Positions 1-64,000 of a stretch of 64,000 bases of DNA are shown in pieces. This DNA is from Streptomyces sp. NBC_01217 (GTDB lineage: Bacteria > Actinomycetota > Actinomycetes > Streptomycetales > Streptomycetaceae). A program made the translations under genes and the position numbers. The stretch is from assembly GCF_035994185.1 (NCBI RefSeq), contig NZ_CP108538.1, forward strand, positions 2,666,001 to 2,730,000, in the 5' to 3' direction. How positions within the stretch are numbered: position 1 is the stretch's first letter; each line of letters starts with the position of its first letter. The notes under the pieces are model-generated. The model did no database searches. It was not told where the DNA came from and saw only the letters and a program-made list of their open reading frames with translations.

Positions 1-1694
1 GCCGCGGCATGACCTACCGAGAGCTCGATCGGCGGGCCGACGCGCTGGGCCGTGAGTTGCGGGTCCGCGGGGCCGGCGGACGGCCCCCGGTGGCTTTGCT
101 GATGGAGAGGTCGCCGGAACTGATTGTGGCCATGCTGGCCGTGCTCAAGGCAGGCAGTGCCTACCTCGTGCTCAATCCGGGCGATCCGGACCAGCGGCTG
201 GCCGAGCTGGCGCTCGACGCGAACCTGAGCCTGACCCTCACGAGTGAGCAGCTCTCCGGCCGAGTCCCGGCCGGCCTCGACAGCGTGGTTCTCGACGGCC
301 TGCCGCTGTCGAACACCAGCACGCCGTCGACGCCGCGGGCGCGGCTCACCCCCGACCACCTGGCGTACGTCTGCTACACGTCGGGCTCAACGGGCGCCCC
401 CAAGGGTGTCGGCGTGACCCATCGCGGCGTGGTGCGGCTGGTCCGCGAGGCCGGCTGGATGAGCTTCGGTCCCGAGGATGTCGTGCTGCACGCCGCGTCC
501 CCGTCGTTCGACGCCTGCACGCTGGAGATCTTCGGAGCCCTGTGCAACGGCGGCCGACTGGTGATCCACCCGCCGGGCCGGATTGATCTTGAGGCGCTGT
601 CCCGGACCATCATCGACGAGGGGGTCACCGTGGTGAACCTCCCCACCGGCGTGCTCCACCAGCTGGTTCAGTCCCGGCTCCCGGCCTTCGCCGGCCTGCG
701 GCACGTCGTCACCGGTGGAGACGTGGCCTCGCCGGCCCTGGTCACCCGACTTCTGGAGGCCCATCCGCATCTGCTCTTCACCAACGGGTACGGCCCGACC
801 GAGAACACGACGTTCACCACCTGCTGGACCAGCCGGACGCCGCCCACGACCGACGATGTGCCGATCGGGCAGGCCGTGGACGGCACGCGGGTCACCCTGC
901 TCGATGCCGGTCTGCGCCCGGTAACGGACGGGACCGTGGCCGAACTCTACGCTTCGGGGGCGGGGTTGGCCTGGGGGTACCTTGGCCGTCCGGAGGCAAC
1001 CGCGGAGCGCTTCCTGCCCGATCCGGCCGGCCCTCCCGGTACCCGCATGTACCGCACCGGGGATCTGGTCCGGCAGCTGCCGGACGGTGGTCTGGGCTTC
1101 GTCGGGCGCGCTGACCGCCAGGTGAAGGTCCAGGGCTTCCGAATCGAGCCCGGATCGGTCGAAGCCGCGCTCGCGCAGCAGCCGGAGGTGGTCCAGGCCG
1201 CCGTGGTCGCCGAGCCGGGCCCTGACGGGCATCCACAGCTCATTGCGCACGTGGTGGCCGTCCCGGGCGCCGCCGACGACCTGGGCGCCGTGCTGCGCCG
1301 CAGGCTGCGGGACCGGCTGCCCGCGTACGGCGTTCCTCACGTCGTCCTGGTGCGTTCCGAGCTGCCCCTGGACCGCAACGGCAAGGTGGACCACGCGGCG
1401 CTGGCGACGCATAGACGTACGGTCCGCAACATCGGCACCGTGTACGTGCCGCCGTCGGACGAACTCCAGCGCGATCTGACGGAGTTGTGGGCGGAACTCC
1501 TGGACACCGAGCCGATCGGCATCGAGGACGACTTCTTCGACCTCGGTGGCCACTCGCTGCTCGCCGCCGAGCTGCTGGAGGCCCTTCACGCACGGTTCGA
1601 CGCGGACATCCCCGCGGCCACGCTGTATCTCCACTCGACCGTCGCAGAACTCAGCCTCGCAGTGCGCACGGCACAGCACAGGGAGGTGGCCTGA
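1..1694 (+). CDS. NRPS, adenylation-thiolation (A-T), 5' end outside window
   Basis: Activates an amino acid as its adenylate and loads it on its own carrier protein. The frame is open to the left edge and the first visible Met (position 9) falls inside A-domain core motif A1 (TYREL), so the N-terminus is missing. From that Met, core A3 YTSGSTGAPKGV starts near residue 123 and the carrier motif LGGHSLL has its phosphopantetheine Ser near 516. My hand-aligned specificity residues are D-A-L-N-V-G-G-T-F-K; the GGTF end resembles valine-type pockets, but Asn at position 278 does not, so the substrate is open. There is no condensation or release domain in the visible part. The next gene is a P450, 2 bp downstream. 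Paired A-T and P450 genes often beta-hydroxylate the tethered amino acid (as NikP1/NikQ and NovH/NovI do), which is an inference here. Confidence 0.92.
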   Translation, partial: RGMTYRELDRRADALGRELRVRGAGGRPPVALLMERSPELIVAMLAVLKAGSAYLVLNPGDPDQRLAELALDANLSLTLTSEQLSGRVPAGLDSVVLDGLPLSNTSTPSTPRARLTPDHLAYVCYTSGSTGAPKGVGVTHRGVVRLVREAGWMSFGPEDVVLHAASPSFDACTLEIFGALCNGGRLVIHPPGRIDLEALSRTIIDEGVTVVNLPTGVLHQLVQSRLPAFAGLRHVVTGGDVASPALVTRLLEAHPHLLFTNGYGPTENTTFTTCWTSRTPPTTDDVPIGQAVDGTRVTLLDAGLRPVTDGTVAELYASGAGLAWGYLGRPEATAERFLPDPAGPPGTRMYRTGDLVRQLPDGGLGFVGRADRQVKVQGFRIEPGSVEAALAQQPEVVQAAVVAEPGPDGHPQLIAHVVAVPGAADDLGAVLRRRLRDRLPAYGVPHVVLVRSELPLDRNGKVDHAALATHRRTVRNIGTVYVPPSDELQRDLTELWAELLDTEPIGIEDDFFDLGGHSLLAAELLEALHARFDADIPAATLYLHSTVAELSLAVRTAQHREVA

Positions 1695-1696
1695 TC

Positions 1697-2977
1697 ATGA
1701 CGGTCTCCGACGATTACCAGGCCACCGCAGTGGTCGGCGGCGGCTGCCCGTACCAGCGCGGGGGTGCGGACCTTGCTGACCCTGCCCTGTACAGCGGGCA
1801 GGATCCGCACGCCGTGTGGACCGCGCTGCGTCAGCACGACCCGGTGAGCCGGCATGTCCTGGATGGGACGCCTTACTGGTCGGTCACCCGTTACGCGGAC
1901 GCCGACGCAGTCCTGCGCAACCACGCGACGTTCACCTCCGAGCAGGGAACGCTGCTCTATCTGCTCGGCCGCGGTGACCCGGCAGGTGGCCACCAGATGG
2001 CAGCCACGGATCCGCCGCGTCACACGGCGCTGCGGGAGCCCCTTCAAAGGGCCCTGGCGGTCAAGCCGACCCTGGCTCGGCGTGAGCAGATCAGGCAGGT
2101 GGTCGTCGACCTGCTCGCGCCGCTGGCCGACGGAGGCGAGTACGACCTGGCCGCGGCCATGACCAGGCTCCCGATGGCCGTGGCCGGTGTGCTCATGGGA
2201 TTGCCGACGGCGGACTGGCCACGACTGATCGAACTGACCACGGCGTCGGTAGCGCCCGAGGACCCTCGATTCCACCAGGGCCGCGATCAGCGAGCGGTGC
2301 TCAACGCCTCCCACCGCGAGCTGTTCGCCTATTTCCACGACGTGGTCCGGCACCGCCGCGCCGCAGAACCGGGCGACGACCTGGTCAGCCTGTTGCTCGG
2401 CATGGAGCTCGATGGTCGTCGGCTGACGGTTGGTGAGGTGACGTCGAACTGCTACAGCCTGCTCCTCGGCGCCAATGTGACCACAGCGCAGGTGCCGGTG
2501 AGCGCGCTGGCCGAACTGATGGGGACTCCCGCACTCGACGACTGGGCGGACCACCCGGAGCTGCTTCAGAGCGGGGTCGACGAAGCACTGCGCTGGGCGA
2601 CGCCGACGACCCACTTCGTCCGCTACGCGACAACGGACGTGCTGCTGCGGGGGCGGCGGATCGAGGCGGGCGATGCGGTGGCGGTCTGGCTCGGCTCGGC
2701 CAACCGTGACGAGGAGACCTTCAAAGATCCCTTCACCTTCGATGTGCGCCGCAGGCCGAACAAGCACCTTGCCTTCGGTATCGGTCCGCACTACTGCGTG
2801 GGCCACACCGTGGCAAAAGTGACCCTACGGCTCCTGTTTGCCGAGCTGTTCAGTCGGTTCACCGACCTGGCGCCTTCCGGACCCGGCGAACGACTGCACT
2901 CCAACACTATCTACGGATGGACCAGCATGCCTATCACCGCGAAGCTCCGCAGCCACCGCCGACCTGCGGCCTACTGA
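1697..2977 (+). CDS. Cytochrome P450 (1 of 2), probable hydroxylase of a carrier-bound amino acid
   Basis: Class I bacterial P450, about 426 residues, the usual length. Signatures are the I-helix stretch LLLGANVTTAQV, the ExxR-region sequence EALRWATP and the heme loop FGIGPHYCVGHTV, whose axial ligand is Cys367. I chose the ATG two bases after the stop of the A-T gene: an upstream in-frame extension exists but lies wholly within the NRPS gene. Redox partners are not encoded nearby. Position beside a stand-alone A-T didomain suggests it oxidises the tethered aminoacyl group, often at the beta carbon; the actual site cannot be read from the sequence. Confidence 0.92.
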   Translation: MTVSDDYQATAVVGGGCPYQRGGADLADPALYSGQDPHAVWTALRQHDPVSRHVLDGTPYWSVTRYADADAVLRNHATFTSEQGTLLYLLGRGDPAGGHQMAATDPPRHTALREPLQRALAVKPTLARREQIRQVVVDLLAPLADGGEYDLAAAMTRLPMAVAGVLMGLPTADWPRLIELTTASVAPEDPRFHQGRDQRAVLNASHRELFAYFHDVVRHRRAAEPGDDLVSLLLGMELDGRRLTVGEVTSNCYSLLLGANVTTAQVPVSALAELMGTPALDDWADHPELLQSGVDEALRWATPTTHFVRYATTDVLLRGRRIEAGDAVAVWLGSANRDEETFKDPFTFDVRRRPNKHLAFGIGPHYCVGHTVAKVTLRLLFAELFSRFTDLAPSGPGERLHSNTIYGWTSMPITAKLRSHRRPAAY

Positions 2978-2992
2978 AACCAGGCGGAGGAC

Positions 2993-3808
2993 ATGAAGCC
3001 GATGCCGACTACCGGCCGACGCGCCCGTTGGTTCCCGAAGGAACCGCTTCCTGACGCACCCGCGCGCGTATTCCTGCTGCCCTACTCGGGCTGCGGCGCC
3101 TCGATGTACCGCCACTGGCCGACCGAGTACGGCGGTGTCAACTTCGTCCCGGTGCAGCTGCCGGGCCGGGAGAACCGCCTCAGAGAACAGCCCTTCAAGA
3201 GCTACCAGGAACTCGGGAGCGTGCTCTCCGAAGTCCTCTCTCCCTACCTGGACCGACCGTACGCCCTGTTCGGCCACTGCAGCGCGGCGCTCGCCGCCTA
3301 CGAGGTCGCGCGGCAGACCATCGACCGGGGCGGGCCCGCACCGACACGGCTGTACGTCTCCTCCGAGGTCGCCCCGCAGGACGGCCCCCACGGACGGCAC
3401 CTCCAGATGAACGACGACGAACTCGCAGAGGAGTTGCGCACGCTTGTGGTGCAGCTCGGCGGTACGCCAGTGCCGACGCTCATCGACATGACGCTCGGCG
3501 TGCTGCGGGGAGACATCGAGGTCAACCGGCGTTACCACGTGGCCGATCCGGTCAAGCTGCCTTGTCCCATCACGGCCATCGGCTGGAGTGGCGACATCGG
3601 CATGGAGCCCGAGCTGATGGGCGGCTGGTCCGCCTGCGGAAACAGTGAGCAGGTTGTCTTCGAGGGGGGCCACTACAGCTTCATGGAGGGCCCTGAGACC
3701 TTGCTGCGGCTCATGGTGGACGGGCTCGGGATGGGCCTGTCAGAACTCGACACTGCCGCCATGAGCGGCACCGAACGGGCTGTAGTAAGGGGTGGACTGG
3801 GATGCTGA
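2993..3808 (+). CDS. Type II thioesterase with Cys in the nucleophile elbow
   Basis: Alpha/beta hydrolase of the external NRPS/PKS thioesterase family (271 residues, typical), which normally clears misprimed or stalled carrier proteins. Family landmarks are LLPYSGCGASMYRHWP near the N-terminus, the elbow FGHCSAALAAYEVAR, an acidic-turn region GWSGDIGMEPE and the C-terminal His in FEGGHYSF. The elbow is unusual: the canonical GHSMG reads GHCSA, so the catalytic Ser is Cys96 and the second Gly is Ala. Cys nucleophiles are known in some NRPS TE domains that form strained rings, so it may be more than an editor. A second in-frame ATG lies 9 bp downstream. The stop overlaps the start of the carbamoyltransferase gene by 7 bp. 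Confidence 0.9.
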   Translation: MKPMPTTGRRARWFPKEPLPDAPARVFLLPYSGCGASMYRHWPTEYGGVNFVPVQLPGRENRLREQPFKSYQELGSVLSEVLSPYLDRPYALFGHCSAALAAYEVARQTIDRGGPAPTRLYVSSEVAPQDGPHGRHLQMNDDELAEELRTLVVQLGGTPVPTLIDMTLGVLRGDIEVNRRYHVADPVKLPCPITAIGWSGDIGMEPELMGGWSACGNSEQVVFEGGHYSFMEGPETLLRLMVDGLGMGLSELDTAAMSGTERAVVRGGLGC

Positions 3809-5376
3809 TTCTTTCGTTCAAAGAAGGTCACGACGGGGCGGTCTCGGCGATTGAGGACGGGCGGCTGCTCTTCTCGCTGGAGGCCGAGAAGGACTCGTTT
3901 CCGCGCTATTCCTCGCTCACCGCTGATGTGTTGCTCAACGCGGTGGAACGGCTCGATCGGCTGCCGGACATCGTGGCAGTCGGCGGTTGGGTGAAGGGCG
4001 ACCGTGCCTCCAACCCACCTTCCCGGACTGGATACTTCGGCGTGGGTGAGGGCTCGGTCTCAGATGTGGCCGGCCGGTTCCTCGGTCGCGACGTACGCAT
4101 CTTCTCGTCCTCGCACGAGCGGTCACACATCATGGCGGCCTACGGCATGTCGCCGATCCCGGCCGGCCAGCCCGCCTACTGCCTGGTCTGGGAGGGGAAC
4201 ATCGGTTCCTTCTACCGCATCGACGAGGCCGGCAGGGTGACGCACCTGCAACAGGTGATGTCGGATCCGGGCAACAAGTACGCCTTCCTGTTCGGCCTGG
4301 CCGACCGCGGTCTGGCCAAGAGCAAGGGCACGCTGCGTCTCCAGGACGCCGGCAAGCAGATGGCCCTGACCGGTTTCGCCAACCCTGCGGCCATGACAGA
4401 CAGCGAGCGCGAGGTCATCGAGTTCATCCTTGCGCAGGGCGAGATCGTGGCCGAACTGGGTAAGGAGGACATGACCTGGTCGCCCTTCCACAACATCGGC
4501 CTTGAGTCACAGGAATACAAGAACCTGGCCGCCAAGTTCTCCGACGCGATCTTCGACCGGTTCCACTCGTATGCGAAGCAGCATCTCACCGAGGGGCTTC
4601 CGCTCCTGATCTCGGGCGGCTGCGGCCTCAATTGCGAGTGGAACCGGCGTTGGAGCGAGAGCGGCCTCTTCTCCAGCGTCTTCGTACCGCCGTGCCCCAA
4701 CGACAGCGGCTCGTCGCTGGGGACGGCCATCGACGCCCAGCACCACTACACCGGTACCGCGGCGGTGGAATGGGACGTCTACGCCGGCGCCCCCTTCGTC
4801 GAGGACACGCCCTTCGACCCGGCCCAGTACGACACCCGACCGCTCGACTACGCGGAGGTGGCGAAGTTCATCGCTGACGGCAACATCATCGGCTGGGCCC
4901 GCGAACGTTGGGAGGTGGGCCCCCGGGCGCTGGGAAACCGATCCATCCTGGCCGCTCCGTTCACCGCGGATACGACCGCGCGGCTCAACAAGATCAAGCA
5001 GCGGGAGGGCTACCGGCCCATCGCCCCCATATGCCTGGAAGAGGACGCCCCGCGCTGGTTCCGCGGCCCGATGCCCGACCCCTACATGCTCTACTTCAGC
5101 AGCGTTCTGTCCGAGGACCTCAAGGCCGTGACACATGTGGACGGAACGGCCCGTACGCAGACCGTCACAGCGGAGCAGAACCCGGGGATCGCCGCACTCC
5201 TCACCGCGTTCCGCGACATCACCGGATTCAGCGTGCTGTGCAACACATCGTTGAACTTCTCCGGTACGGGGTTCATCAACCGGACGAGTGACCTGATCCG
5301 GTACGGCGAAGAGCACGGGCTCGACGGCTATGTGGTCGGAGAGACGTTCGTGACTCGGCGCATACCAAAGATCTGA
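3802..5376 (+). CDS. O-carbamoyltransferase, NodU/CmcH/TobZ family
   Basis: Transfers a carbamoyl group from carbamoyl phosphate, through a carbamoyl-adenylate, to a hydroxyl of a natural product. The 524-residue protein has the Kae1-like N-terminal half, with SFKEGHDGAVSAIEDG at the start and the metal-binding HxxxH in SSHERSHIMAAYG (His105/His109). Next come the nucleotide-binding region GGCGLNCEWNRRW and PNDSGSSLGTA, and the C-terminal carbamoyltransferase motif EVGPRALGNRSILAAP. The start ATG overlaps the thioesterase stop (ATGCTGA), so translation is coupled. This family makes O-carbamates, unlike the ornithine-transcarbamylase-type VioL of viomycin. The acceptor is probably a hydroxyl made by a P450 or the 2OG oxygenase of this cluster (inference). 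Confidence 0.93.
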   Translation: MLILSFKEGHDGAVSAIEDGRLLFSLEAEKDSFPRYSSLTADVLLNAVERLDRLPDIVAVGGWVKGDRASNPPSRTGYFGVGEGSVSDVAGRFLGRDVRIFSSSHERSHIMAAYGMSPIPAGQPAYCLVWEGNIGSFYRIDEAGRVTHLQQVMSDPGNKYAFLFGLADRGLAKSKGTLRLQDAGKQMALTGFANPAAMTDSEREVIEFILAQGEIVAELGKEDMTWSPFHNIGLESQEYKNLAAKFSDAIFDRFHSYAKQHLTEGLPLLISGGCGLNCEWNRRWSESGLFSSVFVPPCPNDSGSSLGTAIDAQHHYTGTAAVEWDVYAGAPFVEDTPFDPAQYDTRPLDYAEVAKFIADGNIIGWARERWEVGPRALGNRSILAAPFTADTTARLNKIKQREGYRPIAPICLEEDAPRWFRGPMPDPYMLYFSSVLSEDLKAVTHVDGTARTQTVTAEQNPGIAALLTAFRDITGFSVLCNTSLNFSGTGFINRTSDLIRYGEEHGLDGYVVGETFVTRRIPKI

Positions 5377-5434
5377 GCACTTGATCCCTCGGGCCGAAAA
5401 CCCGATTCCCCCGACCCGTCGTAGGAGCACAGAA

Positions 5435-6274
5435 ATGCAGCAGCAGACAATGAACAAAGTATCCGGCCTCCAGGCGGACAGCGAGTTCTTCCGCTTCGAG
5501 GAACGGGACGAGCTCGACTACCAACTGGTGCTTGACGTCCTGCACGGCAGGCGGCTGGGAGTCATCTTCCGCAATGTCATACCGTCGCCCGCGCGGAAGG
5601 AGCTGACCGACCGGTTCTGGCGCAGTCCGGCGCTGGAGCACCGGGAGGGCGAGCCCTCGCACTACGTGGGCGCTTACCACTGGAACAAGTCGACTACGGC
5701 CTACCTGGATGAGGCGGCCGAGGTCATCAAGGACGTCAAGGCAGTGATCGACACGCCGGACTCGCCCTATACGACCTTCCGTCAGGGCGTGGCGCAGGCT
5801 CTGGCGCAGGAAGGCGCAACCCTTCGGGTGGCAGAGAAGGACGGACGCTCGGCGTGCCCGGCACTGATCCGGGCCTGGGACCAGCCGGGGGAGTTCTCGC
5901 TGGATCCGCACGAGGACTCGGCCCAATGCCAGGATCCGCGACAGGTGGGCTTCGAGATCCAGAACGTCATCCAACACAGCATCTGTGCTGTGAACATGTG
6001 CATCGAGCACACGGCGGGTGGGCGTCTGGTCGTCTGGAACATCCGCCCGGACAACGAGGCCCGGCGGGCCCTGGGGATCGAACTGACCGGCATTCCTTAT
6101 CCGTCGGAATCGCTCGCGGAGTTCGACGAAATCCGCCTGGACATACGTGAGGGCGATATCTACGCCTTCAATGGGGCCTTCGTGCACGCGGTCGACGCCA
6201 ACACGGGGAACCGGTCCACGGTGTCGTACATCATGGGCTTCACCGGCGCGCACTCGGTCGTGAGCTGGACGTAG
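5435..6274 (+). CDS. Non-heme Fe(II)/2-oxoglutarate-dependent oxygenase, amino acid hydroxylase candidate
   Basis: The 279-residue protein has a plausible facial triad: His159-x-Asp161 in DPHEDSAQC and His251 in GAFVHAVDA, with Arg260 nine residues later as the expected 2OG carboxylate ligand. Asp (not Gly) at the second position predicts hydroxylation or desaturation rather than halogenation. I chose ATG 5435 because AGGAG lies 7 bp upstream; a longer frame from 5381 has no ribosome site. It is shorter than, and does not look like, the clavaminate-synthase-type arginine hydroxylase VioC, but because a VioD-like cyclase is encoded downstream it is the best candidate in the window for making 3-hydroxyarginine. 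It may instead belong to the small BesD-like amino acid hydroxylase group; I could not test this. Confidence 0.75.
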   Translation: MQQQTMNKVSGLQADSEFFRFEERDELDYQLVLDVLHGRRLGVIFRNVIPSPARKELTDRFWRSPALEHREGEPSHYVGAYHWNKSTTAYLDEAAEVIKDVKAVIDTPDSPYTTFRQGVAQALAQEGATLRVAEKDGRSACPALIRAWDQPGEFSLDPHEDSAQCQDPRQVGFEIQNVIQHSICAVNMCIEHTAGGRLVVWNIRPDNEARRALGIELTGIPYPSESLAEFDEIRLDIREGDIYAFNGAFVHAVDANTGNRSTVSYIMGFTGAHSVVSWT

Positions 6275-6360
6275 TCGACGACACGAGACCAATGAGGTAG
6301 CCAGCGCAAGCGGCGCCCGGCACCCAGAACGCACCCGGCATTCGCCGTCCGGTTCCCCCT

Positions 6361-6413
6361 GCTGTCCGGCGTGCCCGCACCAGCGTCGAACGCGGGCGGG
6401 CACGGCGGACAGC
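6361..6413 (+). terminator. Strong intra-operon hairpin (terminator or attenuator)
   Basis: Arms GCTGTCCGGCGTGCCCGC (6361-6378) and GCGGGCACGGCGGACAGC (6396-6413) pair at 17 of 18 positions around a 17-nt loop. It lies in the only sizeable gap (178 bp) of the NRPS gene run, 40 bp before the A-T-C NRPS start. There is no clear U-tract, as is usual in Streptomyces. Confidence 0.6.
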
Positions 6414-6452
6414 GCATCCTCCGCCACACGGTCCGACACGAGGAAGAAAAAC

Positions 6453-9400
6453 ATGCAGCAGCGAGCCGACACGCTCGGGGAACGGCCGGGACGTCCCCCG
6501 GAGGCGCCTGCGGTCTGCGTCCACGACGTTTTCTCCGCACAGGCACGCCGGAACCCGGGTGCCACAGCCGTCCTTTCGAGTTCCGCCGCAGGACCCACAG
6601 CAGACCATGCCGAGCAGCTGACCTTTGCCGAGCTTGACGCACTGTCGAACCAGCTCGCGCACCGGCTGTCAAACCTTGGTCTGCGCCCCGAAGACCGGGT
6701 CGCCGTCTGCCTGGAACCCTCTCCAGCGCTGGCCGTGGCCCTCCTCGGAATCATAAAGGCGGGTGCCGCATACGTACCGCTGGACTCCGGTTATCCGGCC
6801 GAGCGGCTGCGCTACCTCCTGGACGACTCCGGGGCCAAGGCCGTCGTCGCCGACGCGGGCACCGTGGCCGTTCTGCCGGCGACCGACGCACCCACGATTC
6901 TGCTGGACGAGCGGTTCGAGAGACTGGCGGCCCTGCCGTCCACACCTCCAGCCTCGGCAGCCTGCCCCGACGGCGCGGTCTGCATCATCTACACATCCGG
7001 CTCGACCGGCGCCCCCAAGGGGGTGACGATCACTCACCGGGGGCTGGTGAACCTGGCCCGGGCCGCCGCTGCCGAGTTCGGCCTCGGCCCAGGGGACCGC
7101 TTCCTCCAACTGGCCTCGATCAGTTTCTCCGCAGCGCTGGAGGAGATCTTCCCGGCGCTGCTGAACGGTGCCACCGTCATCCTGGCCGGGTATCGGCGCG
7201 CGCTGCCCAGCGTGCCGCACTTCCTGGAGGTCCTGGAGCGGCACCAGGTGACAGGCTTCGAAATCACCACGGCCTACTGGCACCAGCTGGTTGACGAGTT
7301 GGAGGAGGACAAGAGCTTCCTGCCCAGCTCGCTACGGTTCGTCGTCATGGGCGGCGACCGTGTCCGCCCGGACCGCGTGCTGGCATGGCGCCGACAGGGC
7401 GTACCACTGGTCCACGTATACGGACCGACCGAGTCCACGGCCACGGCGACTTACCACCACAGCGCCAAGGTCGCGGAGCGCTGCGACGGCCTGCTCCCCA
7501 TCGGGACCGCGATCGACGGCGCGACGGTCCACGTGCTCGACCCGGCGATGGCCACGGTGCTGCCCGGCGAGGCCGGTGAGGTGTACGTCGGCGGCGCGGC
7601 ATTGGCGCGCGGTTATCTGGGGTCGCCGGCGAAAACGGCCGAGCGCTTCGTCCCCGATCCGTTCGGGCAGCCGGGTTCCCGGCTCTACCGCACCGGCGAC
7701 CTGGCGCGGCGCCTTGCCGACGGGCAGTTGCAGTTCCTGGGGCGCACGGACAACCAGATCAAGATCCGCGGAGTTCGCATAGAGCCCGGTGAGGTGGAGG
7801 CGGCCCTGCGTCAGCATCCACAGGTGGGGCAGGCCGTGGTCACCCTGCGCCGTGACCCCGCAGGTGCGGACAGTGACCGGCTCATGGCCCACCTCGTGCC
7901 GGCGGTGGAGCTTGTCCAGGACGAGGCCGACACCCTGCCCGACAGGGTTCGGCGATATCTGAGCGAACGGCTGCCTGCGCACCTGGTACCCACCGAGTAC
8001 CTGCTGATAGACGCGCTGCCGCTCACCGCCCACGGCAAAATCGACTATGCGGTGCTGCCCGTGGTCCCCGCGCAGCGTGACGACAAGGCCGCAGCGACTG
8101 CTGATCCGCTCACGGGCGCGGCCGCCGAGCTCGCCGACATCTGGGCGGCGGTTCTCCGGATCGAAACGGTGCACGGCGACGACTCGTTTACGAGCCTGGG
8201 CGGCAATTCGCTTCAGGCTGCAAGGGTCATCGCCAAGGTCAGGCGCCGTTACGGCGTGCCCGTATCGCCCGCCGACCTGCTCAATGGGGCTACATTGCGC
8301 AGCTTCGCCGCGCTGGTCGACGAGCGGCTGCGCACAGCCGATGCCTCCGGCCCGGACCGGGCCGGAACAGTCGGCTCCTGGTCGCAACGGCGCGCCATGG
8401 TCGAACGCTCCCTCGCCGCACGCACCGGCGGCCGTCGCGCGTCTCCGATTTCCGTGTCGCAGCAAGGCCTGTGGGTGCTCAGCAGACTGGCCCCCGACGT
8501 TCCGCTCTACAACGAGGCCTGGCAGTGCCGGCTGTCCGGTCCGCTCGCCCATGACATCTTCGCGCGTGCGCTGACAGCCGTCGCCGAACACCACGAGGCC
8601 CTTCGCACGACCTTCGGGGACCTGGCAGGTGAGCCGGTCCAGTACGTCTCCGCTGTGCCTGCACACACCTTGCGGTTCGTCGACGTCAGTCAGGAGCCGG
8701 ACCGGGGCGAATCCCTGTGCGCGACGGAAGTCCGTACACCGTTGGACCCAGTCGAAGGACCGGTCCTGCGTGTGCTGGTCCTCTCTCACTCCCCGACTGA
8801 GCACACCCTCGTCTTCACCGTCCACCACCTGATCTTCGACGGGATCTCGAAGCAGATACTCATCGACGAACTCGGAAGGCTTTACGCCGCGTTCCGGAGC
8901 GGCGCCGCCGATCCGCTGCCCGAACCACCTTGCCATTACGGGGACTTCGCACTGTGGCAGCGCGCGCATCTGCAGGGGGCGGAGCTCGACCGGCTGCTCG
9001 CCCACTGGCGCGCCCGGCTGACCGAGTCGCCGGCGCCGTCAGCCTCATTGCCCACCGACCGGCCAGTCCCGCCGACGGCCCGCCACGACGGAGCGCGCCT
9101 TGAGCGGCAGCTGCCGGCTTCGGTGCAGACCGCAGTGGCCCGCCTGGCTCGCCGGCAGGGCGTGACGCCCTTCATGGTTCTGCTCAGCGCCTTCTACTGC
9201 CTGCTCCACCAACGCACTGGCAAGGACGACCTGACCGTCGGCACGCCCATGGCCAACCGTGCGGCCCCTGACGCCGAGAACATCGTCGGATACGTCAGCA
9301 ACACAGTCGTCCTGCGGACCACTCTCAGCGGCGACAACAGCTTCCAGGAGCTGCTCACACGCGTCCGCGAAGTGTCTCTCGATGCATACGCCCACCAAGC

Positions 9401-9821
9401 GCTGCCCTTCGACACACTGGTCGAACGGTTGCGTCCACCCCGCGAACGCGGACGCACTCCCTTGTTCCAAATCCTCTTCGCCTTCGAGGACGAGTCCGCG
9501 CTGGACCGCACGGTCGGCGACCTCCGCCTGACCGATTTCCGTTCGCTGCCCACGGGAAGCGCCAAATTCGAACTCGGCTGGGTCGTCACCCAACGCAACG
9601 GCATGCTCCAGATTGCCGCCACATACCGCGAAGACCTATTCGACACATCCACCGTGCACGGACTGCTCGAACAGTACGAGCAGCTACTCATGCACTTCCT
9701 CGCCCACCCCGACCACGCGGTCGGCTCTCCGGTGGAGCCCCTGGCCGCAACCAAGCTGCTCCTCACCGACGAATGCCGACTGAGCGACACACCCACGGCA
9801 CAGCAGACGGAGCCCTCATGA
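6453..9821 (+). CDS. NRPS, adenylation-thiolation-condensation (A-T-C) with atypical A domain
   Basis: Domains in order: A (about 25-540, A3 motif YTSGSTGAPKGV near 180), T (LGGNSLQ, Ser586) and C (about 665-1100, active motif HHLIFDG at 791-797). Starting with A-T and ending in C suits an initiation unit that hands its residue to a separately encoded acceptor. The A4 region reads SFSAALEEIF where most alpha-amino-acid domains have FDAS: the Asp (GrsA Asp235) that binds the alpha-amine is Ser. My hand-aligned code is S-A-E-E-V-G-V-A-T-K, with Glu at 239 and 278. This suggests a cationic substrate whose amino group is not in the usual alpha position, for example a beta-amino acid. GAGGAAG precedes the ATG, and the stop overlaps the next start (ATGA). 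Confidence 0.93.
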   Translation: MQQRADTLGERPGRPPEAPAVCVHDVFSAQARRNPGATAVLSSSAAGPTADHAEQLTFAELDALSNQLAHRLSNLGLRPEDRVAVCLEPSPALAVALLGIIKAGAAYVPLDSGYPAERLRYLLDDSGAKAVVADAGTVAVLPATDAPTILLDERFERLAALPSTPPASAACPDGAVCIIYTSGSTGAPKGVTITHRGLVNLARAAAAEFGLGPGDRFLQLASISFSAALEEIFPALLNGATVILAGYRRALPSVPHFLEVLERHQVTGFEITTAYWHQLVDELEEDKSFLPSSLRFVVMGGDRVRPDRVLAWRRQGVPLVHVYGPTESTATATYHHSAKVAERCDGLLPIGTAIDGATVHVLDPAMATVLPGEAGEVYVGGAALARGYLGSPAKTAERFVPDPFGQPGSRLYRTGDLARRLADGQLQFLGRTDNQIKIRGVRIEPGEVEAALRQHPQVGQAVVTLRRDPAGADSDRLMAHLVPAVELVQDEADTLPDRVRRYLSERLPAHLVPTEYLLIDALPLTAHGKIDYAVLPVVPAQRDDKAAATADPLTGAAAELADIWAAVLRIETVHGDDSFTSLGGNSLQAARVIAKVRRRYGVPVSPADLLNGATLRSFAALVDERLRTADASGPDRAGTVGSWSQRRAMVERSLAARTGGRRASPISVSQQGLWVLSRLAPDVPLYNEAWQCRLSGPLAHDIFARALTAVAEHHEALRTTFGDLAGEPVQYVSAVPAHTLRFVDVSQEPDRGESLCATEVRTPLDPVEGPVLRVLVLSHSPTEHTLVFTVHHLIFDGISKQILIDELGRLYAAFRSGAADPLPEPPCHYGDFALWQRAHLQGAELDRLLAHWRARLTESPAPSASLPTDRPVPPTARHDGARLERQLPASVQTAVARLARRQGVTPFMVLLSAFYCLLHQRTGKDDLTVGTPMANRAAPDAENIVGYVSNTVVLRTTLSGDNSFQELLTRVREVSLDAYAHQALPFDTLVERLRPPRERGRTPLFQILFAFEDESALDRTVGDLRLTDFRSLPTGSAKFELGWVVTQRNGMLQIAATYREDLFDTSTVHGLLEQYEQLLMHFLAHPDHAVGSPVEPLAATKLLLTDECRLSDTPTAQQTEPS

Positions 9822-11173
9822 CGACCGCGTCACCGCACGAGACCACGGCCCCTGCGCAGAACACGATCCGACCGGTCATCGAGCTGTGCAGGCAAGGCCC
9901 TTACTGGTGCTGGGCCGTGGCAACCACCCTGCTGCGCCTGCCGCCGATCATGGCACCGATGGCCCTGGTCCTCGCCAGCATGCACTACAACGGCGGCCCC
10001 GGCCTGGGCGGCATGCTCGTCGGCGTCTCCCTGGTGCCAAGCGTACTGTCGGCCCCGGTGTTCGGCCGGCTGCTCGACCGGCTCGGCCCCGAGGTCTGGA
10101 CGTTCAGGCTGCTGCTGTTCGGCGCCGCAGCACGTGTAGCCCTCGCACCGGCTTTCGCACTCGGCGCTCCGACCTGGCTACTGATCCTGCTCACCCTCGT
10201 CGGCCAAGTAATGACCTTCGGGACGGGTGGTGCGACCCGTGCCCTGCTGGACAGGGTCGTCCCGCAGAGGCTGATCTCGCCGGCACTCTCCATCGACTCG
10301 GTCCTGATCGAGATCGTCGTGGTCACGGCGCCGTTCCTGGTCGTACTGACCTCGCTGGCCAGTCCCGCCTATGCACTACTCGCCATGGGCCTGTCCATGG
10401 CGGCCGGCGCGGTCCTGCTCCACCCGAAGGCGCTCCTTCGGCGCAGCTCGGAAAGCGCCTCCGACCGAACCACGAGCGGTGAGGACCTGACACAGGAGGG
10501 CACGGACTCGGCGGTCACCACCCCACCGGAGCCGAACGGCGTGTGGCGCAACCCGAGGTTCCTCTTCTGGGCCCTCGTCTCCTTCTCCTTCGGACATCTG
10601 ATCGGCACGGCCGATCTGGGCGTTCTGCCCCGCGCGGTGCAACAGGGCGGTGGCACAGCGCAGGCCGCCGTACTCACCGCCGTGCTCGGCTTCGCCAGCG
10701 CGGGAGCGGGACTGCTCTACGCCTGGTACGGCCCGAGGATCAAGACGAGTGCAGTCACGCAGGCCTTCGTCCTGCTGCTGCTGATGACAGCCTCCAGTGT
10801 TGCCTTCGCCAACGCGGGGTCGTGGTGGGCCCTGGGTCTTGCGTTCGCCGTTCTCGGCCTCGGCACCGCCCCGCTGAACACGGTGATGTTCGCAGCCCCG
10901 CCCGGGATCGTCCGGGCTGAGCGGACCTCGGAAGCGTTCAGTGTCCTCGTCGCAGCCAATGGCGTAGGTATGGCGCTGGCCGGCGCACTGCTCGGCGCCA
11001 TTCCGCTGCACACCATGCTGCTCCTGGGTTCGGGGTCCGCACTGGTCACGCTGCTGGTCGGCCCGATTCTCCTCCGCCGGGGGGCGCGGACCACCCGCAT
11101 GCACCCCCCGTCCCCGAACAGCCCGGGGAGGGCCACGTCCCCCCGAAGGGCCTCATCACAGGGAGAGAAATAG
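9818..11173 (+). CDS. MFS transporter, probable product exporter
   Basis: Integral membrane protein of 451 residues with about 12 hydrophobic segments, the length of the classical drug-efflux MFS group; a charged, Ser/Thr-rich loop near residues 205-240 looks like the central cytoplasmic loop. The start is the ATG overlapping the preceding NRPS stop (ATGA). Its own stop TAG shares a base with the GTG of the following P450 gene. Embedded in the biosynthetic run, it most likely exports the peptide and may confer self-resistance; import or another substrate cannot be excluded. Confidence 0.88.
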   Translation: MTTASPHETTAPAQNTIRPVIELCRQGPYWCWAVATTLLRLPPIMAPMALVLASMHYNGGPGLGGMLVGVSLVPSVLSAPVFGRLLDRLGPEVWTFRLLLFGAAARVALAPAFALGAPTWLLILLTLVGQVMTFGTGGATRALLDRVVPQRLISPALSIDSVLIEIVVVTAPFLVVLTSLASPAYALLAMGLSMAAGAVLLHPKALLRRSSESASDRTTSGEDLTQEGTDSAVTTPPEPNGVWRNPRFLFWALVSFSFGHLIGTADLGVLPRAVQQGGGTAQAAVLTAVLGFASAGAGLLYAWYGPRIKTSAVTQAFVLLLLMTASSVAFANAGSWWALGLAFAVLGLGTAPLNTVMFAAPPGIVRAERTSEAFSVLVAANGVGMALAGALLGAIPLHTMLLLGSGSALVTLLVGPILLRRGARTTRMHPPSPNSPGRATSPRRASSQGEK

Positions 11174-12426
11174 TGGACCAGCCCATTACTTCGGTCGAGG
11201 ACCGCACCATCGCCGCCTTCGACAGCCACGATCCCGCGCTGTCGCGGAACCCCTACCCCACGTACGAGCAGCTGCGTTCGCGATGCCCTGTCACCTGGAG
11301 CCCGTCCTGGGGTGGCTTCTGGATGGCCTCCGGACACGCGGAGGTCGCGTCAGCCGGCCGGGACAAGGCGTTCTCCACCGGCCAGGTCCTTCCCGACGGA
11401 ACCCTCCAAGGCGTCACCATTCCTCCGCTGGGTCAGACCGGACGGCTCGTCCCGCTCGAACAGGACGCGCCGGAGAGCATCAAGTACCGCAGGCTGCTGG
11501 CCTCGTTCTACTCGGCCGGCCGGGTCAGGGAACGGCTGCCGGAGCTGCGTCGGCTCGCACGGGAGAGCGTCGACGCGGTCATCAGTGACGGCTCGTGCGA
11601 CATCGTGCAGGCTCTCACCCTGCGCGTGCCGGCCATTGTCACCATGCGCGACATCGGGCTGCCGGATGAGCGGTGGGCGGAGGTCGACGCGCTCCTACAC
11701 AAAGCGCTACTGGCCGCACCACACGACATGGCCGCCGCCCGGGCCCATGGACAGGAGATCACCCTGGAGATCCTTGAGCAGGTCGAGCAGCACCGTGAGG
11801 ACGGCACCGGCGGCGGACTGATCCCGCATCTGCTGGCTGCCACCGTTGACGGCCGGCCGGTTGACGACGGGGACATTTTGTCGATCCTGTATCTGCTCCT
11901 GCTCGGTATCGACCCCACGTCCACGCTGACCGCGACGGCGCTGCTCCACCTCACACAAGACCAGAAACTCAGAAAACGGCTCACCTCCGATCCGTCCCTG
12001 ATTCCGCAGGCCGCCGACGAATTTCTACGCTGGATGTCCCCTGTCCAAGGCACCAGCCGCACAGTCACCACCGACACCTCGCTCGGCGGGACCACTCTGC
12101 GCCCCGGAGAGCGGGTGTTTCTGTCCTGGGCGGCGGCGAACCGCGACCCGTCCGCCTTCGCGGAGCCCGACGCCGTCCTCATCGACCGCGAGAACCGCGA
12201 TCACCTGGCCTTCGGCGCAGGCCCGCACTACTGCCTGGGTGCCGCGCTGGTGCGCGCCATGTTCAGCGCCATGTTGGAACAGGTCCTCACCCGGATGCCC
12301 GACTACGTCGTCGCCGATCCGGATGGCATCAGCTACTTCCCCGACCTGAGTTCGGTCTACGGCGTCACCGCCCTGCCCCTCACCTACACGCCAGGTGAGC
12401 CGACCCGCATCACGGATCCGGAGTAA
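11173..12426 (+). CDS. Cytochrome P450 (2 of 2), tailoring oxidase
   Basis: P450 of 417 residues starting at a GTG that overlaps the MFS stop. It shows the I-helix stretch LLLLGIDPTSTLTAT, the ExxR-like region DEFLRWMSP and the heme loop FGAGPHYCLGAAL with Cys354. The I-helix reads GIDPTS where most P450s have AGxDTT, and this differs from the first P450 of the cluster, so the two enzymes probably act at different positions. It lies 5 bp before the C-A-T-TE NRPS gene. No ferredoxin gene is present nearby. Substrate, carrier-bound residue or finished peptide, is unknown. Confidence 0.9.
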   Translation: MDQPITSVEDRTIAAFDSHDPALSRNPYPTYEQLRSRCPVTWSPSWGGFWMASGHAEVASAGRDKAFSTGQVLPDGTLQGVTIPPLGQTGRLVPLEQDAPESIKYRRLLASFYSAGRVRERLPELRRLARESVDAVISDGSCDIVQALTLRVPAIVTMRDIGLPDERWAEVDALLHKALLAAPHDMAAARAHGQEITLEILEQVEQHREDGTGGGLIPHLLAATVDGRPVDDGDILSILYLLLLGIDPTSTLTATALLHLTQDQKLRKRLTSDPSLIPQAADEFLRWMSPVQGTSRTVTTDTSLGGTTLRPGERVFLSWAAANRDPSAFAEPDAVLIDRENRDHLAFGAGPHYCLGAALVRAMFSAMLEQVLTRMPDYVVADPDGISYFPDLSSVYGVTALPLTYTPGEPTRITDPE

Positions 12427-12431
12427 AACAG

Positions 12432-15400
12432 ATGAGCCAGCATGGCCCGTCCATGTCCCCCCTATCGCCGGAGAAACTTCGGCTGCTGAGGCGGCAGCGC
12501 GGAGCTCGCGACACCGACCCGGCCCTGTTGCGGGCAGGACTCTCCGGTGCTGCACACGTGCCGGCGTCCATGGCACAACGTGCGCTGTGGTTCCTGGACC
12601 GGGTCATGGAGCCGAGTGACCGGTCCGCCTACAATCTCGGGAAGGCGATGGTGCTGCGCGGCCCCCTCGAACCGAAGTTGTTCGAGCGTTGCCTGACGGA
12701 GATCGTCCGCAGGCACCAGGTGCTGCGGACTACCTTCACCGCCGAAGACGGCACTCCCATGCAGGTGGTCCACGACTCATGCCCGGTCCGGCTGCCGGTG
12801 CGAGACCTCAGCGCGCTCCCGCAGGCGGAGCGGGCCGCGGCGGTGCGCCTGCTCGCCGAGGAGGAGCTGTCCCGCCCGTTCGACCTGGCCCAGGACCCAC
12901 TCTTCCGCGCGCTGCTGGTGCGCTCGGCCCCGGCTGAGCACACCCTGGTCCTGGTCTTCCACCACGCGGTCTTCGACGGCTGGTCGTTCGGGATCTTTTT
13001 CGACGAACTGATCGTGCTGTACGAGGCGTTCGGGGCGGGCTGCCCCTCGCCGCTCGCCGAACCGACGTTGCAATACACCGACTACTCCGTATGGCAGCAG
13101 ACGCGGTTCGACCAAGGTGCCCTGGCAGAAGGGCTCGCCTACTGGCGACGTGCCCTGGCCGGCGCCCCTGGGCTGCTTGCCCTGCCGACGGACCGGCCCC
13201 GGCCGGCTACGGCTTCCTACACCGGTGCGCAGTTCGCCTTCATTCTGCCTCCCGAATTGACGGCCGCCGTCCGTTCACGGGCAGCCGCGGAGGGCTGCAC
13301 CCTTTACATGGTGCTGCTCGCTGCCTACCAGGTGCTGCTGGCCCGCCTGTCGGGCCAGCAGGATGTCCTGGTGGGATCCCCCATTGCCGGTCGTTCGCGC
13401 CCCGCGTTGGAAGGGCTGGTCGGATTCTTCGTCAACACCGTGGTGCTCCGCGGGGAAGTCGCGGACGAGCTCACTTTCCGGGAGTACCTGGGCCGGACCC
13501 GGCAGACGGTGCTTGAGGCATTCGAACACCAGGACGTGCCCTTCGAGCTTGTCGTCGAGGAGCTCAAGCCGGAGCGGACTCTGAGCCACAACCCGCTGTT
13601 CCAGGCTGTGTTCACCCTCCAGAACACCGCCGCCGAGAGCTCTGTGCAGCTTCCCGGCATCGAGGTCGCCCCCTGCGCGGTGACCACCCGCGACGCCAAG
13701 TTCGACCTGGTCCTGGACGTTGTGGAGGACGGCGACACGCTGCGGTGCGAGATCGGCTACCGCACCGACATGTTCGATCCGGAGACCGTGGAGCGGTTGA
13801 GTCACCGCTATGCGCAGCTCCTCGCACAGGTCCTCGCTGACCCGGAGCGGGCTTTGGGAAACGTGGACCTGCTACTGCCCGGGGAGGTGTCGGAGCTGAT
13901 GCGGTACGGCCGGGGACCGGCCGTACCGGGCGCGCCCGCCACGCTGCACGGCCTGATCGAGGAGCAGGTGCACCGGACACCGGACGCCCCAGCCGTGCTC
14001 TGCGACGGCATCGAGACGACCTATGCGGAACTGAACACCCGGGCGGAGCGGCTGGCCCGGTTCCTCCGAGCACGCGGCGTCGGACCCGAACGCGTAGTTG
14101 CCGTGCAGCTGCCCCGCTCGGTAGACGCCGTCATCGCCTTCCTGGCGGTACTCAAGGCCGGCGGCGCGTACCTGCCGCTGGACCCCTCCCACCCGGCACA
14201 ACGCATTGCGTTCATGCTGCAGGATGCCCAGCCCGTCTGCGTGCTCACCGACCGCGACCTGGCAACGGCGGACGACCTGTGCGAGCCGGAGGTGCCATCG
14301 GCCGAGGCCGCCATCGCGCACCCGGCGTACGTTCTCTACACTTCCGGCTCCACGGGGCAGCCCAAGGGTGTCGTCGTCCCGCACTCGGCTGCCGTCAATC
14401 TGGTGCGCTGGACCGTGTCCGAGTTCGGGGAAGACCAGTTGTCGCGGGTACTGTGCGCCGCCTCATTCTCCTTCGACGCCTCGGTCTTCGAGCTATTCGC
14501 TCCCCTGGCCTGCGGCGGCCGCGTGGAGATCGTGCGGGATGTCCTCGCGCTTGCCGAACGCGACCCGCAGGCCGGGGGAACGACGCTGATCAGCGGGGCG
14601 CCGTCGGCAATGACGGTACTCGCAGCACAGCGCCGGCTGCCGGCCGGCACCACCACCGTGGTGAACATCGGCGAGGCCCTTCCAGGAGCGCTGATCGAGG
14701 AGGTTCTCCAAGTCCTGCCGAAAGCACGGGTCTTCAACGGCTACGGGCCCACCGAGACCACGGTGTGGGCAGCACACTGGTCCACCGACGCCCCCGTGAG
14801 CGGGCTCCCGCCAATCGGTCAGCCGGTGGGCGGAGACCGCCTCTACGTCCTGGACCCCGGCCTCGACCAGGTGCCGACCGGAGTAGCGGGAGAGCTCCAC
14901 GTGGCGGGCGCAGGACTGGCACGTGGCTATTTGAACCGCCCAGAGCTCACCGCCGAACGTTTCCTCCCGGACCCGTACGCCGGTCCGGGCGAACGGATGT
15001 ACCGAACTGGCGACCTGGCCCGCTGGCGGTCGGACGGCCTGCTCGAATACCTCGGCCGCACCGACCATCAGGTGAAGATCCGGGGATACCGCGTCGAGCT
15101 CGGAGAGGTCGAGGGGACGCTGCGCAGCCACCCGGCGATACGGCAGGCCGCGGTCCTCGCACGTGGGGACGTACCCGGGGAACTCCAGCTGGTGGCCTAT
15201 ATCGTCCCCGGCACCCCGGCCGGGCCTCCGCCCGTGTCCGAGCTGCGCGGCTGGCTCAGCCGGACACTGCCCGCGTACATGGTGCCGGCCGCCTTCGTGA
15301 CACTGGCCGAGCTGCCCCTCACCGATAATGGGAAGCTCGACCGTGCGAGGCTGCCTGCGCCGACGGCCGACCGGCCGGCGAGGAAGACCGCCGAACGGCC

Positions 15401-16472
15401 AAGCACCCCGCACGAGCGGCAGGTCGCGGACGTCTGGGCAGAGATCCTGCACCGGGACGACATCGGCCTGCACGACAATTTCTTCGACCTCGGCGGCAAC
15501 TCCCTGGCAGCCATGCGGATGGTGGCCCGCATCGAGCAGGCGGGCGGCCGGGCCATCCGGCCCGCCTCCGTCTTCCAGGCACCCACGGTCGAGCAACTGG
15601 CCGCTCTGCTGAGTGAAGAGGACAAGGGCGCCACAGGCAGCGCTTCACCTCTCGTGACGTTGTGCGGCAGCGGTGCGGGGGCTCCCGTCTTCCTCGTCCA
15701 CCCCCTGGGCGGCAACATCCTGTGCTACGCCGGGCTGGGCGACGAACTGGGTCCGGACCGGCCCGTCCACGGTCTGGTCGCACGTGGTCTCAGCCACGAC
15801 GAAGTGCCACGCGAGCGCGTCGAGGCCATGGCAGCCGCCTACCTGGCCGCGCTGCCGAAAGCCGCGACCGACCGTCATTTCCTCCTCGCGGGATGGTCGA
15901 TGGGTGGTGTCGTCGCCCTGGAGATGGCCCGGCAGTTCCTCCAGTCGACGGGTCGGCCCCTCCCGGTGGTGATGATGGACAGCTACCCGCCGCAGCCAAC
16001 GGCCCACCTCCATGGCAGCACCGGCAGCCGGCAGGACGAGGTCGCGCTGCTGGCCGACTTCGCCGCGGACTGGGGACGCAGCCTCGACCTCGACCTTTCA
16101 CATACCGACCTTGCGGAGATCGGGGTGCGCGCCGGCCTGGAGTGGTTGCTGGCACGTGCCAAAGCCGCCGGTGTGCTCTCACCCGACGACGACCTGGTCC
16201 TCCTGCACCGCCTGTTCCGAACCCACGCGGCGCATGCCGTCGCGCTGGACCACTACCGGCCCGCCACCCCCTACCCGGGACCGGTCACCTTGCTCTCCGC
16301 ACGCTCCGGGCGGGTGGGCGACGCCGTGGATCACGGTTGGTCCCGGCTGGTGACCGGGCCACTCGGCGTCGTGGAGGTGCCAGGAGACCACTACAGCATC
16401 CTGCGCGAACCCCAACTCCCCGACACTGCCGCAGTCCTGCGGGCACAACTGAAGGCGAGCGACCCCTCATGA
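12432..16472 (+). CDS. NRPS termination module, C-A-T-TE
   Basis: Adds one residue and releases the chain. Order: C (about 35-470, HHAVFDG at 177-183), A (about 490-1000, YTSGSTGQPKG near 636), T (LGGNSLAAM, Ser1024) and thioesterase (about 1070-1346, GWSMGG with Ser1156; His1320 in GDHYS). The A4 sequence FDASVFELF keeps the alpha-amine Asp; my hand-read code is D-A-F-S-V-I-G-V-W-K, suggesting a hydrophobic or small residue, with low confidence because the loop around position 278 (ISGAPSAM) aligns ambiguously. The only integrated TE in the window, it should act last, although a C-A-T gene lies downstream, so gene order is not assembly order. The stop overlaps the next gene (ATGA). Confidence 0.94.
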   Translation: MSQHGPSMSPLSPEKLRLLRRQRGARDTDPALLRAGLSGAAHVPASMAQRALWFLDRVMEPSDRSAYNLGKAMVLRGPLEPKLFERCLTEIVRRHQVLRTTFTAEDGTPMQVVHDSCPVRLPVRDLSALPQAERAAAVRLLAEEELSRPFDLAQDPLFRALLVRSAPAEHTLVLVFHHAVFDGWSFGIFFDELIVLYEAFGAGCPSPLAEPTLQYTDYSVWQQTRFDQGALAEGLAYWRRALAGAPGLLALPTDRPRPATASYTGAQFAFILPPELTAAVRSRAAAEGCTLYMVLLAAYQVLLARLSGQQDVLVGSPIAGRSRPALEGLVGFFVNTVVLRGEVADELTFREYLGRTRQTVLEAFEHQDVPFELVVEELKPERTLSHNPLFQAVFTLQNTAAESSVQLPGIEVAPCAVTTRDAKFDLVLDVVEDGDTLRCEIGYRTDMFDPETVERLSHRYAQLLAQVLADPERALGNVDLLLPGEVSELMRYGRGPAVPGAPATLHGLIEEQVHRTPDAPAVLCDGIETTYAELNTRAERLARFLRARGVGPERVVAVQLPRSVDAVIAFLAVLKAGGAYLPLDPSHPAQRIAFMLQDAQPVCVLTDRDLATADDLCEPEVPSAEAAIAHPAYVLYTSGSTGQPKGVVVPHSAAVNLVRWTVSEFGEDQLSRVLCAASFSFDASVFELFAPLACGGRVEIVRDVLALAERDPQAGGTTLISGAPSAMTVLAAQRRLPAGTTTVVNIGEALPGALIEEVLQVLPKARVFNGYGPTETTVWAAHWSTDAPVSGLPPIGQPVGGDRLYVLDPGLDQVPTGVAGELHVAGAGLARGYLNRPELTAERFLPDPYAGPGERMYRTGDLARWRSDGLLEYLGRTDHQVKIRGYRVELGEVEGTLRSHPAIRQAAVLARGDVPGELQLVAYIVPGTPAGPPPVSELRGWLSRTLPAYMVPAAFVTLAELPLTDNGKLDRARLPAPTADRPARKTAERPSTPHERQVADVWAEILHRDDIGLHDNFFDLGGNSLAAMRMVARIEQAGGRAIRPASVFQAPTVEQLAALLSEEDKGATGSASPLVTLCGSGAGAPVFLVHPLGGNILCYAGLGDELGPDRPVHGLVARGLSHDEVPRERVEAMAAAYLAALPKAATDRHFLLAGWSMGGVVALEMARQFLQSTGRPLPVVMMDSYPPQPTAHLHGSTGSRQDEVALLADFAADWGRSLDLDLSHTDLAEIGVRAGLEWLLARAKAAGVLSPDDDLVLLHRLFRTHAAHAVALDHYRPATPYPGPVTLLSARSGRVGDAVDHGWSRLVTGPLGVVEVPGDHYSILREPQLPDTAAVLRAQLKASDPS

Positions 16473-17593
16473 GGCTTCCACACGCGCCACTCGAAGACTG
16501 GATGCGCGACTTCTACTTCGACACGAAGATCGATCTGGGCAGCAGCGGCGTTCAACCGTGGAGTCTGTCGGAGCTCCGCCGACTGCTGGGCATCCACCCC
16601 GCAGAACTGGACGCGCTCACCTTTGACGACAGCGAATCGTACGGGGGCCGTGAGCTGCGCGAGGCGTTGGCGGTCCGGTTCGGCGTCGGCGACACGGACC
16701 GCATCATGGCCACTCACGGATCCACCGAAGCAATCTTCGTAGCCATGAACGCCCTGCTCACGTCCGGCGACGAGGTCGTGGTCGTGGACCCTGCCTATCA
16801 TTCGCTGCGCTCAGTCGCCGAGGCCATCGGCTGTCGGCTCAAGCGCTGGCAGCTCCGTCCGGAGGACGGCTTCCGGCCCAGCCTGGACAACCTGCGCCCA
16901 CTGCTCACCAGCCGCACCCGCATGGTGGTCGTCAACTTCCCCCACAATCCGACCGGCGCGACCCTCACCCGCGACCAGTTCGACGAATTTCTCGACCTGG
17001 TTGCCGACCACGGTGCCTATCTCCTCTGGGACGGCGCCTTCACCGAGTTGGTCTACGAGACGCCGCCGTTGCCCGACCCTGCACTGCGTTACGAACGGTG
17101 CGTGTCGATCGGCACAATGTCCAAGGCCTACGGGCTGCCCGGGACACGTATCGGCTGGTGCTTCGCCGCACCGGAGATCCTGGAGACATTTGTTCCGCTG
17201 CGCGACGCCATCAGCATCTGCCTGTCCCCGCTGACCGAGTTCTTCGCCGCCCGAGCCGTCTCACAGGCCGACCGGATCCTTGACGTGCGGAAGGCCCAGG
17301 CAGCCCGCAACCGACAACAACTGGCCGACTGGGTCCAGCGCGATTCCGACCTGGTGTCATGGACCCAGCCCGCCGGCGGCTGCACGGCCTTCCCCGCCTT
17401 CGCCGGCATCGAGGACACCGAGGACCTCTGCCGCGAGCTGGGCATCCACCACGACGTCCTGCTCGTTCCGGGATCCGGCTTCGGCCATCCCGATCGGGTG
17501 CGCCTGGGGTTCGGCGGCGACGAGGTCACATTCGTGGAGGGACTGGAGCGGTTGCGTCTGGTGCTGCGAGCACGCCGAGGTGCCTGGTCATGA
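16469..17593 (+). CDS. PLP-dependent enzyme, capreomycidine synthase (VioD) family
   Basis: Fold-type I aminotransferase-like protein of 374 residues. Its N-terminus (APLEDWMRDFYFDTKIDL, then SSGVQPWSLSEL) and blocks such as VVNFPHNPTGA, LLWDGAFTELV and TMSKAYGLPGTRIGWC closely follow VioD of viomycin and its streptothricin counterpart as I remember them. Lys219 in the SKAYG motif is the expected Schiff-base lysine. VioD removes the 3-hydroxyl of (3S)-3-hydroxyarginine and closes the guanidine onto C3, giving capreomycidine; the same reaction is inferred here. Sitting between two NRPS genes, with ATGA overlaps on both sides, it should supply a dedicated building block. A generic aminotransferase role is the main alternative. 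Confidence 0.85.
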   Translation: MRLPHAPLEDWMRDFYFDTKIDLGSSGVQPWSLSELRRLLGIHPAELDALTFDDSESYGGRELREALAVRFGVGDTDRIMATHGSTEAIFVAMNALLTSGDEVVVVDPAYHSLRSVAEAIGCRLKRWQLRPEDGFRPSLDNLRPLLTSRTRMVVVNFPHNPTGATLTRDQFDEFLDLVADHGAYLLWDGAFTELVYETPPLPDPALRYERCVSIGTMSKAYGLPGTRIGWCFAAPEILETFVPLRDAISICLSPLTEFFAARAVSQADRILDVRKAQAARNRQQLADWVQRDSDLVSWTQPAGGCTAFPAFAGIEDTEDLCRELGIHHDVLLVPGSGFGHPDRVRLGFGGDEVTFVEGLERLRLVLRARRGAWS

Positions 17594-20500
17594 CTGAAAC
17601 AAACGCGGCCGAGCCGCTGGACACCGGGATGACACAGACGGGCACCGAGCGGCTGCAGGCCCGGCTGGAAGACCTGTCCGAGGAACAGCGCACCCTGCTC
17701 AAACGCCGCCTTCGGGAGCGACGGCAGCAGCTGCGCGCCCAAGAGCCACAGATCTGCGAAACCTCAGTGGCCCAACAGGGTCTGTGGTTCCTGGACCAGG
17801 TCAAGCAGAACGACCCGTTCTACACACTTGCCTGGCGCATCGACCTGGCAGGCCCGTTGGACATCAGTGCCCTGACAGCGGCCGTCAACGACGTCGTGTC
17901 GCGTCACGGCGCCCTGCGCACCCGGTTCGGCGACCGGGACGGCAAGCCCGTGCAGATTGTGGAGCCCGTCTCCGCGATGCGTGTTCCGGTGACCGATCTG
18001 CGCCGGTCGCACGAGCCCGCACGAGAGGCTGTCGTAGGCGCCGCCTGTGCCCGGCTGGTCTCCGAGCCGTTCGACCTGGCCAAGGGCCCCATTTTCCGCG
18101 CCGAGGTCCTGCGGGTCGCGGACGACCGCCACGTGCTCGTGCTGCTGGTGCACCACATCGTCTTCGACGGACGGTCCATGGACATCGTGATGCGAGAACT
18201 GGCCAACGCCTACAACACCGCGCGAGCCGGTCGGCCGCTGCCGGTACGCCCAGCCGAGCAGTACGCGGACTTTGCCGCCTGGCAGGATCGCCACCTCAGC
18301 AGTGGGCGGACGGACCAACTGCTCAGCTTCTGGCGCGATCAACTGCTCGACGCCCCTGAGCTGCTGCCGTTGCCGATCAGCCGGCCGCGTCCGGCCGAGC
18401 AGTCCTACGCGGGCGCGGAACAGCGCATGCGGCTGTCGGTCCCGCTCAGCGCCGGCCTGCACGCCCTCGCCCGCTCCGAACGCAGCACGCTGTTCATGAC
18501 GATGCTCGCCGCCCTCCAGCTTCTCCTCATGCGCTACTCGGGACGGCCCGACGTCAGCATCGGCACACCTGTAGGCGGCAGGTTCCACAGTGCGTTCGAG
18601 GAGTCAGTGGGGTACTTCGTGAACACTCTGGTGCTGCGGGGTCAGCTGGAGGGCGACCCGACCTTCCGCGCATTCCTGCAGCAGACCAGGCGTTCCTGCC
18701 TGAGCGCCTATGACCACCAGGACCTGCCGTTCGACCGGCTGGTAGAGGAGCTGCGCCCGCAGCGCTCGCTGAGCCACAACCCTCTGTACCAGGTCACGCT
18801 GGAGTCCCACGGAGAGGACCGCTCCGGGCAGCGCCCGCAGTTCGCGGGGCTGAAGACGACCCACATGGACAACATCGACGTGGCTCGGTCGAAGTTCGAC
18901 CTGTCCTTCACCGCCGCCCAGGCGGGCGACGAGGTCGAGATCGCCGTGGAGTACGCCACCGACCTCTTCGACACGGACACCATCGAAAGGCTGATGGGGC
19001 ACTTCCACCGCCTCCTCGAAGCAGTGGCCGCGGATCCGGACGAGCCTGTCAGCCGGATCACGGCTCGCATGGTGTCCGAGGCAGAGCGCAGGCAGCTCGA
19101 CCGGTGGGCCCGCCCCGCCGCCACTCACGCGGACGAGGCCGGCGGCGGCACAGTGCTCGACCTCATCGCCGGCCAGGTGGCAGCAGTTCCCCAGGCTGTT
19201 GCACTCGTGTCGGGCGACCGCACGGTGAGCTATGCGGAACTGGACCGAATGTCCGGCCGGATCGCCGCCGGGCTCGCAGACGCGCACGTGCGACCGGGCT
19301 CTCTCGTGGCCGTGGCGGCAGGCCGGTCGGCCGAGCTGGTAGCAGCGCTGCTCGGTGTGTGGAAGCACGGTTGCGCGTACCTCTCACTGGACGCCGCCGG
19401 ACCGGCGGCAAGGGCCGCCGCCATAGTGGCGGACGCACGTGCCGACGTGGTTCTGACCACGGAGCTGGACGGGTCGTCCCATTGGCCCGTTGGCATCCGG
19501 GTGCTCCCGCTGGCCGCCCTGGCAGCGGCAGCCGATGACCCGAGCGCACGGACTGCCCCGCCAAATGCCTCGGTCGGGCAGAGCAACCTTGCGTACGTCC
19601 TCTACACCTCGGGATCGACAGGAGCCCCGAAGGGAGTGGAGGTCTCCCATGGTGGACTCGCCGGCTATGTCGGCTGGGCCGCGGCCGAGTACTGCCCAGT
19701 GGCACCGCCGACAGCCCCACTGCACACTGCCGTCGGCCTCGACCAGACGGTGACCAGCCTGTGGCTGCCCCTCGCCAAGGGTGGCACGCTGCACCTCATC
19801 GACGAGTCCGGGTCCGTGTCCCGGATGGCAGGCACGCTCGCGGGCCAGGCGGCCTGCAACTTGGTGCGGCTGACCCCGGCACAGCTCGACGAGCTCTGCC
19901 GGCATCTGCCCTCCGGGTCTCTGGCAGGTCGGGACATCTGCTTCGTCATCGGCGGCGAAGTGCTGGAGGCCGACCTCGAACGGCGGCTCTTCGATCTCGC
20001 ACCGGACGCCAGGGCCGTCAGCGAGTACGGGCCGACCGAGGCGGTCGTCGGCTGCTGCACGCTGACCGGGACAGTCGGTGACGCTCCGGAGGACCGGTCG
20101 ACCATGCTGATCGGACGTCCCATCGCAGGGGCCGAGTTGCGCGTCCTGGACGCACACGGCTGGCCGGTGCCGACCGGTACGCCTGGCGAACTCCACATCG
20201 GCGGCAGCGTCCTCGCCCGCGGATACCTACGTGACCCGGTACGTACAGCGGCCGCCTTCGTGCCCGATCCCTATGCCGCGCGCGCCGGATCCAGGCTGTA
20301 CCGAACAGGGGACCTCGTGCGTCATCTGGCTGACGGACGCCTTGAGTTCCTCGGACGAAGTGACCGCAAGTTGAAGGTCGGCCACCAGCTGATCGAGCCG
20401 GCGGAGACAGAGGCGGCGCTGCGCGCGGTGCAGGGCGTGCAGACGGCCGCAGTCGAATCCCAGCGGGACGACCGGGGCCAGGATCACCTCGTGGGATATG

Positions 20501-21009
20501 TCACCGGCGAGGTGATGGCAACCGCCGTGCGCGACGCGGTCGCCGAGTTGCTGCCTGAGGCCATGGTGCCGACTGTGATCTTGGTGCTGGACACCCTGCC
20601 ACTCACCCGGCACGGCACAGTGGACCGGACCGCGCTGCCCGTACCGGAGAGCCTGCGGCCGTCAGGCACCGTCGCCGGTGCGGCCGCTGATCCGGTCGTG
20701 CAACAGGTCGTCGCCACGCTGTGGTCGTTGATCCTCGCTTGCGACGCCATGGGCCCTGACGACAACTTCTTCATCGAGGGCGGGCATTCACTGTCCGCCG
20801 TCCGCGCGGTTGGGCTGATCAGGGAGGTGTTCCAGATCGAGGTGCCGGTCGCTGCGCTGTTTCACGCGCCCACACCGGCGCTGTTCGCCGCCCAGCTGCA
20901 AGAACTCGCCGGTGACGAAGTCGACGTCGCGGAGGCGGCGGCAGAGGTGCAGGCAGTGCTCGAACTCTCCGACCAGGAAACCGCGGTCCAGCTCAGCGCG
21001 CTGGGATGA
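17590..21009 (+). CDS. NRPS elongation module, C-A-T
   Basis: C (about 55-490; HHIVFDG at 188-194), A (about 520-1020; YTSGSTGAPKG near 672) and T (IEGGHSLSA, Ser1067), then a short acidic tail and no TE. The first 50 residues are a charged helix (LEDLSEEQRTLLKRRLRER) that may be a docking element. In A4 the sequence is VGLDQTVTSLW; my hand-read code is D-Q-T-R-V-G-E-V-G-K. The alpha-amine Asp is kept, and Glu at GrsA position 322 would suit a cationic side chain, making this the best candidate for loading the capreomycidine-type residue from the VioD-like enzyme encoded just before it (ATGA overlap). That assignment is inference. Confidence 0.93.
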   Translation: MTETNAAEPLDTGMTQTGTERLQARLEDLSEEQRTLLKRRLRERRQQLRAQEPQICETSVAQQGLWFLDQVKQNDPFYTLAWRIDLAGPLDISALTAAVNDVVSRHGALRTRFGDRDGKPVQIVEPVSAMRVPVTDLRRSHEPAREAVVGAACARLVSEPFDLAKGPIFRAEVLRVADDRHVLVLLVHHIVFDGRSMDIVMRELANAYNTARAGRPLPVRPAEQYADFAAWQDRHLSSGRTDQLLSFWRDQLLDAPELLPLPISRPRPAEQSYAGAEQRMRLSVPLSAGLHALARSERSTLFMTMLAALQLLLMRYSGRPDVSIGTPVGGRFHSAFEESVGYFVNTLVLRGQLEGDPTFRAFLQQTRRSCLSAYDHQDLPFDRLVEELRPQRSLSHNPLYQVTLESHGEDRSGQRPQFAGLKTTHMDNIDVARSKFDLSFTAAQAGDEVEIAVEYATDLFDTDTIERLMGHFHRLLEAVAADPDEPVSRITARMVSEAERRQLDRWARPAATHADEAGGGTVLDLIAGQVAAVPQAVALVSGDRTVSYAELDRMSGRIAAGLADAHVRPGSLVAVAAGRSAELVAALLGVWKHGCAYLSLDAAGPAARAAAIVADARADVVLTTELDGSSHWPVGIRVLPLAALAAAADDPSARTAPPNASVGQSNLAYVLYTSGSTGAPKGVEVSHGGLAGYVGWAAAEYCPVAPPTAPLHTAVGLDQTVTSLWLPLAKGGTLHLIDESGSVSRMAGTLAGQAACNLVRLTPAQLDELCRHLPSGSLAGRDICFVIGGEVLEADLERRLFDLAPDARAVSEYGPTEAVVGCCTLTGTVGDAPEDRSTMLIGRPIAGAELRVLDAHGWPVPTGTPGELHIGGSVLARGYLRDPVRTAAAFVPDPYAARAGSRLYRTGDLVRHLADGRLEFLGRSDRKLKVGHQLIEPAETEAALRAVQGVQTAAVESQRDDRGQDHLVGYVTGEVMATAVRDAVAELLPEAMVPTVILVLDTLPLTRHGTVDRTALPVPESLRPSGTVAGAAADPVVQQVVATLWSLILACDAMGPDDNFFIEGGHSLSAVRAVGLIREVFQIEVPVAALFHAPTPALFAAQLQELAGDEVDVAEAAAEVQAVLELSDQETAVQLSALG

Positions 21010-21090
21010 CAGTACGCCCACGTAGGGCCGGGCCGGTGCGGCTTGAGTGGCTGTTGTCCTTCCGATCCTGAGGAAATGCGCGTCGAGGGA

Positions 21091-21132
21091 AACGCGTCCG
21101 CCCCGCACCGGTCGGTGTGGGGCGGACGCGTT
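21091..21132. terminator. Bidirectional terminator after the NRPS run
   Basis: Outer arms AACGCGTCCGCCCC (21091-21104) and GGGGCGGACGCGTT (21119-21132) are perfectly complementary, and a further GCACC/GGTGT block extends the stem (one G-T pair) to a 4-nt loop. It lies 82 bp after the C-A-T NRPS stop and 8 bp after the end of the small minus-strand reading frame, so it can serve both. Confidence 0.85.
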
Positions 21133-21139
21133 CAGCGGG

Positions 21140-21368
21140 TCAGCTGCAGAGATGGCCCCACGCGTTGTTGGGACGCCAGGTCTTCTCGCCGGAGGACGCA
21201 CCCTTCCAAGTCCCACCAGACGGTGGCGCAGTGCTTGACCGCGGTGCCATATCACCACCAGTCGCTTGCTGCGGATGCCGACGCCGGGGTGAAGACGATC
21301 GACGCGCCGAGCGACGCGGCGACCAGCGCGCCGGTGATGCCGAACCGGCCCACACGGCCCAGCCTCAT
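21140..21368 (-). pseudogene. Small secreted protein gene, interrupted
   Basis: An ATG at 21368 is preceded by a perfect AGGAGG five bases away, and the first 34 residues form a clear signal peptide: basic MRLGRVGRFG, hydrophobic core, then TPASASA as an AxA cleavage site. After ASDWW the frame hits TGA (21252-21254). In that frame the following DNA reads YGTAVKHCATVWW, and with a one-base shift it continues as TWKGASSGEKTWRPNNAWG and ends HLCS-stop at 21140, just before the terminator. The simplest reading is a Trp-rich, two-Cys secreted protein of about 75 residues broken by a stop and a frameshift. The 38-residue product could still be made, but would mature to only a few residues. Confidence 0.5.
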
Positions 21369-21816
21369 GAAAACCCTCCTGATTTGCCAGTGCGGCGAGA
21401 ACGGCTCCAGAATCCACCTGAGCGTCGACCGCAACGGCCTGTCGAGCTGCAGCGCTTCCACAGCAGTTCGGGAGGCACTTCGGCGGTCGGCACCGAGCCG
21501 TTGTTCACGACAGAACACCGACCTCGCTCCGCGCGTGTCATCGCCTTCCAGGGCGCAGCGCCGCTCGGCAGGCCGCACCTATCCGGCAGAGGGGTCCGGG
21601 CGAAGATGATAGGCCTCGCTCAGGCGATCCGCCGTCGGACAGGGGCGACAACCCTTGAGGCATGCCGGCTATGGGGAGACCGCCCCGGCCGCACCGGACT
21701 TCAGGCGTCGCGGAGTACGGAGGAGACTGCGCGGCGCGACCGGACTGCCGGGCCGAAGGGCTCCTATCCGTCCGCCGCGCCGAAGCGCATCCCCGGCGTG
21801 GCTCGGCCAGGGGCGG
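21369..21816. other. No gene recognised
   Basis: About 450 bp between the small secreted-protein locus and the LuxR-type regulator. Frames are open on both strands only because of GC content; none has a credible ribosome site or family signature. It presumably carries the promoter of the secreted-protein gene. Confidence 0.5.
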
Positions 21817-22596
21817 CTATGCCGAGTAGCGGGCCCCCCTGCCGGGCTTCTGCGCGCCGTCCTCGTGCTCCCTGGCATGAAGCGTGTGGACATAGCTATG
21901 ACCTGCAAGGGCCGCCTCGGTCCGGGTACTCAGGTTCAGCTTGTTGAGAATGTGGTAGGTGTGGCTGCGCACGGTGGCCTCCTGAATGTTCAGCCGCCGG
22001 GCGATCGCTGTGTTCGTCATCCCGTCGCCGAGCGCCTCCAGGATTTGGAGCTCCCGCTCGGTCAGGGCGGCCTCGATCTTCGGTACCGGCAGCTGTTCGC
22101 GGTGCGCCCACCGGGCCGCCCAGCTGACCAGCGTCGCAGCGATGGACGACGACAAGTAGGTACGCCCTTCGTACACCTCGCGCACGGCAGGCCCGATGTC
22201 CTTGTGGCTGGTTCCGCGGTCGACAAAGCCACGTGCGGAAGACATCACCGCGCTTCGGAGCGTCGCCGTGTCGTTGGCCTGCAGTACCGCCACCAGCCCC
22301 ACCTCGGCATCCGGTCTGTCGCAGTTGCCTTGGGCAAGGGCCTGTATGAAGGCGTCACTGAGGAGTTCCCCGCCGACCAACAGGACGTCCACGTCAGCCC
22401 TTGGCGCGGTCATCGCCCTCCACGACAGGTCGACGTCGTCGACCACCTCGATCCCGGTGTGAGACCGAACTATCGAGGACACGCCGGCCCGGATGAGGGG
22501 GTCTTCTTCCATGATGGCCAGTCGAATAGTGCCTCTGGCCGTAGGCAACGCGGCGTACATCGCTTCCGGTCGAATCCCGGTTTCAGTCACGGACAC
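21817..22596 (-). CDS. LuxR/NarL-type response-regulator-like transcription factor
   Basis: About 259 residues. The N-terminal half looks like a receiver domain (TIRLAIMEEDPLIRAGVSSI), but the usual phospho-acceptor strand reads VDVLLVGGELL, with no Asp at the expected place, so it may be an atypical, phosphorylation-independent regulator. The C-terminal LuxR helix-turn-helix is complete (LTERELQILEALGDGMTN, then IARRLNIQEATVRSHTYHIL). I chose the GTG at 22596 because GGAGG lies 9 bp upstream; an ATG 30 bp further out is possible. No sensor kinase gene is adjacent. Its place beside the NRPS run suggests pathway-specific control. Confidence 0.8.
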   Translation of the reverse strand: MSVTETGIRPEAMYAALPTARGTIRLAIMEEDPLIRAGVSSIVRSHTGIEVVDDVDLSWRAMTAPRADVDVLLVGGELLSDAFIQALAQGNCDRPDAEVGLVAVLQANDTATLRSAVMSSARGFVDRGTSHKDIGPAVREVYEGRTYLSSSIAATLVSWAARWAHREQLPVPKIEAALTERELQILEALGDGMTNTAIARRLNIQEATVRSHTYHILNKLNLSTRTEAALAGHSYVHTLHAREHEDGAQKPGRGARYSA

Positions 22597-22979
22597 AACA
22601 AGGTACCTCCAGTACGTAGATCGCACAGTCGTGCTACGACACTCGGTGCCAGCTATGCGGGGACGGCAAGCTGGGCCCCATTGCCTTCAGCCCGTCCAGT
22701 GCCTGCCGCCAAAGTCCACCCGAGGGGAACTCGACGCCGACGAGCAGGCCGGCGAGTTGACCACGCAGTTGTATCGCGCGCTTACACAGCCAGGTACGGC
22801 TTCCACGGCCCACTGTGTCACCACTCTCCCCCTATCAATTCCCGGTTCGAGACTGTTCGCACCGCGACTATCAGGCCTGGGCACTCGCCCGTACGAAGAC
22901 GACTCAACCACGCCTCGATCAACACGGAATCAGCTGTACTCGCTGCGCGATAGACGATCGATCACCTGAATGGCGTTGG
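22597..22979. other. No gene recognised
   Basis: Spacer between the LuxR-type regulator and the IS1380 remnant. I see no signature-bearing frame on either strand. The regulator promoter should be at the left edge. Confidence 0.45.
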
Positions 22980-23468
22980 TCAGGGTGCGGTGTGATGTGT
23001 CGGTACCAGCCGTGCCAGTTGCGGACTTCGTAGTCGGCCGGGCCGCACGCACGCCGGAGCACATTTACCGGCGGACCTCACCGAAGCGACCGGGCTGACG
23101 GCGGCGAGGCAATCGTGGAGCTGGCCGTCCTGCGGGACCAGCGCGAGGTGTTCGGCCCGGTGACCTCCACGCCGACGGCCTGGCGGCTGCTGGCCGCCGT
23201 CGACGAACGCATACTGCCCGGCCTGGTCCTGGACCTCGACGCCACGCCGGTCACCCGCCACTCCGAGAAGGGCCAGGCCGCACCCACCTGCAAAGGCGGC
23301 TTCGGGTTCCACCCGTTGCTGTGTTTCCTGGCCAACGCCGCCGCCGATCCATCACCGCGCTCGACCGGGCCCTCGCGCAGATCCCCAGACCGAGGTTGGA
23401 GAAGTCTCGCGGTCGCCCACCGGGCGGTGGAACAAGGCTGGTCAGCCTTCGGACTGCTGGATGCGTGA
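22980..23468 (+). pseudogene. IS1380-family transposase remnant
   Basis: The frame from 23115 reads ELAVLRDQREVFGPVTSTPTAWRLLAAVD, then LVLDLDATPVTRHSEK and GGFGFHPLLCF, the catalytic-Asp region and following strand of IS1380-type DDE transposases. Weaker similarity upstream of 23115 is in another frame. The remaining two thirds of the transposase are absent: the frame turns to unrelated sequence about residue 75 and runs into the 3' end of the methyltransferase gene. No inverted repeats were found. The element is dead. Confidence 0.7.
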
Positions 23469-24320
23469 TGCCACGACGAAGAGATTGGCCCCCCGCGACC
23501 CCGCATCGGGATCGATCAGCAGTTCCGTCTCCATGGCGAGTACCTCGCGGAAAAACGTCTCATCGCGCAGGCGTTCCTCGGCAGACCTCGTCGATGGCGG
23601 AGCAGCGCCCAGGGGATCGGGATAGATGAGGCACGGGAAGCCGGTCAGCAGATCGACGGCGAGTTTCGAAGAGGTGTGCAACATGCGCACTTCACCGGGC
23701 GTGAACAGGTGCCCGTAGGGTGCCTCGCTGGCCTCCCACGAAAGGCCGGACAGGCTCCTGCGGGCCCGTTCGGCGTCTCCGACGCTCAGGTCCCCGAAGG
23801 CAGCGTGCCAGCGACTGGGCAGAAAAGACACCATCAAGCCGTGGTCCGACAGAAAGGGAACGAGTGCACCGAGGACGAGTTCCGGGGAGTGGAAGAAGCC
23901 CAGCAGGTGGTGGGTGTTGATAATCAGGTCGAACGTCATCCCGGCCAGCAGCTCGCCTGCTTCGTCGGCGTCGCCTCTGATATGGCTGACCCGATGGGCG
24001 TAACCGCGGCGGCGTGCGCGCTTTTCGGCATGTCTCACCATGCCCGGGCTCACGTCGAGCAGGACGCCGGAGCTCTGCGGATGCATCGTGGCAATCCGTT
24101 CCGTCCAACGCCCGGTCCCGCCGCCGACGTCCAGAAACGTGAACCTGTCCGGCAGTCGCGAAAACACCGACAGGTCCAACGCTTCCGAGAGCAGAGCATC
24201 CGTCAGCCTTCCGTATGCTCCGCGCGCATTTTCGTCGTAGGCGGCGGCTTTTGCTTCAAAATATGTTCTAGAATGTGCCAACTGATTGAATGCCACGTTC
24301 TTCATCATTCTCAAGCGCAT
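23442..24320 (-). CDS. Class I SAM-dependent methyltransferase
   Basis: About 292 residues with the glycine-rich SAM motif FLDVGGGTGRW, the acidic end of strand two in VLLDVSPGMV, a GDADEAGEL segment and the post-motif FDLIINTHHLLGFF. The C-terminal third, rich in aromatic and Leu residues, would form the substrate cap. There is no clear ribosome site; ATGs at 24320 and 24308 are both possible starts. It is divergent from the DUF62-family gene across a 246-bp spacer that is AT-rich for this genome, so a shared regulatory region is likely. It may methylate the peptide or a precursor, but substrate and membership of the cluster are unproven. Its 3' end overlaps the IS1380 remnant. Confidence 0.85.
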   Translation of the reverse strand: MRLRMMKNVAFNQLAHSRTYFEAKAAAYDENARGAYGRLTDALLSEALDLSVFSRLPDRFTFLDVGGGTGRWTERIATMHPQSSGVLLDVSPGMVRHAEKRARRRGYAHRVSHIRGDADEAGELLAGMTFDLIINTHHLLGFFHSPELVLGALVPFLSDHGLMVSFLPSRWHAAFGDLSVGDAERARRSLSGLSWEASEAPYGHLFTPGEVRMLHTSSKLAVDLLTGFPCLIYPDPLGAAPPSTRSAEERLRDETFFREVLAMETELLIDPDAGSRGANLFVVASRIQQSEG

Positions 24321-24566
24321 CGGAATAAGGTAGGGAAGCCCATAGCTGCGCCCTCAGCGTATCTCAGCTCCACCGTACTCACAACTGAATTTCCGATATC
24401 AGCAACACGTCTGCCTGATAGCAGGCCAGTGGGCTGTCAGGCTTCCCTGGCGCTGGTACGGTTCCGCACATTCTCACTGCACCATGGGGGATCTCTTTGC
24501 CGCGCTGTCAACTTACGAGTGCACCGGGTTCCGCCATTCAATAGCCAGTCGAAGGGTGAAGAATTC

Positions 24567-25325
24567 ATGATGGAACGCGTCGTCATCGTATCGGATTGCA
24601 CGGATGTTGCCTTTCTGGAGCTGCGATCCGCGATATTCTCGGCCACGAGGGCTGTGGAGCCACCGGTCTCCGTCGAGATTGAGCCGCTTGTGGCAGTCGA
24701 ACCCTTCTCTGTTTTGAACGCGGCCTTCCTGACTCGCCTGGTCGCAGAACTCGCCTGGCCGGGCACTTTGATTATGTGTGTCGTCAACAGCCTCCGGGAG
24801 CGTACAGAGCGGCTCATCGTCAGAACCGAGAAGCACGGACTCCTCCTTGTCGGGGCGAACACCGGAGCCCTGGGGTGGCTGACGTCTGACTTCGGAGTCG
24901 CTGAATGCGTGGAAATGGAGGGCCCGGATTTTGTCCCCTTCGGCGGGAAGTACATTCACGCCCCGGCCGTGGGTGCATTGGTACGTGGGGTTCCGCCCGC
25001 CGACCTCGGGATGCCCTTTTCGGAGGGCTCGATTCGCTCCGCTCCCCTGTCGGACGGGCTGATCGTCCACGTGGACAACTTCGGCAACGCCAAATTCCTC
25101 TGCGCAGTGAACGACCTGCGCCCGGGTGAGCGACTCCGGGTCGAGGTGGATGGGCGATACATCGAGGCGACCTACGGGAGGCGGATGATGGACTTCGACG
25201 ACGGATCCTGGGTCGTCTACCCAGGCAGCTCGCTCGGCCTGCATGAACTCGGTCAGGTGAGACGTCAAGGGGCGCAGGCCATCGGGTGGAGGGTCGGCGA
25301 TTCGATACACCTGCAGCGGATCTGA
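24567..25325 (+). CDS. DUF62 / SAM hydroxide adenosyltransferase-fluorinase family protein, divergent active site
   Basis: A 252-residue protein with the two-domain layout of SAM hydrolases, chlorinases and fluorinases: VVIVSDCTDVAFLELR at the start, LIMCVVNSLRERTERL, LLLVGANTGALGW, PFGGKYIHAPAVGALVRG and, in the C-terminal barrel, VDNFGNAKFLCA (169-180). Compared by eye with the SAM hydrolase consensus, the catalytic Asp of VVDPGVG is Asn74, the His of FHGRD is Gly, and the Asp of GPDNG is Ala97. Simple hydrolysis of SAM by the usual Asp-Arg-His triad is therefore doubtful; a different nucleophile, a binding role or a changed mechanism is possible. I chose ATG 24567 (or 24570), with GAAGGGTGAAG upstream. 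It is divergent from the methyltransferase gene. Confidence 0.78.
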   Translation: MMERVVIVSDCTDVAFLELRSAIFSATRAVEPPVSVEIEPLVAVEPFSVLNAAFLTRLVAELAWPGTLIMCVVNSLRERTERLIVRTEKHGLLLVGANTGALGWLTSDFGVAECVEMEGPDFVPFGGKYIHAPAVGALVRGVPPADLGMPFSEGSIRSAPLSDGLIVHVDNFGNAKFLCAVNDLRPGERLRVEVDGRYIEATYGRRMMDFDDGSWVVYPGSSLGLHELGQVRRQGAQAIGWRVGDSIHLQRI

Positions 25326-25371
25326 TCCGATCGGGGCACTTGCGGTTTCGATGCCGTGCAGCCGCCAGGTC

Positions 25372-25391
25372 CCTGCCGACCGGCCGGCAGG
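25372..25391 (+). terminator. Short hairpin after the DUF62-family gene
   Basis: CCTGCCG (25372-25378) and CGGCAGG (25385-25391) form a perfect 7-bp stem with a 6-nt loop 47 bp after the stop codon. Confidence 0.45.
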
Positions 25392-25473
25392 TGAGCCATA
25401 TGTGATCCGGCGGTGATCGGGCCTTGCGACACTTTCCCCGTCAGCACCTTTCCGAGCAGACGAGGACCGGCGC

Positions 25474-25866
25474 ATGGCGCTTCACCCACCACTCCAGGCC
25501 GGAGCAACCAAGGCACCGGCTCGCACGGCCGACGGCAGTCCGCAAGGCGGGCCGATGGGCACGCGTGCCAAGCAGTCACCTGTGAACGAGCACGACTCCG
25601 GTCTGCTGCTCGACCACAGAGAGCACAAGCTGATCTCGCTGTTGTGGGCCGGACACACCGACGCCAGCGCCGCCCAGCGGATCGGCGTCAGCCCTCGGAC
25701 GGTTACCAACATTCTGCGCTCGCTGATGGACCGCTTGGGGGCGGACAACCGCTTCCAGCTCGGCGTCGTCCTCGGTATCCACTTCGCGCCGAGGCGCACA
25801 TCCGACATGCGGACACCCGCCGTCGGCCCCGCACGTACCGAACGCCTCGCAAAACTCCCTCAGTGA
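25474..25866 (+). CDS. Small LuxR-type helix-turn-helix protein
   Basis: About 130 residues, of which roughly 45-105 form a LuxR-type DNA-binding domain (HKLISLLWAGHTDASAAQR, then IGVSPRTVTNILRSLMDRLG). There is no receiver or ligand domain: the N-terminal 40 residues are low-complexity, so the start may be the internal ATG at 25555. It could be a genuine single-domain regulator, as found in actinomycete clusters, or the surviving end of a larger one, because an IS256 element begins 16 bp after the stop. Confidence 0.65.
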   Translation: MALHPPLQAGATKAPARTADGSPQGGPMGTRAKQSPVNEHDSGLLLDHREHKLISLLWAGHTDASAAQRIGVSPRTVTNILRSLMDRLGADNRFQLGVVLGIHFAPRRTSDMRTPAVGPARTERLAKLPQ

Positions 25867-25881
25867 CGGCCGGGGCGGGGT

Positions 25882-27233
25882 GTGTCAATTTAACGGCTGA
25901 TCTTGGTTGTTGAGGTTCAGTTGTTGGCTGGGGTGAGCCGGCCTTCGAAGGCGATCTGGAAGGCGTTCAGGGGTGCCTTCCAGCGCATAGTCCACTTCTT
26001 GCGGCCTTTACCGGTCGGGTCCAGGCTCATCAGTGCCATGTAGACACACTTCAAGGCTGCGGCTTCGTTGGGGAAGTGCCCGCGGGCTCGGACAGCTTTG
26101 CGTATCCGCGCGTTGACGGACTCGATGGCGTTCGTCGAGCAGATGACCGTGCGGATCTCGACGTCGAAGGAGAGGAAGGGCACGAACTCGGCCCAGGCGT
26201 TCTCCCACAGTTGGACGATCGCCGGGTACTTTCTGCCCCAGGCGTCCTGAAACTCTCCGAAGCGTTCCGTTGCCGCGCTCTCGCTCGGCGCCGTGTAGAC
26301 GGGCTTCAGCGCCTTGGCGATCTTGGCCCAGTCCTGGCGGGCCGCGTATCGGAAGCTGTTGCACAGGAGGTGCACGATGCACGTCTAAACAATTGTTCGG
26401 GGCCAGACCGCCTCGACCGCGTCAGGAAGGCCCTTCAGGCCGTCGCAGACCAGCATCAGCACGTCCTCCAGGCCGCGGTTCTTCAGCTCGGTGAACACCT
26501 GCAGCCAGTACTTCGCACCCTCGCCACCGTCGCCGGCCCAGATTCCGAGGATGTCGCGGTGGCTCTCGGTCGTAACAGCCATGACTACGTAGATGGGCCG
26601 GTTCGCGACCTTGCCGTCTCTGACCTTGACGTTGATGGCGTCCACGAACAAGACCGGATAGACGCGATCGAGCGGCGGGTTGGACCATTCGGCCATGCCC
26701 TCCATCACCTGGTCGGTGATCGTGGAGATCGTCTGCTTGGAGACCTCGGCGCCGTAGACCTCGACCAGGTGCGCGGAGATCTCCCCGTAGGTGAGGCCTT
26801 TCGCCGACAGCGACAACACCATCTCGTCCACACCGGTCAGCCGCCGCTGCCGCTTGCGCACGATCTGCGGCTCGAAGCTGCCCTCCACGTCACGGGGCAC
26901 TCTGACCTCGACCGGCCCGACATCGGTCAGCACGGTCTTGGACCGGGTCCCGTTGCGGCTGTTGCCGGTGTTCCGGCCGGCCGCGTCGTGCTTCTCGTAA
27001 CCGAGGTGGTCCGTGATCTCGCCCTCCAGGGCAGACTCCAGCACCCTCTTGGTCAACTGCTGCAGCAGTCCGCCCTCGCCCGTCAGCTGCAGGCCCTCGC
27101 TCCGGGCCCGGTCGACCAGCATCGCGATCAACTGCTCGTCCGACGTGGCCGGATCAGCCACGGACTCATGCTCGATCGTCATCTCACTCACTTGGCGTCT
27201 CCATGATCAACAGATCCGCCGTTTATTAGACAC
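25882..27233 (-). mobile_element. IS256-family insertion sequence (inactive)
   Basis: Imperfect terminal inverted repeats of about 22-26 bp: the left end starts GTGTCAATTTAACGGC and the right end, read inward, GTGTCTAATAAACGGC. They bracket one transposase gene with an internal amber codon. I saw no 8-9 bp target duplication: the left flank is GGGCGGGGT and the right flank TCCCTCGCG. Confidence 0.8.
25917..27191 (-). pseudogene. IS256 transposase, nonsense mutation
   Basis: Mutator-type DDE transposase of about 424 residues if read through. The N-terminal part has EGEITDHLGYEKHDAAGR and the catalytic region YPVLFVDAINVKVRDG; the C-terminal part has STNAIESVNARIRKAVR. After VWPRTIV a TAG (in the + strand context 26385-26388) stands where relatives have Gln, and the same frame continues TCIVHLLCNSFRYAARQDW. 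One base change (CAG to TAG) explains it; no frameshift is needed. The rest is well preserved, so inactivation looks recent, unless an amber suppressor exists. Confidence 0.85.
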
Positions 27234-27370
27234 TCCCTCGCGCGGATACCAGTCGGCGAAATCCTCGTCACGCCACAGCCCGTCCAGCCGGTCTCGCACC
27301 CATATCGCTGTCGTACCGCCCGGGTTGCTCGCCCGCGCGATCTGCACGGTCAGAGACGGGACTGCTCACC
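27234..27370 (-). pseudogene. IS1182-type transposase N-terminal remnant
   Basis: Read on the minus strand, this gives QIARASNPGGTTAIWVRDR then LDGLWRDEDFADWYPREG, the start of IS1182-family transposases, with a stop codon in frame shortly upstream. It ends exactly at the right end of the IS256 element, which appears to have inserted into it or accompanied a deletion. Confidence 0.6.
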
Positions 27371-27728
27371 GGAACGGGGACGGAGCGACAACGGACACCT
27401 CTACGACTTCATCGGTACTCGTAACAGCCCCGAGCATGCCCGCTGGTCATGCTGCCACACCGTGAAACTCCAAGATCACCGACAGAGTCGAGCTGAGAAG
27501 CTGTCAGTTTGCCGGCGGGGCCCTTTCTGCTTGTTCGAGGTGGGGCTTTCCGCGGGTGGGCATGCTGGTGGCCCGTCCGTCGTGCCGGGACTCCACCATG
27601 CCCGGACAGCAAAAGTGCCTTGATCACCGCACAGTTGGTGATCAACGACACCGTCTCAACCCAGCCGAAACGGCGAGGCCGGCAGTCGATCAGGTTGGAA
27701 ATGGCTCAGCGCCACGCCACCATGATGG
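27371..27728. other. No gene recognised; probable IS debris
   Basis: No credible start or family signature on either strand. The setting between an IS1182 stub and a regulator suggests further decayed mobile DNA, but I cannot name it. Confidence 0.4.
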
Positions 27729-30700
27729 TCACCGGCCGGAACCTGTAACGGGGATACCAATTCGGGCGAGCAGCGCCGCGGCCCGTTCGGCTTCGGGGAC
27801 GCCCAGCGCGGCCAGCGATTTGTGAGCTCGGGTGAGATTCGTCCGGGCCTCGGCCAGTTGGTCGAGAGCCAACTGAACATGGCCGAGCACCATGAGGGCG
27901 AGATTGTGGTGGCGACGGTTCCCTGACTGCTCGCAGAGGACAACACTGCGTTCGGCTTCCTCCGCCGCACGGTCCAGCTCCCCCAATTCCCTGAGTGTGT
28001 CGGCCAGCCGGAAGCGCACCTGTTCCTCTCGTCCACGCAGTCGGGACGCGATGCACAACACCAGTGCCTTTTCATACCATTTGGCAGCATCCCGGTGGTT
28101 GCCGCCCACGTGGTGAGCAAGGCCATGAATGTGATAGGCGTACGCAGTCGCAGAGTCAGTCAGGTCCGTACTTCCGGACAGGATTTCCTCGCAAATCATC
28201 ACTGCCTGACTGGGCTCACCCTTGTTTACATACAGAAGCGCGCTGTTCAATATGGTGGTGATTTCACCGGCCCGATGCCCCAGACGCCGGGAGAGGACAA
28301 TCGCCTCCTCGTAATACTGGAGAGCGTCCTCAAGTCTTCCCCTCATGTGCATTTCCAAGGCCAGGTCGTTGAGGACCTGCCGGAGAATCACCACGTCACC
28401 CGATGCCCGGCAGAGTCGGATGGCGATAGCCGCCTGCTCGCGCACCCGTGTGAACCGGCCCATGGCGAGCGCCGTGGTGCCCTCCAGGAAGCGGGCACGC
28501 CCCTCCGCCTTCCCGTCCGACCAGTGTTTCGCAGTGGCGGTGAGCAGTTCGGTGACCTCCGCCCAGGGAGCGGCCCCGACATCGGCCTGGAAGGCGCTGA
28601 ACGCGATGAGCATGTCGATGGCCGAGCGAAGCAGGATGTCGGGAGTTTCGTCCTCGGCACCCCTCAGAGAGCCGCTCTCCACCCCACGCGCCACCTGCGC
28701 GGCCAGTGAGAGCACGGTCTCCGCCTCGGCCACGGCCCAAGCACGGGCCTCGGCCACAGTGGCGAAACGAATACCGGCAACGGGGCTCCGCGTCAGAGCA
28801 TCATGTATGGGATCGCCGATGACGACCTGCTCGAACGCGTTTACCGTTGTGGCCAGCAGGAAATCCAGAAGCCTCCGAACCGCTGTCTGCTCCGTGCCTG
28901 GCGGCCTCCTGTGATGGGCGAACGAGCGCAACAGACTGTGGAAGCCGTATCTGCCTGCTGAAGGTGACTCCAGCATGGCGGCGTCCACCAGGGACTCCAG
29001 CAGTTCCTCGGCCGCCACTTCGTCGACGCCGAGTGCGGCTACCGCGGAGGACAACGACAGCTCAGGGGTGGCGACGGAGGACACCAGACACAGTCCGCGC
29101 GCCTGCGGCTCCGTGAGCTGGCGGAATGTGAGATCTAAAGCGGTGGCGACGGCCATGTCGCCGACCCTGAGTTCGCTGATCCGTTTTCGCTCGTCGGCCA
29201 GCCGGACGGCGAGCGACTCGATGGACCAAGACGGGCGGGCAGCGAGCCGAGCCGCCGCGATGCGAACGGCAAGCGGCAGAAACGCGCATGATTCCAAGAG
29301 CTTCAGGGTGGCTTCAGGCTCTGCCTCCACTCGTTCCTTGCCGATGGTGCGAGCCATCAGGTCCAGTGCCTCCGACGGGTGGAACCCGGTGAGCTCTGCC
29401 TGGAAAGCCGCGGGCAGACCGCCCAGGCGGAAACGGCTGGTGATGAGTACCCCGCAGCGGGCCTCGCCCGGCAGCAGGGGGGTGACCTGGCCTGCTTGCT
29501 GAGCGTCGTCCAAGACGATCAGCATGCGTCGGTGGCCGACCACGGTCCGGAACAGTGTGCTCCGCTCCTGCAATGTCTCTGGGATCTGGTCCTGCCGTAG
29601 GCCGAGCGCCGTGAGGAAGGCAGCAAGCACGATCTCGGGATTCACGGCGCCACCGTCGGCGGACCGCAGTTCCGCGTGCAACTGGCCATCTGGGTACGCG
29701 TGGCTGATGTGGTGAGCCACATGAAGGGCCAGAGCAGATTTGCCGACACCCCCTATGCCCACAAGAACCACAACCGGCAGGGCGGAGCGCTTCTCCACAG
29801 TCAGCGCGGAGGCGAGCGTCACCGCCAGATGGGACCGGCCGAGGAAGTCGCTCGGCTGGGGCGGGAGTTGCCTGGGCGGCTCAGAGGCAGGTGGGTCGTC
29901 GACGGCCGCTTTCCTGGGCAAGGCGGAGTCAGACGCGCCCGGCGAGGTGACCGCGGAGGGTGCCGGCTTCGTGGCACTCTCGACCCGGCGCTCGGACGCG
30001 AGTACTTCTCCGCTCAATATGCGCTGATGCAGGCCCGCCAACTCAGGTCCGGCTTCGATCCCGAGTTCATCGATGAGCACCTTTCGCGCGTCCCGGTAGG
30101 TCGCCAGCGCTTCAGCCCGCCGCCCGGCCAGGGACTGTGCACGCATCAGCAGGTAGTAGAGGCGTTCTCTCAGGGGATGCTGGTCGATCAGCGAGTGGAG
30201 TTCGGCGACATATCCGCTACTGAGTCCAAGCTCGAGCCCCAGGTCGAGACGTTCCTCCATCAGCATCAGCCGCAGTTCGTTGAACCGGTGGCGCTGGCTG
30301 GCAGCAAACGGCCCGGGCATCGCCGCCAGGGGTTCTCCCTGCCACAGCGACAGCGCTGACTCGATCGCTTCGTAGGCACGGGCGGGTTCATCTGCGCGGC
30401 GAGCCCGTTGGGCCGCATGGGCATACTCTTCCACCTGGCGGTAGTCGAGATGGTAGTCGGGCAAGGCAAGCCGGTAGCCGTCACCGACCGACTGCAGGAG
30501 GCGAGGGAAGGTGCCATTCGCCTCCAACGCCTTGCGCAGCCGCCAGGCGTACGTGCGCAGCGTGGTTATGGCAGAGGCCGGCCCGTCCTCGCCCCACAGC
30601 GCCTCAACGAGGCTCGCCGCCGTTGCCGACCGGCCTGGCCTCATGAGCAACGTGGCGAACATGGCTTGCTGCTGCGGACTGCCCAGGTTGACTTCCGTCT

Positions 30701-30752
30701 CGCCGCGGCTCACGCGCAGCGGACCCAGTACAGACACCCTGATGTGTGCCAC
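27729..30752 (-). CDS. Large SARP-type regulator (AfsR/DnrI-like: wHTH-BTAD-NB-ARC-TPR)
   Basis: About 1007 residues. An OmpR-like winged helix (1-95: VSVLGPLRVSRGETEVNLGS, LVEALWGEDGPASAITTLR) leads into the bacterial transcriptional activation domain (100-245), a proline-rich linker, an NB-ARC ATPase with P-loop VGIGGVGKSAL (about 331) and Walker B region MLIVLDDAQQ, and a long TPR-like C-terminus. This architecture is that of Streptomyces antibiotic activators, which bind direct heptamer repeats. GTG 30752 with GGGGGA upstream fits the family N-terminus; an ATG at 30881 would add 43 residues. Flanked by IS debris on both sides, it is the only large intact gene of the junction. It is the best candidate activator of the NRPS locus, though 6.7 kb from it and on the opposite strand. 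Confidence 0.9.
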   Translation of the reverse strand: MAHIRVSVLGPLRVSRGETEVNLGSPQQQAMFATLLMRPGRSATAASLVEALWGEDGPASAITTLRTYAWRLRKALEANGTFPRLLQSVGDGYRLALPDYHLDYRQVEEYAHAAQRARRADEPARAYEAIESALSLWQGEPLAAMPGPFAASQRHRFNELRLMLMEERLDLGLELGLSSGYVAELHSLIDQHPLRERLYYLLMRAQSLAGRRAEALATYRDARKVLIDELGIEAGPELAGLHQRILSGEVLASERRVESATKPAPSAVTSPGASDSALPRKAAVDDPPASEPPRQLPPQPSDFLGRSHLAVTLASALTVEKRSALPVVVLVGIGGVGKSALALHVAHHISHAYPDGQLHAELRSADGGAVNPEIVLAAFLTALGLRQDQIPETLQERSTLFRTVVGHRRMLIVLDDAQQAGQVTPLLPGEARCGVLITSRFRLGGLPAAFQAELTGFHPSEALDLMARTIGKERVEAEPEATLKLLESCAFLPLAVRIAAARLAARPSWSIESLAVRLADERKRISELRVGDMAVATALDLTFRQLTEPQARGLCLVSSVATPELSLSSAVAALGVDEVAAEELLESLVDAAMLESPSAGRYGFHSLLRSFAHHRRPPGTEQTAVRRLLDFLLATTVNAFEQVVIGDPIHDALTRSPVAGIRFATVAEARAWAVAEAETVLSLAAQVARGVESGSLRGAEDETPDILLRSAIDMLIAFSAFQADVGAAPWAEVTELLTATAKHWSDGKAEGRARFLEGTTALAMGRFTRVREQAAIAIRLCRASGDVVILRQVLNDLALEMHMRGRLEDALQYYEEAIVLSRRLGHRAGEITTILNSALLYVNKGEPSQAVMICEEILSGSTDLTDSATAYAYHIHGLAHHVGGNHRDAAKWYEKALVLCIASRLRGREEQVRFRLADTLRELGELDRAAEEAERSVVLCEQSGNRRHHNLALMVLGHVQLALDQLAEARTNLTRAHKSLAALGVPEAERAAALLARIGIPVTGSGR

Positions 30753-30949
30753 GATTCCCCCATCGGCGTGCCATGTCTCGGGATGACCGTTCTTCGCAGT
30801 GCCACCATGTTGCTTCCCAGCTGCGCGAGTCTCAGCAGCGCGGAGGTCCTGAGGAGCCCTGCGGGTATACAACTGTGTCATGTGTACGACGGTTCCCCTC
30901 AGCACAATCGCATTGATATCGCTGAACAACTTGATGTCACTGAACAGCC

Positions 30950-31290
30950 CTACCCCCAATGTCCTGTTTTGGAAGTGCTGTTCGGTGGTACCGGCGGCTC
31001 GGGCATCGAGAGGCGGGCCACGATCAGCACGGTGTCCTTCGCGAACCGCTTGCGGGGCTGGAGGGCGAGCATCGGCCCGAGGTGATCGATGATCCGGTCC
31101 ACCGCGGATTTGGAAACCCCGAACGGCGGGGCCAGTTGGCGCATGGTCAGGTTCGTTCGCCAGTAGGCCGCGACCAGAAGTGCCCGGTCTTCCAGCGCCA
31201 GGCTCCACGGTCGGCCCCTGCGGACCGCTTCCGCACCCTTGCGCCGCAGAACCGCCACCAGCTTCCCGAACTGCCGCAGGCTCAGCCCCA
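30950..31290 (-). pseudogene. IS5-family transposase N-terminal remnant
   Basis: Minus-strand reading gives LSLRQFGKLVAVLRRKG, WSLALEDRALLVAAYWRTN and LTMRQLAPPFGVSKSAVD (the helix-turn-helix), then RKRFAKDTVLIV, the N-terminal third of an IS5-type DDE transposase. The catalytic part is lost: the frame shifts after VLIV and ends at 30950. No intact inverted repeats were seen. Confidence 0.7.
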
Positions 31291-31506
31291 GTGAACGGGG
31301 CTATCCATGACGGCTCCGACGCCGCGATCACACCAGCCACCGCAAGATCGTTCCATGACGTCCGGCACAACGTCGAGAATGCCCATGCGGAAGCGCCTCA
31401 TTCAATTGCAGGCTGCCCGAACGGGCAGCGCCCCATCCGCTTCTTTGATCGACACGTCAAGAGCCTGGACATCGGAATATTGAATGCGCAGGCCGCTCGC
31501 TTCCAC

Positions 31507-31732
31507 TCATTTGATCTCGACGTCGAGCCCATCCTTGACTTCGCGGACGGCCGTGCCGGGCAGGGAGTCGGTGAGGTCCATGCCTCCTGCTGGCAGTGCC
31601 CATAGGTCGTTGTCTCGCCGGCGTTGGAGAAGGATGCGTCCGTGGCCGTCGGTGACGACGGCGGATGCAGCGACGACCATGCTGTTCGGCTTGGGCGCAT
31701 GGGGGTCGTCGTAGTAACTCGGTGCGGGCCAC
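31507..31732 (-). pseudogene. NUDIX hydrolase gene, frameshifted and truncated
   Basis: The GTG at 31732 begins VARTE, then one extra T puts the expected YYDDPHAPKPNSMVVAASAV in the next frame, which continues VVTDGHGRILLQRRRDND, LWALPAGGMDLTDSLPG and TAVREV. The NUDIX box (GxxxxxExxREVxEExG) is broken: TAVREVKDGLDVEIK lacks the EET segment and stops at once, leaving only the first half of the fold. Confidence 0.65.
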
Positions 31733-31734
31733 GG

Positions 31735-32028
31735 TCAGCCTTCCTCTCGTACGGGCGTCGCCGTCGCCCACACCGCCTCGAAGCTCTCGGCGTAGGTAAG
31801 GTGGAGCGCCAGGCGAGGAGGCCATTCCTGTTCCTTCCGCACGGACTGTCCGTTGTCGGCGGTTCGTGGAAGTCGCACGAGCAGGTCATGGCCCAGCCGG
31901 TACATGGTGTTGTCCGTGCCCGCGCCTGCGGACGACAACGGTAGGCCAGCCCACTCCGGGCGCTGTGCCTTCAGCAGTGCTCGGACCAGCATCTCGTCGA
32001 CGGGGATCTCGTTCTCATGAAGCGTCAC
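31735..32028 (-). pseudogene. Aminoglycoside phosphotransferase-like gene, N-terminal remnant
   Basis: From a GTG at 32028 the frame reads TLHENEIPVDEMLVRALL, EWAGLPLSSAGAGTDNTMY and RLGHDLLVRLPRTADN, the N-lobe of Streptomyces APH-type kinases with the nucleotide-binding strands. After about 65 residues it jumps to HLTYAESFEAVWATATP, which is not part of that family and looks like the tail of another gene, and stops at 31735. The kinase lobe with catalytic His/Asp is absent, so no resistance enzyme is expected. Confidence 0.6.
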
Positions 32029-32082
32029 GTCGGAAGTCTCCTCGCCTGATGGAACGGGAAGCCAGTCCGTAGCGTGTGCCCC

Positions 32083-33097
32083 ATGACGACTTCCGTTCTG
32101 GTGATGGGCGGTTCCCACTTCCTCGGTCGAGCCGTTGCGGCTGAGGCCCTGCGGCGCAGCTGGTCCGTGACCGTGTTCAACCGCGGCAAGACCGGCAGGA
32201 ACCCCGTGGGCGTCCGCGCCCTCCAGGGTGGCCGGACGAATCAGGCGGACCTTTCCCACCTGGCCGGCCTCGGTCCTTGGGATGCGATCATCGACACGTC
32301 AGGTGCTTCGGCGGACGTGGTGGACCGCGCGACGCAGACGCTCGCCCTGGCGACGAGCCGGTACGTCTACGTATCTACGGTCTCGGTGTACGCGGGTTGG
32401 CCGCTACTGCCTCTCACCGAGGATCTTCCGACCCTGTCCGAGGCCGAGCCGATGGCGGATGTTCCGAGCGACGCGAACGTGGCCTACGGCCTGGACAAGG
32501 CCGATTCCGAGAAAGCAGCCCTGACGAATCTCGAGGATTTCCTCACGATCCTGCGCCCAGGTGTGATCTTGGGGCCCGAGGAGTACGTCGGCCGACTCCC
32601 CTGGTGGCTGAAGCGCGTAGAGCGCGGTGGGCGCGTCCTGGCTCCCGGCGATCCGGACCAGCCCATTGCCCCGGTGGATGCGCGCGACGTGGCGACGTTC
32701 GCGTGCGACCGCACGGTGGCCGCCCGAGAAGCCGAGGTATTCAATCTGACCGCCCCTAAGAATCACGCGACGATGGAACGCTTCCTCAGAGCCTGCATCG
32801 AGGTCACCGGTTCCGACGCCGCCTTGGAGTGGGTTGATGGCGGCTTCTTGCTCGACCACGGGGCGAAGCAGTGGACCGAGCTGCCGCTGTGGAGGACGCA
32901 CCCGGGGACGTGGGCGGTTTCAGGCGTGCGCGCTCAGGAGGCAGGCTTTGAGTGCCGGCCGCTGTCGGAAACCGTCACTGACACCAGGTCGTGGCTGACC
33001 TCGGGGGGAGACTGCCGTCGACAACGAGCGGGCGGCCCATCACGGCCTGGCCGAAGAGAAGGAGGCCGCCCTGCTCGCTGCTTGGGATGCTCGCTAG
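32083..33097 (+). pseudogene. NAD-dependent epimerase/reductase gene with C-terminal frameshift at a G6 run
   Basis: Extended SDR protein starting MTTSVLVMGGSHFLG (nucleotide-binding motif) with VYVSTVSVYAGWP and LRPGVILGPEEYVGRLPWW. The frame is normal to about residue 307 (DTRSWLTSG). At the run of six G (33003-33008) the expected C-terminus moves to another frame, where the DNA reads ETAVDNERAAHHGLAEEKEA and LLAAWDAR before TAG at 33095. As written, the product would run on with about 120 unrelated residues to 33375. A sequencing error, a real indel or slippage would look the same. The role of this widespread Streptomyces family is unclear to me. Confidence 0.75.
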
Positions 33098-33375
33098 GTA
33101 CTGATTTCGTAGCGCGGGGTTCCAGGCAGGGTGGACCTGGCGGAGTCCCGCCCGAAGCCTTCGAGCTGACGCCCCAGCTCCGTCGCCTCGCGGTGCCTGT
33201 GCAACGCGGGGACCGTGAGCTGTGTGCGCACACCCTGGAGACGGGACAGGAGGCCGTCCACTCGCTTCTCGGGTGGCAGCTCGAACACCGGGCCCAGAGT
33301 CGTTACCGCGGATTCCAGATCGCCGTTCAGGAGCTGGCCGGGCGCGAGGTCTGCGGAGCAGCGGGGGGTACTTGA
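33094..33375 (-). pseudogene. XRE-family regulator, C-terminal remnant
   Basis: The minus-strand frame ending at 33094 contains LLNGDLESAVTTLGPVF, ELPPEKRVDGLLSRLQGVR and REATELGRQLEGF, resembling the tail of Streptomyces XRE regulators with a TPR-like sensor domain. The HTH and most of the sensor are missing. It overlaps the corrected end of the epimerase gene by 4 bp. Confidence 0.5.
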
Positions 33376-33626
33376 CGTGGCTGGCGCGCGACACTCGCTA
33401 CGCCCCAGCAGCTCTGAGCGCCCTGATCGACTTTGCGCAGAACACTCCGGTCCCGCCGACTGGATCTGCGTTTGATGGCTGACGAACTGCAGCACTCCCG
33501 AGCAGAGGTCGGCCGATTCACCTCCACGGGATCGCCACACAGCGCCTGAAATCAGCGAACAATAGTCACAAAGAGTGAGCAAGCCACGCCGCCCACCCGG
33601 AACACGAAAGAACCTCTGGCTTACGG

Positions 33627-34030
33627 GCAGACGAGTCGGGCTGTACGCCGGGTTCTGTCGCCCGGTCGCCTCGCGGCGGCCGGGGAGACGGCCATCCATC
33701 TAGGGCCGGCATTGCTGCCGGCCTCGTGCGGTCTACCCGCGAACTCGGGCGGGCAGCCCTCGATCATTCGCGCAGGGCCGTCTTGCGACGGCCCCTCTTG
33801 ACCTTGCTCCGGGTGGGGTTTACCTAGCCGCCTGAGTCACCTCAGGCGCTGGTGGTCTCTTACACCACCGTTTCACCCTTACCGAGGACCGAGGTCCCCG
33901 GCGGTCTGTTTTCTGTGGCACTGTCCCGCGGGTCACCCCGGGTGGCCGTTAGCCATCACCCTGCCCTGTGGAGCCCGGACGTTCCTCGGGGGGATCCGAG
34001 GATCCCCACGCGGCCGTCCGCCCGGCTCGT
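33627..34030 (-). ncRNA. rnpB: RNase P RNA (class A)
   Basis: Catalytic RNA that matures tRNA 5' ends. On the minus strand, the 5' part begins near ACGAGCCGGGCGGACGGCCG. The universally conserved core is present as AGGGTGAAACGGTGG and GTAAGAGACCACCAGCG (about 33860-33890), together with the CR-I-like ACAGGGCAGGGTGATGGC and the 3' core GACAGAACCCGGCGTACAG, which pairs back. Ends are approximate to about 10 bases. The RNB exoribonuclease gene lies just upstream on the same strand. Confidence 0.95.
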
Positions 34031-34080
34031 CTGCCGTGCCGACCATGCTACCCGCCTGGTGGAGGCCGTCGTGGCTACGG

Positions 34081-35523
34081 TCATGCGGGGGCGAAGAGGA
34101 CCTTTGCCGAGCCGGGGTCCGCCCGGGCGAGTCTGACCCGCAGCCGCTCGCCCAGGGGGAGCTTCTCCGTGCCGCCCTCGACCCGGGCGACGACGGCCGG
34201 GTTGTCGATGTGGATGGTGCCCGTGGTGGGTTCCTCCTCCAACACGTCGACCACGTACGCGTCGAAGATCTCGCCGATCCGGTCCTTGAGCAGCGCGGCC
34301 TCGACCACGTCGACGCACTCGCGCTCCACCGTGTTGGCGCGCCTGGTTCCGTCCGCCATCTCCTTGGGCAGGCCGGGCAGCGCGGCGAGGACCCACTCGG
34401 GCGGGTTCTGTTCCGCGACGGCGGCGAGGCAGAGCTCGGACGCGTACCGGTCGACGAGGCGGCGCAGCGGGGCGGTGCAGTGCGTGTAGAGGTCGGCGAC
34501 GGCGGCGTGGACGGCGGGGGTGGGGAGTTCGCCGTGCTCGAAGACGCTGTAGCCGGCGCCGCGCAGCAGGGTGGTGCACTCCTGGAGGAACGCGGCGTGG
34601 TCGGTCCTCCTCGGATCGAGGGAGCGCACGACCTGGGCGTACGGGACATGGTGCGGCCAGTCGATGTGCAGCGCCTCGGCCGAGCGCCGGAGTCGGGCCA
34701 CGGCGCCGTCGGGGGCGACCGGCAGGGTGCGCAGGATGCCGGTGCCGGTCTGGGCCATGAGGTGGGCGGCGGCCGTACCGGTCAGGAGGGAGATCTGGGC
34801 GTTCCAGCCGTCGGCGGGCAGCGGGGCGCGGTATTCCAGGCCGTAGGTGCCGTCGCGTTCGATGATCTCCTGCTCGGGCACGTTGAGGGAGATGCCGCCG
34901 CGGGCGACCTCCTGTTCCTCGCGGAGCCGTCCGATGTTCCGGAGCAGGGCCAGGGGCTCTTCGGCGGTGCCGGTGTCGATCTGACGCTGGACGCCTGCGT
35001 AGTCGAGTTTGGCCCGGCTCCGGATGAGGGCTCGGCGTACATGGGTGGCTACGGCGCCGCCCTCGGCGTCCAGGTCGATCTGCCAGAGCAGGGCGGGGCG
35101 GGTCTGTCCGGGCAGGAGGCTGGCGGCGCCCTCGGCGAGCGGGGTGGGGTGGAGCGGCACCCTGCCGTCGGGGAAGTAGAGGGTCGTCACCCGGCGGTGG
35201 GCCTCGGTGTCGAGCGCGCCGCCGGGGCGTACGAAGGCGGCGACATCGGCGATGGCGTAGTGCACGCGGTAGCCGTGGCGGCGGCGTTCGAGGTGCATGG
35301 CCTGGTCGAGGTCGGTCGATGTGGGCGGGTCGATGGTGAAGAACGGCAGGTCCGTCGCGTCCTCGTGAGCCGGCACCGCCGGGGCCCTCGCCGCCTGTGC
35401 CGCCTCGGCGAGGACGTCGGGCGGGAAGCCGTCGGGCAGTTCGAGCTCGGTGCGCAGTTTGCACAGGGCCGCCCTCAGCGGGGTCTCGGCCGGCCCGGTC
35501 ATATGGAGATGGCGGCGGGGCAT
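34081..35523 (-). CDS. RNB-domain exoribonuclease (RNase II/R family, short form)
   Basis: 480 residues, consisting mostly of the RNB catalytic domain: FFTIDPPTSTDLDQAMH carries the Asp cluster that binds Mg2+, followed by YAIADVAAFV and PHHVPYAQVVRSLDP, with YTHCTAPLRRLVDRY near the end. It lacks the long N-terminal cold-shock domains of full RNase R; the short C-terminal segment may be a reduced S1 domain. It should degrade RNA 3' to 5' in the cytoplasm. ATG 35523 sits near the divergent yaaA promoter. Downstream on the same strand is rnpB, which may share transcription. Confidence 0.9.
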   Translation of the reverse strand: MPRRHLHMTGPAETPLRAALCKLRTELELPDGFPPDVLAEAAQAARAPAVPAHEDATDLPFFTIDPPTSTDLDQAMHLERRRHGYRVHYAIADVAAFVRPGGALDTEAHRRVTTLYFPDGRVPLHPTPLAEGAASLLPGQTRPALLWQIDLDAEGGAVATHVRRALIRSRAKLDYAGVQRQIDTGTAEEPLALLRNIGRLREEQEVARGGISLNVPEQEIIERDGTYGLEYRAPLPADGWNAQISLLTGTAAAHLMAQTGTGILRTLPVAPDGAVARLRRSAEALHIDWPHHVPYAQVVRSLDPRRTDHAAFLQECTTLLRGAGYSVFEHGELPTPAVHAAVADLYTHCTAPLRRLVDRYASELCLAAVAEQNPPEWVLAALPGLPKEMADGTRRANTVERECVDVVEAALLKDRIGEIFDAYVVDVLEEEPTTGTIHIDNPAVVARVEGGTEKLPLGERLRVRLARADPGSAKVLFAPA

Positions 35524-35655
35524 GGACCGAGCGTATGGCGGGGTGGTCCCGGCGGCATCCCGGGCGGCGGCGAGTGCGGCAGTGGTGTCCCCGTACGCTG
35601 GTTCGCGGGCCTCCGCGCCCCGTTTACCTGTGCCTACGTACGAAGGAGAACCGCC

Positions 35656-36456
35656 GTGCTCGTGCTGTTGCCGCCCTCCGAAGGAAAGGCCGCGTCGGGG
35701 CGCGGAGCACCCCTGAAGCCGGAGTCGCTGTCGCTGCCGGGGCTGGCCGCGGCGCGGGCGGCGGTCCTCGACGAGCTGGTCGAGCTGTGTGCGGCGGACG
35801 AGGAGAAGGCCCGTGCGGTGCTAGGGCTGAGCGAGGGGCTGCGCGGCGAGATCGCGAAGAACGTGGAGCTGCGGACGGCGGGGACGCGTCCGGCCGGGGA
35901 GATCTACACGGGGGTGCTGTACGACGCCCTGGGCCTGGCCTCCCTGGACACGGCGGCCAGGCGGCGGGCCGGAAGGTCGTTGCTGGTCTTCTCCGGGCTG
36001 TGGGGCGCCGTGCGGGTGGGCGACCGGATTCCTTCGTACCGCTGCTCGATGGGTGTGAAGCTGCCGGGGCTGGGTGCGCTCGGGGCGTACTGGCGCGACC
36101 CGATGGCGCAGGTCATGCCGGAGGCGGCCGGGGACGGCCTCGTGCTGGACCTGCGGTCCTCGGCGTACACGGCGGCCTGGAAGCCGAAGGGGGCGATGGC
36201 GGAGCGCACGGCGAGCGTGCGGGTGCTGCACTCCCAGATGGTGGACGGGGTCGAGAAGCGGTCCGTGGTCAGCCACTTCAACAAGGCGACGAAGGGTCGG
36301 ATGGTCCGCGATCTGCTGGTGGCCGGTGCCCGGCCGAAGGGGCCCGCGGAGCTGGTGAAGACCTTGCGGGAGCTGGGGTACGTGGTGGAGGCCGAGGCCC
36401 CCGCGCGGGCCGGGCGGACGTGGTCGCTCGATGTCGTGGTGACCGAGATCCACTGA
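35656..36456 (+). CDS. yaaA: Peroxide stress protein YaaA (UPF0246)
   Basis: 266 residues beginning LVLLPPSEGKA, the hallmark of the family, with SGLWGAVRVGDRIPSYR, then VKLPGLGALGAYWRDP and VVSHFNKATKGRM. In E. coli YaaA lowers free iron and protects DNA under peroxide stress; the mechanism is not settled. GTG 35656 is preceded by GAAGGAGAA. The gene is divergent from the RNB exoribonuclease gene with a 132-bp spacer. Confidence 0.92.
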   Translation: MLVLLPPSEGKAASGRGAPLKPESLSLPGLAAARAAVLDELVELCAADEEKARAVLGLSEGLRGEIAKNVELRTAGTRPAGEIYTGVLYDALGLASLDTAARRRAGRSLLVFSGLWGAVRVGDRIPSYRCSMGVKLPGLGALGAYWRDPMAQVMPEAAGDGLVLDLRSSAYTAAWKPKGAMAERTASVRVLHSQMVDGVEKRSVVSHFNKATKGRMVRDLLVAGARPKGPAELVKTLRELGYVVEAEAPARAGRTWSLDVVVTEIH

Positions 36457-36472
36457 GCGGGGGCTCACCGCG

Positions 36473-36504
36473 TTGCAACATGCGCAACGTTCGTTGCGTA
36501 TTAT
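36473..36504 (+). promoter_or_regulatory. Inverted-repeat operator over the eda promoter
   Basis: CGCAACG-TT-CGTTGCG is a near-perfect palindrome directly beside TATTAT (36499-36504), a good -10; TTGCAA at 36473 could be the -35, although the 20-bp spacing is long. A second half-site GTTGC lies at 36472. A repressor bound here would block eda. Confidence 0.55.
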
Positions 36505-36529
36505 GCCGTGGGCGCGGCAAGATGAGCGC

Positions 36530-37150
36530 ATGACCTCCTCCGTGCTGGACCTTGCCCCCGTCGTCCCCGTTGTCGTCCTGGAGGACGCCGCCGACGCGGT
36601 GCCGCTCGCCCGGGCGCTGGTCGCGGGCGGGCTCCCGGCCATCGAGGTGACGCTGCGCACCGCCGCCGCGCTGGACACGATCAGGGCGATCTCGGCCGAG
36701 GTGCCGGGCGCGGTGGTCGGGGCCGGCACGGTGATCTCCGTACGCAACGTCTCCGAGACCGTTGCCGCGGGGGCCCGCTTCCTGGTCAGCCCCGGCTGGA
36801 CACAGACGCTGCTGGACGCGATGAAGGCGTCGGGGGTGCCGTTCCTGCCGGGTGTCTCGACGACGTCCGAGGTGGTCGCGCTGCTGGAGCGCGGGGTGAC
36901 CGAGATGAAGTTCTTCCCGGCCGAGGCGGCGGGCGGCACGGCGTATCTGAAGGCGCTCTCCTCGCCGCTGCCACAGGCCCGGTTCTGCCCGACGGGCGGT
37001 ATAGCGCTCGCCTCCGCGCCGTCCTATCTGGCGCTGCCCAACGTCGGCTGCGTGGGCGGCAGTTGGATGGTCCCGGCGGATGCGGTGGCGGCGCGGGACT
37101 GGGCGCGGGTGGAACGGCTGGCGAGCGAGGCGGCGGCGCTGCGCGGCTGA
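36530..37150 (+). CDS. eda: 2-keto-3-deoxy-6-phosphogluconate / 4-hydroxy-2-oxoglutarate aldolase
   Basis: Class I aldolase of 206 residues that splits KDPG to pyruvate and glyceraldehyde-3-phosphate. Schiff-base Lys127 lies in EMKFFPAEAAGG; the catalytic Glu is in AIEVTLR; GAGTVIS and CPTGGIAL bind phosphate. ATG 36530 gives the family N-terminus. No edd or sugar-acid kinase gene is adjacent, so its pathway is unclear here. The palindrome in its promoter suggests control by a sugar-acid-responsive repressor. Confidence 0.9.
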   Translation: MTSSVLDLAPVVPVVVLEDAADAVPLARALVAGGLPAIEVTLRTAAALDTIRAISAEVPGAVVGAGTVISVRNVSETVAAGARFLVSPGWTQTLLDAMKASGVPFLPGVSTTSEVVALLERGVTEMKFFPAEAAGGTAYLKALSSPLPQARFCPTGGIALASAPSYLALPNVGCVGGSWMVPADAVAARDWARVERLASEAAALRG

Positions 37151-37170
37151 TTTCCCCCTACCCGCCCCTC

Positions 37171-37184
37171 CCCCGGAACCGGGG
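37171..37184. terminator. Possible terminator between convergent genes
   Basis: CCCCGG-AA-CCGGGG lies in the 84-bp gap between eda and the convergent RNase H/CobC gene; the tight loop makes it a weak candidate. Confidence 0.35.
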
Positions 37185-37234
37185 CCGGGGGCCCGGAAGC
37201 GGCAGCCTCGCGCCTCGCGGGGGCTTTCGTGTCG

Positions 37235-38494
37235 CTACCTCAGGTGTGACGTGTCGTTCAGCAGCCTGACTGATGCGTTCCCGTCCGCGTAGTACGCCAC
37301 CGCGGACACCGAGGCCGCCGAGAGTTCCATGCGGAACAGGGCTTCCGGCGGGGCGCCCAGTGCCAGGCGGACCAGGGTTTTGATCGGTGTCACGTGGGTG
37401 ACCAGGAGGACCGTGCGGCCCGTGTAGCGGGCGGTGAGGTGGTCGCGGGTGGTTGCGACGCGGCGGGCCACCTCGGCGAAGCTCTCGCCGCCGCCGGTGG
37501 GGGCGGCCTTCGCGGAGGCCAGCCAGGCGTCCAGGTCGGGGCCGTAGCGCTCGCGTACCTCGGCGAACGTCAGGCCCTCCCAGGCGCCGAAGTCCGTCTC
37601 GCGCAGGCCGTCCTCGATCCGGACCTCCAGGCCGAGCCGGGCCGCCACCGCGGCCGCCGTTTCGCGGCAGCGGCGCAGTGGGGAGCTGACGATCTCCTCG
37701 ATCGTGCCGCGGGCGGCCAGCGACTGGGCGATGCGTTCGGCCTGGTCGCGGCCGGTCGTCGAGAGTTCGGGGTCGCTGCCGCCGCTGCCCGAGAACCGCT
37801 TCTCGGGGGTGAGGGCCGTCTCGCCGTGCCTCAGCAGTACGAAGGTGGCGGGCGCGCCGAGGTCGGGCGCAGCGCCCCAGCCCACCTGGGGGGTGGCGGA
37901 GGGTGCCGCTCCCGGGCGGGAGGCCAGGGCCGCGCGGGCCCTGGCCGCGCCCGCCGCCGCGTCGCCGGGCGGGCCCGAGACGGGCGGCAGGTCGGCGGTC
38001 GTCGTGAGCCGGGGCGTGTCGAGCGCGGCCGTCGACGAGGACGGCTCCCACTGCTTGCCGCGCTTGCCCGCGTCCATCGCCTCGTTGGCGAGCCGGTCCG
38101 CGTGCTTGTTCTGCTCGCGCGGGATCCACTCGTACGTGACGGCGGAGGCCGGCAGGATTCGCGCCGCCTGTGCCGCGAGCGGCTTCATGTCGGGGTGCTT
38201 GATCTTCCAGCGGCCCGACATCTGTTCCACGACCAGCTTGGAGTCCATCCGGACCCGCACCTGGAGCGCACCGTCCGCCGAGGCGTCCGGCACCAGCGCC
38301 TTCGCCGCCTTCAGGCCCGCGATGAGGCCCTTGTACTCGGCGACGTTGTTCGTCGCGACGCCGATGTACTCGGCGGCCTCGGCGAGAGTCTCCCCCGTCA
38401 ACGGGTCGATGACGACCGCACCGTAACCGGCGGGCCCGGGATTGCCCCGGGAACCGCCGTCGGCCTCGATGACGAACTGGCGCGGCTGGGTCAT
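37235..38494 (-). CDS. Bifunctional RNase H1 / CobC-like acid phosphatase
   Basis: 419 residues in two domains, a fusion typical of actinobacteria (Rv2228c type). Residues 1-140 are RNase H1: FVIEADGGSRGNPGPAGYG, VATNNVAEYKGLIAGL, VRMDSKLVVEQM and NKHADRLANEAM carry the DEDD metal ligands. After an Ala/Pro-rich linker, residues 220-419 are a histidine phosphatase with LLRHGETALTP (phospho-His), SSPLRRCRETA and LLVTHVTP. In related proteins the second domain has acid phosphatase and alpha-ribazole phosphatase activity. The ATG shares bases with the zinc-ribbon gene stop (TAATG), so translation is coupled. Confidence 0.93.
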   Translation of the reverse strand: MTQPRQFVIEADGGSRGNPGPAGYGAVVIDPLTGETLAEAAEYIGVATNNVAEYKGLIAGLKAAKALVPDASADGALQVRVRMDSKLVVEQMSGRWKIKHPDMKPLAAQAARILPASAVTYEWIPREQNKHADRLANEAMDAGKRGKQWEPSSSTAALDTPRLTTTADLPPVSGPPGDAAAGAARARAALASRPGAAPSATPQVGWGAAPDLGAPATFVLLRHGETALTPEKRFSGSGGSDPELSTTGRDQAERIAQSLAARGTIEEIVSSPLRRCRETAAAVAARLGLEVRIEDGLRETDFGAWEGLTFAEVRERYGPDLDAWLASAKAAPTGGGESFAEVARRVATTRDHLTARYTGRTVLLVTHVTPIKTLVRLALGAPPEALFRMELSAASVSAVAYYADGNASVRLLNDTSHLR

Positions 38495-39237
38495 TACAGG
38501 CCCGACTCCGACGTACGGACCAGGATGCGACGGCAGTTCTCGCAGCGCAGGACGGTGTCCGGGGAGGCCGCCTTCACATCGTTGACCTCGGTGATGTTCA
38601 GTTCCAGGCGGCAGCCCTCGCAACGGCGCTGGTAGAGGCGGGCGGCGCCCACCCCGCCCTGCTGGACGCGGAGCTTGTCGTACAGCTTCAGCAGGTCCGC
38701 GGGGACGGAACCGGCGACGAGCCCGCGCTCCTTGGTGACGGTCGCGACCTCCTCGTCCAGCTCCTTCGTCGCGGCGTCACGGCGGGCGGTCGCGTCGTCG
38801 ACCTTGGCCTGGACGGCGGAGACCCGGTCGGACAGCTCGGTGACGCGCTCCTGGGCGGACTCGCGGCGCTCCATCACTTCGAGGACGACGTCCTCCAGGT
38901 CGCCCTGACGCTTGGCCAGCGAGGCGATCTCGCGCTGGAGGCTCTCCAGGTCCTTGGGCGAGGTGACCGCACCGGAGTCGAGGCGCTGCTGGTCGCGGGC
39001 GGCGCGCTGGCGCACCTGGTCGACGTCCTGCTCCGCCTTGGTCTGCTCGCGGGCGGTGTCGCTCTCCTCGGTCTGCGAGGCGACCAGCAGGTCACGCAGT
39101 TGCGCGAGGTCGCTGGTGAGCGACTCGATCTCGGCGTGCTCGGGCAGCGACTTGCGCCGGTGCGCGAGCTGCGACAGGCGTACGTCGAGGGCCTGGACGT
39201 CGAGGAGTCGGATCTGGTCGGCGGGCGCGGCGTTCAG
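38494..39237 (-). CDS. C4 zinc-ribbon coiled-coil protein (CT398-like)
   Basis: About 247 residues: an extended coiled coil (20-190) rich in Glu, Arg and Gln, then a C-terminal zinc ribbon with Cys pairs in YQRRCEGCRLEL and RCENCRRILV. Homologues sit between Nif3 and RNase H genes throughout actinobacteria; the function is not settled (RNA- or secretion-related roles have been proposed). No ATG or GTG fits the conserved N-terminus NAAPADQIRLLDVQALD; the best start is CTG at 39237, which overlaps the Nif3 stop as CTGA. Confidence 0.85.
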   Translation of the reverse strand: MNAAPADQIRLLDVQALDVRLSQLAHRRKSLPEHAEIESLTSDLAQLRDLLVASQTEESDTAREQTKAEQDVDQVRQRAARDQQRLDSGAVTSPKDLESLQREIASLAKRQGDLEDVVLEVMERRESAQERVTELSDRVSAVQAKVDDATARRDAATKELDEEVATVTKERGLVAGSVPADLLKLYDKLRVQQGGVGAARLYQRRCEGCRLELNITEVNDVKAASPDTVLRCENCRRILVRTSESGL

Positions 39238-40076
39238 TTGGGGGCTCCAGAAGAGTGGTGGGTGGTGGTGGTCCAGGGGTCGGTGACCTGCTTCGAGACA
39301 TGGACCCGCAGGTCCCATCCGTGGCGGTCGGAAATCGCGTCGAGCTGCGCTGCGGCCTGTTCGCACCAGGGCCATTCGGTGGCCCAGTGGGCGGCGTCGA
39401 GCAGGCCCAGCGGGGAGCGCTGGACGGCCTCGGAGGCCGGGTGGTGGCGCAGGTCGGCGGTGAGGAAGGCATCGACACCGGCGGCGCGCACCGCGTCGAA
39501 GAGGCCGTCGCCGGAGCCGCCGCTGACCGCGACGGTGCGTACCGTCGCCGACGGGTCGCCCGCGAGCCGGATGCCCTGCGCGGTGGCGGGCAGCCGGGCT
39601 GCGGCGCGGGCGGCGAGGTCGGCCAGGCTCTCGGGGTGGTCGAGCACACAGATCCGGCCGAGGCCGCGATGGCCCTTGGGGTCGGAGGGGTCCGGCACGA
39701 GGGGGCCGTCGACACGCAGGTCGAGCGCACCGGCGAGGGCGTCGGAGACGCCCGGGTCGGCGGTGTCGGCGTTGGTGTGGGCGACGTGCAGCGCGATGTC
39801 GTGCTTGATGAGGGTGTGCACGACCCGGCCCTTGAAGGTGTCGGCCGCGACCGTCGTCGTACCCCGCAGATAGAGCGGGTGGTGGGTGACGATCAGCTGG
39901 GCGCCGAGCCCGATCGCCTCGTCGACGATCTCGTGGACGGGGTCGACGGCGAAGAGCACCCGGTCGACCTGTGCGCCGGGATCTCCGCAGACGGTACCGA
40001 CCGCGTCCCAGTCTTCGGCCCACTCGGGCGGCCAGAGAGCGTCGAGCTCGGCGAGGACTTCAGACAGACGGGGCAC
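39234..40076 (-). CDS. Nif3-like dinuclear metal-centre protein
   Basis: 280 residues of the NIF3/YbgI family, hexameric toroids with a two-metal site; several family members have been described as GTP cyclohydrolase-type or phosphoesterase-like, but the physiological role is uncertain. Metal-ligand blocks are QLIVTHHPLYLRG, LHVAHTNADTA and, late, VSGGSGDGLFDAVRAAG with FLTADLRHHPASEA. First gene of the coupled Nif3 / zinc-ribbon / RNase H operon. Confidence 0.92.
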   Translation of the reverse strand: MPRLSEVLAELDALWPPEWAEDWDAVGTVCGDPGAQVDRVLFAVDPVHEIVDEAIGLGAQLIVTHHPLYLRGTTTVAADTFKGRVVHTLIKHDIALHVAHTNADTADPGVSDALAGALDLRVDGPLVPDPSDPKGHRGLGRICVLDHPESLADLAARAAARLPATAQGIRLAGDPSATVRTVAVSGGSGDGLFDAVRAAGVDAFLTADLRHHPASEAVQRSPLGLLDAAHWATEWPWCEQAAAQLDAISDRHGWDLRVHVSKQVTDPWTTTTHHSSGAPN

Positions 40077-40160
40077 AAGGAAAGGCTACCTGCCCTGCGT
40101 GCCCCGTCGCCCATGGCTTCGATGACCCGTGCGCACGGGCCACAGCCTGCTAAGAAATCG

Positions 40161-41204
40161 TTACTTCACGAGGTCGGCGCGGAGGTCGTCGAGGACCAGG
40201 TTCGCGGCCGTGACACCGAGGCCGAGGTACCAGGTCTCGTCGGAGACGTCCTTGGCCCGGCCGTCCTTGACCGCCTTGAGGTTCTTCCACAGCGGGTTGG
40301 ACTGGGTGGTGTCGCGCTTGGTGGCCTTCACGTCGCCGTAGACGCCGGTGAAGATCCAGTCGGCGTCGGCCTCGTCGATCCTCTCCGGGCTGACCTCCAC
40401 GGCGAGGTCCTCGATCTGCTGGTTCTTCGGCCGGGGCAGACCCGCGTCGCCGAGGATGGTGCCGATGAAGGACGCCTTGGCGTAGAGGCGGATCCGGTCC
40501 GGCATGTAGCGGACCATGGAGATGGTCGGCTTGTCCGGGCCGACGTCCTCGCCGAGCTTCTTCGCCTTCGCCTCGTACGCGTCCAGCTCGCTCTGTGCCT
40601 TGGCGGTCCTGTCCAGCGCCGCCGCGTTGAGGAGGTAGTTCTGCTTCCAGGTGAAGCCCGGGCGGATGGAGAACACGGTCGGCGCGATCTTGGAGAGCGC
40701 GTCGTACTTGTCGGCGGCGCGCAGCTGGCTGCCGAGGATCAGGTCGGGCTTCAGACCGGCGATCGCCTCAAGGTTGAGGTTGTTGATCGTGCCGACATTC
40801 TTCGGGTTGCCCGCGTTCTTCTTCAGGTACGAGGGGATGGCCGCGTCGCCCTCGGAGGGGGCGTAGCCGACCGGCTTCACACCCAGCGAGACGACGTTGT
40901 CGAACTCGCCGACGTCCAGCACGACGACGCGCTTGGGCGCGGACTTCAGCTCGGTCCTGCCCATGGCGTGGGTGAGGGTCCGGGGGAACTGGCCTGGCTC
41001 GGCGTCCGTGCCGTACTCCGCCGTCTTCTTCGCGGCGTCGGCGAAGTCCTTGCCGCCCGTCGCGACGGCCGCCTTCTTGTCACCGCCGTTCCCTGACTTG
41101 GCCGAGGCGTCCGAGCCTCCGTCGCCGCCCCCGCAGGCCGAGAGGGAAAGGGCGGCAGCCACTGCCAGGCCGACTGCGGCAGTGCCGCGGTGACGAAGGG
41201 ACAT
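40161..41204 (-). CDS. Iron-siderophore ABC transporter substrate-binding lipoprotein
   Basis: 347 residues with a lipoprotein signal (ALSLSACGGG, lipobox Cys about 25) and the periplasmic-binding fold of the FecB/BtuF type: VVVLDVGEFDNVVSLGVKP, LNLEAIAGLKPDLILGS and SMVRYMPDRIRLYA. It should bind a ferric siderophore outside the membrane. I chose ATG 41204; a longer upstream frame lacks the signal peptide at its start. No permease or ATPase gene is adjacent, so it must share a transporter. The iron box 35 bp upstream predicts repression by DmdR/IdeR when iron is plentiful. Confidence 0.92.
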   Translation of the reverse strand: MSLRHRGTAAVGLAVAAALSLSACGGGDGGSDASAKSGNGGDKKAAVATGGKDFADAAKKTAEYGTDAEPGQFPRTLTHAMGRTELKSAPKRVVVLDVGEFDNVVSLGVKPVGYAPSEGDAAIPSYLKKNAGNPKNVGTINNLNLEAIAGLKPDLILGSQLRAADKYDALSKIAPTVFSIRPGFTWKQNYLLNAAALDRTAKAQSELDAYEAKAKKLGEDVGPDKPTISMVRYMPDRIRLYAKASFIGTILGDAGLPRPKNQQIEDLAVEVSPERIDEADADWIFTGVYGDVKATKRDTTQSNPLWKNLKAVKDGRAKDVSDETWYLGLGVTAANLVLDDLRADLVK

Positions 41205-41238
41205 CACTTGCTCCAGTCGAGGGTCACACAGGTATTGC

Positions 41239-41257
41239 TTAGGGCTGCCTAACCTTA
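41239..41257 (-). promoter_or_regulatory. DmdR/IdeR-type iron box
   Basis: TTAGG-GCTG-CCTAA is a perfect palindrome (41239-41252) followed by CCTTA, matching the core of actinobacterial iron boxes. It lies just upstream of the siderophore-binding lipoprotein gene. Confidence 0.85.
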
Positions 41258-41401
41258 TGCACCCGTCCCGTGGCAAGCACAGGCGCCCCCTGCCCCTCAG
41301 GCGAATCCGGGCATCACCACCCTTATGTGTGAAGTGGCGGGTCTCGTGTTGTTCGGCAGGAAGTGCGAAAACTAGCTTCGGTTGCCGGAGGTGACCAGTC
41401 C

Positions 41402-42712
41402 ATGACTGCCTGTGCCATCGAGAACGAGACCGCGGGGGCGACCGGGGCCGCCGCAGACTCCGCGAGCGCCGGAGACACCGGGGATGCCGGAGACGCGGTG
41501 CTGGAGAACGACGAGCCGGACACACCGGGGGCGCCGCCCGCGTTCACGATCGCCGCGGACGGTTCGTACGCGGCCCGGCTCGCCCTCCGCGACGTCGGCG
41601 CGGAGCCGTCCGAAGAGGCCGCGCAGGCGTGGTTCGTGGAGCGCTGGACGCTCGACGGGCACGAGCCGTACGCCGTGCCGCTCCCCCTCGATCAGCCGGA
41701 GGAGCCGGACTCGGACGTGTTGCCGCTGGCCGACGGGCGGGTGCTGATCCGGCGCCGGGTCGCGGACCGGCATGCGTTCTCGCTGCTCTATCCGACCGGC
41801 CCCGGCACCGGTGAATTGCCGCTGGGCGCCGTCGGATGCGCGGATCTGACGCTGCTGCCGCCGTCGCCGGACGGTGCGAGCGCGTACGCCCTGTCGGTCG
41901 GTGCGCACTCCACCGCCGTCTGGCTGGTGGCGGGCGGCGCGTTCGGTCCCGAACGGGTCGCGGAGGTCCAGGGGCGCTGCTCGGGCGGGGTCTGGCTGGA
42001 CCGGGCGGGGCGGATGCTGGCCCTGGACCGGGAGATGCCGGGCGGCGGGCCGGTCAAGGCCGTTGCCGTGGACCTGGAGCGGGGAGGCGAGGTGACGCCG
42101 CTGCTGCAGATCGCGCCGGAGAGCAACGACCGGCTGCTGCTCGCCGACGCGGACAGCGGGCTGCTGCTGATCCGCTCGGACGCGCCGGGGCACGACCGGC
42201 TCGGGTGGGGGGTGCTGGGCAGCTGCCTGCCGGTGCGTTTCCCGGAGTGTCTGCGCCCGGCCGATGTGGCGGTGACGCCGTTCGCCGTACAGCCGGGGCA
42301 GATGCTGATGCCGGAGAGCTGTGCGGTGGCCCTGCGGATCGACGGGGCGGTGGGCAGCTGGCTCGGGGTATGGCGCCCGGCGGGGCGCCGGCTGCATCAA
42401 CTCGCCGCCCCCGAGGGGTGGCAGGCCGGTCGCGGGGTATGGACCCGGGAGGGCGTGCTCAGACTTCCGTACGCCAATGAGAACGTGGCGTGCGGGGTGG
42501 CACTGCTGGAGGCACCGGTGGACGGGGAACGCGGCGCGGAACCGGCGGCGTGGGCGGGAGCGGAAACGGGCACGGGAGCGGGCATGGAAGCGGGTATGGA
42601 AGCAGCTGCGGAAAGCGGTATGCAACCGTCCGCCGCCGCTGCGCCTCTTCCGATGTGCAAGCCGGTTCCGCTGGGGCAGGCGCCTCTCATGGGGCGCATG
42701 GTGCCTGGTTAA
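41402..42712 (+). CDS. Conserved hypothetical protein, possible beta-propeller
   Basis: About 436 residues. After an acidic, Ala/Gly-rich N-terminus (1-55) come repeated short strands ending in patterns such as DGRVLIRRRV, GVWLDRAGRMLALDRE and DSGLLLIRSDAPG, spaced like blades of a propeller; the tail is low-complexity. There is no signal peptide or transmembrane segment, so it is probably cytosolic. ATG 41402 is preceded by GGAGGTGACC. I do not recognise a function. It is divergent from the siderophore-binding gene across 197 bp containing the iron box, so iron might also affect it. Confidence 0.8.
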   Translation: MTACAIENETAGATGAAADSASAGDTGDAGDAVLENDEPDTPGAPPAFTIAADGSYAARLALRDVGAEPSEEAAQAWFVERWTLDGHEPYAVPLPLDQPEEPDSDVLPLADGRVLIRRRVADRHAFSLLYPTGPGTGELPLGAVGCADLTLLPPSPDGASAYALSVGAHSTAVWLVAGGAFGPERVAEVQGRCSGGVWLDRAGRMLALDREMPGGGPVKAVAVDLERGGEVTPLLQIAPESNDRLLLADADSGLLLIRSDAPGHDRLGWGVLGSCLPVRFPECLRPADVAVTPFAVQPGQMLMPESCAVALRIDGAVGSWLGVWRPAGRRLHQLAAPEGWQAGRGVWTREGVLRLPYANENVACGVALLEAPVDGERGAEPAAWAGAETGTGAGMEAGMEAAAESGMQPSAAAAPLPMCKPVPLGQAPLMGRMVPG

Positions 42713-42834
42713 AATCCGGACCTGGGCTACGCAGCCGTATCCGACGGTCGCCGACGGTGACCGTGCCGTGTTGCGGTGGCGCGATCGGCCCTGGTGACAC
42801 ACACGTAAGCGATCACAACGGGGTGACTTCCCAC

Positions 42835-43020
42835 ATGTCTGAAGCCCGAACCGACACGACCCAGACGCGCCCGCCGGGGGCGGACGCGGAACGGGCCGAA
42901 GCCGGCGGCTCCGGAAAGCACCGAGGGGGCGTATCGATGGACGACGCGTCGGCGCAGCCGCACGGCCGCCACCGCCGCGCCTGCGAGGGGGACAACGGCG
43001 GAGGCAGCCGGGCGGCCTGA
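42835..43020 (+). CDS. Small hydrophilic hypothetical protein
   Basis: 61 residues, strongly polar, with GSGKHRGGVSMDDASAQP and PHGRHRRACEGDN; motifs of the type GKHRG and GRHRR recur in small Streptomyces proteins of unknown role. GGGGTGA stands 8 bp before the ATG and a strong terminator follows 24 bp after the stop, which together support a real gene. No domain or function recognised. Confidence 0.55.
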   Translation: MSEARTDTTQTRPPGADAERAEAGGSGKHRGGVSMDDASAQPHGRHRRACEGDNGGGSRAA

Positions 43021-43044
43021 CCGCACGGAAGATCGACGAGGGAC

Positions 43045-43087
43045 GGGTGGGCCCCGGCAGCCGATGACCGGTTGCCGGGGCCCACCC
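43045..43087. terminator. Bidirectional terminator
   Basis: GGGTGGGCCCCGGCA (43045-43059) and TGCCGGGGCCCACCC (43073-43087) form a perfect 15-bp stem between the small + strand gene and the convergent SDR gene. Confidence 0.9.
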
Positions 43088-43100
43088 CTTTCCGTTGCGG

Positions 43101-44048
43101 TCAGTCCCGTTTCAGGCCGAGCACCTCGGCCGCGGCGAAGGTCTCACCCGTCGGGCGGTCCTCGTAGTACGGGGAGAGCAGCTCGTCCAGCTCGTCGAAG
43201 GAGAACGTCTCCTTCGAGGAGTCGAACTTCGCCGCCACCCTTGGGCGTTCGACGATCGCGACCATCCCGCCGTGCACCACGAAGAGCTGCCCGTTGACCT
43301 TGGCGGCCGCCGGGGAGGCCAGATAGCCGACCAGTGGCGAGACGTGCTCGGGGGCGAGCGCGTCGAGCCGGCCGTCCGCCGGTTCCTGGAGGCCCGCGAA
43401 GACGTCCTCGGTCATCCGGGTGCGGGCCCGCGGGCAGATGGCGTTGGCGGTGACGCCGTACCTGGCCAGGGCCAGGGCCGTGGAGGTGGTGAGGCCGACG
43501 ATGCCGCCCTTGGCCGCCGCGTAGTTCGGCTGGCCCGCCGAACCGGCCAGGAACGCCTCCGACGAGGTGTTGACGATCCGCCCGTGGACCGGGCCGCCGG
43601 ACTCCTTGGAGCGGGCGCGCCAGTGGGACGCGGCGAAGTGCGTGGTGTTGAAGTGGCCCTTGAGGTGGACCCTGATGACGGAGTCCCACTCGTCCTCCGT
43701 CATCGAGAAGACCATCCGGTCGCGCAGGATGCCCGCGTTGTTGACCAGGACGTCCAGCTTTCCGTACGTGTCGACGGCCAGCTCCACCAGGGCGCGGGCC
43801 TGCTCGTGGTCGGAGACGTCGCCGAGGTGCGCGACGGCGCGGCCGCCCGCCGCCCGGATCTCCTCGGCGACCTCCTCCGCGGGGGTCGCGGACGCCTCAC
43901 CGGAGCCGTCACGGCCCGGCTGCCCGTAGTCGTTGACGACGACGGACGCGCCGAGCCTCGCCAGTTCCAGCGCTTCGGCGCGGCCGAGGCCGCGGCCCGC
44001 ACCCGTGACGATCACGGACAGGCCGTTCAGGGGAAGGGGTTGTGACAT
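43101..44048 (-). CDS. Short-chain dehydrogenase, hsd4A / MFE-2-like 3-hydroxyacyl-CoA dehydrogenase
   Basis: 315 residues with TGAGRGLGRAEAL (NAD site), NNAGILRDRM, and the catalytic QPNYAAAKGG with Ser in NTSSEAFLAG. The extended C-terminus and VVVNDYGQPGRDGSG insertion match the dehydrogenase part of peroxisomal multifunctional enzyme 2 and actinobacterial Hsd4A, which act on 3-hydroxyacyl-CoA esters of sterol side chains or fatty acids. Last gene of the MaoC-ADH-SDR operon, 45 bp after ADH. The co-encoded MaoC hydratase would make its substrate. Exact acyl chain is unknown. Confidence 0.87.
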   Translation of the reverse strand: MSQPLPLNGLSVIVTGAGRGLGRAEALELARLGASVVVNDYGQPGRDGSGEASATPAEEVAEEIRAAGGRAVAHLGDVSDHEQARALVELAVDTYGKLDVLVNNAGILRDRMVFSMTEDEWDSVIRVHLKGHFNTTHFAASHWRARSKESGGPVHGRIVNTSSEAFLAGSAGQPNYAAAKGGIVGLTTSTALALARYGVTANAICPRARTRMTEDVFAGLQEPADGRLDALAPEHVSPLVGYLASPAAAKVNGQLFVVHGGMVAIVERPRVAAKFDSSKETFSFDELDELLSPYYEDRPTGETFAAAEVLGLKRD

Positions 44049-44092
44049 CGAAACCTCTGGAGTCCTCTCGGAGCATGCGGGTCGGCCTGCGG

Positions 44093-45169
44093 TCAGAGCT
44101 CGACGCAGGTACGCAGCGACTCACCGGTCCTCATCTGGTCGAGGGCGTCGTTGATGCCGTCGAGCCGCACCCGGTGGGTGATCATCGAGGCGAGGTCGAT
44201 CCGGCCGGCCCGCCAGAGCGCGATGGCCCGTTCGTACGAGCGGAGCACGTCCCCTCCCCCGTACATGGAGGGCAGGATCCGCTTCTCGTCGAAGAACAGC
44301 TCGAACATGTTGACCTGGAAGTTGTCGTCCATCGCGCCCGCGCCGACGATGCAGAGGGTGCCGCCGCGCCGGGTGTGCTCGTACGCCGTGCGGGCGGTGG
44401 CCGAGTTGCCGACGACCTCGAAGACGTAGTCGAAGCCCTCGCCCGCGGTGATCCGCTGTTTGGCGTCGGTGAGTCCGTCCGGGGAGACCGCCTCGGTCGC
44501 GCCGAACCGGAGGGCCGCCTCGCGCCGGGACGCGACCGGGTCCACGGCCACGATCTGGGCGGCGCCCTGCACCCTGGCGCCCTGGATCGTGGAGATGCCG
44601 ACCCCGCCGCAGCCGATCACGGCGACCGACGAACCGGCCTCCACCCGTGCGGTGTTGATGGCCGCGCCCAGCCCCGTGGTCACCCCGCAGCCGATCAGCG
44701 CGGCGATCTCGAACGGCACGTCGTCGGGGATCGGCACCGCGCAGCCCGCGCCGACGACGACCTCCTCGGTGAAGGTGCCGGTGCCCGCGAAGCCGAAGAC
44801 ATCGGTGCCGGGGCGCTTGAAGTTGGGGGTGCCCGCGTTCATGAAACCGGCCAGGCACAGCTGCGTCTGGCCGCGCCTGCAGGACGGACACGCCCCGCAC
44901 GCGGGCAGCCAGCAGACCAGCACCCGGTCCCCCGCGCTCAGCCCGGTGACGCCGTCGCCGACGTCGACGACCTCGCCCGCGCCCTCGTGGCCCGGGATGA
45001 AGGGGGCGGGCTGCGGTAGCACGCCACTCATCGCGGAGACATCGGAGTGGCACAGTCCGGTGGCCCGGATGCGGAGCCTGACCTTGCCGGGGCCGAAGCC
45101 CACCGCCTCGACGTCGTCGAAAACCTCCAGTTTGTCCTGACCTGTCTCGTGCAGTACGGCTGCGCGCAT
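44093..45169 (-). CDS. Zinc-dependent medium-chain alcohol dehydrogenase
   Basis: 358 residues from MRAAVLHETGQ. Catalytic zinc ligands lie in TGLCHSDVSAMSG and FIPGHEGAGEV; the structural zinc lobe is CGACPSCRRGQTQLC; the Rossmann motif is VAVIGCGGVGISTIQGA. Similar to class III / mycothiol-era ADHs and to AdhD-like enzymes of lipid clusters; substrate unknown. An in-frame upstream extension through a 15-bp tandem repeat to 45313 would overlap the MaoC gene and lacks a homologous N-terminus, so I prefer 45169. Confidence 0.9.
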   Translation of the reverse strand: MRAAVLHETGQDKLEVFDDVEAVGFGPGKVRLRIRATGLCHSDVSAMSGVLPQPAPFIPGHEGAGEVVDVGDGVTGLSAGDRVLVCWLPACGACPSCRRGQTQLCLAGFMNAGTPNFKRPGTDVFGFAGTGTFTEEVVVGAGCAVPIPDDVPFEIAALIGCGVTTGLGAAINTARVEAGSSVAVIGCGGVGISTIQGARVQGAAQIVAVDPVASRREAALRFGATEAVSPDGLTDAKQRITAGEGFDYVFEVVGNSATARTAYEHTRRGGTLCIVGAGAMDDNFQVNMFELFFDEKRILPSMYGGGDVLRSYERAIALWRAGRIDLASMITHRVRLDGINDALDQMRTGESLRTCVEL

Positions 45170-45186
45170 GGTGCGGCTCCCCTCGT

Positions 45187-45258
45187 GGGCCTGTGGATCA
45201 CGGGCCTGTGCATCGCTGGTCTGTGCATCGTCGGCCTGTGGATCGCCGGCCTGTGGAC
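45187..45258. repeat. 15-bp tandem repeat, about 4.8 copies
   Basis: Units of the type GGCCTGTGSATCRYS, e.g. GGGCCTGTGGATCAC then GGGCCTGTGCATCGC, run head to tail between the MaoC stop and the ADH start. In the minus frame of ADH they would encode a repeated Asp-Pro-Gln-Ala-like pentapeptide. Confidence 0.8.
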
Positions 45259-45272
45259 CTCTTGGAGTTGGT

Positions 45273-46151
45273 TCAGGAGTGTTCGACGAAGGTGTCGCCG
45301 AGGACCGGGGCACCGTCCCGCTCGACGGCCCGTGCCTCGACCCGGACGTGGTCCTTCCCGGTCCACATCCGGATGCGGAGGGTCTCGCCGGGGAAGACGA
45401 CCCCGACGAAACGGGTGCGGTAGGAGCGGATACGGGTCACATCGCCGCCGAGCACCGTGTCGGTGACGGCCTTGAGCGTCATGCCGTAGGTGCACAGACC
45501 GTGCAGGATCGGCCGGTCGAAGCCTGCCTTCGCGGCGAAATCGGGGTCGGCGTGGAGCGGGTTCCAGTCCCCGGAAAGGCGGTACAGCAGCGCCTGGTCG
45601 GGGCGGATCGGGCGCTCCACCTCGTGGCCGGGGGCGACGGCGGGGTACGCGATCCGTTCGGACGGGCCGCGTTCGCCGCCGAAGCCGCCCTCGCCCCGGA
45701 CGAAGATCTGGGCGTCGTTGGTCCACAGCGGTCCCTCGCCGTCGGCGGCCTCGGTACGCAGGACGAGGACGGCCGCCTTGCCCTTGTCGTACACCGCGGC
45801 GACCTTCGAGGTCTGTACGGCGCTGCCCTTCACGGGGATCGGCCGGTGCACCCGTACGCTCTGCCCGCCGTGCAGGACGGCGGCGAGGTCGATGTCGACG
45901 CCGCGCGAGGAGAGTGCGCCGCCGACGACCGTGCCCGCTCCCGCTCCCGCTCCCGCTCCCGCTCCCGCGACGGTGGCGAAGGAGGGCAGGACATGGAGCC
46001 GGGACTCCAGGGTGTAGCGCAGTTCGCCGGGGTCGGTGGCGGGGACGCCCGCGCCGATTCCCAGGTGGTAGAGCTGAACGTCCTTGTGACCCCAGGAGAT
46101 CTCGGCGGTCCGGGGCTCGGCGGCGACAGCCTTTTCGGCATCAATGGGCAT
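45273..46151 (-). CDS. MaoC-type 2-enoyl-CoA hydratase (Hsd4B / MFE-2 hydratase-like)
   Basis: 292 residues, a double hot-dog hydratase. The second half has the hydratase-2 motif in NPLHADPDFAAKAGFDRPIL followed by HGLCTYGM, with catalytic Asp and His; the first half is the degenerate fold that shapes the acyl pocket. A hexanucleotide repeat gives an Ala-Gly tract (AGAGAGAGAG) in the middle, variable by slippage. AAGGAG precedes ATG 46151. First gene of the MaoC-ADH-SDR operon, with a KstR-like palindrome about 100 bp upstream. Confidence 0.9.
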   Translation of the reverse strand: MPIDAEKAVAAEPRTAEISWGHKDVQLYHLGIGAGVPATDPGELRYTLESRLHVLPSFATVAGAGAGAGAGAGTVVGGALSSRGVDIDLAAVLHGGQSVRVHRPIPVKGSAVQTSKVAAVYDKGKAAVLVLRTEAADGEGPLWTNDAQIFVRGEGGFGGERGPSERIAYPAVAPGHEVERPIRPDQALLYRLSGDWNPLHADPDFAAKAGFDRPILHGLCTYGMTLKAVTDTVLGGDVTRIRSYRTRFVGVVFPGETLRIRMWTGKDHVRVEARAVERDGAPVLGDTFVEHS

Positions 46152-46247
46152 GGGGAAGCTGCTCCTTGATGGTGGGAAGACCTCGGTGCGGCCGTCCGCA
46201 CCGTCGGCCGCACCGAGGTCGTGCGGGACCGGCAGCCACGCCTGTTC

Positions 46248-46261
46248 TAGAACGCGTTCTA
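46248..46261 (-). promoter_or_regulatory. KstR-like palindromic operator upstream of the MaoC operon
   Basis: TAGAACGCGTTCTA is a perfect 14-bp palindrome and fits the mycobacterial KstR pattern TnnAACnnGTTnnA. It lies 97 bp before the MaoC start. Confidence 0.7.
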
Positions 46262-46354
46262 GCCGATGACTCCCATGTATAACGCAGCGCCCAGCAGTTG
46301 TGAAGACCGATGCTGACGCTGCGTCAGACATGGCTCCTCCGGTCGGCCGGCACC

Positions 46355-46368
46355 ATGACATATGTCAT
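46355..46368 (+). promoter_or_regulatory. Perfect palindrome ATGACATATGTCAT before the ABC/two-component operon
   Basis: A 14-bp perfect palindrome 60 bp before the ABC ATPase start. Dyads of the TGACatatGTCA kind suit binding by a NarL-type regulator dimer, such as the one encoded at the end of this operon; autoregulation is inferred. Confidence 0.6.
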
Positions 46369-46428
46369 CGCGAAGTCCGTACACACACCTCTGCCGGGGC
46401 CCCGGGCGCCCTCCGTAACGTCGTGGTC

Positions 46429-47376
46429 ATGAAGCAGACAACGGGGAGCGGAGCCGCGGTGGTTCTCACCGGGGTGATCAGGACATTCGGCCGGGCGGGG
46501 CGGACCGTACGGGCCGTGGACGGGATCGATCTGTCCATCGGCCGCGGCGAGACCGTCGCCCTGCTCGGCCGCAACGGTGCGGGCAAGTCCACCACCATCG
46601 GCCTTCTGCTGGGCCTGGACGAGCCGGAATCCGGCAGTGTGCGGGTCCTGGGCCGGACCGCCGGCCAGGCGGTACGGGCCGGTCTGGTCGGCGCCATGCT
46701 CCAGGACGGGCGGCCCGTCCAGCGGGTCACCGTCCGCGAACTGATCACCTTCGTCGCCTCGACGTACCCGCGGCCGATGCCGGTGGCCGAGGCGCTCTCG
46801 CTGGCGGGAGTCTCCGCGTACGCGAACCGGCGCGTCGACAAGCTCTCCGGCGGCCAGACCCAGCGCGTCCGCTTCGCCGTCGCGCTGGCCGGCAACCCGG
46901 AGCTGATCGTCCTGGACGAGCCGACCGCCGCCCTGGACGTGGAGGCGCGCCGGACGTTCTGGGACTCGATGCGGGCCTACGCACGGCGCGGCAACACGGT
47001 CCTCTTCTCCACCCATCATCTGGAGGAGGCCGACGAGAACGCCGACCGGATCGTCGTCATCGACCGGGGCCGGGTCGTCGCGGACGGCAGCGGCGACACG
47101 ATCAGGGGCGCGGCGGGCAGCAGTCTGGTCTCCTTCGACCTGGCGGGGCGGCCGGCCGAGGGCCTGGAGCTGCTGCCCGGCGTCGTGACCGCCGAGGTGT
47201 CCGGGAACCGGGCGCTGCTGCACACGGCGGACTCGGACGCCACCGTGGTGGAGCTGGCCCGCCTCGGCGCGATCCGTGATCTCCAGGTCTGCCGGGCCAC
47301 GTTGGAGGACGCGTTCCTCGCTCTCACCGCGTCCGCGTCCGCGCCCGCTTCCGCTTCCGAGAGGGAGGCCGTGTGA
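46429..47376 (+). CDS. ABC transporter ATP-binding protein
   Basis: 315 residues, single ATPase domain of the drug/lipid exporter type: Walker A LLGRNGAGKSTTIG, Q-loop MLQDGRP, signature VDKLSGGQTQRVRFAVAL, Walker B LIVLDEPTAALD and H-loop STHHLEEAD. The C-terminal 90 residues form the accessory domain of this subfamily. Start ATG 46429. The stop overlaps the permease start. With the kinase and regulator downstream this is a classic self-regulated exporter operon, often responding to envelope stress or an antibiotic; the substrate is unknown. Confidence 0.93.
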   Translation: MKQTTGSGAAVVLTGVIRTFGRAGRTVRAVDGIDLSIGRGETVALLGRNGAGKSTTIGLLLGLDEPESGSVRVLGRTAGQAVRAGLVGAMLQDGRPVQRVTVRELITFVASTYPRPMPVAEALSLAGVSAYANRRVDKLSGGQTQRVRFAVALAGNPELIVLDEPTAALDVEARRTFWDSMRAYARRGNTVLFSTHHLEEADENADRIVVIDRGRVVADGSGDTIRGAAGSSLVSFDLAGRPAEGLELLPGVVTAEVSGNRALLHTADSDATVVELARLGAIRDLQVCRATLEDAFLALTASASAPASASEREAV

Positions 47377-48098
47377 TGCTCCGCTACATCGTGCTCGAAG
47401 TGCGCCGGACCCTGCGTGACGGCTTCTTCCTGATCTTCGGGACCGGGATGCCGGTGATGATGTACCTGCTCTTCACCAACATCGGCGGCGGCGAGGGCGT
47501 CGACGGCTGGAAAACTGTCTCGATGGTCGGCATGGCCGCGTACGGAGCGCTGGGCTCCGCCATGGCGATCGGTACGGGCGTCGCCTCCGACAGGACACTT
47601 GGCTGGCTCCAGCAGCTGCGGGTCACCCCGCTCGCCCCCGCGCAGGCGGTCGTGGGCCGGGCGATCAGCGGTTCGGTGACCGTCCTGCCGACGATCCTGA
47701 CGGTGCTGCTGGCCGGCGCACTGGTCAACGGGGTACGACTGGCCGCCTGGCAGTGGGCCGTGCTGGCGCTGCTGCTGTGGATCGGCGCCCTGCCGTTCAC
47801 CCTGCTCGGCCTCGGCAACGGCTACCGGCTCACCCCGCAGGGCACCGGCGTCGTCAACGTGGCCTGTCTGACGGGCTTCGCGATCGTCGGCGGGCTGTGG
47901 TTCCCGCTGGAGCTGCTCCCCGAGTGGCTGCGTCACATCGGCAGGTTCACCCCCGCCAACCGGTTCGCCGACCTGGGCTGGGCGACCACCGGGGGTCACG
48001 CGCCCGGCACCGGCACGATCGCCGTGCTCGGTGCGTGGCTCCTGCTGTTCGGTACGTACGCCGTGATCTCGTACCGTCGGTCGGCGAGGACCGCGTGA
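47373..48098 (+). CDS. ABC-2 type transporter permease
   Basis: About 241 residues with six hydrophobic segments and the ABC-2 layout, including GLWFPLELLPEWLRHIGRF before the last helices. Start is GTG 47373 (overlapping the ATPase stop) or ATG 47376, with GGGAGG upstream. The stop overlaps the GTG start of the sensor kinase gene. It forms the membrane channel for the preceding ATPase. Confidence 0.92.
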   Translation: MMLRYIVLEVRRTLRDGFFLIFGTGMPVMMYLLFTNIGGGEGVDGWKTVSMVGMAAYGALGSAMAIGTGVASDRTLGWLQQLRVTPLAPAQAVVGRAISGSVTVLPTILTVLLAGALVNGVRLAAWQWAVLALLLWIGALPFTLLGLGNGYRLTPQGTGVVNVACLTGFAIVGGLWFPLELLPEWLRHIGRFTPANRFADLGWATTGGHAPGTGTIAVLGAWLLLFGTYAVISYRRSARTA

Positions 48099-49381
48099 CA
48101 CGAGAGGACCGCGTGACAGGAACGAACATGTCCAGAAACCGGACGGGTACGTCGGCAATGGGTACGTCGACGGATACGCGGGCGTGCACATGGCGGGAGC
48201 GGCGCGCACGGCGGCGCGAGAACCGGCGCCCCGGCCCGCCCGGGCCGTACACCCTGCTGCCCTGGCTGCTGATGGGCATGGGCGCCTTCTCCAACCTCTT
48301 CCAGGGCGAGGCCCCCAACCCCTGGCTCGGCGGTCTCGGGCTGCTCACCTTCAACTCCCTCTACATCTCGGTGGTGTTCCGCGGCTTCGACAGGAGGAAG
48401 CACGAGAGCCCGGTGTCCTACTGGCTGCTCGCGGCGATGGCCGCCGTGACTTTCGGCCTCGCGATCGGCTACGGCGGAAGCTGGCTGCTGTTCTTCCCGC
48501 TGCTCGCGCTGGCCTGCGGCACCATCCTGCGCCGCCGCCGGCTGGTCATCGGCCTGTTCTCCCTGGCCGTGGTCGCCTGCCTCATCGCGGTGTGGCGCGG
48601 GGACGGCGGCTCGGCTCCGTGGACGATCGGGTACGGGACCTTCATCTCGGGCGCGGTGACCGCCGCGATCCTCACCCTCGCGGAGACCGTGACGGAACTG
48701 CGCGCCACCCGGCAGGAGCTGGCCCGTAGCGCCGTCGAGAAGGAGCGGCTGCGGTTCTCCCGCGATCTGCACGATCTGCTGGGCCACACGCTGTCCGTGA
48801 TCGTGGTCAAGTCGGAGGCCGCACGCCGCCTCGCGCCGCGCGACATGGATGCGGCGCTCGCCCAGGTCGCGGACATCGAGTCCATCGGCCGCCAGGCCCT
48901 CACCGAGATCCGCGAGGCCGTCACCGGCTACCGCGAGGGGAGCCTGGCCACCGAACTGGACCGGGCCGGATCCGCGCTGACCGCCGCCGGTATCGAACCC
49001 GTGCTCCGTCGCTCCGGACCGCCGCTCGCCCCGCAGACGGAGGCGCTGCTGGGCTGGGTGGTGCGGGAGGCCGTCACCAATGTCGTACGCCACTCCCACG
49101 CCACCACCTGCTCGTTCGTGGTCGACGGCACCACCGAACGGGTCCGGCTGACGGTCACGGACAACGGCCGGGGCTCCGGCGCACCGGCCACGCCCGGCAT
49201 CGGCGGCACCGGACTGACCGGCCTCACCGAGCGCCTCGCCGCGGCGGGCGGCTCACTGCGGGCGGGCCCGGGCCCGGAGCGAGGCTTCGTGCTCACCGCA
49301 CAGCTCCCGGTGGACGGCCCGGATCCGGCGGGCGAGGATACGGCTGCCGATAGTGCCTCCGGCCATACGCTGGGCCCGTGA
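48095..49381 (+). CDS. Sensor histidine kinase, HisKA_3 (DesK-like)
   Basis: Up to 428 residues. Five or six hydrophobic helices (about 50-190) form the membrane sensor, followed by a coiled segment and the dimerisation/phospho-acceptor box FSRDLHDLLGHTLSVI with His226, then the ATPase domain: REAVTNVVRHSHA (N box) and DNGRGSG...GGTGLTGLTERL. Starts are possible at GTG 48095 (overlaps the permease stop, coupled), GTG 48113 and ATG 48128. The stop overlaps the response regulator start (GTGA), its partner. Confidence 0.92.
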   Translation: MTREDRVTGTNMSRNRTGTSAMGTSTDTRACTWRERRARRRENRRPGPPGPYTLLPWLLMGMGAFSNLFQGEAPNPWLGGLGLLTFNSLYISVVFRGFDRRKHESPVSYWLLAAMAAVTFGLAIGYGGSWLLFFPLLALACGTILRRRRLVIGLFSLAVVACLIAVWRGDGGSAPWTIGYGTFISGAVTAAILTLAETVTELRATRQELARSAVEKERLRFSRDLHDLLGHTLSVIVVKSEAARRLAPRDMDAALAQVADIESIGRQALTEIREAVTGYREGSLATELDRAGSALTAAGIEPVLRRSGPPLAPQTEALLGWVVREAVTNVVRHSHATTCSFVVDGTTERVRLTVTDNGRGSGAPATPGIGGTGLTGLTERLAAAGGSLRAGPGPERGFVLTAQLPVDGPDPAGEDTAADSASGHTLGP

Positions 49382-50019
49382 ACGAGATGCCGCAGGATCA
49401 CCGTCCGGCCAAGTCCGTGCGGGTGCTGCTCGCCGAGGACCAGGGCATGATGCGCGGCGCGCTCGCCCTGTTGCTGGGGCTGGAGCCGGACATCGAGGTC
49501 GTGGCCCAGGTGGGCGCCGGGGACGAGATCGTGGCTGCGGCGTTGCTGTCGCGCCCCGATGTGGCGCTCCTGGACATCGAACTGCCGGGCCGCAGCGGGC
49601 TGGACGCCGCCGCCGATCTGCGCGAGGAGGTGCCGGACTGCCGGGTGCTGATCCTCACCACGTTCGGCCGCCCCGGCTATCTGCGCCGGGCGATGGAGGC
49701 GGGGGCCGCGGGGTTCCTGGTCAAGGACGGCCCGGTCGAGGAGCTCGCCGCCGCGATCCGCCGGGTGCTGGGCGGTGAGACGGTCATCGACCCGGCGCTG
49801 GCCGCCGCCGCGCTCAGCGCCGGACCGAGTCCGCTGACCGCGCGGGAGCGGGACGCGTTGAACGCCTCGGTGGACGGGGCGACGGTCGCCGACATCGCGG
49901 CGAAGCTGCATCTGTCGGAGTCGACGGTACGGAACTATCTGTCGTCGGCGATCGGCAAGACGGGCACCCGCAACCGGATGGAAGCGGTCCGGGCGGCGCG
50001 GCAGCAGGGGTGGCTGTAG
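49378..50019 (+). CDS. NarL/LuxR-family response regulator
   Basis: 213 residues. Receiver domain with acidic pair in RVLLAEDQGMMRGAL, phospho-acceptor Asp66 in LLDIELPGRSG and Lys in FLVKDGPVEE; C-terminal LuxR HTH with LTARERDALNASVDGATV then LHLSESTVRNYLSSAIGKTG. Paired with the kinase by gene overlap and domain type. Likely controls its own ABC operon through the palindrome at 46355. Confidence 0.93.
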   Translation: MNEMPQDHRPAKSVRVLLAEDQGMMRGALALLLGLEPDIEVVAQVGAGDEIVAAALLSRPDVALLDIELPGRSGLDAAADLREEVPDCRVLILTTFGRPGYLRRAMEAGAAGFLVKDGPVEELAAAIRRVLGGETVIDPALAAAALSAGPSPLTARERDALNASVDGATVADIAAKLHLSESTVRNYLSSAIGKTGTRNRMEAVRAARQQGWL

Positions 50020-50032
50020 AGGACCGGGGGGT

Positions 50033-50050
50033 GGGGCCGGGTGCGGCCCC
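50033..50050. terminator. Terminator between convergent operons
   Basis: GGGGCCG (50033-50039) and CGGCCCC (50044-50050) with a 4-nt loop, 13 bp after the response regulator stop and 14 bp before the end of the convergent MFS gene. Confidence 0.6.
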
Positions 50051-50064
50051 GACGGTCTCATGGG

Positions 50065-51498
50065 TCAGCGCCGGGCGCCGTCTCCGTGACGCGGCAGCCA
50101 CAGCGCCATCAGCAGCAGCCCGCCCAGCAGCACCGTGCCGGCCGTCCGGAACGCCAGCGCGTAGCCGGCCGTGAGCTCCTGCGCCCCGGTGCCGCCCGCG
50201 GTGCGTGCCGCGGCGACGGTGGAGAGCGCGGCGAGGCCGAGCGCACCGCCCATCGTGCGGGAGGTGTTGACGAGGCCGGAGACCAGACCGGCCTCGCCGG
50301 GGGCCGCGCCCGTGATGGCGAGGGAGGCGAGCGGGGTGGACGCCAGGCCCGCACCGGCCATCATCAGGACGCCGGGCAGACAGACCGAGGTGAGGTACGT
50401 GCCGTCGGCGCCCATCGTGGACTGCCAGCCGAAGCCGGCGGCGGCGACGGCCGTGCCGATGAGCGCCAGGTTCTTCGCGCCGACCCGGGCCATCACGCGG
50501 GGCGCGCACTTCGAGCCGAGGACGACCGCCAACGAGGTGGGCATCAGGGCGAGTCCGGCCTGCAGCGGGGTGTAGCCCAGCACGGTCTGGGCGTACACGG
50601 TCATGAAGTACCACATCGAGAACGTCGCGGAGCCGATCACGAACATCGCCGCGTTCGCCGACGTCACCGCCCGAGCCCCGAGCACCCCGAGCGGCATCAA
50701 CGGCTCCGCGGTCCTGGCCTCCACCACCACGAAGGCGGTCAGCAGGGCCACCCCGCCGAGCAGCGGCACCAGGGTCGCGGCAGCCGCCCAGCCCGACTCC
50801 TCGGTCTGCACGATGCCGTACGCGACAAGGGCGAGGCCCGCCGTGACCAGGAGCGCGCCCGGGAAGTCGATCCGTCGGCGGTCGCCCGCCCGGCCCTCGG
50901 CGAGCCGGACCGCGGCACCGGCCAGGACGAGCACACCGACGGGCACATTGATCAGCAGCACCCAGCGCCAGGAGAGCAGATCGGTGAGCACCCCGCCGAT
51001 CAGCCCGCCCGCCGCGCCGCCGCCCGCACCGACGGCCATCCAGGTGCCGATCGCCTTCGTCCTGGCCGGGCCCTCGGGAACGGTGGTGGTGAGCAGGGTG
51101 AGGGTGGCGGGGGCGAGCACGGCGGCGCCGAGCCCCTGCGCGGCACGGGCGGCCAGCAGCTGCCAGCTCTCCTGGGCGAGCCCGCCGGCCAGGGAGGCCA
51201 CGGTGAACAGGCCGAGGCCTATGAGGAACATCCGCTTGCGGCCGTATATGTCGGCGGCCCGTCCGCCGAGCAGCATGAATCCGGCGAAGGCGATCGAGTA
51301 GGCGTTGAGCACCCATTGCAGTCCGGTGGCGCTCATCCCCAGGTCGGAACGCATGGACGGCAGGGCGACGTTGACGACGGATACGTCGAGCACGACGAGG
51401 AACTGGCCGATACAGGCGGCGAGAACCGCCGCCCAGGTGCGGGGCGTGGGCCGTTGCTGCAGGGGTGCGGGCGTCGTGACGTCAACCATGCCCGTCAT
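50065..51498 (-). CDS. MFS drug transporter, DHA2 (EmrB/QacA) family
   Basis: About 477 residues, 14 predicted membrane helices. Motifs include LVVLDVSVVNVALPSMRSDL in helix 1, GGRAADIYGRKRMFLIG (motif A) and the helix-5 segment GAGGGAAGGLIGGVLTDLLS (motif C region). Proton-driven multidrug export is the family role. Starts at 51498 or 51489 are possible; neither has a strong ribosome site. Its upstream region is shortened by the IS30 insertion about 100 bp away, which may have changed its promoter. No TetR-type regulator gene is adjacent. Confidence 0.9.
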   Translation of the reverse strand: MTGMVDVTTPAPLQQRPTPRTWAAVLAACIGQFLVVLDVSVVNVALPSMRSDLGMSATGLQWVLNAYSIAFAGFMLLGGRAADIYGRKRMFLIGLGLFTVASLAGGLAQESWQLLAARAAQGLGAAVLAPATLTLLTTTVPEGPARTKAIGTWMAVGAGGGAAGGLIGGVLTDLLSWRWVLLINVPVGVLVLAGAAVRLAEGRAGDRRRIDFPGALLVTAGLALVAYGIVQTEESGWAAAATLVPLLGGVALLTAFVVVEARTAEPLMPLGVLGARAVTSANAAMFVIGSATFSMWYFMTVYAQTVLGYTPLQAGLALMPTSLAVVLGSKCAPRVMARVGAKNLALIGTAVAAAGFGWQSTMGADGTYLTSVCLPGVLMMAGAGLASTPLASLAITGAAPGEAGLVSGLVNTSRTMGGALGLAALSTVAAARTAGGTGAQELTAGYALAFRTAGTVLLGGLLLMALWLPRHGDGARR

Positions 51499-51602
51499 AC
51501 TCGCAGCCGCCCTGCGCCCCGTACATCGGTATTGGGGCGGAGCCGGGCTCGGCCCAATGGCCCGGCACGATCCAAACGAAAGGGCCCTAGGTCCTGGGCG
51601 GG

Positions 51603-53062
51603 TTCTAGCGATCCCCGCAACACCCTGGTCTTCAGGGAGTTGCGGGGATCGTGGATTTTGAGGGCTTGAAGGTGAGGTTCTTCGAGGCGCTGGACCGGGA
51701 GAACGGCAGTGTCGCGGGGGCTGCTCGGGTGGTCGGGGTGAGCCGTCACACGGCGGCCGGGTGGGCGCGGAAAGCCGGCGTGCGTGGGCGTGGGAAGCCG
51801 GGCGCGGCCGGGCATCCGGGGCGAGTGGAGTACGACAGGCTTCGCGCGTCCGGGGTCCGGCAGCGGGAGGCCGCGGCACTGGTCGGGGTCCATGAACGCA
51901 CTGCGCGGGACTGGGACCGTGGTATCAGGAAGAGCAACGGCGCGCGCCTGCACCCGGACGGGCGCCGGATCGATTACAAGACCGGTGTGACAACCACCAG
52001 TGCCGCATCGCGGGAGCCGTCCGTTGCGGCGGTCGAGGCCGAGCTGCACCACCGGTTCCTGACGGTGGCGGAGCGGGAGTTGATCGCTGACTTGCGTCGT
52101 GAGGGTCAATCGCTGCGGGCGATCGGGCGAGCGCTGAGCCGACCGGCCTCCACGGTCAAGCGGGAGATCGACGCCCATTCGGTCGAGGGCGTCTATCAGC
52201 CGCACCGGGCACAGCGGGCGTGGGCGAAGAGCCGTCCGAGGCCCAAGGCGTCCAAGCTCGCTACGGACGGTCCGCTGCGTGATTACGTCGCCCACAAGCT
52301 GCAGCAGCAGTGGTCACCTGAGCAGATCTGTCACGCTCTGGTCACCGAGTTCCCCGACGACGAGAGCATGCGCGTGAGTCCGGAGACGATCTACCAGGCG
52401 ATCTACGTGCAGGCCCGTGGCGGACTGCGCCGTGAAGTCGCGGCAGCGCTGCGCACCGGGCGCACCCGCCGCAAGCCGCACCGCAGCCCGGACCAGCGAA
52501 CGCGCCGGTTCGTCGACGAGATGGTGATGATCTCCGAGCGGCCGCCCGAGGTCGCAGACCGGGCGGTTCCCGGCCACTGGGAAGGCGACCTGATCGTCGG
52601 CACCCGCAACGAGAGCGCGATCGTCACCCTGGTCGAGCGCTCCACCCGCTATGTCATGCTCGGCCACCTGCCCGGCGGGCACACCGCCGAGGAAGTCCGT
52701 GACGTGCTGGTGCCCCTGATCCAGACCCTTCCCGAGCACCTGCGCGGCTCGCTGACCTGGGACCAGGGCTGCGAGATGGCCGCGCACAAGCAGTTCACCG
52801 TGTCCACCGGTGTTCCGGTCTACTTCTGCGACCCGCACTCACCCTGGCAGCGCGGATCGAACGAGAACACCAACGGCCTGCTACGGCAGTACTTCCCCAA
52901 GGGCACCGACCTGTCCGTGCACAGCCCCGAAGACCTCGAACACGTCGCTCAGCAACTCAACGGCCGCCCACGCAAAACGCTCGGCTGGAAAACTCCAGCC
53001 GAGCGTCTGCGTGATCTACTGACGACCACGTAAGCCATCAGGTGTTGCGAGGACCCCGAGAA
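51603..53062 (+). mobile_element. IS30-family insertion sequence
   Basis: Terminal repeats of about 22 bp: left inward TTCTAGCGATCCCCGCAACA, right inward TTCTCGGGGTCCTCGCAACA. They enclose one full-length transposase gene. The right end abuts an IS5-family element within about 5 bp. No clear target duplication seen. Confidence 0.8.
51651..53033 (+). CDS. IS30-family transposase
   Basis: 460 residues with two N-terminal helix-turn-helix regions (GAARVVGVSRHTAAGWA and SLRAIGRALSRPASTVKREI) and the DDE core: VPGHWEGDLIVG (first Asp), SLTWDQGCEM (second Asp) and SPWQRGSNENTNGLLRQYFP (Glu), then LNGRPRKTLGWKTPAE at the end. It starts with GTG 51651, and a hairpin (GATCCCCGCAAC / GTTGCGGGGATC) lies over the start region, which could limit read-through expression. 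It looks intact. Confidence 0.93.
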   Translation: MDFEGLKVRFFEALDRENGSVAGAARVVGVSRHTAAGWARKAGVRGRGKPGAAGHPGRVEYDRLRASGVRQREAAALVGVHERTARDWDRGIRKSNGARLHPDGRRIDYKTGVTTTSAASREPSVAAVEAELHHRFLTVAERELIADLRREGQSLRAIGRALSRPASTVKREIDAHSVEGVYQPHRAQRAWAKSRPRPKASKLATDGPLRDYVAHKLQQQWSPEQICHALVTEFPDDESMRVSPETIYQAIYVQARGGLRREVAAALRTGRTRRKPHRSPDQRTRRFVDEMVMISERPPEVADRAVPGHWEGDLIVGTRNESAIVTLVERSTRYVMLGHLPGGHTAEEVRDVLVPLIQTLPEHLRGSLTWDQGCEMAAHKQFTVSTGVPVYFCDPHSPWQRGSNENTNGLLRQYFPKGTDLSVHSPEDLEHVAQQLNGRPRKTLGWKTPAERLRDLLTTT

Positions 53063-53067
53063 TCTGC

Positions 53068-54143
53068 CCTGTACGGAGTTCAGATCATGCTCGTCGGGTG
53101 ATGCCGCGTAGCCACAGCATCGTGCCGCACAGGTGGAGTCCGGCCAGGTAGCTCTCGGGAGTCTTGTCGTAGCGGGTGGCGATCCCGCGCCAGTTGCGCA
53201 GCCGGTTGATGCACCGCTCGACCGTGTTGCGGTCCTTGTACAGCTCGGCGTCGTGACTGACGGGGCGGCCTCCGCGCGAGCCCTTCTTTTTGCGGTTGGC
53301 CGTCTGGTCCGCCTTCTCCGGGATCACCGCCCGGATTTGGCGTTTGCGCAGGTAGGCGCGGTTGCGGCGGGAGGAGTACGCCTTGTCGCCGGCGACCGCG
53401 TCCGGGCGGGTGCGGGGCCGGCCCCTCCTGCCACGGACCTTGATCTTGTCCACGACCCGCGCGAACTGCGGGCTGTCACCGGCCTGGCCGGGGGTGAGGA
53501 CGAACGACAGTGGACGGCAGCGCCGTTCGGCTGACAAGTGCACCTTGCTGGTCAGCCCGCCCCGGGAACGACCGAGCTCAGCAGCCTTCAAACGGGCCCG
53601 GCGGCGTCGCCGCAACCGCTGCCGCTCGGCTCGTTCCGGGTCCCCGTCCTGATCGTATTGCGGCTCCCGTCCCTTCTTCCCGCCCCCTTTTCGGACTCTG
53701 CGGCCTCCACCAGCGCTTCCAACTGCTCTTCGTCCAGAACCATCCCGGCGGCGTGGTGGTGAGCGCGGGAGGTAGCAGAGTCCACGCTGACCAGCGACAG
53801 GTCTGCCTCACCGCGTTCTGCGGCATAACCGATGACCGTCTCCATCAGGTGCTGGAAGACGCCCTCGCGCGTCCAGATACGGAAGCGGTCGTAGACGCTC
53901 GACCACGGACCGTACTCGGCAGGCACGTCTCGCCAGGGGCTGCCGGTGCGGAACCGCCACATCGTCGCGTTGAAGTGTTTTCGCAGGTCAGGTATGGGTC
54001 CGGATACTCCCAGCGGGAGGTGGGGCTCAATCAGGGACCACTGCTCATCGGTCACATCGCCACGTGCCATACCTGATGGCCTATCAAGCGCACACGGTTC
54101 CGCGCTGCGGATTGCCCGAACCGTGATCTGAACTCCGTACAGG
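53068..54143 (-). mobile_element. IS5-family insertion sequence
   Basis: Perfect 20-bp terminal repeats CCTGTACGGAGTTCAGATCA (53068-53087) and its complement (54124-54143). The left repeat contains the transposase stop codon. The element lies between the IS30 copy and the tail of a thiolase gene, whose stop TAG (54146-54148) is 3 bp away. Confidence 0.88.
53085..54070 (-). CDS. IS5-family transposase, two frames joined by -1 programmed frameshift
   Basis: Frame A starts at 54070 (MARGDVTDEQWSLIEPHLP; WRFRTGSPWRDVPAEYGPW; first Asp in LVSVDSATSRAHHHAAG) and alone stops at 53588. At 53684-53690 (minus strand) is the heptamer A-AAG-GGG in the correct phase for a -1 slip; the new frame reads GKKGREPQYDQDGDPERAE and continues GGLTSKVHLSAERRCRPL, AVAGDKAYSSRRNRAYL and NTVERCINRLRNWRGIATRY (DDE Asp and Glu) to 53085. 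The fused product of about 327 residues has the complete catalytic core, so the element is probably active. Confidence 0.85.
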
Positions 54144-54145
54144 AC

Positions 54146-54443
54146 CTAGCGGCGCAGCAGTGTCACCACCGCCGCCCCGCCGAGCCCGATGTTGTGGGCC
54201 AGGCCGACCCGGGCGTCCTGCACCTGCCTGCCCCGCGCCTCCCCCCGTAGCTGCCAGGTGAGTTCGGCGGCCTGGGCGATTCCGGTGGCGCCGAGCGGGT
54301 GCCCCTTGGAGATCAGCCCGCCGGACGGGTTGACCACCCACCGCCCGCCGTACGTGGTGGCCCCGGACTCGACGAGTTTTCCGGACTCGCCCTCGCCGCA
54401 CAGGCCGAGCGCCTCGTAGGTGAGGAGTTCGTTGGTGACTCCT
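54146..54443 (-). pseudogene. Thiolase / lipid-transfer protein gene, C-terminal remnant
   Basis: The frame ends at TAG 54146 and contains [39 protein letters not shown] (catalytic Cys/His-loop region of thiolases) and [20 protein letters not shown], the end of SCP-x-like acyl-CoA thiolases. The front three quarters are missing: upstream of residue VTNE the sequence becomes the right end of an IS200/IS605-type element. It probably followed the double acyl-CoA dehydrogenase gene in one operon before the insertion. Confidence 0.8.
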
Positions 54444-54464
54444 CCCCCGGATAAAACCAGGGGG
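54444..54464 (-). repeat. Subterminal hairpin of an IS200/IS605-type right end
   Basis: CCCCC and GGGGG arms with an AT-rich loop (GGATAAAACCA), followed on the minus strand by GAGGAGTCAC where the thiolase sequence resumes. Such hairpins near the right end are recognised by TnpA in this superfamily. Confidence 0.6.
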
Positions 54465-54481
54465 CTTCTCCCAACGGTTGG

Positions 54482-54587
54482 TCAGGCCACGTCGGGAAGG
54501 GCCAGCCCGGCCCTGAGTGCGACGTTCCAGGCGCCTACCCGGTCCGCGTGGTCAGCCGACAATCGGTCACGCCCGAATCCGACTCAT
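54482..54587 (-). pseudogene. TnpB (IS605 OrfB) C-terminal remnant
   Basis: Minus-strand reading gives VGFGRDRLSADHADRVGAWN then VALRAGLALPDVA and stop, matching the end of TnpB after its zinc ribbon. Everything upstream, including the zinc ribbon and RuvC core, has been deleted: the stub is followed 32 bp later by the end of the acyl-CoA dehydrogenase gene. Confidence 0.7.
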
Positions 54588-54618
54588 CATCACACCGGGA
54601 GTATCTGCTGCGGGCGGA

Positions 54619-56838
54619 TCAGTCCCGCGGGAGGCCGAGGATGCGCTCGGCGACGACATTGAGCTGAACCTGGGTGGTGCCGCCCGCGATGGTCAGGCAG
54701 CGGGACATCAGGAAGCCGTGCACGGCCCGCTCCCCCGCCCCTTCGGCTGCCGCACCGGCGGGGCCGAGGAGTTCGAGGGCCAGTTCGGCGACCTTCTGCT
54801 GGTGGGTGGTCTGGATGAGTTTGCGGACGGAGGCTCCCGCGCCCGGTTCGAGACCCGAGACCTGTCGCAAGGTGGTGCGCAGTGCGATGCAGGCGAGTGC
54901 GTGGGCCTCGGCGGCGAGCGTTCCGATGCGGGCGCGGTAGGTGTCGTCGAGTTCGCCGGAGCGGGCGATCAGCGCCTCCAGGCCGGTGTCGAACGTCATC
55001 TGGTCGGCCATGTGGACGCGTTCGTTGCCCAGCGTGGTGCGGGCGACCCGCCAGCCGTCGTCGATCGCGCCGACGAGGGCGTCGGCGGGCAGCAGGGCGT
55101 CGTCGAAGTACACCTCGTTGAAGAGGGAGTCGCCGGTGATCTCCTTCAGCGGACGGATGTCGATGCCCTCGGTGTTCTTCATGTCGACGACGAAGCAGCC
55201 GATCCCCCGGTGCTTGGGGGCGTCCGGGTCGGTCCTGGCCAGCAGAATGCCGTGGTCGGCGCCTCGGGCGGCGCTGGTCCACACCTTCTGCCCGTTGATC
55301 CGCCAGCCCTCCTCCGTCCGCTCGGCCCTGGTCCGCAGCGAGGCGAGGTCGGAGCCCGCGCCGGGTTCGGAGAACAGCTGGCACCACAGGAGGTCGCCGC
55401 GCAGGGTGGGCAGCAGATAGCGGTCCTGCTGCTCGGCCGTGCCGTGGGCGATGAGCGAGGGGACGACCCAGGTCGCGATCCCGAGGTCGCTCGGCTTCAC
55501 TCCCTGTTCCTTCAGTTCACGCTGTACGGCGAGTTGTTGGACGGGGCCCGCGCCCAGCCCGTAGGGGGCGGGGAGGTGCGGGGCGGCGTAGCCGGTCGGT
55601 GCGAGGGCGCGGCGGGCGGCCCTCGGGTCGAGGCCGCGGGCGGCGGCGATGGCCTTCCGCGCCCCGGCCCGGTGGGCCTTTGCCCCGGCGGGGAGTTCGA
55701 GGACGAGTTCGCGGCGCGCCCCGCCCCCGGCCAGCCGGACGGCCCGCAGCCGGTGGGCGTCACCGGCCCCCAGCAGCTGCCGGGCGACCAGGACCCGACG
55801 CAGATACAGATGGGCGTCGTGCTCCCAGGTGAAGCCGATGCCGCCGAGGATCTGGATGCAGTCCTTGGCGCAGCCGTACGCGGCGTCCAGGGCGTCCGAC
55901 GCGGCGAGGGCGGCGGTCATGGACCGTACGTCCGGGTCCGCTCCCTCCTCGTCGGCGGCCCGTGCCGCGTCCCACACCAGCGCACGGGCCCGCTCGACCC
56001 GTACGAGCATGTCGGCGCAGAGATGCTTGACGCCCTGGAACCGTCCGATGGGACGGCCGAACTGTTCGCGGACCTTGGCGTGCTCGACGGCGGTCTCCAG
56101 CGCCCTGGCCGCGGTTCCGCAAGCTTCGGCGGAGAAGAGGACTGCGGCGAGGTCGCGGACGTGTGCGGTGCCGGTGCGTACGACACGTCCCGCGGGCACG
56201 CATACGCCCTCGGCGCGGATCTCGGCCGTGGGGCGGGTCGGGTCGGCGCCGCGGTGCGGGCGGACGGTCAGCCCTTCGGCGGTGGAGTCGACGGCGAGCC
56301 AGAGGGTGCCGGTGGCCGATGCGGCGGGGAGCAGCAGGAGGTCGGCGTCGGCGCCGCAGAGGACCGGCGGGGTCAGGCCGTCGAGCAGAAGGCCGCCCTC
56401 GTGCTCCACGGCGGTGAGGCTGCCGGGGCCGAGGGCGACGGCGCCGATGCGCGTACCGGCGGCGAGGGCCCGCAGCAGGCCGATACGCGTACCGGCCGCA
56501 AGGTCCCCCACCGGCTCGCCCGCGCCCGACGCGTGCAGCACGGCCGAGGCGAGGGCGCTCGCGAGATACGGGCCGGGAAGCGCGGCCCGGCCCGCCTCCT
56601 CCAGGACCACGGCCAGATCGAGGATCCGGCCACCCCCGCCCCCGTACGCCTCGGGCAGATGAATGGAGGCAAGCCCCTGTTCCGCGAGCCCGTCCCAGTA
56701 CCCGGGGCGCACGCCGGGGGCGCTGGGGGCGTCCGCGTCGAGAAGCCTGCGGATCTCCTCCGGCGGCACGGCCCGCGCCAGCCACCCCCGTACGGACTGC
56801 GCCAACTCCCTCTGTTCTTCGGTGATTCCGATGCCCAT
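54619..56838 (-). CDS. Double-domain acyl-CoA dehydrogenase (FadE34-like fusion)
   Basis: 739 residues made of two tandem acyl-CoA dehydrogenase modules. Module one (1-365) has GLASIHLPEAYGGGGGRILD and QFGRPIGRFQGVKHLCADML; module two (390-739) has the FAD-binding LFSEPGAGSDLASLRTRAE, WRINGQKVWTSAARGADH and the C-terminal TIAGGTTQVQLNVVAERILG. Such fusions in mycobacteria (FadE34 type) oxidise CoA esters of sterol or bile-acid side chains; in ordinary ACADs the equivalent unit is a two-subunit heteromer. ATG 56838. A KstR-like box lies 42 bp upstream. The thiolase remnant downstream was probably co-transcribed. Confidence 0.9.
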   Translation of the reverse strand: MGIGITEEQRELAQSVRGWLARAVPPEEIRRLLDADAPSAPGVRPGYWDGLAEQGLASIHLPEAYGGGGGRILDLAVVLEEAGRAALPGPYLASALASAVLHASGAGEPVGDLAAGTRIGLLRALAAGTRIGAVALGPGSLTAVEHEGGLLLDGLTPPVLCGADADLLLLPAASATGTLWLAVDSTAEGLTVRPHRGADPTRPTAEIRAEGVCVPAGRVVRTGTAHVRDLAAVLFSAEACGTAARALETAVEHAKVREQFGRPIGRFQGVKHLCADMLVRVERARALVWDAARAADEEGADPDVRSMTAALAASDALDAAYGCAKDCIQILGGIGFTWEHDAHLYLRRVLVARQLLGAGDAHRLRAVRLAGGGARRELVLELPAGAKAHRAGARKAIAAARGLDPRAARRALAPTGYAAPHLPAPYGLGAGPVQQLAVQRELKEQGVKPSDLGIATWVVPSLIAHGTAEQQDRYLLPTLRGDLLWCQLFSEPGAGSDLASLRTRAERTEEGWRINGQKVWTSAARGADHGILLARTDPDAPKHRGIGCFVVDMKNTEGIDIRPLKEITGDSLFNEVYFDDALLPADALVGAIDDGWRVARTTLGNERVHMADQMTFDTGLEALIARSGELDDTYRARIGTLAAEAHALACIALRTTLRQVSGLEPGAGASVRKLIQTTHQQKVAELALELLGPAGAAAEGAGERAVHGFLMSRCLTIAGGTTQVQLNVVAERILGLPRD

Positions 56839-56879
56839 GCGGATCCTCGCCGGTCGCAGCCACTGGAACGGCGCAAGAG

Positions 56880-56893
56880 TAGAACACGTTCCA
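56880..56893 (-). promoter_or_regulatory. KstR-like operator upstream of the double acyl-CoA dehydrogenase
   Basis: TAGAACACGTTCCA fits TnnAACnnGTTnnA and differs from the perfect palindrome at 46248 by only two bases. It lies between the divergent acyl-CoA dehydrogenase and MFS genes. Confidence 0.65.
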
Positions 56894-57132
56894 TTCTGAC
56901 GGAAGGTCGGATGACGTCCGCACCACCGCGCGCCTCGGCCCGGATCACCGCGCGATTCGGGAGGGGTCCGCACCCGGCGCCGCAGCCGTGTCCCGTTCGT
57001 GCCGGGTTCACCGGAATACCGCGGACACGGAGAAGGTTTCACCCTACACACACCCGGCGGTCGGTGCTGCCCGCCGGAAGGCCCGCACGCCTCTTCACGT
57101 CACTCCCGATCACGCTGCCGGAGGCCGCACGC

Positions 57133-58929
57133 ATGGCACAGACGACGAACGAACAGCACGCCGGGGAACTCCCCGATCCGCGTCCGCGCAAGGCGGGCGG
57201 CGGTGTCGTCCCCGTACTCGCCTTCGCGGGTATCACCGTCGCGGTGATGCAGACCCTGCTCGTCCCCGTCATCAAGGATCTGCCCGCCCTTCTGCACACC
57301 GACCCGTCCAACGCCACCTGGGTGATGACCGCGACCCTGCTCGCGGGGGCCGTCGCCACCCCGATCATGGGGCGGCTCGGCGATCTCTACGGCAAGCGGA
57401 AGATGCTGCTCGCCAGCCTCGCCGTGATGGTGATCGGCTCGCTGGTGTGCGCCTTCACCGACGATCTCGTGATCATGATCGTGGGGCGCGCGCTCCAGGG
57501 CTTCGCCATGGGTGCCATCCCGCTGGGCATCGGGATCATGCGCGACGAGCTGCCGCGCGAGAAGCTCGGCTCGGCGATGGCGCTGATGAGCTCCTCGATC
57601 GGGGTGGGCGGCGGACTCGCGCTGCCCGCCGCCGCGCTGGTCGCCCAGCACTTCGACTGGCACACCCTGTTCTTCGGCGCGGCCGGTCTCGGTGTGCTGT
57701 CCATGGCACTCACCGTCCTCGCCGTGCCGGAGACCACGCTGCGCGCCCCCGGCCGCTTCGACCTCACCGGCGCACTCGGGCTCTCGCTCGGTCTGGTCTG
57801 CCTGCTGCTGCCCGTCACCAAGGGCAGCGACTGGGGCTGGACCTCGGGCACCACGCTCGGCCTGATCGCCGCGTCCCTGGTGATCCTGGTCCTGTGGGGT
57901 CTCTTCGAGCTGCGCAGCCCGGCGCCGCTGGTGGATCTGCGGACCACGGCCCGGCGCGAGGTGCTGCTCACCAATCTCGCCTCGATCATGGTCGGGGTCG
58001 CGTTCTACGCCGTCTCGCTGGTCCTGCCGCAGCTGCTCCAGCTGCCGACCTCGACCGGATACGGCCTGGGCCAGTCGATGGTGGTCGCCGGGCTGTGCGT
58101 GGCGCCGCTCGGCCTGACGATGATGTTCGTCGCCCCGCTCTACGCCCGGCTGTCCGCCCGCCGCGGCCCCAAGGTGTCGCTGATGCTCGGCATGCTGATC
58201 ATCGCGATCGGTTACGGGGCCGGGCTCGGCCTGATGAGCGCCGCCTGGCAGACCGTGGTGATCGCGGTGGTGCTCGGGGCCGGTATCGGACTCGCGTACT
58301 CCTCGCTGCCCGCGCTGATCATCGGGGCCGTCGATCCGTCCGAGACGGGTGCCGCCAACGGCCTGAACACCCTGATGCGGTCGATCGGCACATCGGTGTC
58401 GAGCGCCGTGATCGGCATGGTGCTGGCGAACACCTCGGTGCGGACGGGCGGGGTGTCGTTGCCCTCTATGGAGGGGTTCCACATCTCGTTCCTGATCGCG
58501 ACGGGCGCCGTGGTGGTCGGGCTGGTGCTGGCCGCGTTCCTGCCGTCGCAGCGCGATGCGATGCGCCCGGTGCTGCTGGCGAGCAGCGAGGGTGAGGCTC
58601 AGGCCCCCGCATCCCCCGCCTCCCGCCAGGTCACCGGCTCGGGCGGCTTCCGCGGCCGGGTGCTGGACGCGGCCGGTGCGCCGGTGGCCCGTGCCAATGT
58701 GACGCTGATCGACCACCGGGGCCGGCAGGCCGGTCTCACCGTGGCGGACGAGAACGGCCACTACACGCTGCCCGCCCCGGCCGACGGCAATTACGTGCTC
58801 GCCGGATCGGCCGCCGGATACGCACCGCGCGCCTACCCGGCGGCCCACCCCGGCAACGGACTGCCGGTCGAAACCGATCTGGTGCTGACGGCCGGCGCAC
58901 CGGAGCGCCGCACCGCGGTGTCGTCGTGA
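57133..58929 (+). CDS. MFS transporter fused to a carboxypeptidase-regulatory-like domain
   Basis: 598 residues. Residues 1-475 are a 14-helix DHA2-type carrier: motif A in GRLGDLYGKRKMLLASLAV, and GRALQGFAMGAIPLGIGIM. After a polar linker, 500-598 form a separate all-beta domain: GFRGRVLDAAGAPVARANVT, TVADENGHYTLPAP and YVLAGSAAGYAPRAY, the pattern of transthyretin-like carboxypeptidase regulatory domains. Start ATG 57133; weak ribosome site. The soluble domain follows the last helix; it could bind substrate, wall or a partner. A perfect terminator follows. Confidence 0.88.
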   Translation: MAQTTNEQHAGELPDPRPRKAGGGVVPVLAFAGITVAVMQTLLVPVIKDLPALLHTDPSNATWVMTATLLAGAVATPIMGRLGDLYGKRKMLLASLAVMVIGSLVCAFTDDLVIMIVGRALQGFAMGAIPLGIGIMRDELPREKLGSAMALMSSSIGVGGGLALPAAALVAQHFDWHTLFFGAAGLGVLSMALTVLAVPETTLRAPGRFDLTGALGLSLGLVCLLLPVTKGSDWGWTSGTTLGLIAASLVILVLWGLFELRSPAPLVDLRTTARREVLLTNLASIMVGVAFYAVSLVLPQLLQLPTSTGYGLGQSMVVAGLCVAPLGLTMMFVAPLYARLSARRGPKVSLMLGMLIIAIGYGAGLGLMSAAWQTVVIAVVLGAGIGLAYSSLPALIIGAVDPSETGAANGLNTLMRSIGTSVSSAVIGMVLANTSVRTGGVSLPSMEGFHISFLIATGAVVVGLVLAAFLPSQRDAMRPVLLASSEGEAQAPASPASRQVTGSGGFRGRVLDAAGAPVARANVTLIDHRGRQAGLTVADENGHYTLPAPADGNYVLAGSAAGYAPRAYPAAHPGNGLPVETDLVLTAGAPERRTAVSS

Positions 58930-58960
58930 GCGGATGAGGCCTCCGCCCCGTGTTACCCCC

Positions 58961-58997
58961 CGTACGCCCCCGCCGATGCCTTCGGCGGGGGCGTACG
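58961..58997 (+). terminator. Perfect 16-bp terminator
   Basis: CGTACGCCCCCGCCGA (58961-58976) and TCGGCGGGGGCGTACG (58982-58997) with a 5-nt loop, 31 bp after the MFS gene. Confidence 0.92.
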
Positions 58998-59056
58998 GCA
59001 CGATGGGGCGCCGTCGAACGCGTACCCCGCAGAACCGTCCCCACCAGGAGGAACCC

Positions 59057-59713
59057 GTGCCCGCCGAGTCCGTCGCCGAGCCCAAGCCCGAGATTCTCGC
59101 CGCCTTCCAGACCGCCAAGGGCTTCATGCCGGTGGTCGAGGGACTCGCGCTGTACCGGGCCGCCGTCGAGGCCGCCGCGCTGGGGCTGCCGGTCCTTGAG
59201 GTCGGGACGTACTGCGGGCGCTCCACCATCCTGCTCGCCGACGCCGCCCGGGCGGCCGGGGTGACGGCTCTCACCGTCGACCACCACCGCGGCAGCGAGG
59301 AGCAGCAGCCCGGCTGGGAGTACCACGACCCGACCGTCGTGGACCCGGAGGTCGGCCGGATGGACACGCTGCCGACGTTCCGCAGGACCCTGCACGCGGC
59401 GGGTCTCGAAGACCAGGTCGTGGCGCTCGTCGGGCGGTCTCCGCAGGTCGCGGCCGTGTGGGGCGGGAAGCTCGGCCTCGTCTTCATCGACGGCGGTCAC
59501 ACCGACGAGCACGCGAACGGTGACTACGAGGGCTGGGCACCGCATGTCGCCGAGGGCGGACTGCTGGTGATCCACGATGTGTTCCCGGACCCCGCGCACG
59601 GCGGCCAGGCCCCGTACCGCGTCTATCTGCGGGCGCTGGCCTCCGGTGCGTTCACCGAGGTCTCGGTGACGGATTCGCTGCGCGTGCTGCGCCGCACGGG
59701 AACGGGGATCTGA
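59057..59713 (+). CDS. Class I SAM-dependent methyltransferase (Methyltransf_24 type)
   Basis: 218 residues with SAM motif LEVGTYCGRSTILLADAAR, acidic strand-two end LTVDHHRGSEE, and GLVFIDGGHTDEHANGDYEG, typical of the group used for O-methylation of small molecules or sugars. GTG 59057 is preceded by a perfect AGGAGG. Gap of 27 bp to the amidase gene suggests co-transcription. Substrate unknown. Confidence 0.88.
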   Translation: MPAESVAEPKPEILAAFQTAKGFMPVVEGLALYRAAVEAAALGLPVLEVGTYCGRSTILLADAARAAGVTALTVDHHRGSEEQQPGWEYHDPTVVDPEVGRMDTLPTFRRTLHAAGLEDQVVALVGRSPQVAAVWGGKLGLVFIDGGHTDEHANGDYEGWAPHVAEGGLLVIHDVFPDPAHGGQAPYRVYLRALASGAFTEVSVTDSLRVLRRTGTGI

Positions 59714-59740
59714 GACCGGCGCCCCCGATAGCATCGCGGG

Positions 59741-60691
59741 GTGCCGTACGACGAGAGCGTTTCCCCGACCCCGCGCCGCTGGCCCCTGATCGTCGCCGCC
59801 GCGCTCGCAGCCGTGTGCCTGGGTGCCGCGGGCTGCGGCGCGGGCGGTGACAGCGGCGGGGCGCAGGCCCGGCCCCGGCAGGGCGGCAGCGGTATGTCCG
59901 CCGCGCCGCCGTCGGCCCCGCCCTCACAGAGCGCTCCGGCTCCGGCTCCGGGGAAGACGTCCGCATCGCCGACTGCGTCCGCGTCGCCCTCGAAGTCCGC
60001 GGGCGGCAGGACCTCGGGGCCGCTGTCCGGGAAGACCGTCGTCATCGACCCCGGGCACAACCCGAACAACCATCTGCACACCCGCGAGATCAACCGCCAG
60101 GTGGACATCGGCACCACGCACAAGGAGTGCGACACCACCGGCACATCGACCGACTCCGGTTACGCGGAGGCCCGGTTCACCCTCGATGTGTCGCACCGGC
60201 TGCGCGCGCTCCTGCGGGCGCAGGGCGCGAAGGTCGTGCTGACGTACGACGACGACCGCCCGTACGGGCCGTGCGTCGACGAGCGGGCCCGGATCGGGAA
60301 CGAGGCGAAGGCCGATGCGGTGGTCTCCGTGCACGCGGACGGTTCCGCGGTCGGCAACCGCGGCTTCCATGTGATTCTCCCCGCGCCGGTACGCGGCGGA
60401 GCGGCGGACACCTCGAAGATCGTCGGTCCTTCGCGCGATCTCGGCACCCGGATCGCCGGTCTCTTCGTGCGCGCTACCGGAAGTGCGCCTTCCAATTACG
60501 TGGGCGGCAATACCGGGTTGGACACCCGCAAGGACCTGGGCGGACTGAATTTGTCGACCGTGCCCAAAGTGTTCATCGAATGCGGCAATATGCGTGATCC
60601 GAAGGACGCCGCCCTGCTCACCAGCGCGAGTTGGCGCCAGAAAGCGGCGCAGGGCATCGCCGACGGCATCAGCAGCTATCTGAAGGGGTAG
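59741..60691 (+). CDS. N-acetylmuramoyl-L-alanine amidase (Amidase_3), lipoprotein
   Basis: 316 residues. Signal peptide with lipobox LGAAGC (Cys about 32), then a Ser/Pro/Ala linker to about 95 that would span from membrane to wall, then the amidase domain: VVIDPGHNPNN (Zn His), Glu in GYAEARFTLDVSHRLR, VVSVHADGS (Zn His) and KVFIECGNMRDPKDA (catalytic Glu). It cleaves the bond between MurNAc and the stem peptide. Starts with GTG 59741. Confidence 0.92.
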   Translation: MPYDESVSPTPRRWPLIVAAALAAVCLGAAGCGAGGDSGGAQARPRQGGSGMSAAPPSAPPSQSAPAPAPGKTSASPTASASPSKSAGGRTSGPLSGKTVVIDPGHNPNNHLHTREINRQVDIGTTHKECDTTGTSTDSGYAEARFTLDVSHRLRALLRAQGAKVVLTYDDDRPYGPCVDERARIGNEAKADAVVSVHADGSAVGNRGFHVILPAPVRGGAADTSKIVGPSRDLGTRIAGLFVRATGSAPSNYVGGNTGLDTRKDLGGLNLSTVPKVFIECGNMRDPKDAALLTSASWRQKAAQGIADGISSYLKG

Positions 60692-60876
60692 CAAATGGTG
60701 GTTCCGAGGTGAAACAGGGGGAAGTGCGTCCAAGGTCCGGGCAGGGACACAACCCGTCCGGGCAGACGATAGATTCATCCGTACGATGGGGAGCCGCCCC
60801 CGAGCTTCGCGCCGTGCCCGCCCCACCGGCGGCAGCGACGACCGCCCCGACGAGACGATCGACTAAGGACCTTCAC

Positions 60877-61713
60877 GTGAATATCCGCTCCCTCACTCGA
60901 GGCGACGGCGTGGTGATCGGAGCAGCGGTGGTGCTGTTCATCGCCTCTTTCCTCGACCTCTCCGGCTTCGATTGCCCTGCGGGCCTCAACTGCTCCACTT
61001 TCGACGCCCCGAACGCATGGGACGCGCTCGGGATCCTCATGAGCGTCTTCCTGGCCGGAATCATCAGCGCGGCGCTGATCGTTGTGGGCCGCGCCATGCC
61101 GGCCCGCAAGGTTCTCGGCTTCGACCTTGGCCAGTTCGGTGCCGCCCTCGCCGTCTTCGCTCTGTGGACGGCCTTCTGGACGACCATCGACGCCAGCGAC
61201 GCGGGCGCCGGCATGATCCTCGGTCTGCTGGGGACGCTCGTGCTCGCGGGCGGCGCGGTCGCCACTCCGCTGGTCCCCGCGCTCAAGGCCCCGCTGATGG
61301 GCGCCCCGCGCCCGCAGGCAGTGCAGCCGCCGTACGGCGGTCAGCCGCAGCCCGGCCAGGGTTACGGCTACCCCGGCGCCCAGCAGCAGCCGTACGGCGG
61401 CCAGCCGGGTCAGCCGCAGCCGTACGGCGCGCACCCGCAGGCCGGTCAGCCGCAGCCTGGTCAGCCGGAGCCGCAGCAGACCCAGCAGGCCCCGGCGGCC
61501 GGTGCGCCGGCCGGTGACTTCACGCCGTTCTGGTTCGCGGTGCCGGTGGCCCGCCCGCTGTACGGGGAGGACGGCTCGCCGTCGCCGATCGCCGAACTGG
61601 CGCCCGGCACCTGGTATCTCGCGGTGGAGCAGCGCGGTCCCGGCCTCATCGCCCAGACGCAGGACGGCCGTCGTGGTGTGCTCCAGGACACCACGGGCAT
61701 CCAGCGCGGCTGA
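60877..61713 (+). CDS. Membrane protein with proline/glutamine-rich tail (DUF5336-like)
   Basis: 278 residues. Four transmembrane helices (about 12-125) with a short Cys-pair loop (FDCPAGLNCSTFD) after the first, then a Pro-Gln-Gly-Tyr repeat tail (QPYGGQPGQPQPYG type, 140-215) and a C-terminal segment WYLAVEQRGPGLIAQTQDG that looks like a small beta domain. GTG 60877 is preceded by AAGGAC. Role not known; such tails often bind partners at the cell surface or division site. Confidence 0.85.
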   Translation: MNIRSLTRGDGVVIGAAVVLFIASFLDLSGFDCPAGLNCSTFDAPNAWDALGILMSVFLAGIISAALIVVGRAMPARKVLGFDLGQFGAALAVFALWTAFWTTIDASDAGAGMILGLLGTLVLAGGAVATPLVPALKAPLMGAPRPQAVQPPYGGQPQPGQGYGYPGAQQQPYGGQPGQPQPYGAHPQAGQPQPGQPEPQQTQQAPAAGAPAGDFTPFWFAVPVARPLYGEDGSPSPIAELAPGTWYLAVEQRGPGLIAQTQDGRRGVLQDTTGIQRG

Positions 61714-61747
61714 GTCCGCGCTTCCGTCATACGCACGCAGTACGCAC

Positions 61748-61782
61748 AGCGGCCCCCCGCCCCTTCCGGGCGGGGGGCCGCT
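61748..61782 (+). terminator. Perfect 15-bp terminator
   Basis: AGCGGCCCCCCGCCC (61748-61762) and GGGCGGGGGGCCGCT (61768-61782) with a 5-nt loop, after the membrane protein gene. Confidence 0.92.
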
Positions 61783-61846
61783 GTCGTACGCTCCGTCCGT
61801 GCGCCAATGACCTGACGTTCCGTCAGGACGGCTGGGAGGCAGCGGA

Positions 61847-62854
61847 ATGCGGCTCGGACTCGCGCTCGGATACTGGGGCCGCGGCCCGGACCCCGCCCAT
61901 CTGGAGCTGGCCCGGGAGGCCGAGGAGCTGGGGTACGGATCGGTGTGGACGGCGGAGGCCTGGGGCTCGGACGCGTTCACCCCGCTGACCTGGATCGCCG
62001 CACACACCTCCCGTATCCGGCTCGGCACCGGCATCGCGCAGATGGCGGCGCGCACCCCGACCGCGACCGCCATGCACGCCCTGACCCTCGACCATCTCTC
62101 CGGCGGCCGGATGATGCTCGGCCTGGGCCTGTCCGGGCCGCAGGTGGTGGAGGGCTGGTACGGGCGGCCGTTCCCGAAAAGCCCGCTGACCGCGACCCGC
62201 GAGTACGTCGACGTGATCCGCCAGGTGCTGGGCCGCGAGGCCCCTGTGGAGCTGGACGGGCGCTTCCACTCCCACCCGTACAACGGTCCGGACGCCACCG
62301 GTCTGGGCAAGCCGCTGAAGCCGATCACCCACCCGCTGCGGTCCGAACTGCCCGTGCTGCTGGGGGCGGAGGGGCCGAAGAACATCGCGCAGACCACGCG
62401 GATCGCCGACGGCTGGCTGCCGCTGTACTGGTCGCCGCTGCGCACCGATGTGTACGAGGCCTCGCTCACGGATCTGCCCGACGGGTTCATGATCGCGCCG
62501 ATGGCCCGTGCGCAGGTCTGTGACGATGTCGCCGAGGGGCTGCTTCCGGTGAAGGCGATGCTCGGTTTCTACATCGGGGGGATGGGGCACTCGGCCCGTA
62601 ACTTCCATGCCGATCTGATGGCACGGATGGGTTTCGAGGAGGAGGCGCGGCGCATCCAGCAGCTGTTCCTCGAAGGGCGCAAGGAGGAGGCCGTGCTGGC
62701 GGTTCCCGATGCGTTCGCCGATGAGATCTCGCTCGTCGGACCCCGGCAACGGATCGCGGAGCGGCTGGAGTTGTGGCGCAAGGGGCCGGTCACCGATCTG
62801 CTGGTGACGGCGCCGGACCCGCACACCCTGCGGGTCCTGGCCGAACTCAACTGA
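61847..62854 (+). CDS. LLM-class F420-dependent oxidoreductase
   Basis: 335 residues, luciferase-like TIM barrel: MRLGLALGYWGRGPDPAHLE, GYGSVWTAEAWGSDAFTPLT, IRLGTGIAQMAARTPTATAM and LDHLSGGRMMLGLGLSGPQVVEGW are the signature blocks of the F420-dependent group common in actinobacteria. Hydride transfer from F420H2 is assumed by family; substrate unknown. The 3' end overlaps the convergent VOC gene by 8 bp. Confidence 0.9.
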   Translation: MRLGLALGYWGRGPDPAHLELAREAEELGYGSVWTAEAWGSDAFTPLTWIAAHTSRIRLGTGIAQMAARTPTATAMHALTLDHLSGGRMMLGLGLSGPQVVEGWYGRPFPKSPLTATREYVDVIRQVLGREAPVELDGRFHSHPYNGPDATGLGKPLKPITHPLRSELPVLLGAEGPKNIAQTTRIADGWLPLYWSPLRTDVYEASLTDLPDGFMIAPMARAQVCDDVAEGLLPVKAMLGFYIGGMGHSARNFHADLMARMGFEEEARRIQQLFLEGRKEEAVLAVPDAFADEISLVGPRQRIAERLELWRKGPVTDLLVTAPDPHTLRVLAELN

Positions 62855-63389
62855 GGGCGACCGGCGCGGGACGTATCCGCCGCCGGGTCGCGGTGTGCTC
62901 CCAGGGCTGGGGGTCGGGGTAGGTCAGGAGCTTGAGGGTGCTGCCCCACGGGGTGCGCAGATACGCGAACCGGTTGCGCTCCCCCGCCTCGGGGCCGGAC
63001 AGCGGCTGCGCCTCGGCGAGCAGCAAGGCGCCCGCGGCGACACAGTCCCGTACGGCCGCGTCCAGGTCGTCGGCGTAGAGCGCCACATGCTGCCAGCCGA
63101 AGTCGCAGGGCAGCACCGGGGGTTCACGGCGGGGGCCCTCGAACTCGAACAGCTCGATGCCCGGGCCGTCGCCGGGAAGGGCGAGCATCCGGATCGCCAG
63201 CTGCTGGGTGCCCGCCGGGACTCCGAGCCTTCGCTCGACGTCCGGCCCGCCCTGCGGGGTGTCGTGGCGGTGCAGGGTGTCGTACAGCACCTCGGCGCCG
63301 AACGCCCGGACGAGGAAGAGGGTGGCGGTCTCCAGGTCGGGGACCGTGACCCCGATGTGGTCGATGCCTCGCACGCTTGTGGCCGTCAT
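62847..63389 (-). CDS. VOC superfamily protein (glyoxalase/dioxygenase-like)
   Basis: 180 residues with two beta-alpha-beta repeats: GIDHIGVTVPDLETATLF (metal His), LYDTLHRHDTPQGGPD, IELFEFEG and WQHVALYADDLDAAVRDCVA, ending TPWGSTLKLLTYPDP with the terminal metal Glu position unclear. ATG 63389 fits the family start. The same frame is open upstream into the broken PHP gene, which is coincidental or marks a fusion by deletion. Reaction unknown. Confidence 0.85.
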   Translation of the reverse strand: MTATSVRGIDHIGVTVPDLETATLFLVRAFGAEVLYDTLHRHDTPQGGPDVERRLGVPAGTQQLAIRMLALPGDGPGIELFEFEGPRREPPVLPCDFGWQHVALYADDLDAAVRDCVAAGALLLAEAQPLSGPEAGERNRFAYLRTPWGSTLKLLTYPDPQPWEHTATRRRIRPAPVALS

Positions 63390-63541
63390 GGGTTCACCGT
63401 TCCTGTCCCGGGGCCGCCCCGACGGCCCCGTACACCCCGTCCGCCCCGGAGCGGGCCCGCTCCGGGACCGTGCCCCCGCGCGACCGGGCCGGCATTTCTT
63501 CGGCCGGCCATGTCGTGATGACGCGTTCCGCCGGGACGAGT

Positions 63542-63893
63542 GATCGGTGAGGACCGCCCGCTCATGGCCCGGCTCTGCCGCCGTGCGGCCCAGCTCCTCG
63601 ACCGGGCCGCCGCCGTCCGACCAGTCGGAGTGCAGATGGCAGTCACCGCGCTGGAGGGCGAGGACGTGCTCACCGCCCTCGGGGAGAGGAGCGGCGGCGG
63701 CCTCCTCCTCCAGCCGCTCCAGATGGCCGGGCACCTTCCCGGCCGTCGCCTCGCGGATCGCCTGTGCGGCCTCACCGTCCGCCATGGCCGCGACGGCGTC
63801 GGCGGCCGTGCGGAATGCCCGTACGCGGTAGGTGTCGGCCCTGCCGCGTTCCAGCAGGAAGGCGATCCGCTTCAGGGCGCGCGCGGGCTCCAT
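63542..63893 (-). pseudogene. PHP-domain protein (PolX-type), truncated and internally deleted
   Basis: From ATG 63893: EPARALKRIAFLLERGRADT, YRVRAFRTAADAVAAM, then a jump directly to GKVPGHLERLEEEAAAAP, so the helix-hairpin-helix segment usual here is missing. The PHP metal motif GDCHLHSDWSDGG and AVLTDHS follow, after which the sequence is unrelated. The rest of the phosphoesterase is absent. Confidence 0.65.
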
Positions 63894-64000
63894 CGGCACC
63901 TCCTGCGGGGCCGCCGGACACTACGGCTGTTCCCTTCCAGCTTCGCTCAGCCCCGAGCCGCCCGCACAGCGGGACGGCAGTCGGGACCCGGTGGCCGGCG

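Follow-up and report, generated by a model that had tools for sequence, protein, structure and literature searches.

Cyclic arginine residues underlie several antibiotics, among them viomycin, capreomycin and streptothricin. The tuberactinomycins viomycin and capreomycin use the VioC/VioD route to capreomycidine, as the locus described here appears to do, and their carbamoylation is of another type. Their nonribosomal peptide synthetases (NRPSs) also share with this locus a carrier position that lacks an adenylation (A) domain, as set out in passages of PMC12400406. A tuberactinomycin-like locus (G018) gave no match, in the 20 kb seen, to the class-V aminotransferase (AT5), the D-2-hydroxyacid dehydrogenase (D2HDH), the A domain with serine at position 235 (S235) or the two P450s (P450a, P450b) of the present locus. 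Two loci to which we assigned a streptothricin label from their gene set (L027, on a Streptomyces globosus plasmid, and G006) resemble it in VioC, VioD, an A domain with a pair of glutamates (EE) and a NodU-type carbamoyltransferase (about 30%), but differ in a D235 A domain, sugar-type genes and separate C and A proteins, and gave no match to P450a, P450b, AT5 or D2HDH. The differing gene sets of G018, L027 and G006 led us to reject a canonical tuberactinomycin or streptothricin cluster, and an initial annotation that had set the locus apart from these pathways agrees with the loci compared.

The locus, in Streptomyces sp. NBC_01217, is an uncharacterised NRPS cluster of ~41 kb for which we give even odds to a short four-unit peptide as product, capped by a capreomycidine-derived α-hydroxy or α-keto acid, as predicted from its genes.

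Extent and recurrence of the cluster

The window, the whole stretch of DNA analysed, comprises 64,000 nucleotides of contig NZ_CP108538.1. Profile searches of the window placed a run of biosynthetic genes at positions 1–21009 on the + strand, in which consecutive genes overlap or are separated by short gaps and have GC3 of the coding type. Each class that the initial annotation had named in this run was found there, namely four NRPS proteins, a VioD-like cyclase, two P450s, a 2OG oxygenase, an O-carbamoyltransferase and an exporter (an MFS protein, 9818..11173, + strand; PF07690, 55.4 bits). Its gene content therefore stands, but its extent of 1–21009 does not, since genes continue on the left and regulators lie on the right. 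The window truncates the cluster, and reading the left flank, where the initial annotation had advised a look, added ~10 kb of cluster genes, reaching about -10.3 kb. These encode MbtH, D2HDH, AT5, two VioC-like 2OG oxygenases, one with a fused carrier domain (T-2OG), a carrier-less A-domain protein (A_up), an aromatic-amino-acid hydroxylase and a pterin dehydratase, with the aromatic hydroxylase and A_up genes on the minus strand; the VioC-like hydroxylases, AT5, D2HDH, MbtH and the aromatic hydroxylase had been missed because they lie left of the window. To the right are a LuxR-type regulator (21817..22596, - strand; PF00196, 60.9 bits) and a SARP/BTAD pathway regulator (27729..30881, - strand; PF03704, 132.9 bits), the latter bringing the span to ~41 kb, of which biosynthetic genes occupy ~31 kb.

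The closest relative lies on a plasmid of Streptomyces tendae 139 (NZ_CP043960.1, about 211–248 kb; 3 of 1448 plasmid records were examined), where the biosynthetic genes keep their order within two blocks at 78–91% protein identity. LuxR (72%), BTAD (79%) and MbtH (89%) also have counterparts; everything recurs but the pterin dehydratase, for which none was found there, and the SARP regulator stands near the aromatic hydroxylase, whereas here it is on the right. Chance grouping is not a concern, because the gene set recurs in this way, and the left-flank sequence together with this synteny rules out the window edge as the edge of the cluster.

A cluster in Streptomyces calvus T3018 (G416 C52, about 656–694 kb) has in common the NRPS and shuttle genes A2 (SAEE), A1-T, P450a, the Cys thioesterase and MbtH, as well as VioC-like, VioD, AT5, D2HDH, TauD2, P450b, MFS and BTAD genes. 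It has A-T-C-T where the locus here has A-T-C, is without HilA and carries only a divergent carbamoyltransferase (34%). A further difference is its SbnA/SbnB homologues, which on reading their sequences we take to be of the diaminopropionate type.

Predicted capreomycidine formation and the loading module

VioD (16469..17593, + strand) scores 489.9 bits on the NCBIfam equivalog model TIGR03947, above the cut-off of 390.9, and an alignment of seven proteins shows E9, S25, S26 and the PLP lysine all retained, residues whose roles are treated in parts of PMC10367076. This bears out the earlier description of a capreomycidine-type NRPS locus. Enduracididine instead of capreomycidine was rejected, since VioD falls below the cut-off of the GntC model (255.2 against 415 bits) and passes its own. 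T-2OG reaches 369.2 bits on the VioC model (cut-off 418.6) and 456.4 on the GntD model (cut-off 345), and is thus VioC/GntD-like, not VioC proper.

The A2-T-C loading module (6453..9821, + strand) has the code SAEEVGVAT, with Ser in place of Asp at 235 and an acidic pair, Glu239 and Glu278. Asp235 is the usual contact of the α-amine and is replaced in known A domains for α-hydroxy and α-keto acids by an aliphatic residue, Ala, Gly or Ile, according to the relevant sections of PMC11253843 and PMC10949194; in A2 the Asp is likewise replaced, but by Ser. The same sections describe exceptions, hectoramide having a proposed keto-acid-type module that retains Asp235 (PMC10949194) and McyG binding Phe despite Val at 235 (PMC11253843).

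The residue can be set beside the gene content of related loci. All nine loci with a linked AT5, which come from about five lineages, one of them in Firmicutes, have VioD, a VioC-like 2OG oxygenase, D2HDH and one S235 A domain. By comparison, the VioD loci without AT5 have no D2HDH (6/6; tblastn, E 1e-15), and none of their A domains that were read carries S235, a comparison defined without the four distant VioD relatives L014–L017 (23–35% identity). Four of the nine (G117, G878, G950 and G805) were fetched by an AT5 search alone after the idea had been formed on other loci, and all fitted. Across 65 A domains read (59 plus 6 more, excluding one G276 domain and fragments from G203 and G039), residue 235 is Ser in 9, one per AT5 locus, Asp in 55 and Val in one degenerate domain. 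In Fontibacillus and in loci of the G039 type the D2HDH copies reach only 30–35% identity, and the code in G805 reads SAEG, not SAEE.

From S235 and the co-occurrence of the cassette we infer that A2 loads α-hydroxy (or α-keto) capreomycidine. The A-T-C protein can keep its earlier designation as a starter module, but its substrate is probably an analogue that lacks the α-amine and not capreomycidine as such. On the wider reading, to which we assign a probability of roughly 45%, VioC, VioD, AT5, D2HDH and the S235/EE A domain form a conserved Actinobacteria/Firmicutes cassette that makes and loads an α-hydroxy analogue of capreomycidine for NRPS assembly. If the reading is true, this α-hydroxy acid would be a residue class hitherto undescribed.

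It is unlikely, by our estimate, that the product is an ordinary capreomycidine peptide in which A2 accepts capreomycidine despite S235 and AT5 and D2HDH supply or recycle some other compound, for instance another hydroxy acid or one of glyoxylate/amino donor metabolism. In its favour, the locus encodes both VioD and a VioC/GntD-like enzyme, AT5 has its kin among the serine/alanine-glyoxylate aminotransferases, and in at least one A domain, that of McyG (in the sections of PMC11253843 noted above), D235 is not essential; on the other hand, AT5, D2HDH and S235 occur together in 9/9 AT5 loci and are jointly absent from the 6/6 other VioD loci. In other A domains the EE pair is combined with D235, both in the VioD loci of S. 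globosus, G006 and Embleya and in a second module of G039, G117, G878 and G950. Loci of the G039 type hold a D235 module (DVEELGVVT) and an S235 module (SAEE) together, which suggests two different substrates and argues against the ordinary residue. The EE code is absent from the 20 kb seen of G018, so it is not the sole solution for capreomycidine.

Another guanidine acid without an α-amine, either the unreduced α-keto acid or a chain-shortened acid of, for example, the 4-guanidinobutyrate type, is less probable still. S235 and two acidic pocket residues would suit any such acid, and keto-acid A domains typically lose D235 too (sections of PMC10949194), but D2HDH in 9/9 loci points to reduction, and an acyclic acid would have no need of VioC plus VioD.

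The α-hydroxy reading, if true, would account for a recurring A-domain code that is otherwise unassigned, the S235 motif being present in 21 of the best 120 of 6908 A2 homologues. A motif so widespread means that a known product may exist, and the cluster could be that of an already described compound which we have failed to recognise. We consider this improbable: a literature search for locus or product, with MIBiG/antiSMASH comparison outside its scope, gave no matching gene set or residue among the matches listed, and the S. tendae copy carries generic labels only, with no product name in its annotation. Biffamycin and cyclofaulknamycin were considered, and no match was seen in the portions of PMC13285481 and PMC8399532 concerned. 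The initial annotation had likewise matched the locus to no known compound. The α-hydroxy reading would further provide a sequence signature for genome mining of peptides with a new residue, and AT5, D2HDH and A2 would be enzymes with directly testable activities.

The predicted Val-like residue and its proposed transfer

The free-standing module A1-T (1..1694, + strand) starts ~150 bases left of the window, its start codon being uncertain, and has the Val-like code DALNVGGTF with N in place of W278. Fontibacillus A1 has W278 (ungapped motif VTTGWFTS), and N278 is paired with a carbamoyltransferase in a few loci only. P450a (1697..2977, + strand; PF00067; heme motif FGIGPHYCVG) is a probable carrier-bound aminoacyl β-hydroxylase on its sequence matches in the PDB, which are 4l0e (242.0 bits), CYP125MRCA (241.6) and 3mgx (187.3). 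We take 4l0e to be P450sky, a carrier-bound hydroxylase; the ancestral CYP125 scores practically the same.

The aminoacyl shuttles SyrC and CmaE use Cys. They likewise serve a free-standing module with a modified tethered residue, as described in parts of PMC8748450, the likeness here consisting of the Cys and gene context only. In alignment with its relatives, the thioesterase-fold protein (3002..3808, + strand; PF00975) carries Cys at the nucleophile position, where Ser is usual (GHCSA). Its gene lies close to those of a free-standing A-T and a tailoring oxygenase, as in shuttles of the CmaE/SyrC type. All six P450a-linked thioesterase-fold proteins read have the Cys nucleophile; copies without this linkage have Ser in four cases and Cys in two, G038 being one of the latter. 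The Cys is not proof of a shuttle, because Cys copies such as that of G038 lack P450a and a Ser-type type II thioesterase, LgnA, is also able to shuttle (parts of PMC8748450). RifR, a type II thioesterase, is among its relatives in the PDB, and a type II thioesterase is what the initial annotation had called the protein. A hydrolytic type II enzyme is disfavoured by Cys for Ser, and the protein looks like an aminoacyl shuttle instead, though it may also hydrolyse. Its target would probably be the carrier fused to the VioC-like enzyme, and its cargo a P450-hydroxylated, perhaps O-carbamoylated, Val-like residue. In the carrier phylogeny the T-2OG carrier and the A-less carrier found in A-T-C-T relatives fall together (support 99/97), which favours, without proving, T-2OG over A1-T as direct acceptor of the A2-T-C chain.

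Two further enzymes may act on this residue. The O-carbamoyltransferase (3802..5376, + strand) has the N- and C-terminal domains of the NodU/TobZ class above gathering thresholds (PF02543, 80.1 bits; PF16861, 185.2 bits) and PDB matches that include the novobiocin carbamoyltransferase, TobZ and GdmN; it belongs to the NodU/TobZ/GdmN family and is not a NodU equivalog (NF041651, 264.2 against a cut-off of 1000). The HilA-like 2OG-Fe(II) oxygenase, an aliphatic amino acid hydroxylase by family (5435..6274, + strand; motifs PHEDS and FVHA), is no more than a relative of the isoleucine dioxygenase HilA (NF041274, 102.8 bits against 500) and had no match among PDB sequences. P450b (11173..12426, + strand; PF00067) has relatives at 55–66% in S. 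calvus, G039, G117 and G878.

Proposed assembly and the number of clusters

Assembly might proceed as follows. The VioC/GntD-like oxygenase would hydroxylate arginine at C3 and VioD close the ring to capreomycidine, judging by families and conserved residues; AT5 would then strip the α-amine and D2HDH reduce the keto acid, as their co-occurrence suggests, and A2, through S235 and E239/E278, would load the resulting acid onto A2-T. In the weakest step, A1 would load a Val-like residue onto the free-standing A1-T, where P450a may β-hydroxylate it, and the HilA-like enzyme and the carbamoyltransferase would probably hydroxylate and carbamoylate the side chain. The Cys protein would carry this residue to the T-2OG carrier, where the C domain of A2-T-C would couple the starter, as the carrier phylogeny suggests. 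A layout of this kind, in which a residue is hydroxylated off-line and shuttled to a carrier that is part of an arginine oxygenase, would be unusual for an assembly line.

The extension module C-A4-T (17590..21009, + strand) has the code DQTRVGEVG and would add an Asn-like residue; the S. tendae A4 code is DLTKVGEVG, which we take to be Asn-like. The termination module C-A3-T-TE (12432..16472, + strand), whose code DAFSVIGVW gave no substrate match, would add the last unit, its TE (motif GWSMG) would release the peptide and the MFS protein would export it.

Counting A_up, there are five candidate substrates for four carrier positions. This surplus would be explained if two clusters overlapped, the minus-strand aromatic hydroxylase and A_up belonging to another product and the remainder to the peptide, a division we think unlikely. 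It is in keeping with the absence of the aromatic hydroxylase from the other seven AT5 loci, in which A_up has only generic A-domain matches (27–37%). In S. tendae, however, A_up and the aromatic hydroxylase adjoin AT5 and T-2OG in unchanged order, which argues for a single cluster.

Gene content, left flank and a plasmid-borne counterpart

The initial annotation had assigned NRPS proteins, a VioD-like cyclase, P450s, a 2OG oxygenase, a carbamoyltransferase, a thioesterase and an exporter to this locus, and every one of these enzyme classes was recovered when genes were called with a GC3/ribosome-site script and products named from Pfam and NCBIfam scans. The window (G000:C1:2666001-2730000) sits in a 9.03-Mb genome, and the first NRPS gene starts approximately 150 bases to the left of its edge. 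Further left (window-based negative coordinates; adding 2666000 gives the contig position) the minus strand encodes a pterin-4a-carbinolamine dehydratase (-10266 to -9931; PF01329, 82.4 bits), an aromatic amino acid hydroxylase (-9956 to -9228; PF00351, 101.6 bits), an A-domain protein without a carrier, A_up (-9092 to -6663), a class-V aminotransferase, AT5 (-6486 to -5350), and T-2OG, in which a VioC/GntD-like oxygenase bears a fused carrier domain (-5265 to -3496). These are followed on the plus strand by MbtH (matched stretch -3252 to -3037) and a D-2-hydroxyacid dehydrogenase, D2HDH (-3012 to -2092; PF02826, 172.1 bits), and on the minus strand by a second VioC-like 2OG oxygenase, TauD2 (-1472 to -480; PF02668, 49.0 bits).

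A tblastn search against plasmids found a VioD match at 88.5% on NZ_CP043960.1 of Streptomyces tendae 139, where annotation and comparison reveal a first block of conserved order (T-2OG, AT5, A_up, aromatic hydroxylase) and a second that runs MbtH, D2HDH, TauD2, A1-T, P450a, thioesterase, carbamoyltransferase, the isoleucine-dioxygenase-related oxygenase HilA, A2-T-C, MFS exporter, P450b, C-A3-T-TE, VioD and C-A4-T. The biosynthetic proteins are 78-91% identical (MbtH 89%), and the LuxR and BTAD regulators 72% and 79%; the S. tendae cluster differs in that its BTAD regulator is placed near the aromatic hydroxylase, and no counterpart of the pterin dehydratase was found in it. Because the set recurs in S. 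tendae, the limits of the cluster are fixed independently of gene calls.

A proposed starter A domain linked to AT5 and D2HDH

With 489.9 bits, VioD clears the 390.9-bit cut-off of the capreomycidine synthase model, and the residues E9, S25, S26 and the PLP lysine, common to GntC, VioD and OrfR according to PMC10367076, are kept in all seven proteins aligned, including this one. Identity as an enduracididine cyclase was rejected (GntC model, 255 bits with 415 required). The T-2OG oxygenase fits the GntD (enduracididine beta-hydroxylase) model, scores under the VioC cut-off and has 6daw as its best PDB match, followed by the L-arginine beta-hydroxylase 4m23 and CmnC, hence its name of VioC/GntD-like; it would be the enzyme that hydroxylates C3.

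Specificity codes are the residues at the nine core positions in alignments to GrsA (1amu), whose use as the position ruler was checked. The proposed loading domain, A2 of the A-T-C protein, has the code SAEEVGVAT, that is Ser235, Glu239 and Glu278. Asp235 contacts the alpha-amine according to PMC11253843 and PMC11355689, and PMC11253843 and PMC10949194 describe its replacement in A domains for alpha-hydroxy and alpha-keto acids, by aliphatic residues in the published cases; PMC10949194 also proposes one keto-acid domain that retains it. Among 65 A domains from 19 loci (one unread domain and two fragments excluded), position 235 is Ser in nine, Asp in 55 and Val in one, a degenerate domain of G805.

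The Ser235 domains occur one per locus in all nine loci with a linked AT5 (source genome, S. tendae, S. calvus, Fontibacillus, G039, G117, G878, G950 and G805), and VioD, a VioC-like oxygenase and D2HDH (31-83% identity, self excluded) are likewise present in 9/9. These loci amount to about five lineages, since G039, G117, G878 and G950 are closely related, and the last three and G805 were found via AT5 alone, after its link to Ser235 had been noticed in other loci. In six VioD loci that lack AT5 (Embleya, S. globosus, G006, G018, G038 and G051), the D2HDH search was negative at E 1e-15 and none of the A domains read has Ser235, within stretches of 15-41 kb each from which distant genes would escape. 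AT5 at this level of similarity is rare, with 1/394 genomes of the class and 4/392 of the genus (E 1e-95) and 5/343 of the order (E 1e-90), in overlapping samples that each count the source genome.

Three further VioD loci have A domains in which the glutamate pair accompanies a normal Asp235 (DVEE...), and the four G039-type loci have this combination as a second module. The simplest reading of these codes is that the glutamates would hold the cyclic guanidinium and that Ser235 would mark loss of the alpha-amine. Counting against this reading are the tuberactinomycin-like G018, with no such code within the 20 kb seen, and G805, whose code is SAEG. This recurring cassette of AT5, D2HDH and Ser235 domain, mostly outside the window, is the more interesting part of the locus; it predicts a new residue, and the prediction is open to tests with purified enzymes. 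No capreomycidine-derived hydroxy acid was found among the literature matches listed, nor any described compound with this gene set, most subscription papers lying outside that coverage; the label of uncharacterised holds so far.

In the G039, G117, G878 and G950 family (L062, L068, L077-L079, L085-L088), Ser235 (SAEE) and Asp235 (DVEELGVVT) domains occur together, adjoining VioC-like, VioD, AT5 and D2HDH genes, which makes it a good system for comparing their substrates side by side. The G805 AT5 locus (L089-L090, L118) encodes three proteins of thioesterase fold, two with Cys and one with Ser, and a free-standing carrier, and its degenerate A domain reads VRVDLGGSY.

A probable carrier shuttle and the second residue

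The thioesterase-fold protein has a Cys nucleophile (GHCSA), and so has every one of the six P450a-linked copies read, which are this one and those of S. tendae, S. calvus, Fontibacillus, G276 and G805; beyond these, Cys is found in two copies (G038, G805) and Ser in four. CmaE-like proteins and LgnA shuttle between carriers according to PMC8748450 and, because LgnA does so with Ser, Cys alone is not decisive for a shuttle role. An extra A-less carrier often terminates relatives of A2-T-C: the 21 Ser235 homologues among the 120 matches listed comprise 13 ending A-T-C-T and eight ending A-T-C. The T-2OG carriers of the source genome and S. tendae group with these A-less carriers (support 99/97; short domains, 72 columns), which suggests that the first condensation now has its acceptor on the arginine oxygenase, after a relocation.

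A1 has the code DALNVGGTF; the Val domains of SrfA-B and GrsB have DAFWIGGTF in a table of PMC11355689. The Val-like counterparts in S. calvus, Fontibacillus and G276 retain Trp278, in S. calvus despite a divergent carbamoyltransferase (34%) nearby, and Asn278 is found in the source genome, S. tendae, G399 and G203, in each of which the carbamoyltransferase and this A domain share a gene run. Asn278 suggests, with partial support, a carbamate-enlarged side chain. The carbamoyltransferase occurs in 15/392 genus genomes (E 1e-100). When 12 further loci were opened, it was paired with an A1-like domain in one (G203) and accompanied by other NRPS genes in three (G141, G290, G069), with no NRPS within the 20-kb stretch in eight. 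HilA adjoins it in three of 11 HilA genomes at E 1e-40 (source genome, S. tendae, G399), the G396 contig, among the other eight, stopping on the side that matters. The top PDB match of P450a is 4l0e (242.0 bits), with an ancestral CYP125 scoring practically the same (241.6) and 3mgx lower (187.3); 4l0e and 3mgx are structures of P450sky and OxyD, enzymes that hydroxylate amino acids bound to carriers.

Another NRPS family (L047-L048 in G399, L106 in G203) has a DALNLGGVF domain beside the same carbamoyltransferase, with HilA also present in G399. Five similar loci (L108-L112; carbamoyltransferases 68-69% identical) have a common gene set, with sugar-type aminotransferase-like and phosphatase-like proteins by by-eye resemblance alone, and no NRPS within the 20 kb seen. 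The S. calvus sister cluster (L055, L049-L051) has five A domains and two proteins read as SbnA/SbnB-like, and likely makes a related, diaminopropionate-containing product; homologues of this pair (53-57%) beside a carbamoyltransferase and an NRPS module in G290 (L113) suggest a diaminopropionate peptide there.

Later modules and neighbouring genes

The A3 code is DAFSVIGVW and the terminal TE motif GWSMG. A4 reads DQTRVGEVG in the source genome and DLTKVGEVG, which we take to be an Asn code, in S. tendae. Among the loci compared, the aromatic hydroxylase is confined to these two; it has the metal motifs FHDVVGHLP and FYWFTTETG and falls under the curated Phe-4-hydroxylase cut-offs in the NCBIfam scan. 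A_up gave nothing beyond generic A-domain matches in the other loci compared, and its code, DGLTVAGIN, is presumably aromatic-like, at low confidence.

Between the LuxR and BTAD regulators a Mutator-family transposase (25917-27191, minus strand) is apparently broken, being split over two adjoining open frames, and the C-terminal part of a protein at 23676-25325 (plus strand) scores approximately at the cut-offs of SAM hydroxide adenosyltransferase domains (29 against 26.3 and 24.4 against 25.5 bits).
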